NCBI GenBank assembly: GCA_030538085.1
Contig: JAUNUR010000034.1
Coordinates: 1-33,075, forward strand
DNA: 33,075 bases
Direction: 5' to 3'
Source of the DNA: Pseudomonadota bacterium
Lineage (GTDB): Bacteria > Pseudomonadota > Gammaproteobacteria > Burkholderiales > Burkholderiaceae_C
Shown: piece by piece, positions 1-33,075 of the stretch
How positions within the stretch are numbered: position 1 is the first letter of the stretch
How the letters are laid out: each line of letters begins with the position of its first letter
Notes under the pieces: generated by a model
Told to the model about the DNA's origin: nothing
What the model saw: the letters and a program-made list of their open reading frames with translations, nothing else
Database searches by the model: none
Program-made: the position numbers and the translations under genes

Positions 1-53
1 ATCGTGCCCACGTTCACGTGCGGCTTGCTTCGCTCGAATTTCTCTTTTGCCAT
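1..53 (-). CDS. tuf: Elongation factor Tu, N-terminal 17 codons only (partial)
   Basis: The reverse strand begins MAKEKFERSKPHVNVGT, the standard N-terminus of translation elongation factor Tu, the GTPase that delivers aminoacyl-tRNA to the ribosome. The gene runs off the left edge of the window, so nothing beyond the first residues can be judged. A GGAG lies 8 nt upstream of the ATG. It follows tRNA-Thr by 74 bp, and the arrangement tRNA-Tyr, tRNA-Gly, tRNA-Thr, tuf is a well-known bacterial co-transcribed cluster. Probably one of two tuf copies, as usual in betaproteobacteria (inference). Confidence 0.93.
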   Translation of the reverse strand, partial: MAKEKFERSKPHVNVGT

Positions 54-127
54 TTCTTCGACTCCGAAAAAATTAACTCAACATCAACAAACGACAGCCA
101 AGACGCCTCGCGCCACAGCCTCTGGAA

Positions 128-202
<75 letters not shown>

Positions 203-241
203 GAAAACCTGAACTCAAGCCTGACACGCGAACCAACCGAC

Positions 242-315
242 TGGAGCGGGAGACGGGAATCGAACCCGCGTCATTAGCTTGGAAGGCTAAGGTTCTACCA
301 TTGAACTACTCCCGC
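242..315 (-). tRNA. tRNA-Gly (anticodon TCC)
   Basis: Reverse-strand cloverleaf with acceptor stem GCGGGAG/CTCCCGC. The anticodon stem TTAGC/GCTAA encloses loop CTTCCAA (anticodon TCC), and the T loop is GTTCGATTC. The CCA is encoded at 242-244. Middle gene of the tRNA cluster. Confidence 0.96.
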
Positions 316-429
316 AAAGGCACGCCCCGGGCGTGTGCGCCTTGCGTGAGCCCATGCCCCCAGCCTTCGCCGGGAAACCGCCCATCCTAAACGCTCGTCG
401 TGTCAGCCGCGTGTGACAGCCTGGATTGC

Positions 430-515
430 TGGTGGAGAGGGCTGGATTCGAACCAGCGTAGGTGTAAACCGGCAGATTTACAGTCTGCTGCCATTAACCA
501 CTCGGCCACCTCTCC
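430..515 (-). tRNA. tRNA-Tyr (anticodon GTA)
   Basis: An 86-nt class II tRNA on the reverse strand. Acceptor stem GGAGAGG/CCTCTCC, anticodon loop CTGTAAA (GTA), a long variable arm after the anticodon stem, T loop GTTCGAATC and encoded CCA. First gene after the cluster promoter. The 114 bp between it and tRNA-Gly hold nothing recognisable. Confidence 0.96.
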
Positions 516-530
516 GGCAGCGAACCTCTA

Positions 531-559
531 ATTATGCCATGCTTCAAAACCGTTGCCAA
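531..559 (-). promoter_or_regulatory. sigma70-type promoter of the tRNA-tuf cluster
   Basis: On the reverse strand a -35 TTGGCA (554-559) and a -10 CATAAT (531-536) are separated by exactly 17 bp, each 5/6 to consensus. The tRNA-Tyr 5' end is 15 nt downstream of the -10. The promoter sits immediately after the stop codon of the J-domain gene, so the cluster has its own start despite the compact spacing. Confidence 0.75.
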
Positions 560-564
560 TCTCC

Positions 565-1557
565 TCAAAAAGACAACTTCACCCGCGACAGCACGAAGCC
601 CCGGGGCAGCAGCACGTCCACCACGCCATGGCGGCCCGGCGACTCGAACCAGGTGGATGGATACTCCTGGGCCGCATCCGCCCCGCTGCTGAACAGCAAG
701 GAGGCCGTCACCGCGCTCCTCAGCCGTCGCTGGCCACCGGCGCCGGTCAGCAAAGCCGGGTTTTCCAAGGCCAGGTGGTCGGCAAGCTCCCGCACGATGC
801 GCTCACGGTGGCGCGCGAGGTGCGCCATGAAGTCCGGCGCATCGAAGCTACCCACGACGATGGTGATCGCGGGGATTTCCAGCTCGACCACCTCCGCGCC
901 CCGCACCATCACGCGCAACGGAGCTTCCAGCAGCGGCATGCTGCGCTCGGCCAGGTCCTGAACCTGCTCCGCCCGCGCGGCGCGGCTCAGCTCAGGCTCC
1001 CGATCAAGCCATGCCTGCTTGAGCGCCAGCAGCTCGCGGCGCTTCGCCTCCGGCGTATCCGGCGCTTCCACTGCCTGCCTGAGCGCGGCCAGATCCGGCG
1101 CCTCCCGCACGCCACGCGCGCCTGAGTTCCACCACAGAACGAGCGCGCCCGCCACGATCACGCCCATCACCCATGACAGCCAGAGCCCATGCCGCGCCGA
1201 CCCTCCCCCTTTTGTTCGAACATCGCCGTGCGCGCCTCTTTGCGCGGCGCGGCGCATCGCCAGGGCATCCGCGGCGGCCATCGCGGTCTGGTCCGGGTGC
1301 GCGTGCCTCACCGCCTCACCCGAGGCACGGGGCGGGGCGGCTTGTTCCTGGCGCGACAGCTCCTCGTCGTAAGCGGCACGGCGCGCCGGATCCGAAAGCG
1401 TTTCGTAAGCCGCGGTCAAGCGCGCGGCGAGAGCTGCCATCGCGGGATCGCCACCATGCCGGTCCGGATGGTGACGCTGCATGAGGCTGCGGTAAGCCGC
1501 CCGGATCGTTTCAGCGCTGGCGTGGCGCACCACCTCCAGCGTGTCGTAATGCGTCAA
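565..1557 (-). CDS. Membrane-anchored DnaJ-domain protein
   Basis: A 330-residue protein with an N-terminal J domain (about residues 3-65) containing the HPD triad at 30-32, which in this family stimulates Hsp70/DnaK ATPase. A lone hydrophobic segment follows at about 124-143, then a C-terminal region of about 185 residues that I do not recognise. There is no G/F region or zinc finger, so it is a type III J protein, probably an inner-membrane DnaK recruiter (inference). The start is TTG, overlapping the TGA of the upstream lipoprotein gene by 4 nt, which implies translational coupling. It is the last gene of a minus-strand run whose two preceding genes are a lipoprotein and a J-like protein. 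Confidence 0.85.
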   Translation of the reverse strand: MTHYDTLEVVRHASAETIRAAYRSLMQRHHPDRHGGDPAMAALAARLTAAYETLSDPARRAAYDEELSRQEQAAPPRASGEAVRHAHPDQTAMAAADALAMRRAAQRGAHGDVRTKGGGSARHGLWLSWVMGVIVAGALVLWWNSGARGVREAPDLAALRQAVEAPDTPEAKRRELLALKQAWLDREPELSRAARAEQVQDLAERSMPLLEAPLRVMVRGAEVVELEIPAITIVVGSFDAPDFMAHLARHRERIVRELADHLALENPALLTGAGGQRRLRSAVTASLLFSSGADAAQEYPSTWFESPGRHGVVDVLLPRGFVLSRVKLSF

Positions 1558-1910
1558 TCAATTCTTTCGAAATTCGTGACCGAGCCGTCCGACTCCCGCA
1601 AGGCGAAGCGGTTTTTCTCCACCGTCACGATGGCGTTGGGGTCGCGCAACAGTTGACCGTTCGTCTTGACGTACCAGACGAAGCTGAGGGGTTTCAGCTC
1701 CCAGACGCCAAATTGCATCACCTCGCCATCATCCGACTTGATTTCCCACTCGCCATTGGCGTGGATGTACAGCGGTGCCGTGTTCATGCGCGACGACCGC
1801 CACTTGCCGACGAACTGATCCACTTGCGGCGGTTTGTCGCCGCAGCCCACGGCCACTGCCAGGAGCAGCGCCACGATGCCCCACAGCCAGAAACGCGGCA
1901 CGGCGCTCAT
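1554..1910 (-). CDS. Small lipoprotein between two J-domain genes
   Basis: A 118-residue protein. Residues 1-22 form a lipoprotein signal peptide with a hydrophobic stretch and lipobox VAVG-C (Cys23), so the mature protein should be lipidated and outside the cytoplasm. The remainder (QFVGKWRSSRMNTAPLYIHA onwards, ending TNFERID) looks like a small beta-rich domain with alternating hydrophobic residues. No known family is recognised. The ATG overlaps the upstream TGA (ATGA) and its own TGA overlaps the TTG of the next gene, so it is tightly coupled on both sides. Function unknown; context suggests a partner of the two membrane-anchored J proteins. Confidence 0.8.
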   Translation of the reverse strand: MSAVPRFWLWGIVALLLAVAVGCGDKPPQVDQFVGKWRSSRMNTAPLYIHANGEWEIKSDDGEVMQFGVWELKPLSFVWYVKTNGQLLRDPNAIVTVEKNRFALRESDGSVTNFERID

Positions 1911-2821
1911 CGGCGAAGAGTCTCGCGCCACCGGCGTTCGTTCTCCAGCTGACGCTGCCGCTCTTCCGCCGCCTGAATGGCCGCCAACTGCTCCCGCTCC
2001 AGCGCCAGGCGCTGCAAGCGGGCGTCTTCCTCCGCCGCGTAACGCCTGGACTGCTCCTCCGCCCATTGCAGGTTGCGGCTCACCTCTTCGCCTCGGCGAC
2101 GGGCATCCTCCTCGAAACGCCGCATTTGCGCCTCGGCCTGCTCTTCGTTCTGCCGCGCCTGGCGCTGTGCGATTTCGTCGCGCCGGCGGTTGGCCTCCAG
2201 CAATTCCAGCTCGGCCATGTTGGCCGGACGCACCCCATAGGTCTGGTAATACTCCTGCAGCGCGGCCTGCTCTTGCGCCTTGTTCTGCCGCGCTTCGATG
2301 GCCGCGGGGTGAGGGGTCGATCCACCGCCAAAGAAGGCCCGGCTCGCGAATCCCAGCACGATCGAAAAAATCACCACCAAGCCAATCGCGTTGGCAAAGC
2401 GATTCAGCAGGCCGCCCGCCGCGTTTTGCCAGAAACCGCCACCCGAGCCATCGCGCTCCGCCCCCGCCCCGGCGCGGATCATCAGTGCATCCGCCCGCAA
2501 CGACAGCGCATCGGCACGCATCGACAAGGCCTCGGCCTGCGCCTGCGCCGCGTCGGGCGATGATGGGTTGGTGGTGACCAGCGCCTGTGTGTTGGCCTGG
2601 GCGCGCAGCTTGGTGTCGTAGGCGTGCCGGGTAATGGGGTCGACCAGTGTCGTCAGCGCCAGCTTGAGCACCTGAAGCCGGTCATTCACGTCTTCCGGTG
2701 GCAGGCCCTGCGCATTGGCGCGCACCTCGTCGGATTTGCTCAGGAAGGCCTCGCGAATCTGCTCTGCCGTCGCATGTTCACCCACGCCAAACAATTGGTA
2801 AAGACTGGGCTTGCTGCTCAT
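1907..2821 (-). CDS. J-like membrane protein lacking the HPD motif, with C-terminal coiled coil
   Basis: A 304-residue protein. The N-terminus (about 6-71: YQLFGV, ATAEQIREAF, ending DPITRHAYD) has the helix pattern and end signature of a J domain, but no HPD triad appears between the helices (the segment reads FLSKSDEVRANAQGL). Residues about 100-120 contain three near-identical heptads (SMRADAL, SLRADAL, MIRAGAG). A hydrophobic segment lies at about 143-163, and the last 130 residues are charged, Arg/Glu/Gln-rich and helical, probably a coiled coil. ATG 2821 was chosen because homology-like sequence starts there; an upstream in-frame ATG at 2851 is possible. It overlaps the lipoprotein gene by ATGA. 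A role in DnaK recruitment is doubtful without HPD. Confidence 0.78.
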   Translation of the reverse strand: MSSKPSLYQLFGVGEHATAEQIREAFLSKSDEVRANAQGLPPEDVNDRLQVLKLALTTLVDPITRHAYDTKLRAQANTQALVTTNPSSPDAAQAQAEALSMRADALSLRADALMIRAGAGAERDGSGGGFWQNAAGGLLNRFANAIGLVVIFSIVLGFASRAFFGGGSTPHPAAIEARQNKAQEQAALQEYYQTYGVRPANMAELELLEANRRRDEIAQRQARQNEEQAEAQMRRFEEDARRRGEEVSRNLQWAEEQSRRYAAEEDARLQRLALEREQLAAIQAAEERQRQLENERRWRETLRR

Positions 2822-2858
2822 ACGAGTTCGCTCTTGGTTCCCTTGAATCATGGAAATG

Positions 2859-3509
2859 CTAGCAAATTCGTTTGCACTGTTCCAGCACGGAATCCAACCA
2901 TTGGCGCTGCAGATCCGCCCGCTGCGGCAGCGGGTGGCGGTAGGCCAGCCCATCGTCGGTCAGCCCCAGCAGCGGATGCCCGCGCGTGGCGGCCAGCGCC
3001 TGGGTGGCCAGCCCCCGCAGCGCCGGCGACAAGCCCCAGGCCAGCAGTACGGGCGTGTCCGGCGCCCCCAGCGCCCGCGCCAGCGCGTCCGAGCGGCCGG
3101 GGCTGAACAGACTGTGCCACTCGCCCACCTGCGGCAAGGTGGCGAACAGTTCGGCACTCTTGGGGGTGCGCAGGTCGGAAAGATTGATCACGCGAATGTG
3201 CCGCACCGGCCACGCGGTGTTCAGCAGCGCCAGCTTCATCAACTGGTACTGCGTGCGGTCGGGCATGGCGGGCGCCCAGCCGTCGGCATCCGGCTCGGCC
3301 AGCGGGCGCGAGCCGCCGGGGTTCATCATCACTGCCACCAGATCGGCCTGGCGCGACCGGGCTTCGGGCCAGGGCAGCGCGTGGTCGAAAATTTCCAGAT
3401 GACTGCGCAGTTCATAACGCCGCCCCGCGTGCTCATGCGCGTAGTAGCGCCCATGCACGGCAAAGCGGCGCAGCAGCGCTGCGGCGGACAAATCAGGCGC
3501 CGTACTCAC
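2859..3509 (-). CDS. DUF1643 family protein
   Basis: A 216-residue cytosolic protein. The segment [13 protein letters not shown] (about residues 57-69) matches the conserved hydrophobic-NPS/G motif of the DUF1643 family. [16 protein letters not shown] and [10 protein letters not shown] fit the rest of that fold. The function of the family is not known to me. The start is GTG 3509, whose GTGA overlaps the trpC stop codon by 4 nt. An upstream start would lie deep inside trpC and give an Arg-rich shadow sequence. It is translationally coupled to trpC and ends 37 nt before the J-like gene. Confidence 0.78.
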
Positions 3510-4318
3510 TGGAACAGCTCGGCCAGCGCCTCGCCCGGCTCGTCGGCGCGCATGAAGGCCTCGCCAACCAGAAAAGCGTTCACACCCGCATCGCGCATGC
3601 ACTGTACGTCGGCGCGCGTGTGGATGCCGCTTTCGGTAACCAGCAGGCGGTCGGCCGGCACGTCTTTCAGCAGGCCAAGCGTGGTGTCCAGGCTGACCTC
3701 GAAGCTGCGCAGGTCGCGGTTGTTGATGCCGACCAGCAGCGTCTTCAGCTTCAGCGCGCGTTCCAGTTCGGCGCCGTCGTGCACCTCCACCAGCACCGCC
3801 ATGTCCAGGCTGTGGGCCACGGCTTCCAGCTCCTGCATCTGGCCGTCGCCCAGGCAGGCAGCGATCAACAGAATGCAGTCGGCACCGATGGCGCGCGCCT
3901 CGTAGACCTGGTAGGGGTCGATCATGAAATCCTTGCGCAGCACCGGCAGCTCGCAGCTGGCGCGCGCCTGCTTGAGATAGCCCACGCTGCCCTGAAAGAA
4001 CTGCCTGTCCGTCAGCACCGACAAGCAGGCGGCGTTCACCTTGCCGCCGCTGTCCGTGTTGCCCACGGCGTAGCTCTGCGCGATGTCGGCCGGCACGAAG
4101 TCGGGACGAATCACGCCCTTGCTGGGGCTGGCCTTCTTGATCTCGGCGATCACGGCGGCCCGGCCAGCGGCAATCTTGGCGCGCAGCGCGCCCTCGAAAT
4201 CGCGCGTCAGCACGCGGCTTTCGGCGTCCTCGCGCATGGCGGCGAGCGAGATTTTCTTCAGCCCCGTGGCCACCTCCTCGCGCTTGACGGCAACGATCTT
4301 GTCCAGAATGTCACTCAT
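3506..4318 (-). CDS. trpC: Indole-3-glycerol phosphate synthase
   Basis: A 270-residue monofunctional TIM-barrel enzyme. It catalyses ring closure of 1-(o-carboxyphenylamino)-1-deoxyribulose 5-phosphate to indole-3-glycerol phosphate. Motifs seen: [15 protein letters not shown] (catalytic lysine region), [31 protein letters not shown]-type strand (here [14 protein letters not shown]), [13 protein letters not shown] and [12 protein letters not shown]. It is not fused to TrpF. It lies 79 bp downstream of trpD, and the DUF1643 gene overlaps its end. The start is ATG 4318 ([12 protein letters not shown]), the usual N-terminus for betaproteobacterial TrpC. Confidence 0.97.
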
Positions 4319-4397
4319 TTCTTGATAGCTCCTCGTGCTTGTCCAACGGCGGCTGGTTCACCATGGGCAACCCCTGCGCCACCGTCTTGCAGCCACA

Positions 4398-5438
4398 TCA
4401 CGCCGCTTCTGCGGCCAGCGACTGTGTGAACGCCAGCACCTGGTCCAGCTTGGCCCCGGCCGCGCCGGTTTCCAGCGCCTCGCGCGCGCGGTCGATGCCC
4501 GCCTTCAGTGTGCTGGCCACGCCGGCGGCATACAGAGTGGCGCCAGCGTTCAGGATCACGATGTCACGCGCCGGGCCATCGTGCCCGGCCAGCACGCCGC
4601 GCAGCATGGCCAGAGACTCCTCCGGTGTCGCCACGCGGATGGCACGGTTGCTCATCATCGCCAGACCGAAATCCTCGGGGTGGATTTCGTACTCGCTGAT
4701 CTGGCCGTCCTTCAGCTCGCCCACCATGGTGGCGGCGCCCAGGCTCACCTCGTCCATGCCGTCGCGGCCGTACACCACCACCGCGTGCTCGGCGCCCAGG
4801 CGCTGCAGCGCGCGCACCTGAATGCCCACCAGATCGGGGTGGAACACGCCCATCAAAATGTTGGGCGCTCCCGCCGGGTTGGTGAGCGGGCCCAGGATGT
4901 TGAAGAAGGTCTTGACGCCCATCTCCTTACGCACCGGCGCCACGTTCTTCATCGCCGGGTGGTGGTTGGGCGCGAACATGAAACCCACGCCGGTCTCGGC
5001 CACGCAGCGCGCGATCTGCTCCGGCGTGAGATTGAGCGGAATGCCCAGCGCCTCGATCACGTCGGCACTGCCCGATTTGCTGGACACGCTGCGTCCGCCG
5101 TGCTTGGCCACGCGCGCGCCGGCGGCGGCGGCCACGAACATGCTGCAGGTGCTGATGTTGAAGGTGTGCGAGCCATCGCCGCCCGTGCCCACCACGTCCA
5201 CCAGGTACTTCGTGTCGGCCACATGCACCTTGGTCGCCAGCTCGCGCATCACCTGCGCGGCGGCGGTGATCTCGCCGATGGTCTCCTTCTTCACGCGCAG
5301 GCCGGTGGTGATGGCCGCCACCATCAGCGGTGACACCTCGCCCCGCATGATGAGCCGCATCAGGTGCAGCATCTCGTCGTGGAAGATTTCGCGGTGTTCG
5401 ATGGTGCGCTGCAGCGCTTCTTGCGCGGTGATGGTCAT
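4398..5438 (-). CDS. trpD: Anthranilate phosphoribosyltransferase
   Basis: A 346-residue enzyme transferring phosphoribosyl from PRPP to anthranilate, the second step of tryptophan synthesis. The diagnostic PRPP-binding segment [18 protein letters not shown] is followed by [22 protein letters not shown]. The N-terminal helical domain contains [23 protein letters not shown] 5438 ([10 protein letters not shown]) is preferred over an upstream in-frame Met because the extra 20 residues do not resemble the family. The 83 bp between trpG and trpD carry no gene. It is the unfused form, with TrpG encoded separately. Confidence 0.97.
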
Positions 5439-5521
5439 GGCCTGAGTCTTGTCGTTTGAAATGGGTTGAAAAATATCGTCAGCGCGCCGCGAAGGCATCA
5501 GCCGACGCGGCCCGGCCGGCC

Positions 5522-6112
5522 TCAGTTCAGGAAATTCCCCAGCATCGCGTGCCCATGCTCCGTCAGGATGCTCTCGGGGTGGAACTGCACGCCCTCGATG
5601 CGCGCCTCATGCGCGAAGCCAGTGTGGCGCACGCCCTGGATTTCGCCATCGTCGTCACTGGTGGCGGTGATTTCCAGCTCGGGCGGGCAAGTGGTGCGGT
5701 CGATGACGAGCGAGTGATAGCGGTTGACGGTGAACCGCTCCGGCAGGTCGGCGAACACGCCTTGCCGCGTGGTGGTGATGGTGCTGGTCTTGCCGTGCAT
5801 CTGCACCCTGGCGCGCACGATCTGGCCGCCAAAGGCCGCGCCGATGGCCTGGTGGCCCAGGCACACGCCCAGAATGGGCAGCTTGCCAGCGAAGTGCCGG
5901 ATCGCCGCCACCGACACACCCGCCTCCGCCGGCGAGCATGGTCCGGGGCTGATGCACAGGCGCTGGAATTCGCCTCGCTGGAACATGGCGTCCAACTGCT
6001 CCAGCGTCACCTCGTCGTTGCGCAGCACCGTCACCTGAGTGCCCAGTTCGCCAAAGTACTGCACGATGTTGTAGGTGAAGCTGTCGTAGTTGTCGATCAT
6101 CAGCAGCTTCAT
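5522..6112 (-). CDS. trpG: Anthranilate synthase component II (glutamine amidotransferase)
   Basis: A 196-residue class I glutamine amidotransferase supplying ammonia to TrpE. It starts [20 protein letters not shown]. The oxyanion segment is [11 protein letters not shown], the nucleophile elbow [11 protein letters not shown] has Cys84, and the His-Glu pair lies in [13 protein letters not shown]. The ATG overlaps the chorismate mutase TGA (ATGA). In many bacteria this subunit also serves p-aminobenzoate synthase; no separate pabA is seen here, so dual use is possible (inference). Confidence 0.97.
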
Positions 6113-6435
6113 GGCGCCTCCTCGGCGCGCAGGCGCGCGAATTCGCGGTGCTCGTAGGCGATGCACTCTTCCATCATGTGGCGGTAGATGGCCTCGATGA
6201 CGTCGGCCTCGCCACGGTGCTCGGCGGCCAGCGCGCGCACGTGCGCGACGATGGCCTCGATGCGCTCCTCGTCGCGCACCAAGTGGGCATGGGGTTTGAT
6301 ACGGGCGGCCTGCGTCATGTAAGCCACGCGCTGCGCCAGCAGGGGCACGATCCGCGCGTCGAGCGCGTCAACGCCTTCGCGCACTTCGGTCATGGTGGTG
6401 CAGTGGCGCACGATGGGGGGGAGTGCGGGGTTCAT
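6109..6435 (-). CDS. Chorismate mutase, AroQ class
   Basis: A 108-residue all-helical AroQ domain. [20 protein letters not shown] is the hallmark first helix, followed by [23 protein letters not shown] and an [18 protein letters not shown]-terminus. Family members convert chorismate to prephenate (some, such as PchB, act on isochorismate). The gene overlaps trpE upstream and trpG downstream by 4 nt each (ATGA), so it is made with the two anthranilate synthase subunits. An alternative Met start at 6393 would lose the upstream overlap. It sits at the chorismate branch point, competing for the substrate of TrpE. No aroQ or pheA fusion is seen. Confidence 0.9.
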
Positions 6436-7931
6436 TCCAGTCCTTCCTCGACCAGCTCGCTGGCGCGCAGCAGCGCGCGCGCCTTGTGTTCGGTTTCTTT
6501 CCATTCCAGCTCCGGCACGCTGTCGGCCACCACGCCGGCGGCGGCCTGCACGTGCAGGGTCTGGTCCTTGACGATGGCGGTGCGGATGGCGATGGCCAGA
6601 TCCATGTCGCCCGCGTAGCTGATGTAGCCGCAGGCGCCGCCGTAGATGCCGCGCTTGACGGGCTCCAGCTGGTCGATCAGCTCCATGGCGTGCACCTTGG
6701 GCGCGCCGCTCAGCGTGCCGGCGGGGAAAGTGGCCTTGAGCACGTCCATGTTGGTCATGCCGCCTTTCAGGATGCCCTCGACGTTGCTGACGATGTGCAT
6801 CACGTGGCTGTAGCGCTCGATGGCGAAGGCCTCGGTCACGTGCACGCTGCCGGTCTGGGCGATGCGGCCGATGTCGTTGCGCGCCAGGTCGATCAGCATC
6901 ACGTGCTCGGCGCGCTCCTTGGGGTCGTTCACCAGTTCCTGCTCGATGGCCTTGTCGGCCTCGGGCGTGGCGCCGCGCGGGCGGGTGCCGGCCAGCGGGC
7001 GGATGGTGACCTTCTTGCCTTCGGCGGTGTTCTCCTGCCGCACCAGAATCTCGGGGCTGGCGCTGACCACGTGGAAATCGCCGAAGTCGTAGTAAATCAT
7101 GTACGGCGACGGGTTCAGCGAACGCAAGGCGCGGTACAGGCTGAGCGGCGATTCGGTATAGCGCTTGCTGATGCGCTGGCCCACCTGCACTTGCATGAAG
7201 TCGCCGGCGGCGATCAATTCCTTGGCGCGCTCCACGGCGGCCAGATAGTCGGCCTTGGCGAAACCGCGCTCGGCCGGGTGGCTTTGCGTGGCCAGCACCC
7301 GCGGCGCGCTGACCGAGTAGCGCAGTTGCTCGCGAAGCTGTTTCAGGCGCTTCTTGGCATTGCTGTACGACTCGGGCTGCGCCGGATCGGCGTAGACGAT
7401 GAGGTAGAGCTTGCCCGAGAGGTTGTCGATGACGGCCAGCTCCTCGCAATGCATCAGCAAGATATCGGGCGTGCCCAGCGTGTCGGGCGGGCAGGATTTT
7501 TCGAGCTTTTTCTCGATGTGGCGCACCACGTCGTAGCCAAAGTAGCCCGCCAACCCGCCGCAAAAGCGCGGCAAGCCGGGCCGCAGCGCCACCTTGAAGC
7601 GCTTCTGGTAGGCGTCGACGAAGTCCAGCGGATTGCCTTGCGCCGTTTCGACGACCTGGCCGTCGGTCACCACCTCGGTCTTCGCGTCGGCGCCAAAGCC
7701 GCTGGCCCGCACCACGGTGCGCGCTGGCAAGCCGATGAAGCTGTAGCGCCCGAAGCGCTCGCCGCCGATGACGGATTCGAGCAGGAAGCTGTACCGCCCC
7801 CCGCCCTGGCTGGCGGCCAGCTTGAGGTAGAGCGACAGCGGGGTTTCGAGGTCGGCGAAGGCCTCGTTCATCAGCGGAATACGGTTGTAGCCCTGGCTGG
7901 CCAGGCTCTTGAATTCGAGTTCGGTGATCAC
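6432..7931 (-). CDS. trpE: Anthranilate synthase component I
   Basis: A 499-residue chorismate-binding enzyme making anthranilate from chorismate and ammonia. The N-terminal regulatory region contains the tryptophan-binding FLLESV-type motif ([20 protein letters not shown]). The catalytic half contains [65 protein letters not shown] and [17 protein letters not shown]. The start is GTG 7931 (reading [14 protein letters not shown]) with an AGGAGG 11 nt upstream. First structural gene of the trp run, downstream of a leader ORF with tandem Trp codons. Expected to be feedback-inhibited by tryptophan (family knowledge). Confidence 0.97.
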
Positions 7932-7938
7932 TGCGGGT

Positions 7939-7953
7939 CGAGCCTCCTGCTCG
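7939..7953 (-). promoter_or_regulatory. trpE Shine-Dalgarno presented in a hairpin loop
   Basis: On the reverse strand CGAGC-AGGAG-GCTCG forms a 5-bp stem with the AGGAG of the trpE ribosome binding site in the loop. The next hairpin upstream, CCGGCG-GCA-CGCCGG, lies at 7959-7973. The SD is 11 nt from the GTG, a little long. Could affect initiation; no evidence beyond base pairing. Confidence 0.45.
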
Positions 7954-8025
7954 CTGGGCCGGCGTGCCGCCGGACCGTTTCAACTTCCTGATGCGGCGCC
8001 ACAGCGGGTGTGGGTGCCGCGCCCA

Positions 8026-8042
8026 GCGCCCGTTGCGGGCGC
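8026..8042 (-). promoter_or_regulatory. GC hairpin in the trp leader (candidate attenuator stem)
   Basis: GCGCCCG-CAA-CGGGCGC on the reverse strand is a perfect 7-bp stem with a 3-nt loop, starting 12 nt after the leader-peptide stop codon. Upstream, overlapping the Trp codons, two shorter pairings exclude each other: CTGGGC with GCCCAG, and CCAGGG with CCCTGG. This resembles an attenuator layout, but no U-run follows the stem. Intrinsic termination is therefore unproven and another mode of control is possible. Confidence 0.4.
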
Positions 8043-8054
8043 GAAATCACAAGG

Positions 8055-8135
8055 TCAACGCGCAGGCTTACGCCAGGGCCACGCCCCCTGGGCGGCGGCG
8101 CCCAGTGGTGATTCGACATTGCGGGAAGCGAACAT
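8055..8135 (-). CDS. Probable trp operon leader peptide (26 aa, Trp-Pro-Trp)
   Basis: The reverse strand from ATG 8135 reads MFASRNVESPLGAAAQGAWP then WRKPAR and a TGA stop, with Trp at positions 19 and 21. Two near-adjacent Trp codons in a short ORF just upstream of trpE are the signature of ribosome-stalling attenuation leaders. No Shine-Dalgarno sequence precedes the ATG. The extended -10 of the trp promoter ends only 7 nt before it, so the peptide could be translated from a leaderless mRNA (inference). GC-rich hairpins follow. The ORF is short and GC-biased, so chance cannot be excluded, but its position and Trp placement argue for function. Confidence 0.62.
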   Translation of the reverse strand: MFASRNVESPLGAAAQGAWPWRKPAR

Positions 8136-8142
8136 GCGGGCG

Positions 8143-8172
8143 AGTGTAGCAAACCAGTTTTGCACTTGTCAG
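8143..8172 (-). promoter_or_regulatory. Promoter of the trp run
   Basis: Reverse strand: -35 CTGACA (8167-8172, 5/6), an 18-bp spacer, and an extended -10 TGC-TACACT (TACACT at 8143-8148, 4/6). The predicted start lies around 8135-8137, at the leader ATG. It stands alone between the phosphatase gene and trpE and is the only good promoter seen upstream of the nine-gene minus-strand run. Confidence 0.65.
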
Positions 8173-8209
8173 CCGAAAAAGCAGGCTCCGATATGCACGG
8201 ACTTTCGAA

Positions 8210-8265
8210 ATGACAAATGACTTCGCTGCGCTTCAATGACCATTGGCGCATTTGTCATTTGTCAT
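8210..8265 (-). repeat. 12-bp perfect inverted repeat downstream of the phosphatase gene
   Basis: ATGACAAATGAC (8210-8221) and its exact reverse complement GTCATTTGTCAT (8254-8265) flank 32 bp. Each arm is itself a near-tandem of ATGAC/TTTGTCA units. It lies 22 bp after the phosphatase stop codon and 37 bp upstream of the trp -35. It is AT-rich with no U-run, so it is not a classical terminator. An operator or a repeat remnant are the alternatives. A similar string (GATGACGAATGAC) occurs near 19220-19232. Confidence 0.55.
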
Positions 8266-8287
8266 CGTCGTGAATGCAAAAGCGGCA

Positions 8288-8965
8288 TCAGGCGTACGTA
8301 ACCCAGTCGCGGTATTCAGCAGCGTCCAGATGCGGCAAGGTGTTGTAGGTGATCAGCTGGTGCCGCTTCGGGTTGAAGTCGAACTCGGTGACCGCCGTGT
8401 TGCGGATGCGCAGGTTCAGCTCGATGCTGGCGGTGGCGGGTGCGTCCAGCACGTGCGCCACGGCGGTGGCGATGGGGCCGCCGCTGGACACGAGCAACAC
8501 GTGGCCTGAGTAGCTTTCACGCACGTGGTCAAGCGCGGCCACCACGCCGGCGCGGAAGTCCGCGTACGCGGGCATGCCCTCGGGTTGCAAACGCCCGTCC
8601 ATCCACGCGGCCAGGCCGTCGCGCAGCAAGCGGAAGTGCTGTCGGTACAGCTCGGGCGTGTCGGGCCGGGGCAAGGGGGCGGGGTGAATGGCCCGGATGA
8701 CGGCGAGGCTGTCGTATTCATTCAGCCCCGGCCACGAGACATGGGGCGCATCGATGCGTCCGCCCTCGGCCATGCCTTGCCAGGTGCCCACCTGGCGGCG
8801 CAGCGTGCCGGTCAGCACGGCGTCGAAACGCAGCGCGTCACCCCAGCGCTCGCGCAGGTATTGGCCCAGCCGCACGCTCTGGCGCCGGCCCAGCTCGCTC
8901 AAGCGGTCGTAGTCGTCGGCGCCAAAGCTGGCCTGTCCATGGCGCACGAGGTAGAGGGTTCCCAT
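8288..8965 (-). CDS. Histidine phosphatase superfamily protein
   Basis: A 225-residue protein opening MGTLYLVRHGQASFGADDYD. The RHG motif carries the phospho-accepting histidine of the phosphoglycerate-mutase/acid-phosphatase superfamily, followed by LSELGRRQ and a conserved Arg-rich helix. The late motif reads VLLVSSGGPIATAV where classical members have SHGG, so the usual second histidine appears replaced by serine. Substrate unknown; cytosolic. ATG 8965 is chosen because the superfamily's N-terminal strand starts there. Upstream is the MITE zone, downstream the trp promoter region. It is transcribed separately from trp. Confidence 0.87.
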   Translation of the reverse strand: MGTLYLVRHGQASFGADDYDRLSELGRRQSVRLGQYLRERWGDALRFDAVLTGTLRRQVGTWQGMAEGGRIDAPHVSWPGLNEYDSLAVIRAIHPAPLPRPDTPELYRQHFRLLRDGLAAWMDGRLQPEGMPAYADFRAGVVAALDHVRESYSGHVLLVSSGGPIATAVAHVLDAPATASIELNLRIRNTAVTEFDFNPKRHQLITYNTLPHLDAAEYRDWVTYA

Positions 8966-9037
8966 GGGCGGGCATTGTGGCGACGCAGCCGGTCGCGCGG
9001 GGCCGCGCGCGGTCGTGCACGCGACAGATGCGGTCAG

Positions 9038-9358
9038 CCTAGAAACGGCAGTTGGATGCACCCGAGCGTGCCGTGATGGGCGTGCCAGGCAAGGGCAAGT
9101 GCCGCAGCTCCAAAGCTGCCTGCGCAGCTTTGGACGGCACGAGCGGCATCGGGCTCTGACCGATGCGCGCCCTGCAAGGGAGAGGACGCGGCAGGCTCGT
9201 GCCTGCAAGGACGAGCAACGCCGCTTGGGCAGCGAGCCAGCGCGGTGCGATCGGGTGCATAGCGCGCTCACCCAACAGGTGAATGTGATCGAAGCCGTGA
9301 ACGTCAGCACGCATGCGGGTTACCCAAGGATGGCAAGCGGTCAACTGCCGTTTCTAGG
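9038..9358 (+). mobile_element. MITE-like element copy 1, 321 bp
   Basis: The left end is CCTAGAAACGGCAGTTG and the right end is its exact reverse complement, a 17-bp terminal inverted repeat. A perfect 5-bp direct repeat GTCAG flanks it (9033-9037 and 9359-9363). The interior has a strong hairpin (TCCAAAGCTGC / GCAGCTTTGGA around a 4-nt loop) and no transposase-like reading frame. Copies 2 and 3 lie in the same orientation at 18550 and 27503. It lies 72 bp upstream of the phosphatase start codon and could affect that promoter. Confidence 0.92.
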
Positions 9359-9366
9359 GTCAGTCT

Positions 9367-9443
9367 TGTGGGAGCGGGCTTGCCCGCGATGCGGCGTTGA
9401 TGAGCGCAGATGCGTATCTATCGCGGGCAAGCCCGCTCCCACA
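9367..9443. repeat. REP doublet (REPIN-like)
   Basis: Two identical 24-bp REP units lie in inverted orientation at 9367-9390 and 9420-9443. Each begins TGTGGGAGCGGG and contains the hairpin GCGGGC-TT-GCCCGC. They are separated by 29 bp, and the palindrome extends outward by CAGTCTT / AAGACTG with one extra base. The unit closely resembles Pseudomonas REP sequences, which are spread by REP-associated tyrosine transposases. No such transposase is in the window. A third unit is at 24106-24129. The doublet directly abuts the right target duplication of MITE copy 1. Confidence 0.85.
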
Positions 9444-9493
9444 AAGACTGCATGAACACTGATCGCGGAACGATGCAGATACGGCGCAAGGCG

Positions 9494-10459
9494 CTACGTT
9501 TGTTGCAGCACCTTGGCCAACACCGCCGCATCCACGTTGGCCCCGGTCAGGCTCACGCCGACGCATTGCCCGCGCAGGCGGTCACGTTCCTGCATGGCGG
9601 CGGCGAATGCCGCGGCGCCAGCGCCTTCGGCGACGTTGTGGGTGTCGGTATAGAGCGCGCGCATGGCCTGGGCCACTTCGTCGTCGCTGACGCGCACCAC
9701 GCGGTCCAGGTGCGCCGCCAGCACCGCCAGTGCCTGCGCGTCGGCGCGGCGCACGGCCATGCCGTCGGCCAGTTGGGCGCTCACCGCGCTTTCCACCACA
9801 TGGCCGGCGGCGATGGAGTCGGCATAGGTGGTGGCGTGCGCGCTGACGACACCGACGATGCGCGCGCGGTGCCCCAGCGCCTGTTTCACCGCGATGGCCG
9901 CGCAGGCGCCCGAACCCAGGCCGATGGGCACGTAGGCCACGTCGAGCTGTGGCACGGCCTTGAAGAATTCCCACCAGTACGTGGCCACGCCGCTGACCAG
10001 ATCCATGTGAAAACTGGGCACGCGCAGGGCGCCGCGCTGCTGGGCCAGGCGCGCGGCGTGGTCGCTGCTTTCGGTGAAGTCGTCGCCGTGCTCGATCAGC
10101 TCCACGCCCAGCGCGCGCATGGCGGCGTTCTTTTCCACCGAGTTGCCCCTGGGCACGACGATGGTGCAATGCACGCGATGCGCCCGCGCGGCCCAGCCAA
10201 TGCTCTGGCCGTGGTTGCCGCGCGTGGCGCTGATGACTTCGCGCGGCAGCTCGCCGCGCCGTGCCAGCGCATCGAAATACGTCAGACCGCCGCGAATCTT
10301 GAACGCGCCCACGGGCGTGTGGTTCTCGTGCTTGACCCAGCAATCGGTGCCCAGGCGCTCACTCAGCAGCGCCCAGCGGTACTGCGGCGTGGCGGGGAAG
10401 GCGCGATAGACCACTTGCGCGGCGGCTTCGATTTCGGCCAGCGTTGGCAGTGAACTCAT
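9494..10459 (-). CDS. PLP-dependent threonine/serine dehydratase-like enzyme
   Basis: A 321-residue fold-type II PLP enzyme. VKHENHTPVGAFKIRGG holds the Schiff-base lysine (Lys54). SATRGNHGQSIGWAAR is the substrate/phosphate loop, GLGSGACAAIA the glycine-rich PLP-phosphate loop, and VSLTGANVD the C-terminal motif. There is no C-terminal ACT domain, so it is not the biosynthetic feedback-regulated IlvA. A catabolic threonine or serine dehydratase, or a hydroxy-aspartate-type lyase, is likely; the substrate is not decidable here. The ATG overlaps the VOC gene stop (ATGA). Last gene of a minus-strand cluster with PhzF and an aminotransferase. Confidence 0.88.
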   Translation of the reverse strand: MSSLPTLAEIEAAAQVVYRAFPATPQYRWALLSERLGTDCWVKHENHTPVGAFKIRGGLTYFDALARRGELPREVISATRGNHGQSIGWAARAHRVHCTIVVPRGNSVEKNAAMRALGVELIEHGDDFTESSDHAARLAQQRGALRVPSFHMDLVSGVATYWWEFFKAVPQLDVAYVPIGLGSGACAAIAVKQALGHRARIVGVVSAHATTYADSIAAGHVVESAVSAQLADGMAVRRADAQALAVLAAHLDRVVRVSDDEVAQAMRALYTDTHNVAEGAGAAAFAAAMQERDRLRGQCVGVSLTGANVDAAVLAKVLQQT

Positions 10460-11187
10460 GCGGCGGACTCTCTTTCCTCGTGGGCGGACGACAGCGTGAC
10501 CAAGCCTCGCGGCGTGACAAGCTTGACCTCAATGCCTGGCGGCGCGCCAGCCTTGATCTCCACATCGCCCAGGCCAGCCGCCGCGCAAGCTTCAGCCAGC
10601 GCTTCCACGCGCGGGTGCCTCAGCCGCAACGACTGCAGCGCCACGCCGCTGGGCGGCATGCGCGTCGCCGGGTGCACGGCGCCCCATTCGATCAGGGTGG
10701 GCAGGCAGCCATCGAACAGGCGCCGGCCATCGGGCCGCACGGTGATCTGCCACGCCAGCAGGCCAGCGGGCGTCATGCGGCTGGCGTGCAGTAACTCGCC
10801 ACGGTCAACCTCCAGCATCGCCAGGCGCGCGGCGGCCTCCTGCAGATCGGGTACGCGCGCCACCCAGTGGATCAGGCGCGGGCCGTGCGCGCGCACCCGC
10901 TCGCGCAGCGCCATGTCGTCCATGTCGAACCAGCGCCTCGGGCAGGCGCCTGGCTGGCGCACAGGTGCCGCCGCCGGGTTGATGGCGATGATCTCCAGAT
11001 ACGCCAGCGGAAACGCCGCCGACTCGATGGCCAGCAAGCGATTGTGGGTGCCAAACAGCGGGTGTTCGCCACCCGGCGCGGGCGCCACGCCCAGCGTGGC
11101 TTCGCACCAGGCCGCGCCGGCCTCCAGCGTGTCGGCCATCACCACCAGATGGTCGAGACGCGGGCGGTCGTGCAGCGAGGTGGTCAC
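10456..11187 (-). CDS. VOC/glyoxalase-like domain protein
   Basis: A 243-residue protein. LDHLVVMADTLEAGAAWCEA and HPLFGTHNRLLAI (about residues 12-55) match the glyoxalase-like (Glyoxalase_3) domain of the vicinal oxygen chelate superfamily. YLEIIAINP and a second half ending VKLVTPRGLVTLSS complete the fold. The metal-dependent reaction, if any, is unknown. GTG 11187 overlaps the PhzF stop as GTGA, and its own TGA overlaps the dehydratase ATG, so the three genes are translationally coupled. An ATG further upstream would lie inside the PhzF gene and give a low-complexity Arg/Gly sequence. Confidence 0.85.
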   Translation of the reverse strand: MTTSLHDRPRLDHLVVMADTLEAGAAWCEATLGVAPAPGGEHPLFGTHNRLLAIESAAFPLAYLEIIAINPAAAPVRQPGACPRRWFDMDDMALRERVRAHGPRLIHWVARVPDLQEAAARLAMLEVDRGELLHASRMTPAGLLAWQITVRPDGRRLFDGCLPTLIEWGAVHPATRMPPSGVALQSLRLRHPRVEALAEACAAAGLGDVEIKAGAPPGIEVKLVTPRGLVTLSSAHEERESAA

Positions 11188-12110
11188 AGCATGACCTCGC
11201 CCTGGATGACGCGCACGCAATCGCCGCCCACCCACACCTGGCCGTCCGCATCGCGCTCCACGTGCACGCGGCCCGCGCGGCCCAGCGCCGTGCCCTGCGC
11301 GGCGACGTAGGCCGTGGGCAGCTCGCCCGCCTCGATCAGCCACTGCGCCAGACTGGCGTTCAGGCTGCCCGTCACCGGGTCTTCGGTCACGCCGATGGGT
11401 GCGGCAAAGGCGCGCACTTCGATCAGCGGCGCGGCTTCGCGCTCAGCCGCGGCGGTGAAGGCGCGCGCTTCGCGGCTTGACCGCGCTATCAAGGGCAGAG
11501 CGCCCTGCGCTTGTTGGATGCCGACCACACCCACTTTCTGCCCCAAGCGGGCCAGTTGCGCATGGTCGGGCTCCAGCGCCAGCACGGTGTCGGCACTGTC
11601 AAGCTGCAGCGTCAGCCAGACCGGGCCATTGTCCAGCCGCTGCGCGCGCTGCACCTGCGCGGCGGGCAGCCCCAACGCCTGCGCCACCTGTGCCAGCAGC
11701 ACGGGTGACGGATCGCTGCGTGTGCTGGGCGGCGCGGCGAAGGCCAGGCGTTCGTGCCCGCCCACCGCCTGCCGCCGAATCGGCACCAGTCCCTTGGCGC
11801 ACTGCTGCACGATCACGTCGCCGCGCTTCGGCTGCCCGCCCGCCGCCAGCCAGGCAAAGCACGAGCCCAGCGTGGGATGGCCGGCGAACGGCAACTCGCC
11901 GCCGGGCGTGAAGATGCGCAGCGTGTAATCGGCCGTCGGATCGCTCGGCGGCAGCACGAAGGTGGTCTCCGACAGGTTGGTCCAGCGGGCGAAGCGCTGC
12001 ATGGCCGCGTCACCCAGGCCGCTGCCATTGAGCACCACGGCCACCGGATTGCCGTAGCCGGGCTGGGCGGTGAAGACGTCGATCTGTGCGAAGGGGCGTG
12101 GCGTGGTCAT
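11184..12110 (-). CDS. PhzF-family isomerase-like protein
   Basis: A 308-residue protein of the PhzF / diaminopimelate-epimerase-like fold. Motifs: QIDVFTAQPGYGNPVAVVL at the N-terminus, ETTFVLPPSDPTADYTLRIF, PGGELPFAGHPTLGSCFAWL, and VTEDPVTGSLNASLAQWL in the second domain. Members isomerise small hydrophilic substrates; PhzF itself acts in phenazine synthesis, but no phenazine genes are here, so the substrate is unknown. It lies 67 bp after the aminotransferase stop and overlaps the VOC gene. Probably co-transcribed with both. Confidence 0.9.
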   Translation of the reverse strand: MTTPRPFAQIDVFTAQPGYGNPVAVVLNGSGLGDAAMQRFARWTNLSETTFVLPPSDPTADYTLRIFTPGGELPFAGHPTLGSCFAWLAAGGQPKRGDVIVQQCAKGLVPIRRQAVGGHERLAFAAPPSTRSDPSPVLLAQVAQALGLPAAQVQRAQRLDNGPVWLTLQLDSADTVLALEPDHAQLARLGQKVGVVGIQQAQGALPLIARSSREARAFTAAAEREAAPLIEVRAFAAPIGVTEDPVTGSLNASLAQWLIEAGELPTAYVAAQGTALGRAGRVHVERDADGQVWVGGDCVRVIQGEVML

Positions 12111-12177
12111 GATCGGATCACTTCAGCAAACATAGCTGCTTGCGCAGCATGGGCGGGTGCTACAACCCCATCAGACA

Positions 12178-13395
12178 TCAAAGCGCCTGCCGCACCACCT
12201 GAGCCAGCGCCGCCATCCCACGGTCGATCTGTTCCGGCGTGGACGTGACGAAGGACAGCCGCAGCGTGCGCGTGTCGGGATCGCTCGCGTAGAACGGTGC
12301 GCCGGGCACGAAGGCCATGCCGGCGTCGACGGCGGCGGGCAGCAGCGCCTGCGCGTTCAGCCCTTCCGGCAGGCGCAGCCAGACGAACATGCCGCCTTGC
12401 GGCTCGGTCCAGGTGGCACCCGTGGGGCCGAGTTCACGCGCCAGCGCCACCATCATGGCGTCGCGCTGGGCGTGGTAGCGCGCGCGAATGGTGGGCACGT
12501 GACGGTCGAGGAAACCATCGCGAATCACCTCGGCCACCACGCGCTGGTTGAAGCCGGGCGTGTGCAGGTCGGCCGCCTGCTTGGCCTGCAGGAGCTTGGG
12601 GTACAGCGCGGGCGGCGCGATGACGTAACCCAGGCGCAGGCCGGGCGCCAGGATTTTGCTGAACGAGCCCAGGTACACCACGCCCTCGGGCCAGCGCGCC
12701 AGCAGGGGCTTGGGCGGCGCCTGCTCGAACCACAGCTCGCCGTAGGGGTTGTCCTCGACGATGGGCAGACCGAACTCGCGGCAGACGGCGATCACCTGCT
12801 GGCGGCGCGTTTCGTCCATGGTGCGGCCGGTGGGGTTCTGGAAGTTGGGCAGCAGGTAGATGAAGCGCGGCCGCTCGCCTTTTTCAAGCGCCTCGCGCAG
12901 TGCCTGCGGCGACACCCCGCCGTCGTCGCTGGCCACGTTCTCGGGCACCGGCTGCATGGGCGTGAAGGCCTGCAGCGCGCCCAGGTAGGTGGGCGATTCG
13001 ACCAGCAGGCGGCAGCCCTTGTCGAGCAGCACCTTGGCGATCAAATCCAGGCCTTGCTGGCTGCCGGTGGTGATGAGCACCTGCTCGGGCGACACGGGGG
13101 TGCCGTGCTTGCCCATCTCATCGGCCACCCATTGGCGTAGTTCGGGCAGGCCATCGCTGGCGGCGTATTGCAGCGACGGCTTGGCGATGGCGCTGCCCTC
13201 GGCCAGCACGGTGGCGCAGGCGGCGCGCATGGCGTCGACCGGAAAGGTCTCGGGCGACGGCAGGCCGCCGGCGAAGTTGAGGATGCCGGGGCGCTCGGTC
13301 ACTTTCAGGATTTCGCGGATGGCCGAGGGGTTCATGGCGGCGGCGCGTTCGGCCAGTTGCCAGGGCCTGGTGGTTTTCAGGTCGGTCGGGTTCAT
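12178..13395 (-). CDS. PLP-dependent aminotransferase, class I/II (2-aminoadipate/LysN-like group)
   Basis: A 405-residue fold-type I enzyme. Motifs: ILNFAGGLPSPETFP near the N-terminus, LQYAASDGLPELRQWVA, TTGSQQGLDLIAKVLLDKG, LLPNFQNPTGRTM, IVEDNPYGELWF, and the Schiff-base lysine Lys247 in GSFSKILAPGLRLGYV. This pattern matches the MocR-type catalytic domain and stand-alone enzymes such as LysN (2-aminoadipate aminotransferase) or aromatic/branched-chain aminotransferases. There is no GntR DNA-binding domain, so it is an enzyme rather than a regulator. Amino donor and acceptor are unknown. It lies 39 bp after the EamA gene, in the same direction. Confidence 0.9.
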   Translation of the reverse strand: MNPTDLKTTRPWQLAERAAAMNPSAIREILKVTERPGILNFAGGLPSPETFPVDAMRAACATVLAEGSAIAKPSLQYAASDGLPELRQWVADEMGKHGTPVSPEQVLITTGSQQGLDLIAKVLLDKGCRLLVESPTYLGALQAFTPMQPVPENVASDDGGVSPQALREALEKGERPRFIYLLPNFQNPTGRTMDETRRQQVIAVCREFGLPIVEDNPYGELWFEQAPPKPLLARWPEGVVYLGSFSKILAPGLRLGYVIAPPALYPKLLQAKQAADLHTPGFNQRVVAEVIRDGFLDRHVPTIRARYHAQRDAMMVALARELGPTGATWTEPQGGMFVWLRLPEGLNAQALLPAAVDAGMAFVPGAPFYASDPDTRTLRLSFVTSTPEQIDRGMAALAQVVRQAL

Positions 13396-13434
13396 GGGGT
13401 TCTTTCTTGCATCAGACAGACGGCAGGTGTGACA

Positions 13435-14361
13435 TTACCGCGCCACGGCGGGCCGCGCCAGCCGGCGGCTGAGGAACACGGTGGCGACCACGGCCAGGGC
13501 GAAGCCGATCGACACCGCATCCAGCCGCTCGCCCAGCAGGGGCCAGGCGAACAGCATCGACACGAAGGGCTGCAGCAATTGCGTCTGGCTCACGCGCAGC
13601 GCACCGCCCCAGTCCAGCCCCCGGTACCAGGCGAAAAAGCCGGCCCACATCGACACCAGCCCCGTGTAGATCAGCCCCGCCCAGCTGGCGGCGCGGATCG
13701 GCTGCGCCTGCGTGTCCGGCCACAGCCAGATGGCCGCGGGCAGCGTGGCCGGCAAGGCCAGCACACACATCCAGCAGATCACGCGCTCGGCGCCCAGCTC
13801 GGGCGTGAGCCGGGCGCCGAACACGTAGCTGACCGACGCCATGATCACCGCGCCCAGCAGCAGCCCGTCGGCCGCCGTCATGCCGAAGCCGTTGCCCACC
13901 CCGGCGCGCAGCGACGCGAACGCCACCACCAGGGCGCTGCCCGCGATGGCGCAGGCCCAGAACGCTGGCCGCGCCCGCTGCCCCAGGATGACGGCCGCGG
14001 CCACGGCGGTGGTCAGCGGCAACAGCGCGGTGATCACGGCGGCGTGCGTGGCGGTGACGCTGCGCAGCGCCAGCCCCAGCATCAGCGGATAGCCCACCAC
14101 GTTGCCCGACACCGCCATCAGCAGCAACGCCACTTGGCGCCGCGTTGGCCAGGGCGAGCGCGTGAGCAGCAGGAACAGGGCCGACAGCACGCCCGCCATC
14201 GCCGCGCGGCCCACGGTCACGAACAGCGGCGACAGTTGCGGATCGTCCGCCGAACCCGTGGCCAGGCGCGTTGCCGGCACCGTGATGGCGAAGCAGGTCA
14301 CCCCCAGCACGCCCAGCCAGAAACCGGCCAGCAGGCGGGCGTCGCCTTGGGGCGCCCTCAT
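13435..14361 (-). CDS. EamA-family (DMT superfamily) transporter
   Basis: A 308-residue inner-membrane protein with about ten hydrophobic segments in two EamA repeats (roughly residues 10-145 and 160-300). The first is seen in LLAGFWLGVLGVTCFAITVP, and the second ends DAVSIGFALAVVATVFLSRR. The motif LQPFVSMLFAWPLLGERLD is typical of the last EamA helices. The family includes exporters of amino acids and metabolites. ATG 14361 was chosen; upstream in-frame sequence is Arg-rich and not membrane-like. First gene of the cluster running through the aminotransferase, PhzF, VOC and dehydratase genes, suggesting export of an amino acid or derivative (inference). Confidence 0.88.
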   Translation of the reverse strand: MRAPQGDARLLAGFWLGVLGVTCFAITVPATRLATGSADDPQLSPLFVTVGRAAMAGVLSALFLLLTRSPWPTRRQVALLLMAVSGNVVGYPLMLGLALRSVTATHAAVITALLPLTTAVAAAVILGQRARPAFWACAIAGSALVVAFASLRAGVGNGFGMTAADGLLLGAVIMASVSYVFGARLTPELGAERVICWMCVLALPATLPAAIWLWPDTQAQPIRAASWAGLIYTGLVSMWAGFFAWYRGLDWGGALRVSQTQLLQPFVSMLFAWPLLGERLDAVSIGFALAVVATVFLSRRLARPAVAR

Positions 14362-14471
14362 GAAGAAACGACCTCGTTCGCCCGCCAGACCATGTGGGCG
14401 GCGAGTCCATGAGTGCACGGGAGCAGTGTCTGGAGCATGGACGGATGCGGCGGCACGCGCGGCCAGCAAGC

Positions 14472-15752
14472 TCAGCCGCGTGTTTCGCCCTCGCCCAGCA
14501 CCACCCATTTCAGCGAGGTCAGCCCCTCGATGCCCACCGGCCCGCGGGCATGGAACTTGTCGGTGCTGATGCCAATCTCGGCGCCCAGCCCGTACTCGAA
14601 GCCGTCGGCGAAGCGCGTGCTGGCGTTGACCATCACGCTGGCCGAATCGACCTCGCGCAGGAAGCGCTGCGCGTGCACGTGGTCGGTGGTCAGGATGGCC
14701 TCGGTGTGGTGGCTGGAATAGCGGTTGATGTGCGCGATGGCTTCATCCACGCCGGCCACCACCTTGATGCTGATGATGGGCGCCAGGTATTCCTCCGACC
14801 AGTCCTGCTCGCTGGCGGCCACCAGCGTGGCCCCGGCCACCGCGCCCAGGATGTTCAGCGACTCGGCATCGCCACGCATCTCCACGCCCTTGACCGCGAA
14901 GATGGCGCCGATGCGCGGCAGAAAGGCGCCCGCCACGCCACGCGCCACCAGCAGGCTTTCAGTGGCGTTGCAGGGGCTGTACTTCTGCGTCTTGGCGTTG
15001 TCGGTCACCTTTACCGCCAGATCGAGGTCGCACGGGTCGTCCACGTAGGTGTGGCAGTTGCCGTCCAGGTGCTTGATGACGGGCACCTTGGCCTCAGCGC
15101 TGATGCGTTCGATCAAGCCCTTGCCGCCACGCGGGATGATGACGTCGACAAACTCGGGCATGGCGATGAGCTGACCCACGGCCGCGCGGTCGGTGGTGGG
15201 CACCAGTTGCACCGCCTCGCGCGGCAGCCCCGCCGATTCCAGCGCCTGCTGCACCAGCGCCGCCAGCGCCTTATTGGATTCAATGGCCTCGCTGCCGCCG
15301 CGCAGGATGCAGGCGTTGCCGCTCTTGATGCTCAAGCTGGCAGCCTCGATGGTCACGTTGGGCCGACTTTCGTAGATCATGCCGAACACGCCGATGGGCA
15401 CGCGCATCTGGCCCACACGGATGCCGCTGGGCTGCTGCTTCATCCCGACGATGTCACCGATCACGTCCGGCATGGCCGCCAGTTGCTCGCAGCCCTCGGC
15501 GCAGGTCTGGATGATCTTGGTCGTGAGCTTGAGGCGGTCCACCATCGGCTCGGCCAGGCCGGCCTCGCGGGCGCGCGCCAGATCGCGCTCATTGGGGGCT
15601 TGCAGCGCCTGCACGCCCTCGCGCAACAGCCGCGCCAGCGTGCGCAAAGCCTGGTTGCGCGCGGCGGTGCTGGCGCGTGCCATGGCGCGCGAGGCGGCAC
15701 GGGTGTTGGCACCCAGGTGGTTCATGGTGTCGTTCAGGCTTGGCGCGCTCAT
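14472..15752 (-). CDS. proA: Glutamate-5-semialdehyde dehydrogenase (gamma-glutamyl phosphate reductase)
   Basis: A 426-residue NADPH-dependent enzyme reducing glutamyl 5-phosphate to the semialdehyde, the second step of proline synthesis. Seen: [63 protein letters not shown], the catalytic Cys261 in [10 protein letters not shown], and [14 protein letters not shown] at the C-terminus. The start is ATG 15752 ([14 protein letters not shown]). Its proB partner is not adjacent. In related genomes proA often lies next to holA; here about 3.5 kb of other genes separate them. It ends 110 bp before the EamA gene. Confidence 0.97.
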
Positions 15753-15800
15753 GCACCTGATTGTCGCAAACTCCCCGCAAGCAACGGTTAAGCTGCGGCC

Positions 15801-16598
15801 ATGTTGGTTGTGATGACGGGCACGCTGGAGCGCATCAGCTATCGCTGGTCGTATCTGGACGAGCGCGCGCCGCGGTCGAAAGAGTTCGTCCGCATCGGCT
15901 GGTTGAATGCGGCTTGGAGCGTGGTGCGCCTGCTGGGCCTGGGGTTCGGTCCACGCTTCATGGCATCGGGCGCGCCTTGGGCGGCCATTCGGCACCCTCA
16001 CCTGCGGGTAAACGGACACGCTCTGAGGGGCCGCTTCACACCCATGCCGACGCTGCGGCCCGAGCCCCCATTCAAGGCGCCTGAATCCCTGCGCGTGCTG
16101 GCCGAACGCGGCGACACCGTGCGTGCGGTGGTTCGGGCCGGGCCACCGGGGGCGCCCGCCATGCTGAAGGCACTGGTACTGCCCGCCCAGCACCGCGTGC
16201 AGCTGTTCGACGTGGCGGCGGAAGGGCGCTGGGGCCATGCCCGGGCGATGGCCCGCTTCTATGTAGGCGTCTGGTTGACCCTGTTGCTGCTGAGCGCCCC
16301 GCTGGTGGCCATTTTCGGCGCGGGGGACGACGTCAGCTTCTGGTGCTCTTTCTGCGGCTTCGGGTTGCTGCTGGCCGTCAGCGTGGCGCTGGTGTGGCTA
16401 CTGGGCCTGCGCGCCTGCTGGCCTGCGGCCCGAGAGGCCGAGGCGGTGTTCACCGCGCTGGGCTGGCCGGCGCCGTCGCACATCGACCTGCATCGTCTCG
16501 ACCGTGGTCATCGCCGGCAACCCTGGTTGACGGATGGCTACGTGCTGCAGGACTTTCATTACCCGCCGGCCTTCGACAGCCCGGCGGCTTCCCCATGA
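15801..16598 (+). CDS. Membrane protein of unknown function, tandem paralogue A
   Basis: A 265-residue protein not assignable to a known family. The N-terminal part (about 1-150) is soluble-looking ([26 protein letters not shown]). Two hydrophobic segments follow at about 155-177 and 180-205. The C-terminus has the motif [20 protein letters not shown], then HRRQPW and FHYPPAFD. The next gene encodes the same architecture and motifs, so the pair arose by duplication. ATG 15801 is used; ATG 15813 (MTGTLERI) aligns better with the paralogue's start and is a fair alternative. It is divergent from proA, 48 bp away, and overlaps the next gene by ATGA. Confidence 0.75.
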
Positions 16599-17416
16599 CA
16601 CAGCGTCCGCTGACCACCCGGCATGGCAGGCTGGAGCAGGTGACACTGGAATGGGAGGTGATCGACCAGCGTGAGGCCGCTCGCGCCGACGCATCCGCCA
16701 CCGGAATCGTCAATCTGCTGGCGGCGCTGCTGCGCGTGCTGGGCACGGCCGGGCCGCCTCCCCTGGCGCGTGCTACCACGCCCTCCTTCGTCGAGCGGCT
16801 GCACGTCCACCTGTGCGTGGACGGGCAGGCGCTGACGGGTGCCTTCGACTTCCAGCCGGCCAGCGATCGACCGGAAGTTCTCTCGTCGCACCGCGAACGC
16901 TCACGTCTGACGGCACGGCCAGGCGACCGGGTGACGGTGGTCAGCGCGCCGGGCCAGCCGGCTGCGTTGCGGGCACTGTGCGTGCCCGAGCTGCACGCGG
17001 TGCAGATATTCGACACCGACCCCACTGGCCGCTGGGCCGGCGTTCGCGCCATCGCAACGGTGATCGGGCTGACCGGCGCGTTCATGGGACTGATGCTGCT
17101 GTTGGCGATGGGCTTCGTGTCGTGGATGGCTGGCGCTGACTCCGAATGGCCGAGTTTTCCGCGGATCGCGGCCATGATCCTCATGGGCGTGACGGCGATC
17201 GGTGCGCCGCTGGTGCTGATCCTGTCATGGATGAGTTGGCCTCGCTTTCGGGAGGCCGAGGCCGTCTTCGCCGCACTGGGCTGGCCCAAGCCGGCGGGCA
17301 TCGATCTGGCGCTGCTCGACGCACGCCATCGCCCGGATTGGGCCTTGAGCCCTGAGCGCGACCTCTACCGCTTTTTCTATCCGCCGGATTTCGACCGCCC
17401 TCCACACGCCGGCTGA
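16595..17416 (+). CDS. Membrane protein of unknown function, tandem paralogue B
   Basis: A 273-residue protein sharing layout and motifs with its upstream neighbour: HGRLEQVTLEWEVIDQRE near the start, PELHAVQIFDTDPTGRWAGV (paralogue A has [20 protein letters not shown]), two hydrophobic segments at about 155-180 and 190-215, then REAEAVFAALGWPKPAGIDL, HRPDW and FFYPPDFD. Probably an inner-membrane protein with a conserved cytosolic tail. The ATG overlaps the stop of paralogue A (ATGA), so the two are translationally coupled and may form a complex (inference). It ends 7 bp from the convergent lipoprotein gene; no terminator is visible between them. Confidence 0.75.
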   Translation: MTQRPLTTRHGRLEQVTLEWEVIDQREAARADASATGIVNLLAALLRVLGTAGPPPLARATTPSFVERLHVHLCVDGQALTGAFDFQPASDRPEVLSSHRERSRLTARPGDRVTVVSAPGQPAALRALCVPELHAVQIFDTDPTGRWAGVRAIATVIGLTGAFMGLMLLLAMGFVSWMAGADSEWPSFPRIAAMILMGVTAIGAPLVLILSWMSWPRFREAEAVFAALGWPKPAGIDLALLDARHRPDWALSPERDLYRFFYPPDFDRPPHAG

Positions 17417-17423
17417 GCGGGAC

Positions 17424-17840
17424 TCAACGGCAGGGTCGCTCGGTCGGCGGACTCGCCGGATCGGCACGCAGACTGGACAACGGCACAAAACCCAGCGCCT
17501 GGACGCGCGGCAGGTCGGGGGCGGCGATGTCGAACAGGTTGATCTCGTCCGTGCCCGCGCCGCACACGGCCGGACGCAGGCGGCCGTCCGATCCGCAGGC
17601 CACGGCATGCACCCGCACGCCGGCACGCTCCAGCTCGGCGCGCATGGCCTCTGGCGCGGTACCGCGCTCTTCGCACTGACGAGCGCCACGGCTCTTGAAC
17701 ACCTGAACCAGCGCCTCCGATGGCGCGGGCGCGGCTGCCGGGGCTTGCACGGCACAGCCCGAAAGCGCCACCAGCCAGCCGCCCACGGCCAGCGGCAGCC
17801 AGCGCGACCAATGAAGCGTGGAAAAGCAGTGCGGGTTCAT
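17424..17840 (-). CDS. Small lipoprotein, function unknown
   Basis: A 138-residue protein with a lipoprotein signal peptide (hydrophobic LPLAVGGWLVALSG, lipobox ALSG-C with Cys29). The mature part contains SEALVQVFKSRGARQCEERG and further cysteines (VHAVACGSDG, RPAVCGAGTD), then EINLFDIAAPDLPRVQALGF. The three mature-region cysteines suggest a disulfide-stabilised periplasmic domain. No family is recognised. ATG 17840 gives a plausible signal peptide. Its 3' end converges on the paralogue pair, and 228 bp upstream lies the divergent Roadblock gene. Confidence 0.72.
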   Translation of the reverse strand: MNPHCFSTLHWSRWLPLAVGGWLVALSGCAVQAPAAAPAPSEALVQVFKSRGARQCEERGTAPEAMRAELERAGVRVHAVACGSDGRLRPAVCGAGTDEINLFDIAAPDLPRVQALGFVPLSSLRADPASPPTERPCR

Positions 17841-18068
17841 GGAGCGTGAATTAGTTGTCAAAACGAATGCAGCCATCGCGAGACAGTCGCCAGCGCTTGC
17901 CCGGACAAACATCGAATCCGTCACGGGAAGCGCGGGCAAATGCCGAGCGCCGGATTGCGAGATGCATGGCCCGCACATTACCATGTGATCAGCATGCAAC
18001 GCATCGGGTTTTTTGGTGCCGCGCAAGCGAGAAACCATCCAATCATTGCCAGAAAAGGAACGCATCAC

Positions 18069-18428
18069 ATGGCGACCATCAAGCAAACCCTCGACGAACT
18101 GATGACCCTGGACGGCGCCATGTGCGCGGCCGTGGTCGACTCCGCCAGCGGCATGATGCTGGGCTCCATTGGCTCCGGTGTCGACCTGGAAGTGGCCGCC
18201 GCCGGCAACACCGAGGTGATCCGCTCCAAGATGAAGACCATGCGCTCGCTGGGCCTGAACGACGTGATCGAGGACATCCTGATCACCCTGGGCAAGCAGT
18301 ACCACATCCTGCGCCCCTCGGCCCGCAAGGACGGCGTGTTCATCTACTACGTGCTGGACCACGCCCGCGCCAACCTGGCCATGGCCCGCCGCAAGGTGCA
18401 GGACGTGGACAAGGAACTGAACTTCTGA
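18069..18428 (+). CDS. Roadblock/LC7 domain protein
   Basis: A 119-residue protein, essentially one Roadblock/LC7 domain. LDELMTLDGAMCAAVVDSAS is the first helix and strand, GSGVDLEVAAAGNTEVIRSKMKTM the long helix, and EDILITLGKQYHILRPSARK followed by GVFIYYVLD the final strands. Such proteins (MglB-like) often regulate small Ras-like GTPases, but no MglA-type GTPase is next to it, so the partner is unknown. ATG 18069 has an AAAAGGAA 8-15 nt upstream; the in-frame N-terminal extension does not look like protein. A strong intrinsic terminator follows, so it is probably monocistronic. Confidence 0.85.
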   Translation: MATIKQTLDELMTLDGAMCAAVVDSASGMMLGSIGSGVDLEVAAAGNTEVIRSKMKTMRSLGLNDVIEDILITLGKQYHILRPSARKDGVFIYYVLDHARANLAMARRKVQDVDKELNF

Positions 18429-18454
18429 TCGGGCCCACCTCGCCCCATCGGCAC

Positions 18455-18482
18455 AAAAGCCCCGGCATGCCGGGGCTTTTTT
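18455..18482 (+). terminator. Intrinsic terminator of the Roadblock gene
   Basis: A perfect palindrome with stem AAAAGCCCCGGC paired with GCCGGGGCTTTT around a minimal AT loop, followed by TT. It starts 26 nt after the stop codon. Symmetric flanks (AAAA...TTTT) make it potentially bidirectional. Confidence 0.9.
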
Positions 18483-18502
18483 CATGGCGCGGCACACCAA
18501 AC

Positions 18503-18532
18503 AAAAAACCCACCGTGCAAGCGGTGGGTTAT
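18503..18532 (-). terminator. Minus-strand intrinsic terminator
   Basis: Reverse strand: stem CCCACCG / CGGTGGG with a 6-nt loop, followed by TTTTTTG. It probably ended transcription of the small RHH gene (18883-19083) before MITE copy 2 inserted between them, placing the element inside the transcribed 3' region. Confidence 0.75.
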
Positions 18533-18549
18533 TGGTCAAGTCTGTTCAA

Positions 18550-18870
18550 CCTAGAAACGGCAGTTGGATGCGCCCGAGCGTGCCGTGATGGGCGTGCCAG
18601 GCAAGGGCGAGTGCCGCGGCTCCAAAGCTGCCTGCGCAGCTTTGGACGGCACGAGCGGCATCGGGCTCTGACCGATGCGCGCCCTGCAAGGGTGAGGACG
18701 CGGCAGGCTCGTGCCTGCAAGGACGAGCAACGCCGCTTGGGCAGCGAGCCAGCGCGGTGCGATCGGGTGCATAGCGCGCTCACCCAACAGGTGAATGTGA
18801 TCGAAGCTGCGAAAGCCAGTGTCCATGCCGGTTGCCCAAGGATGGCAAGCGGTCAACTGCCGTTTCTAGG
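18550..18870 (+). mobile_element. MITE-like element copy 2, 321 bp
   Basis: Same 17-bp terminal inverted repeats (CCTAGAAACGGCAGTTG) as copies 1 and 3, flanked by a perfect 5-bp duplication TTCAA (18545-18549 and 18871-18875). It is about 95% identical to copy 1 by eye, same length and orientation. Differences cluster roughly 30-65 bp inside the right end. It lies between the RHH stop codon (13 bp away) and a minus-strand terminator. No transposase frame. Confidence 0.92.
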
Positions 18871-18882
18871 TTCAAGACAGCG

Positions 18883-19083
18883 TCATGGCTTGGATGACGC
18901 GGCGTCATCAAGCTCGCCGGGTCTCCACTGCACGTCATGCTGGCTCAGGTAGTCACGGATGAGCCGGCGCACCACCTGCGAAGGCGTCACGTCCTGCGAC
19001 GCGCACAGGGCCTCGAAAGCCTTCTTCTTCGAAGGATCAATCAGCACGGTCAGCCGAGCGGTTTTTTGTTCGAGAGCAGTCAT
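18883..19083 (-). CDS. Small ribbon-helix-helix (CopG-like) protein
   Basis: A 66-residue protein. ARLTVLIDPSKKKAFEALCA gives a beta strand followed by helix 1, and DVTPSQVVRRLIRDYLSQH gives a turn and helix 2, the ribbon-helix-helix layout of small DNA-binding repressors and antitoxins. ATG 19083 has a -10-like TAGAAT about 20 nt upstream. No toxin gene is adjacent, so it is an orphan rather than an evident toxin-antitoxin pair. Target unknown. Confidence 0.72.
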   Translation of the reverse strand: MTALEQKTARLTVLIDPSKKKAFEALCASQDVTPSQVVRRLIRDYLSQHDVQWRPGELDDAASSKP

Positions 19084-19103
19084 ATGCGTTGGATTGAACT
19101 TGC

Positions 19104-19109
19104 ATTCTA
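19104..19109 (-). promoter_or_regulatory. -10 element of the RHH gene
   Basis: Reverse strand TAGAAT (5/6 to consensus) lies 20 nt upstream of the ATG at 19083. No convincing -35 is seen. It implies a very short 5' UTR. Confidence 0.4.
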
Positions 19110-19231
19110 ACGAGCGTGCCCCCCGAATGCGCCACGATGGCGCTGCAATGGCAACGCAGTGCGTCCGTGCGTGAAATCGTTCCACCATGCCGCCGCTCAT
19201 ACCGTTTTGCGTTCAAAACGATGACGAATGA

Positions 19232-19249
19232 CTGCGGCTGACGCCGCAG
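19232..19249 (-). terminator. Hairpin downstream of holA (possible terminator)
   Basis: CTGCGGC-TGAC-GCCGCAG is a perfect 7-bp stem with a 4-nt loop, 12 nt beyond the holA stop codon. The following reverse-strand sequence is only partly T-rich (TCATTCGTCATCGTTTT), so terminator strength is uncertain. Confidence 0.5.
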
Positions 19250-19261
19250 ACAAATGGCGAA

Positions 19262-20326
19262 TCAGCGCGCGCTGGCCGCATGGCCGCAGACCCCGCACAG
19301 GCTTTGCGCTAGCCGGTGCAGCGCCGGCCACGCTTGCTGCGGCCAGCCGGGGTGCTTCAACCCCTTGACGATGCCGTCCACCTGGTGCGCCGCATGCAGC
19401 AGGTTGGTCAGCTGCATGTCGGTCAGGCGCGGCAGGACACGCTCGAACAGGCGTTCGCGCAAGCCCCACACGCGCTGCTCGCGCAGCGCCATCGGCAGTG
19501 GCTTGCCTTCGCCCACGGCGTCCTTGACGCGCTTGAGCGCGCGAATGTCCTCGGCCAGCGCGTAATGCACCAGCACTTCGGCCTCGCCCTCGGCCTGCAG
19601 GCCGTCCAGCATGCGTTGCACGCGGGCGCGCTGGCCGCCCAGCACGGCCTCGGACAGCTTGAAGACGTCGTAGCGCGCCACGTTCAGCACCGCGGCCTCG
19701 ATCTGTTCGCTGCTCAGCTCGCCCGCGGGGTACAGCAGCGCCAGCTTGCTGATCTCCTGGTGCGCGGCCAGCAGGTTGCCCTCCACGCGGTCGGCGAAGA
19801 ACGTCAGCGCGTGCTGGCCGTCCTGGCCGGGCATCACGCGCTGGCCCTGCGCGGCCAGGCGCTGGGCGATCCATTGCGGCAGCGCGGCACGTTCGATGGT
19901 GTCGATCTGCACCGTAACGCCGGCGCCATCGAGCGCAGTGAACCACGCGCCCGACCGGGCCTGCCTGTCCAGCCGGGGCAGCAGTACCAGTGTCAGGGTG
20001 CTGTCGTTGCCCACCGCGCCATCGGCCAGTTGCTGCAGGGCGGCGCTGCCGTCCTTGCCTGGCTTGCCCGAAGGAATGCGCACCTCGACGATCTGCTTGT
20101 CGGCGAACAGGCTCAAGCTGCTGCCCGCCGCCAGCACGGCGCTCCAGTCGAAATGCGCGCCGGCCACGGTGTGCACCGTGCGCTCGGTGTAGCCCTGCGC
20201 GCGCGCGGCGGCGCGGATGGCATCGGCCGCCTCCTGCTGCAGCAGCGGCTCATCGCCGTGCAGCGTGTACAGCGGACGCAGCTGCTTTTGCAGATGCGTG
20301 CTCAGTTGCGCGGCGGCAAGTTGCAT
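19262..20326 (-). CDS. holA: DNA polymerase III delta subunit
   Basis: A 354-residue clamp-loader subunit that opens the beta sliding clamp. LYTLHGDEPLLQQEAADAIR near the N-terminus is the delta-family signature, followed by SLFADKQIVEVRIPSGKPGK, FADRVEGNLLAAHQEISKLALLYP, YDVFKLSEAVLGG and the C-terminal collar-domain helices. Length is normal. It follows lptE with a 268-bp gap filled by intergenic repeats. The gene order leuS-lptE-holA is conserved in many proteobacteria. Confidence 0.95.
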   Translation of the reverse strand: MQLAAAQLSTHLQKQLRPLYTLHGDEPLLQQEAADAIRAAARAQGYTERTVHTVAGAHFDWSAVLAAGSSLSLFADKQIVEVRIPSGKPGKDGSAALQQLADGAVGNDSTLTLVLLPRLDRQARSGAWFTALDGAGVTVQIDTIERAALPQWIAQRLAAQGQRVMPGQDGQHALTFFADRVEGNLLAAHQEISKLALLYPAGELSSEQIEAAVLNVARYDVFKLSEAVLGGQRARVQRMLDGLQAEGEAEVLVHYALAEDIRALKRVKDAVGEGKPLPMALREQRVWGLRERLFERVLPRLTDMQLTNLLHAAHQVDGIVKGLKHPGWPQQAWPALHRLAQSLCGVCGHAASAR

Positions 20327-20380
20327 CAGGCGCTCTGCGCCAGAAGGCGCGCGGACGATGGACGCGAGCCCTCACCCCAA

Positions 20381-20404
20381 CCCTCTCCCGCACGCGGGAG
20401 AGGG
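20381..20404. repeat. REP-like hairpin between lptE and holA
   Basis: CCCTCTCCCGC and its exact reverse complement flank 2 nt. Upstream is CCCTCACCCCAA. This ...ACCCTCTCCC(n)GGGAGAGGG... motif is a widespread intergenic palindrome in proteobacteria (from memory). It would form a stable 11-bp hairpin in the leuS-lptE-holA transcript. Confidence 0.65.
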
Positions 20405-20413
20405 AGCACACGG

Positions 20414-20547
20414 GCTGCGCAGCAAGCCCGAACCAGCGGCCGCGGAGCTGGCCATGCGAGAACGCCGTGGCCGGACCTGCGCCGGTCACTGGCGTTGTCC
20501 CCCTTCCCGCAGAGAGAAGGGGGAAGCGGCGCAAGCCGCTCAGGGGG
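20414..20547 (+). repeat. Composite intergenic repeat, copy A
   Basis: Shares blocks in the same order and orientation with 24703-24826: GCTGCGCAGCA, GGCCGCGGAGC-n-GGCCA, AACGCCG, GGCGTTG-n-CCCCC, GGGGGAAG and GCCGCTCAGGGGG. A further partial unit (GGGGAAGGCGGCCGCAGGCC, then GACTCAGGGGG) follows at 20562-20592. It fills the lptE-holA gap. No coding potential. Confidence 0.7.
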
Positions 20548-20594
20548 ATGTTCCGAATCCTGGGGAAGGCGGCCGCAGGCCGACTCAGGGGGTG

Positions 20595-21089
20595 TCATAT
20601 CTTTACCGTTGCCAGCCGCCGCAGCACCTGCTGCACGATGTCGCTTTGCATGTTCTGGTACAGCATCAGCGCTTCCTGCTCCTTCGACAAGGCGGCGGCT
20701 TCGGCGTAGCTCTGGTCGAGCTGGCGCAGGATCTCGGACATGGGCAGCAATTCGCGCCCCTCGGGCGTGCGCAGCTTGAAGCCGAAACGGATGCGCAGTT
20801 GCAGCTCCCGCACCTCGCCCGTGGCCGTGAGGCTGACCACGGAGCGTTCGCGCTGCTCGCCGGGGCTTTCGAGCACCACCTCGGCCTTGGCCGGGTCGCT
20901 GACGATCTCCAGCCGCCCCGAGCCCGCGAGCTGGCGGCGCAACTCCAGTGCCAGCGCGGTAGCGGGCATGACCAGCGCGATGCGGCGAAAGGCCAGCTCC
21001 GGCGGGCGCCGCAGCTGGAAGCCGCACGCGCCCAGCAGCGGCGCGGCGACAGCGGCCAGCAACCAGGCGCGGCGCGGCGATGTACGCAT
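20595..21089 (-). CDS. lptE: LPS-assembly lipoprotein LptE
   Basis: A 164-residue outer-membrane lipoprotein that plugs LptD during lipopolysaccharide insertion. The signal peptide ends LLGAC-GFQLR with lipidated Cys22, and GFxLR right after the Cys is typical of LptE/RlpB. The body contains ELQLRIRFGFKLRTPEGREL and the C-terminal MLYQNMQSDIVQQVLRRL. Its ATG overlaps the leuS stop by one base (TGATG), so expression is coupled to leuS. It is followed by holA after a repeat-filled gap. Confidence 0.93.
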   Translation of the reverse strand: MRTSPRRAWLLAAVAAPLLGACGFQLRRPPELAFRRIALVMPATALALELRRQLAGSGRLEIVSDPAKAEVVLESPGEQRERSVVSLTATGEVRELQLRIRFGFKLRTPEGRELLPMSEILRQLDQSYAEAAALSKEQEALMLYQNMQSDIVQQVLRRLATVKI

Positions 21090-23824
21090 CAGCCCACCAC
21101 CACGTTGACCAGCCGGCCCGGCACCACCACGACCTTCTTGACCGCGCCGCCGCCCCCGTGCTTGAGGAAGGCTTCGCTGGCGAGCGCGGCTTTCTCGATG
21201 TCGTCCTTGCTGGCGCTGGCCGGCACGCCGATGGCGCCGCGCAGCTTGCCGTTGACTTGCAGCACCAGTTCGATCTCGTCCTGCTTCAGCGCCTCGGGGT
21301 CGGTCTGCGGCCAGGGCGCGTCGAGCAGTTCGCCCTGCACGGCGGCAAAGCCCAGCGCCTGCCACAACGCGTGCGTGACGTGCGGCGTGACCGGGTAGAG
21401 AACGCGCAGTAGCTTGGAAAAGCCCTCGGCCAGCGCTGCGTTGTCGCCGGGCGAGCCTTCGCCCTTGAAGGCTTCCAGCGCGTTCAGCATCTTCATCGCG
21501 CCGGACACCACGGTGTTGTATTGCAGGCGCTGGTAGTCGTGGTCGACCTGGCCGAGCACGGTGTGGATTTCATGGCGCAGGGCCTTGGCGGCCTTGCTGA
21601 ATTCGATGCCATTCTGGCTGGCGGCGGTGGCCAGCAAGGCGCTGGCGGCCACGTTTTCCATGGCATGCAGCTTGAAGCCAAAGTTCCACACCCGGCGCAG
21701 GAAACGGTAGCTGCCCTCCACGGCGGCGTCGTTCCACTCCAGCGTCAGCTCGGGCGGCGCGGTGAACATGGTGTACAGGCGCGCGGTGTCGGCGCCGTAC
21801 TGGTCGATCAACTCCTGCGGGTCGACGCCGTTGTTCTTCGACTTGGACATGGTGCCCACGCCCTCGTAGTCGATCGGCGTGCCGGCGGGCAGCGGGTTGC
21901 CGTCGGCGCCCTTCGCGTAATCCACGGCCTTGTTCAGCTTGGCGCCCACCTGCTTGCCATCGGCGTCGATCACCGGGTCAACGTCGGCGGGCCAGAAGTA
22001 TTCGACACCGCCCTTCTCGTTGCGGCGCGAATAGATGTGGTTCAGCACCATGCCCTGCGTCAGCAGCTTGGTGAAGGGCTCGTCGATTTTCACCAGCCCC
22101 AGGTCGCGCATCACCTTGGTCCAGAAGCGGGCATACAGCAGGTGCAGGATGGCGTGCTCGATGCCGCCGATGTACTGGTCCATCGGCATCCAGTAATCGG
22201 TGCCGCCGGCGACCATGGCCTGGTCGTTGGTCGGATCGCAATAGCGCATGAAGTACCACGACGAATCGATGAAGGTATCCATCGTGTCGGTCTCGCGCCG
22301 CGCGGGCTGGCCGCATTGCGGGCAGGTGCAGGCCAGGAAAGCCTCGCACTTGGCTAAAGGGTTGCCGCTGCCGTCCGGCACCAGATCCTGCGGCAGCACC
22401 ACGGGCAGGTCCTGCTCGGGCACGGGCACGGTGCCGCAGGCGGCGCAGTGGATCATGGGGATGGGCGTGCCCCAGTAGCGCTGGCGGCTGATGCCCCAGT
22501 CGCGCAGGCGCCAGGTGGTCTTCTTCTCGCCCAGGCCCTGGTCGGCCAGCGCCTTGGCGACGGCATCCACCGCTGCCTGGAAGGTCATGCCGCTGAAATT
22601 GCCGGAGTTGATGGTCACGCCCTGCTGCTTGTCGGTGTACCAGTCCTGCCACTGGGTGTGGTTGTAGCTTTGGCCGTCGACATGCACCACCTGCTGGATG
22701 GGCAGGCCGTACTTCAGCGCGAAGGCGAAGTCGCGCTCGTCGTGCGCGGGCACGCCCATCACGGCGCCGTCGCCATAGCTCATCAGCACGTAGTTGCCCA
22801 CCCACAGCGGCACGGCCTCGCCGGTCAGCGGGTGCGTCACCGTCAGGCCCGTGGGCATGCCCTCTTTCTCTTTCAGAGCCAGTTCCGCCTCGGTGGTGCC
22901 GCCTTGCTTGCATTTCTCGATGAAGGCGGCCAGTTCGGGGTTGCCCTTGGCGGCCTGCTCGGCCAGCGGGTGTTCGGGCGCGACGGCGCAGAAGGTGACG
23001 CCCATGATGGTGTCGGCGCGCGTGGTGAACACGTACATGCGCCCGCCCTGGATGGGCTGACCATCGTCACCCTTGATGTCGTGCGTGAAGGCGAAGCGCA
23101 CGCCCTCGCTCTTACCGATCCAGTGCTCCTGCATCAGGCGCACGCGCTCGGGCCAGCCACCGAGCGTGGCCTTGGGGTTGCCGATCTGCACGTGGTCGAG
23201 CAACTCCTGCGCGTAGTCGGTGATCTTCAGGTAGTAGCCGGGGATTTCCTTCTTCTCGACCAGCGCGCCGGTGCGCCAGCCGCGCCCGTCGATCACCTGC
23301 TCGTTGGCCAGCACCGTCATGTCCACCGGGTCCCAGTTGACGACCTGGGTCTTGCGGTAGGCGATGCCTTTTTCCAGCATCTTCAGGAACAGCCACTGGT
23401 TCCACTTGTAGTAGCTGGCGCCGCAGGTGGCCACCTCGCGGCTCCAGTCGATGGCCAGTCCCATGGCCTGCATCTGGCCCTTCATGTGGGCGATGTTGTC
23501 GTAGGTCCACCGCGCGGGCGGCACGCCGTTCTTCAGCGCGGCGTTCTCGGCCGGCAGGCCGAAGGCGTCCCAGCCCATGGGCATCAGCACGTTGAAGCCC
23601 TTCATGCGCAGCTGGCGGGCCAGCATGTCGTTGATGGTGTAGTTGCGCACGTGGCCCATGTGCAGCTTGCCGCTGGGGTAAGGCAGCATGGAGCAGGCGT
23701 AGTACTTGGGCTTGGGCGCGCCCTGCGCGTTGCGCGCGCCCTCGGTCACGCGGTAGGCGTCGGTGGCCCGCCAGTGCGCGTGCGCGGCCTGCTCGACGGC
23801 CCGGGGATCGTATTTTTCTTGCAT
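21089..23824 (-). CDS. leuS: Leucyl-tRNA synthetase
   Basis: A 911-residue class Ia synthetase charging tRNA-Leu. HIGH-type motif HMGH in [18 protein letters not shown] near residue 57; KMSKS-type motif in [20 protein letters not shown] (TMSKS). The editing CP1 insertion is present ([19 protein letters not shown]). [19 protein letters not shown] and [11 protein letters not shown] are the zinc-like cysteine pairs. [15 protein letters not shown] and the tRNA-binding C-terminus are intact. ATG 23824 ([12 protein letters not shown]) is preferred; a TTG two codons upstream is possible. Full length for the family. First gene of leuS-lptE-holA, with a promoter about 160 bp upstream. Confidence 0.97.
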
Positions 23825-23980
23825 GGGCAAATTGTAGGCGGGCGCGCACGGACGGCCCGGTGTTCAGCGACAGAGACTGCTATAAAAAAAAGAGTCGCCC
23901 GCAACCCTTGGAGCCCGCGCTCACGACAGGAGGGGGACTACTGAAATATTGTTATCTGTAAAAAACAGCTTTTGCCTTTT

Positions 23981-24010
23981 ATTATCATGCGCCATCAGCT
24001 ATCGTTTCAA
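23981..24010 (-). promoter_or_regulatory. Probable leuS operon promoter
   Basis: Reverse strand: -35 TTGAAA (24005-24010), 18-bp spacer, -10 GATAAT (23981-23986), each 5/6 to consensus. The predicted start near 23974 leaves a 5' UTR of about 150 nt before the leuS ATG. Confidence 0.65.
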
Positions 24011-24105
24011 TATCATTAAATGGCGTCAAATTGTTATCGCCTGATTTGGCGAAAGCGGTACTTGTTTTAGAGCATGCCTGTACGCATGCGGTTTCCATCG
24101 TTTTT

Positions 24106-24129
24106 TGTGGGAGCGGGCTTGCCCGCGAT
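24106..24129 (+). repeat. Single REP unit
   Basis: Identical over 24 bp to the two units of the REP doublet at 9367-9443 (TGTGGGAGCGGG, then CTTGCCCGCGAT). It lies between exbD and the leuS promoter. No inverted partner is found nearby. Confidence 0.82.
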
Positions 24130-24190
24130 AAGCCCTGGCTCAGGGCGAAGCGCTGCCATCGTGGCCAAGGCTGCTGCCAAAAGCAGTATC

Positions 24191-24218
24191 TGAGAGGCTG
24201 CCCCCAAACTCCTCGCGC
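24191..24218 (-). repeat. 28-bp repeat downstream of exbD
   Basis: Reverse strand GCGCGAGGAGTTTGGGGGCA then GCCTCTCA. It matches 27474-27501 (plus strand) at 26 of 28 positions. Each copy lies just beyond the stop codon of a gene (exbD here, fur there), pointing away from it. Nature unknown. Confidence 0.6.
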
Positions 24219-24238
24219 CGCGCACCTTGCTCCGGCGG

Positions 24239-24685
24239 TCAGCGCGAGGCGCCAGTCGCGGGCGCGTCGGCGGCTGGTGCATCGGCGACGAAGCCGATGC
24301 GGTTCAGCCCGGCCTTCTGGGCTTCGCCCATCACCTCGACCACGCGGCCATAGGGCACGCCCTGGTCGGCGCGCAGTTGGACCTCGGTTTCGGGGTTGGC
24401 GCGGGCGGCGTCTTGCAGGGCGCTGCCCAGTTCGGCCTGGGTCACCGGCCTGTCGTTGAAGAAGGCCTGGCCGTCCTTGTTGACCACCACGGTGACGAAC
24501 TTGGGCGGATCGCCCGGCTTGGCGGCGTCGGTCTTGGGCAGATCAAGCCGGATCGAGCTGGCCAGCAGCGGCGCGGTGATGATGAAAATGACCACCAGCA
24601 CCAGCATCACGTCGACCAGCGGCGTGACGTTGATGTCGCTCATGGGCTCGCTGCCCTTGCCGTGTTCGAGTCGCCCGAATGCCAT
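24239..24685 (-). CDS. exbD: ExbD/TolR-family proton-channel subunit
   Basis: A 148-residue inner-membrane protein with one N-terminal membrane helix. SDINVTPLVDVMLVLVVIFI carries the conserved proton-pathway Asp25, followed by the periplasmic domain (RLDLPKTDAAKPGD, VQLRADQGVPYGRVVEVMGE). It partners with the MotA/TolQ/ExbB protein encoded 144 bp upstream, using the proton gradient to energise an outer-membrane transporter through TonB, or alternatively the Tol system. The lack of pal/tolA/tolB nearby favours ExbD. The C-terminus is an Ala/Asp-rich tail. Confidence 0.88.
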   Translation of the reverse strand: MAFGRLEHGKGSEPMSDINVTPLVDVMLVLVVIFIITAPLLASSIRLDLPKTDAAKPGDPPKFVTVVVNKDGQAFFNDRPVTQAELGSALQDAARANPETEVQLRADQGVPYGRVVEVMGEAQKAGLNRIGFVADAPAADAPATGASR

Positions 24686-24702
24686 GTCAGCTCTCCCAGG
24701 CC

Positions 24703-24826
24703 GCCGCGCAGCAGGCGCCTTCCGAAGGCCGCGGAGCAGGCCACGCCGAAACGCCGCGCTCGGGGTTTCCCCGAGCGCCAGCGTTGCCCCCCTCTGGGGG
24801 AAGGCGCCGCAGGCGACTCAGGGGGG
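24703..24826 (+). repeat. Composite intergenic repeat, copy B
   Basis: Occupies the exbB-exbD gap and is collinear with 20414-20547. It includes a very strong hairpin at 24756-24778 (GCGCTCGGGG, loop TTT, then the reverse complement) and ends GGGGGAAGGCGCCGCAGGCG, then ACTCAGGGGGG. Copies like this are, from memory, common between genes in Comamonadaceae. It may modulate the exbB:exbD ratio (inference). Confidence 0.72.
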
Positions 24827-24829
24827 AGC

Positions 24830-25462
24830 TCATTTCATGAGCTCTCTCAGGTCGTGCGCGAAACCCTCCAGCTCCGCCTCGATGTTGCCGATGGCCCGGC
24901 CAAACCAGTTGTAGGCCAGCACAGCCGGAATGGCCACCGCCAGGCCGGCGGCGGTCATGATCAGCGCCTCGCCCACCGGCCCGGCCACGCGCTCGATGCT
25001 GATCTGCCCCGAGCCGGCGATGCCGATCAGCGCATGGTAGATGCCCCACACCGTGCCCAGCAGGCCGACGAACGGCGCCGTGGCGCCCACGGTGGCCAGC
25101 AGCACCTGGCCAAACCGCAACTGCCGCATCACGGCATGCAGCGCGCCACGCAGCGCCCGCGTGAGCTGCTGCGCGCGGTCGCCCGCCGCCGCCAGCGTGC
25201 CGTCCGCGGGCAGCTGCGTGGCCCGGATCAGCGGCAGCACCCACTGGCCGCGATCGAAGCCGCCGACGCGATCGGCCGCGTCCACCAGGGAGGGCGCTTG
25301 CCAGAACGCGGCCACGCCGCGCGCCACGTCGCCGCCGGCGCGGCGCAGCATCCACGCCTTCCACAGAATCACCACCCAACTGGCGGTGGACATGAGCAGC
25401 AGAAGAATCGCCACGGCCTTGCCGATGGCGTCGCTCTGCATGAAGACTTGCTGCAGGTTCAT
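24830..25462 (-). CDS. exbB: MotA/TolQ/ExbB proton-channel protein
   Basis: A 210-residue inner-membrane protein with three hydrophobic segments: about 16-38 (AVAILLLLMSTASWVVILWK), 117-145 (VLLATVGATAPFVGLLGTVW) and 165-188 (ALIMTAAGLAVAIPAVLAYN). The second and third carry the family's GxxAPxxGLLGTVxG and AxxTxxGLxVAIPA motifs. It forms the pentameric channel around ExbD. It lies 36 bp after the dapB stop, in the same direction. No tonB is in the window, so its energy-transducer partner is encoded elsewhere. Confidence 0.88.
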   Translation of the reverse strand: MNLQQVFMQSDAIGKAVAILLLLMSTASWVVILWKAWMLRRAGGDVARGVAAFWQAPSLVDAADRVGGFDRGQWVLPLIRATQLPADGTLAAAGDRAQQLTRALRGALHAVMRQLRFGQVLLATVGATAPFVGLLGTVWGIYHALIGIAGSGQISIERVAGPVGEALIMTAAGLAVAIPAVLAYNWFGRAIGNIEAELEGFAHDLRELMK

Positions 25463-25498
25463 GGCTTCAGAAAAACGGCCAAGGGCTGTCCGGCACGG

Positions 25499-26329
25499 TC
25501 AGGACGACAGCCGGTTCAGGTCCAGCACGTCGAACATGTCGAACAGTCCGCTGGGCTTGTCCGCCAGAAAGCGCGCCGCGCGCAGGCTGCCTTGCGCGTA
25601 GCCGGCGCGGCTGCCGGCCTTGTGCGAAATCTCGATGCGCTCGCCCGTGCCCGCGAACAGCACGGTGTGGTCGCCCACGATGTCGCCGCCGCGAATGGTG
25701 GCGAAACCGATGCTGGACGGATCGCGCTCGCCGGTGTGGCCGTGGCGCTCGTACACGGCGCATTGGCCCAGGTCACGGCCCAGCGCCTCGGCGATCACCT
25801 CGCCCATCTTCAGCGCCGTGCCACTGGGCGCATCCACCTTGTGACGGTGGTGCGCCTCGATCACCTCGATGTCGTAGCCGGTGGCGAGCGCCTTGGCCGC
25901 CATCTCCAGCAGCTTGAAGGTGACGTTGACGCCCACGCTCATGTTGGGCGCCATGACGATGGCGATGTCCTGGGCGGCGGTGGCGATCTCGGCCTTCTGC
26001 GCCTCGGAAAAGCCGGTGGTGCCGATCACCAGCGCCACGCCCCGCGCGCGGCAGGCCGCCAGGTGCGCCATGGTGGCCTCGGGCCGGGTGAAGTCGATCA
26101 GCACCCGCGCGCCTTGCAAGCCGGTGGCCAGATCGGCGGTGACGGGCACGCCGCTCGCCCAACCGGCGAAGGCGCCGGCGTCCTGCCCCAGCGCGGGGCT
26201 GTCCTCGCGATCGAGCGCGCCGGCCAGCGCGCAGTCGCCGGACGCGCGCACGGCCTCGATCAGCATCTGGCCCATGCGGCCAGTGGCGCCGGCAATGGCC
26301 ACGCGCAAAGGTGAAGCGGAAGAAGTCAT
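25499..26329 (-). CDS. dapB: 4-hydroxy-tetrahydrodipicolinate reductase
   Basis: A 276-residue NAD(P)H-dependent enzyme of lysine/diaminopimelate synthesis. The N-terminal Rossmann motif is [18 protein letters not shown], then [41 protein letters not shown], and the catalytic/substrate motif [23 protein letters not shown] 26329 ([14 protein letters not shown]) is chosen; an upstream in-frame start at 26356 adds nine residues without family resemblance. It lies 57 bp after bamE and 36 bp before exbB in a conserved betaproteobacterial order. Confidence 0.96.
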
Positions 26330-26386
26330 CGGCGAATGTCCAGGCTTGGCGATCAACAGGTCACGGCAAGGCGTGACGCGAAAAAC

Positions 26387-26944
26387 TCAGCGCCCGGGCT
26401 CCAGCGGCGGGTAGCTGAGGGCCGGCTGCGCGGTTTCGCTGGCCGATGGCGCCGCCTCACCCTCCGGCCTGGCGGCGGGGAACTTGGCCAGTTCCTCCTC
26501 GGTGGCTTCCAGCTTGGGCACCTTGACCTTGCGATCGCGGCTGATGCGCTGCACGAACTCGGTTTCGCTGGGCATGTCGTCGCCCTCGAAGCGCTCCAGC
26601 GAATCGCCCTGAAAGAACACCGCCAGCCGGAACTGCTGCGGCTCCACACGCTGGCGCTTCATGGTGAACACGTAGTCCCAGCGGTCGCCGTGGAACAGGC
26701 TGGTGACCAGCGGCGTGCCCAGGATGTCGCGCACCTGCAGGCGCGACATGCCCGGCTGCAGCGCGGCCACCTGTTCCCTGGAAACGAAGTTGCCCTGCAC
26801 CACTTCGGGCTTGTAGAGCGTGATGGCGTCGGCGATGCCGCGGGTGCCCTGCTCGAAACTGCTGCAGGCGGCCAGGGCCGCCGCCAGCACGGCCGGCATG
26901 ACCCGCGCGGTCATGCGGGCATGGGTTCGGAAATTGACAAACAT
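26387..26944 (-). CDS. bamE: Outer-membrane assembly lipoprotein BamE (SmpA/OmlA)
   Basis: A 185-residue lipoprotein of the BAM complex that inserts beta-barrel proteins. Signal peptide with lipobox ALAA-C (Cys27 from this start). The SmpA/OmlA domain contains [40 protein letters not shown] and VFTMKRQ. The C-terminal 60 residues are a Pro/Glu/Ala-rich extension beyond the domain. ATG 26944 is used; ATG 26914 ([12 protein letters not shown]) would also give a workable, shorter signal peptide. Divergent from fur with 76 bp between them, a gene pair conserved in betaproteobacteria. Confidence 0.92.
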
Positions 26945-26981
26945 GCGTCGCGGCTCATGCACAATACGGCCGGTCATTGTA
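26934..26981. promoter_or_regulatory. Divergent bamE/fur promoter region
   Basis: Minus strand (bamE): -10 TACAAT (26976-26981, 5/6) in GCTACAATGA, with no clear -35. Plus strand (fur): TTGACA (26934-26939) and CACAAT (26960-26965), but their 20-bp spacing is long, so the true fur -35 may differ. No convincing 19-bp Fur box was found by eye. Confidence 0.45.
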
Positions 26982-27020
26982 GCGGTGGCGCCACGTCGCG
27001 CCGCGACGAGACGCGCCAGC

Positions 27021-27470
27021 ATGGACATGATCGACGAACTCAAAAGCACCGGCCTGAAGGCCACCTTGCCCCGGCTGAAGATTTTGGAGTTGTTCCAGAA
27101 AGCCGAGCAGCGCCACATGACGGCCGAGGACGTCTACCGCCTGCTGCTGGCCGAGCAGTCCGACATCGGACTGGCCACCGTGTACCGCGTGCTGATGCAG
27201 TTCGAGCAGGCTGGCCTGCTGAGCCGCAACCATTTCGAGGCCGGCAAGGCGGTGTACGAGCTGCGCGAGGACGAGCACCACGACCACCTGGTGTGCCTGG
27301 ACTGCGGCCACGTGGAGGAATTCCACGACCCCGAGATCGAGAAGCGCCAGAACGCCGTGGCCAAGGCGCGCGGCTTCACCATCGCCGACCACGCGCTCAG
27401 CCTGTACGCCAACTGCACCAAGGCGGAGTGCCCGCACCGCGCATCCGGCGCGCCCGCGCCAAGGCGCTGA
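27021..27470 (+). CDS. fur: Ferric uptake regulator
   Basis: A 149-residue Fe(II)-dependent repressor. The winged helix contains [18 protein letters not shown] and [20 protein letters not shown]. The metal-binding dimer domain has [20 protein letters not shown] (HHDH, CxxC) and [15 protein letters not shown] 27021 ([13 protein letters not shown]) is preferred over ATG 27027 because family members begin with two or three residues before IDELK. It is divergent from bamE and convergent with hprK, from which MITE copy 3 now separates it. Confidence 0.96.
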
Positions 27471-27473
27471 GCA

Positions 27474-27501
27474 GCGCGAGGAGTTTGGGGACAGCCTCTT
27501 A
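27474..27501 (+). repeat. 28-bp repeat downstream of fur
   Basis: GCGCGAGGAGTTTGGGGACA then GCCTCTTA, starting 4 nt after the fur stop codon. It is 26/28 identical to the reverse strand at 24191-24218. Its last four bases are part of the left target duplication of MITE copy 3. Confidence 0.6.
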
Positions 27502-27502
27502 G

Positions 27503-27739
27503 CCTAGAAACGGCAGTTGGATGCGCCCGAGCGTGCCGTGATGGGCGTGTCAGGCAAGGCGCGAGGACGCGGCAGGCTCGTGCCTGCAAGGACGAGCAAC
27601 GCCGCTTGGGCAGCGAGCCAGCGCGGTGCGATCGGGTGCATAGCGCGCTCACCCAACAGGTGAACGTGATCGAAGCCGTGAAAGTCAGTGCTCATGCCAG
27701 TTGCTCAAGGATGGCGAGCGGTCAACTGCCGTTTCTAGG
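27503..27739 (+). mobile_element. MITE-like element copy 3, 237 bp (internal deletion)
   Basis: Same 17-bp terminal inverted repeats, flanked by a perfect 5-bp duplication CTTAG (27498-27502 and 27740-27744). It lacks 84 bp relative to the 321-bp copies, including the central hairpin. The deletion endpoints lie at short CAAGG repeats present in the full copies. It is inserted between convergent fur and hprK, and the right duplication contains the hprK stop codon. Confidence 0.92.
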
Positions 27740-27740
27740 C

Positions 27741-28697
27741 TTAGTCGCTGCCGCCTTTTTCCATGGCGCGCCGGTGGCGCTCGACGAACTCCTGATAGGT
27801 GTCGATGCCGCGCAACTGCAGGATGTGGTTGCGCACCGCGGCCTCCACCAGCACGGCGATGTTGCGTCCCGCCACCACCTGGATCACGGCCTTCTGGATG
27901 TCCACGCCCAGCACCTCCTGCGTCAGCGGCTCGTAGGGCAGGCGCTCGTATTCGCGCTCCATGGTTTCGCGCCGCACCAGATGCACGATCAGGCGCAGCC
28001 GCATGCGGCGGCGCACCGCGGCCTCGCCGAAGATGGCACGGATGTCCAGCAGGCCGATGCCGCGCACCTCCAGCAGGTTCTGCAGCAGCTCGGGGCAGCG
28101 CCCTTCGATGGTGGTCTGGTTGATGCGGAACAAATCCACCGCGTCGTCGGCCACCAGGCCGTTGCCGCGCGAGATCAGCTCCAGCCCCAGCTCGCTCTTG
28201 CCCAGGCCCGACTCGCCGGTGATCAGCACGCCCAGGCCCAGGATGTCCATGAACACGCCGTGCATGGTGGTGCGGTTGGCGAAGTGCTTGGACAGGTAGG
28301 CGCGCAGCACGTCGATGACGAAGGCCGCCGACTCGTGCGTGGCGAACATCGGTATCTGCGCCCGCTCGCACATCTGCATCAGCGCATCGGGCGCCGTCTG
28401 CCCATCGCACAGCACCAGCACCGGCGGCTCCAGCGTGACGATGCGGGCCACGCGGCGCGCGCAGTCCTCGGGCGAGGCGTTGGTCAGATAGGCCACCTCG
28501 CGCGGGCCCAGAATCTGCACGCGGTAGGGATGGATGTAGTTCAGATAGCCCACCAAGTCGGCGCTGGAGCGCGCCTGGCTGATGGCGGCGTCGTCGAAGC
28601 GGCGCTCCGACGCCTCCAGCCCCGCGATCCAGTGCCAGCGCAAGGAGGCCCGGTGGTCCTCAAACAGGACATCGGCGCTGATGGCGGTGGGTTTCAT
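27741..28697 (-). CDS. hprK: HPr kinase/phosphorylase
   Basis: A 318-residue bifunctional enzyme that phosphorylates and dephosphorylates a serine of the phosphocarrier HPr. The Walker A loop is [19 protein letters not shown], the HprK signature [17 protein letters not shown], and [11 protein letters not shown] the metal/phosphorylase site. The N-terminal domain ([20 protein letters not shown]) is present. Its stop codon TAA is inside the target duplication of MITE copy 3; the frame is intact. It lies downstream of ptsN and hpf in the nitrogen-PTS arrangement. Full length. Confidence 0.96.
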
Positions 28698-28786
28698 GGC
28701 GAAGGTGAGTCAGAAAGCGGGCCGCGCCAGTCTACGTGAAGCGCCCCACTGACCGCGCCCAGCGCCCCCAGGGCCGCGTCAGCGAC

Positions 28787-29275
28787 TCAGGACGCCGTCT
28801 GCGCCGACCGCCACTGGGCGATCAGCCCGTGCAACTCGCCCACCGAGCCGGCGGACTTGATGCGCTCGCGCAGTCCCGCATCGCTCAGCAGCTCGGCGAT
28901 CTCGGACAGGATTTCCAGGTGCTTCTGCGTCGCGGCCTCGGGCACCAGCAGAAAAATCAGCAGGCCGACCGGCTGCTCGTCGGGCGCGTCGAACCCGATG
29001 GGCTGCGCCAGTTGCAGCACCGCGGCCATGGGTGCCTTCAGGCCCTTGATGCGGCCGTGCGGAATCGCCACGCCGTGGCCCAGCCCCGTCGAGCCCAGGC
29101 GCTCGCGCGCGAACAGGCTGTCGGTGATCAGCGCGCGCGACAAGCCGTGCTGGTTCTCGAACAGCAGGCCGGCTTCTTCAAAGGCCCGCTTCTTGCTAGT
29201 GGCTTCGACACCCACCAGCACCTGCGACTCGGGGAGGATGGAGGCTAGACGGTTCATGGGCATGGACGCTTTCAT
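28787..29275 (-). CDS. ptsN: PTS IIA-like nitrogen-regulatory protein (EIIA-Ntr)
   Basis: A 162-residue PTS EIIA type-2 domain. STGLGHGVAIPHGRIKGLK contains the phosphorylated His (His73 from this start). NRLASILPESQVLVGVEATS opens the domain, and LLIFLLVPEAATQKHLEILS is the conserved core. It acts in the nitrogen PTS phosphorelay that signals nitrogen and potassium status; HprK links it to HPr. ATG 29275 has AAGGGAG 4 nt upstream; ATG 29257 (MNRLASIL) is the start most homologues would suggest. It lies 89 bp upstream of hprK. Confidence 0.93.
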   Translation of the reverse strand: MKASMPMNRLASILPESQVLVGVEATSKKRAFEEAGLLFENQHGLSRALITDSLFARERLGSTGLGHGVAIPHGRIKGLKAPMAAVLQLAQPIGFDAPDEQPVGLLIFLLVPEAATQKHLEILSEIAELLSDAGLRERIKSAGSVGELHGLIAQWRSAQTAS

Positions 29276-29471
29276 TATGCTCCCTTGGCGCGCGCCATCG
29301 TCGCGAACGCCGCCACCGGGTGCGGGCCTGGCTTGCGCCAAGCGGCGCCAGGCACTCCACCCGATATCGGGCACAGCTCTCGGACTGGAAAGAAAGAAGG
29401 CCGCCCGGGATGCCCGCGCGGCCAGTTCCTAAGTTTACAGTCTTGCCTTGGAGGGCTGCCGTGGCGCGATC

Positions 29472-29801
29472 CTACATCAGATGCTTGGCCGCCGCGTGCC
29501 CGTGGGCCTGCTGCTTATCCTTGTAACGCACGAGCTGGCGGTCGAGCTTGTCCACCAGCTCGTCCACGGCGGCGTACAGGTCCTCATGGGCGCTTTCGGC
29601 GAACAGGTCGTTGCCCTTGACCCCGATGCGGCACTCGGCCCGCTGACGCTTGTTCTTTTCCTTCTGGTTCTCGACCGAGAGCAGCACCCTCACGTCCACC
29701 ACCTGATCGAAATGCTTGGTGATCCGCTCCAGCTTGCTGGTCACGTAACTGCGCAGGGCAGGCGTGATTTCGAGGTGGTGCCCGCTGATCATCAAATTCA
29801 T
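29472..29801 (-). CDS. hpf: Ribosome hibernation-promoting factor (short HPF/RaiA family)
   Basis: A 109-residue protein that binds the 30S subunit and promotes inactive ribosome dimers. [20 protein letters not shown] opens the S30AE domain, followed by [20 protein letters not shown] and [20 protein letters not shown]. Only the short form is present, without the long C-terminal domain. ATG 29801 has an ideal AAGGAGG 8 nt upstream. It precedes ptsN. The rpoN gene that often lies upstream of hpf is absent here. Confidence 0.94.
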
Positions 29802-30037
29802 GGAAAAGCCTCCTTCTGAATGGACGGCCCACCGAGCTGGCATGCCCGGCGGCCAGAAACACAGCGCTTGACCGAAGCCGTCACGGCGTTGTCACGCCAG
29901 CCCACTATGCGCTGGTTGGAGGCGGAAAGCAATCCCGCCGAGCAAGCCCTTCGGCGTTGGGGGTGGGTTCGTTTTTGACACATGCACGCACGCCTCAGGT
30001 CTGCTACCGTACTGGATGGCGTTGGCGCGCTCCGGGG
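29802..30037. other. Intergenic region upstream of hpf
   Basis: 236 bp with no gene. A hairpin CGCCGA / TCGGCG with a 9-nt loop lies at 29936-29956, and a direct repeat GTGAC-n-GTGAC at about 29880-29897. No convincing sigma70 or sigma54 promoter could be picked by eye, although the hpf-ptsN-hprK promoter should be here. Confidence 0.5.
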
Positions 30038-30481
30038 TCACCACCCACGCGCCAGAAACACCGCCGCCAGCGGAATCACGGCCACCAGGTGCGTGGCGAT
30101 CATCACCGTCCGGCGCGCGCCGCGGATGTCGGCATCGGAGGGCATCGCCCCGCCAGCGGCCAGCCTGTCGCGCCAGTTGCGGAACCGCCGCGCGGGGCCT
30201 ATCTGCATCACCGCCACGACGATGAACAGCGTCAGCTTCGCCCACAGCAGCCAGTTGCTCCAGTACCAGGCGCTGCCCTTGGCGCCCCAGTAAATGCGCG
30301 CCAGTCCGGACAGCAGCACGGCGGCGGTGGCAATCCACAAGATCGCATCCAGCCGCACCAGCCGCTGCACTCCGGCGGGGTTGAGCCATTCGGCGCGGCA
30401 CATCGCGGCCTGAGCCGACGCGAACACGATCCAGCCCAGAAAGGCGCTGATGTGAAAAAAGGCAAGCCAGGGTTCAAGCAT
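30038..30481 (-). CDS. DUF2214-family membrane protein
   Basis: A 147-residue protein with four hydrophobic segments: LAFFHISAFLGWIVFASAQA, AILWIATAAVLLSGLARIYW, LLWAKLTLFIVVAVMQIGPA and THLVAVIPLAAVFLARGW. The pattern, with His in helix 1 and LARIYWGAKG after helix 2, fits the DUF2214 family of small inner-membrane proteins of unknown function. It lies 33 bp downstream of the LysR gene, in the same direction, so they may be co-transcribed. Confidence 0.78.
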   Translation of the reverse strand: MLEPWLAFFHISAFLGWIVFASAQAAMCRAEWLNPAGVQRLVRLDAILWIATAAVLLSGLARIYWGAKGSAWYWSNWLLWAKLTLFIVVAVMQIGPARRFRNWRDRLAAGGAMPSDADIRGARRTVMIATHLVAVIPLAAVFLARGW

Positions 30482-30514
30482 GGGGCCGATGGTAGCGGTG
30501 GTGGCGCGCCGCCA

Positions 30515-31432
30515 TCAGCGCGGGCCGCGCCAGAAAGCCGCGTCGCCGTAACGCTCGCGCAGAAAGTCCACCCACAGGCGCACCCGCAGGGGCGCATGGC
30601 GCGTGGGGTGCGGCAGGATGGCGTAGATGCCGTTGGGCGGCGCGGCGAAATCCTCCAGCACCGGCACCAGCAGGCCGGCGGCGATGTCGTGCTCCACCTC
30701 CCAGGTGCTGCGCCAGGCAATACCGTGGCCGGTCATGCACCAGTCGTGCAACACCTGGCCGTCGGAGCAGTCCAGCGGGCCGCTGGGGCGCAAATGCATC
30801 ACCTGCCCGTTTTCGTCGACGAATGCCCACCCGCGTGTTTGCGAGGCATCGGACGACAGCACCAGGCAGTCGTGCCGCGCCAGATCGCGTGGATGCCGGG
30901 GCGTGCCACGCCGCTCCAGATAGGCGGGCGCGGCCACGGCCAGGCGCCGGTTGTCGGCCAGGCGAATGCTGACCAGCGACGAATCGGGCAGGTCGCCCAC
31001 CCGCACGGCGCAGTCGTAGCCCTCGCCAGCCAGATCGACCACGCGGTCGGACAGGTTGAGCGAGATGCGCAGGCGCGGGTGCGCGGCGTGGAAATCAGGC
31101 ACCAGCGGCGCCACGTGCCGCCGCCCAAAGCCCGCCGGCGCGGTGATGCGCAGGTACCCGCTGGCCTGCACGCCGCCGGCCGACACGCTGGCCTCGGCGC
31201 CGGCCACCTCGGCCAGGATGCGCTGGCAGTCGTCCAGAAAGGCCGTGCCCTCGTGCGTGAGCGCGATGCGCCGCGTGGTGCGCACCAGCAGCTTCACGCC
31301 CAGGTGCTCTTCCAGCGCGTCGATCCGGCGGCTGACGACGGCGGGCGCCACGCCCTCGGCGCGCGCGGCGGCGCTCAGGCTGCCGCGCATGGCCACCGAG
31401 GCGAAGGTCTCGAAGGCCTTGAGCTTGTCCAT
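30515..31432 (-). CDS. LysR-family transcriptional regulator
   Basis: A 305-residue regulator. The N-terminal winged helix-turn-helix is seen in FASVAMRGSLSAAARAEGVA and VSRRIDALEEHLGVKLLVRT. The substrate-binding domain (about 90-300) contains GYLRITAPAGFGRRHVAPLV, YDCAVRVGDLPDSSLVSIRL and GIAWRSTWEVEHDIAAGLLV. It resembles the CrgA/DsdC-like group common in Burkholderiales. Divergent from the membrane-protein gene at 31559; two inverted repeats lie in the 126 bp between them. Effector unknown. Confidence 0.92.
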   Translation of the reverse strand: MDKLKAFETFASVAMRGSLSAAARAEGVAPAVVSRRIDALEEHLGVKLLVRTTRRIALTHEGTAFLDDCQRILAEVAGAEASVSAGGVQASGYLRITAPAGFGRRHVAPLVPDFHAAHPRLRISLNLSDRVVDLAGEGYDCAVRVGDLPDSSLVSIRLADNRRLAVAAPAYLERRGTPRHPRDLARHDCLVLSSDASQTRGWAFVDENGQVMHLRPSGPLDCSDGQVLHDWCMTGHGIAWRSTWEVEHDIAAGLLVPVLEDFAAPPNGIYAILPHPTRHAPLRVRLWVDFLRERYGDAAFWRGPR

Positions 31433-31477
31433 GCGGAAATTATCCCCACATGGCGCATCTGCTTGCGGCGCAAGTGC

Positions 31478-31538
31478 CACAGTGCTTTTGGCGGTGGCGG
31501 CGCACTGTGCGATCATGGCGCGCACCTGTCGCGCCATG
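31478..31538. promoter_or_regulatory. Two dyads in the lysR divergent region (candidate operators)
   Basis: Dyad 1: CACAGTGC (31478-31485) and GCACTGTG (31502-31509), 16 bp apart. Dyad 2: CATGGCGCG (31514-31522) and CGCGCCATG (31530-31538) around a 7-bp centre. Both are perfect. LysR regulators typically bind dyads upstream of a divergent gene, so these are natural candidates, but binding is not shown. Confidence 0.45.
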
Positions 31539-31558
31539 TCGTCGCGCTTTGTTGAACC

Positions 31559-32233
31559 ATGTCCGCCGAGTCCCCGTCTCCCGCCAAGCCCAGCATTGAT
31601 GTGCGCACGCTCAGCCTGACGCAGCTGCAGAAGCTGGCCGAGCGCGGCAGCCGGCGCGCCAAGGCCGAGCTGGAAAACCGCATGCGGGCAGCGGCAGCGG
31701 TGGCACCACCCCCGTCCACGGCGCCCACGCCCCGCCCCCCCGCGACGCCACCACGCCCGCTGCCGCCACTGCTGGCCGAACACGCGGCCATGGCCCCCAC
31801 GGTGCGCCCGCTTTCGCCACCTCCCGCTGACGACGCCGCGCCCGCTGGCCCCAGCGCGGCACTCGTGGAGCAACTGGAGCTGATCGCCCGCCAGGACGAA
31901 GCACGGGCGCGCGCCGATGGCCCGCCGCGCCTGGTCGGCATGCTGCTGATCGGCTGGGGGGTGCTGCTCACGCTGGGGGGGCTGGTCATGCTGGGGCACG
32001 GCGGCGGGCCGTACTACCTGTTTTGCGGACTGGGCTCGGCGGCGGTGGGCTGGCTGCTGATGCAGTGCAGCCGCTGGGCCATGGTGCTGCACGGCGTGCT
32101 GCTGCTGGTAGGGCTGGCCTGGGCCTGGCGCACCGGCAAAGCAGGGTTGCTCATGGCCTTCATACAGGCGGCGCCACTGTGGGTATCCGCGCTGTGGATG
32201 GCGATCCACCAAGTGCGCGAGCCGTTGGAATAG
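31559..32233 (+). CDS. Pro/Ala-rich membrane protein, unknown function
   Basis: A 224-residue protein. The cytosolic N-terminus contains LSLTQLQKLAERGSRRAKAE, then a low-complexity Pro/Ala linker (about residues 44-95). Four hydrophobic segments follow from about residue 125: LVGMLLIGWGVLLTLGGLVM, YYLFCGLGSAAVGWLLMQCS, WAMVLHGVLLLVGLAWAW and LMAFIQAAPLWVSALWMAIH. No family is recognised. ATG 31559 is divergent from the LysR gene and may be its target (inference). It is followed by the glcB promoter region. Confidence 0.72.
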   Translation: MSAESPSPAKPSIDVRTLSLTQLQKLAERGSRRAKAELENRMRAAAAVAPPPSTAPTPRPPATPPRPLPPLLAEHAAMAPTVRPLSPPPADDAAPAGPSAALVEQLELIARQDEARARADGPPRLVGMLLIGWGVLLTLGGLVMLGHGGGPYYLFCGLGSAAVGWLLMQCSRWAMVLHGVLLLVGLAWAWRTGKAGLLMAFIQAAPLWVSALWMAIHQVREPLE

Positions 32234-32309
32234 CCCGTCAAACCGGCGGGCCGCCGCCCCCACAAACACCAGCACGTATTTGCACGCCACGTTCATTCGC
32301 AACATTTAT

Positions 32310-32328
32310 CTTTGCAAAAAACGCAAAG
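32310..32328. promoter_or_regulatory. Dyad upstream of glcB (candidate operator)
   Basis: CTTTGC and GCAAAG flank 7 bp (AAAAAAC), 98 bp before the glcB ATG, inside an AT-rich stretch (32290-32385). The half-site overlaps TTTGCAAA, the core bound by RamB/ScfR-type regulators of glyoxylate and short-chain acyl-CoA genes in other bacteria (from memory). Assignment is inference. Confidence 0.45.
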
Positions 32329-32426
32329 GTTTTTCAATATTTCTGGTGTTTATTACCCAAAACAATTCGAATAAAGTACCCGCGAGGGGCGCATGGGGCG
32401 CCCACACGTTTTGACAGAGGCCCGCC

Positions 32427-33075
32427 ATGACCGCACGCACCACCGTCCGCGACCTGAAAATCGCCAACGAGCTGTACCAATTCGTCAACCAGGAAGTCCT
32501 GCCCGATCTGGGCCTGGCGCCCGACGCGTTCTGGCAGGGCTTTTCCAGCATCGTGACCGACCTGGCGCCCAAGAACGCCGCCCTGCTGGCCGAGCGCGAC
32601 CGCCTGCAAAAAGAGCTGGACACCTGGCACGGCGCCAACCCTGGCCCCATCAAGGACATGCGCGCCTACCGCGCCTTTCTGGAAGGCATCGGCTACCTGG
32701 TGCCCAACCCCGCCAGCGTGCAGGTGACCACCACCAACGTCGATAGCGAACTGGCCGTGCAGGCCGGCCCGCAGCTGGTGGTGCCCATTCTCAACGCCCG
32801 CTACGCGCTGAACGCCGCCAACGCGCGTTGGGGCAGCCTGTACGACGCGCTGTACGGCACCGACGTGATCGCAGAAGACCGTGGCCTGGAAAAAGGCGCC
32901 AAATACAACGCCAAGCGCGGCGCCAAGGTGATCGAGTGGGCTCGCAACGTGCTCGACCGCTGCGCGCCGCTCAAAAAAGGCTCGCACCTCAACTCCACCG
33001 GCTACGTGGTCAACAAGGACGGCGAGCTGGTGGTCAAGCTCAAGGGCGGCAAGAGCAGCAAGCTGGCCGACAACC
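32427..33075 (+). CDS. glcB: Malate synthase G, N-terminal part (runs off the window)
   Basis: The first 216 codons of a long malate synthase, which condenses glyoxylate with acetyl-CoA to malate in the glyoxylate cycle. Visible: [60 protein letters not shown] followed by [13 protein letters not shown], and [20 protein letters not shown]. These are characteristic of isoform G. A purine-rich AGAGG precedes ATG 32427. The gene continues past the right edge, so completeness and the catalytic region cannot be judged. Confidence 0.95.

Follow-up and report, generated by a model that had tools for sequence, protein, structure and literature searches.

The stretch of DNA analysed here (the window, 33,075 nucleotides in length) contains three short elements (Table 1). 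Copy 1 lies between genes with Pfam matches to His_Phos_1 and PALP, copy 2 between an ORF without a Pfam match and an RHH_9 gene, and copy 3 between FUR and Hpr_kinase genes; copy 3 abuts hprK, whose stop codon (27741-27743) is overlapped by the right-hand CTTAG. The first-pass annotation had reported perfect 17-bp inverted ends, three different and perfect 5-bp direct repeats, a common orientation and the lack of a transposase, and our analyses reproduced all of these, positions included. Specifically, CCTAGAAACGGCAGTTG is present in six exact copies forming three inverted pairs, no further copy was found in the whole window with up to three mismatches allowed, and shuffled versions of the window contained a mean of 0.04 copies (100 shuffles). 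The only ORFs across the elements are of 101 aa, minus-strand and with a TTG start, one spanning copy 1 and one copy 2. When copy 3 was aligned with 31 elements of other genomes, every one of the six frames was interrupted by one or more stops in 24 to 32 of the 32 sequences, so the 101-aa ORF is not a conserved reading frame and a coding interior was ruled out.

Table 1. Elements in the window and their component features
Feature	Position	Strand	Remarks
Copy 1, 321-bp long version	9038..9358	+	ends 9038-9054 (+) and 9342-9358 (-)
Copy 1 target duplication GTCAG	left 9033..9037, right 9359-9363	.	exact 5 bp
Copy 1 interior, folded module and extra hairpin-rich sequence	9055..9268	+	best R1 match 9138-9283, 56.4 bits
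Copy 1 palindrome CACC-N5-GGTG	9269..9281	.	starts 78 bp from right end
Copy 2, 321-bp long version	18550..18870	+	ends 18550-18566 (+) and 18854-18870 (-)
Copy 2 target duplication TTCAA	left 18545..18549, right 18871-18875	.	exact 5 bp
Copy 2 interior, folded module and extra sequence	18567..18780	+	best R1 match 18650-18795, 58.9 bits
Copy 2 palindrome CACC-N5-GGTG	18781..18793	.	starts 78 bp from right end
One end (GGAGTTTGGGGACAGCCT) of a second mini-element family	27480..27497	+	directly beside copy 3 duplication
Copy 3, 237 bp	27503..27739	+	ends 27503-27519 (+) and 27723-27739 (-)
Copy 3 target duplication CTTAG	left 27498..27502, right 27740-27744	.	exact 5 bp
Copy 3 folded module	27520..27649	+	R1 match 27520-27664, 125.1 bits (the set used to train the R1 model included copy 3)
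Copy 3 palindrome CACC-N5-GGTG	27650..27662	.	starts 78 bp from right end

Copy number and target sites

In the genome of the window, 142 exact CCTAGAAACGGCAGTTG ends were counted (74 forward and 68 reverse), compared with none for a reversed-pattern control. The common element size is about 234-237 bp, and copies 1 and 2 represent a longer version, for which 13 near-full-length matches, these two included, were present among 65 matches (40 of the 194 candidates were scored). Other genomes, including those of Beta- and Gammaproteobacteria, contain the 23-base right end in no fewer than 106 stretches, and 77 paired elements were recovered from other genomes, 34 of them 234-235 bp long. Identical flanking 5-mers, all fitting NTNAN, were observed in 49 of the 77, with 28 lacking a perfect 5-bp duplication. 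Two plasmid records carry a 234-bp element, no match to the element was found in phages, and the 17-mer had two matches in viral contigs (L234 and L235), that in L235 resembling a chance match; a single one-mismatch end on a Vibrio plasmid was also taken as chance. Two mini-elements surrounding a 252-aa ORF, which we take to encode a methyltransferase or spermidine-synthase-like protein, were considered as a composite transposon (G004:C112) and rejected, their flanking 5-mers being different. Literature searches with the 17-mer, its reverse complement and further fragments matched no paper, and no paper among the matches listed in topic searches was recognised as describing the element or its interior. 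The element is an abundant and apparently unnamed repeat of many proteobacteria.

Empty sites were also compared, as had been suggested with the original claim of mobility. A 177-bp element with the same ends lies inside the IS1071 tnpA gene on a plasmid of Variovorax PBS-H4, with ATAAA on both sides, and a plasmid of Hydrogenophaga BPS33 carries a 177-bp same-ended element at the same place. With the flanks joined, IS1071 is matched in 153 records; in 151, among which is the PBS-H4 plasmid itself, the match covers 80% of the query or more. The empty site is base-exact, so that for this plasmid element the target duplication is demonstrated relative to uninserted IS1071. For copy 3, the two flanks once joined gave a single unbroken alignment in eight of 28 other genomes of the same genus; absence of the insert can be read there, but the single 5-mer cannot, the spacers being too diverged. 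Copy number, the 49 identical duplications and the plasmid empty site together support the earlier description of non-autonomous mobile elements with 5-bp duplications. We also considered a 3-bp TNA duplication with an end longer by 1 bp. Twelve elements share the TNA but differ in the full 5-mer; their inner bases are complementary in nine and their outer bases in none, which fits this reading. However, 5 bp is favoured by the ATAAA empty site and by the identical duplications that are non-palindromic (nine of 49).

Folded module in the element interior

The sequence separating the left end from the palindrome contains a module of approximately 120 nt, ordered as outer stem, CAAGGCGC, stem-loop, GCAACGC and outer stem. 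Two-sided compensatory changes were found in 35 of the 60 predicted pairs, and the cross-family covariation score was 0.604, compared with 0.158 after shuffling. Rows from other families alone were 94.8% paired, compared with 61% when shuffled. One of the alignments, A3, had been fitted to the model, a procedure that favours pairing. The fold as counted includes the hairpin CTCACC-GGTGA, for which the CACC-N5-GGTG palindrome in DNA is the better reading. No match at the gathering score was obtained with the elements or the module in Rfam 15; six weak matches (E 0.06 to 0.94), of which two or three overlap an element, fell far under the gathering scores.

The predicted fold favours one strand, with a consensus energy of -92.4 for the plus and -38.5 for the minus strand. 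In pairs that are at least 60% Watson-Crick, the plus strand has 95 G-U and 22 A-C, compared with 28 and 44, respectively, for the same count on the minus-strand fold; the plus-strand prediction permitted G-U, so that the count is tilted towards it, and column pairs picked by Watson-Crick counts alone gave a weaker bias (G-T 90, A-C 55). Two adjacent wobble pairs remain wobble in most of the 32 elements (U-G in 26, G-U in 27), and the 16 unpaired hinge columns have a mean conservation of 0.854, compared with 0.707 for the 79 paired core columns and 0.768 for all 43 unpaired core columns together. We suggest that the module may act as a folded single strand, aiding the persistence or spread of whichever mini-element carries it, and we infer that RNA is more likely than single-stranded DNA.

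The module may instead be a protein-bound hairpin of single-stranded DNA formed in replication or transfer, which we consider possible, if rather less than probable. Since G-T pairs are tolerated in single-stranded DNA too, the strand bias does not separate it from RNA. Six elements (L258, L259, L260, L261 and L265, with GGCCTGTT-type ends, and L264) carry two modules in opposite orientation, and in the strand of each module G-T outnumbers A-C (3 to 0 and 7 to 0, which are small numbers). The surroundings of copy 3 (27300-27900) yielded neither a promoter-like nor a terminator-like site. Both the opposed modules and the missing promoter are in line with DNA; however, no protein partner or single-stranded DNA step is known here, and read-through transcription is possible. 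It is unlikely that the pairing is a by-product of strand-switching repair of imperfect DNA palindromes during replication, which would produce covariation without function. Inverted repeats are plentiful in the elements, and the outer-stem sequence varies freely while its pairing is kept, as such repair would have it, but it predicts neither the two persistent wobble pairs, nor hinge columns more conserved than the paired core, nor one favoured strand.

The folded module is common to mini-elements whose ends are unrelated to CCTAGAAACGGCAGTTG; neither the conserved interior nor this distribution was included in the first-pass annotation. Cultured carriers include Ottowia beijingensis. The module is absent from the 177-bp plasmid element, indicating that it is not needed for movement, nor was it detected in any autonomous element examined (see below). 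Tentatively, and with a confidence that falls just short of even, we propose that the module is an undescribed mobile structure, working as folded RNA or single-stranded DNA, captured repeatedly by unrelated-ended mini-transposons in Beta- and Gammaproteobacteria and giving its carrier an advantage. The analysis exposes a conserved folded module travelling in mini-transposons whose ends are of several unrelated kinds; if functional, the module would be a transposon helper structure of a new kind, whether RNA or DNA. In IStrons, according to PMC4227781, a group I intron, that is, a structured RNA, is associated with different IS families. The two systems would be alike in the partnership of RNA and transposon, whereas our module has no Rfam match at the curated threshold and gives no indication of splicing. 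If it is indeed mobile, it would be a parasite of parasites, comparable to IStrons without the intron or a protein; the covariation model makes direct tests of the module simple.

Relationship to IS1380-type insertion sequences

Eleven autonomous elements of 1630-1703 bp (1.63-1.70 kb), examined end to end, encode divergent IS1380-type transposases. An element on a plasmid of Polaromonas P1-6 and a genome of the same genus as the window (G014) both provide transposases of this group. Their best end matches CCTAGAAACGGCAGTTG at 16 of 17 positions, most ends differ at 2 to 5 positions and some at more, and identical NTNAN flanks are present in five of the 11 and missing from six. The subterminal palindrome starts at position 78 in six of the 11 (pattern missing in two) and at 76-79 in 23 of the 32 aligned elements (missing in nine); in a larger set it was missing in 18 of 55, and controls gave 0.7% in shuffles and 0 of 32 at the left end. 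Both of the relatives' transposases scanned with PF13701 passed its cut-off of 34.7 bits (58.8 and 86.5 bits). IS1380 was the best NCBIfam match, but the four transposases tested with NF033539 scored 121.6, 155.5, 128.2 and 156.7 bits, all below the cut-off of 180, and we therefore call them IS1380-type, a divergent group. Judging from the similar ends, the NTNAN target and the palindrome spacing, the parent group of the window elements is the IS1380-type insertion sequences; the parent, unnamed in the first-pass annotation, can thus be given as a group, although none of the autonomous elements found carries the exact 17-bp sequence on its two sides.

ISEcp1 is a member of the IS1380 family with CCTAGA-type ends and 5-bp duplications. 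The relatives' DDE transposases share a Pfam family with IS1380 (NF033539, PF13701), together with CCTA-type ends and 5-bp duplications; the differences are the scores under the NCBIfam cut-off and, in the window elements, the lack of a transposase and the presence of a structured module. REP/REPIN sequences are numerous small palindromic repeats, some in inverted pairs, with no target duplication and with a Y1 transposase (RAYT). Membership in this class was rejected, since target duplications are present; in addition, the window elements terminate in 17-bp repeats, and their link is to a DDE rather than a Y1 transposase. Prokaryotic MITEs, in the part of PMC10969869 consulted, are short, non-coding and mostly IS-derived, with inverted ends, direct repeats and stem-loop transcripts. 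The window elements resemble them in having many-copy inverted ends, target duplication and no internal transposase, but differ in their folded interior, in which compensatory covariation extends across genera and which is found again with unrelated ends; no such shared module is described in that part of PMC10969869.

The window elements are very probably MITEs of the divergent IS1380-type group, with a structured module inside, moved by a transposase encoded elsewhere. Such a transposase would recognise the CCTAGAAACGGCAGTTG ends. The CACC-N5-GGTG palindrome, which starts 78 bp from the right end, is probably recognised as well. The enzyme would move the element into NTNAN targets, duplicating 5 bp; we infer that the window copies moved in trans in this manner. 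Searches of the window's genome at E 0.001, using NF033539, PF13701 and the proteins of two relatives, turned up neither an autonomous copy nor an IS1380-type transposase, so that mobility in this genome today is at most presumed. Mobilisation by a transposase of another type, for example IS5-like with TNA as the target core, is very improbable: the same genome does contain a second mini-element family with TNA-centred flanks and GAGGCTGTCC ends, and two partial DDE_Tnp_1 matches in a PF01609 search, but it is the IS1380-type elements that share similar ends, 5-bp duplications and palindrome spacing, and 30 DDE_Tnp_1 loci fetched from ten genomes yielded, within 5 mismatches of the ends, only single or unrelated matches and no paired same-type ends apart from one exact pair (L274), which is a mini-element beside a fragment. 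Counting against the IS1380-type reading, a PF13701 match was present in only 10 of the 31 module-bearing genomes, compared with 33 of the 243 other genomes, with draw size and genome labels the same for both; the genomes with L323 and L324 are outside the 31.

Mini-elements of the window and their transposition

All six ends, the three elements and their three differing 5-bp duplications proved to be exactly as described in the first-pass annotation, and the further copies that it led us to look for were also found: the genome containing the window (3.50 Mb in 134 contigs, the window being contig C77) has exact ends in 74 places in forward and 68 in reverse orientation, against none for the reversed-pattern control. 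When copy 2 was used as a BLAST query, at least 65 matches were obtained, 13 being near full length (best 40 of 194 candidates). Among the matches listed, the element interior formed the start of several contigs, which is what a repeat should produce when an assembly is fragmented.

Features located in the window
Feature	Position	Strand	Description
tRNA genes	131-515	minus	three genes
Copy 1	9038-9358		mini-element, 321 bp
REP-like repeat	9365-9450		two TGTGGGAGCGGGCTTGCCCGCGA-like sequences as an inverted pair, adjoining copy 1
Copy 2	18550-18870		mini-element, 321 bp
Second-family end	27480-27497		end of second mini-element family, beside copy 3
Copy 3	27503-27739		mini-element, 237 bp

Elsewhere in this genome, two element right ends lie only 19 bp apart (contig C10, positions 6944 and 6963; locus L009), and a DDE_Tnp_1 transposase fragment is directly followed by a mini-element (contig C114, position 38366; L274). 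The REP-like repeat, which presumably resembles the REPs of Pseudomonas, has many more matches in the same and same-genus genomes.

Among 60 relatives searched, the exact end was present in 12 genomes, the window's own included, all belonging to one genus, and in none of the searched genomes of 31 other genera. Outside this genome, at least 106 stretches contain the 23-base right end, with Beta- and Gammaproteobacteria among the matches listed (80 titles). From these loci we drew 77 paired elements with readable flanks, in which a second end with at most 3 mismatches lay within 500 bp; 34 of them were 234 or 235 bp long. The 5-bp flanks were identical in 49, every one of which had the form NTNAN, with positions 1 and 5 palindromic in 40, while unequal flanks differed by one base in 14 elements, two in 8 and three or four in 6. 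In a sister genome, a 252-aa ORF, which we take to be methyltransferase- or spermidine-synthase-like, is located between two mini-elements (L108, G004:C112:14943-16132).

The same perfect ends delimit a 177-bp element located inside the IS1071 transposase gene on a Variovorax PBS-H4 plasmid, where ATAAA borders it on both sides, and at the identical place on a Hydrogenophaga BPS33 plasmid. Its flanks joined by a single ATAAA match IS1071: the identity is 99% or more in 153 records, and in 151 of these, the PBS-H4 plasmid itself included, the match spans 80% or more of the query. This insertion is proof of transposition. Comparison with uninserted loci gave a single 5-mer for the 177-bp element. 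For copy 3 it was made with relatives, as suggested in the first-pass annotation: of the 28 other genomes of the genus, 8 lack the element and align with the joined flanks in a single piece, but their spacers are too diverged for a single 5-mer to be read.

Autonomous relatives and the parent group

Matches to PF13701 were found in 43 of 274 genomes of the class, and two of the loci (L323 and L324) had ends CCTAGAAACCGCAGTTG/A enclosing a 519-520-aa transposase. With the L323 protein as the query, relatives were detected in 20 of 369 class genomes and in four plasmid records, one a Polaromonas plasmid (L359, 42% identity), the protein of which in turn had relatives in 35 of 399 family genomes; the same-genus genome G014 has one at 50% identity. 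Eleven autonomous elements were read end to end: five had identical 5-bp flanks (CTAAT, GTGAA, TTGAT, TTAAA and ATGAT, in gene direction) and six, including that of G014 with one difference, did not. The best ends agreed with the 17-bp end of the window elements at 16 positions, most others showing 2 to 5 or more differences. Both transposases scanned with PF13701 scored above its cut-off (58.8 and 86.5 bits versus 34.7), and NF033539 was the best match of all four scanned, yet below its own cut-off; by these profiles the transposases are of the IS1380 type.

Six of the 11 autonomous elements have a CACC-N5-GGTG palindrome that begins at position 78, counted from the 5' end; in 3 it begins at 86-88, and in 2 the pattern did not find it. 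Counted from the right end, its start is at 78 in each of the three window copies, and 23 of 32 aligned elements have it at 76-79, compared with 0.7% of shuffles and 0 of 32 at the left end. The mini-element right end therefore corresponds to the 5' end of the autonomous insertion sequences, and spacing accounts for the near-constant length but free sequence between end and palindrome. The reading of the window elements as IS1380-type MITEs is well supported, and the parent that the first-pass annotation could not name would be this group, although profile searches and searches with relatives' proteins found no IS1380-type transposase gene in the genome itself. The ends of the window elements presumably also resemble those of ISEcp1 and piggyBac. 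For piggyBac, PMC10813416 names TTAA, and it takes IS1380 as its outgroup.

The folded interior and its recurrence with other ends

Copy 3 and 31 of 40 non-redundant copies were aligned (nine, several of them longer versions, were omitted by hand), giving 60 consensus pairs, of which 35 show compensatory change on both sides, and fold energies of -92.4 kcal/mol for the plus strand versus -38.5 for the minus strand. At pairs with at least 60% Watson-Crick, the plus strand had 95 G-U and 22 A-C, versus 28 and 44 in the minus-strand fold, but pair prediction itself favours G-U, and pairs picked by Watson-Crick counts alone gave a ratio of only 90 to 55. Two neighbouring columns keep a wobble (U-G in 26 and G-U in 27 of 32), and the hinge loops are more conserved than the stems. 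The CTCACC-GGTGA hairpin, which forms part of this pairing, is the DNA palindrome described above and should not count as RNA evidence. The interior is likely a selected, strand-specific fold, either of RNA or of single-stranded DNA. No Rfam family matched the elements or the module at gathering score, and our literature search retrieved no paper with the element fragments.

A covariance model of this interior module, R1, matched this genome's second family of mini-elements with a best E of 0.0001. At E 1e-5 it had matches in 31 of the 274 genomes searched in the class and in 19 of 398 in the phylum, the window's own counted in both. Flanks read in 24 of the 30 R1 loci from the class search revealed at least four further kinds of end, including GGCCTGTT and TATACCC types. 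Searching the 11 autonomous elements gave nothing better than E 0.15, the sole strong match in their loci being a mini-element adjoining the Polaromonas element. The rows of other families alone (22 rows) were 94.8% paired versus 61% in shuffles, in a model-fitted alignment that favours pairing and from which one fragment row of 36 was dropped. Six elements contained a pair of modules, oriented oppositely. That the module recurs between unrelated ends suggests an independent unit captured several times, and this possible repeated capture is the part worth pursuing. PF13701 matches were present in 10 of 31 module-carrying genomes versus 33 of 243 others; their absence from 21 of the 31 counts against a simple dependence.

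Members of the second family are about 160 bp long, with GAGGCTGTCCTCAAA ends, TNA-centred flanks and the folded module; the end gave 49 exact matches in the genome. One element (L015/L082, G000:C18:46805-46960) is a hybrid that joins a first-family left end to a second-family right end and is bordered by CTCAG on both sides, as read by eye.
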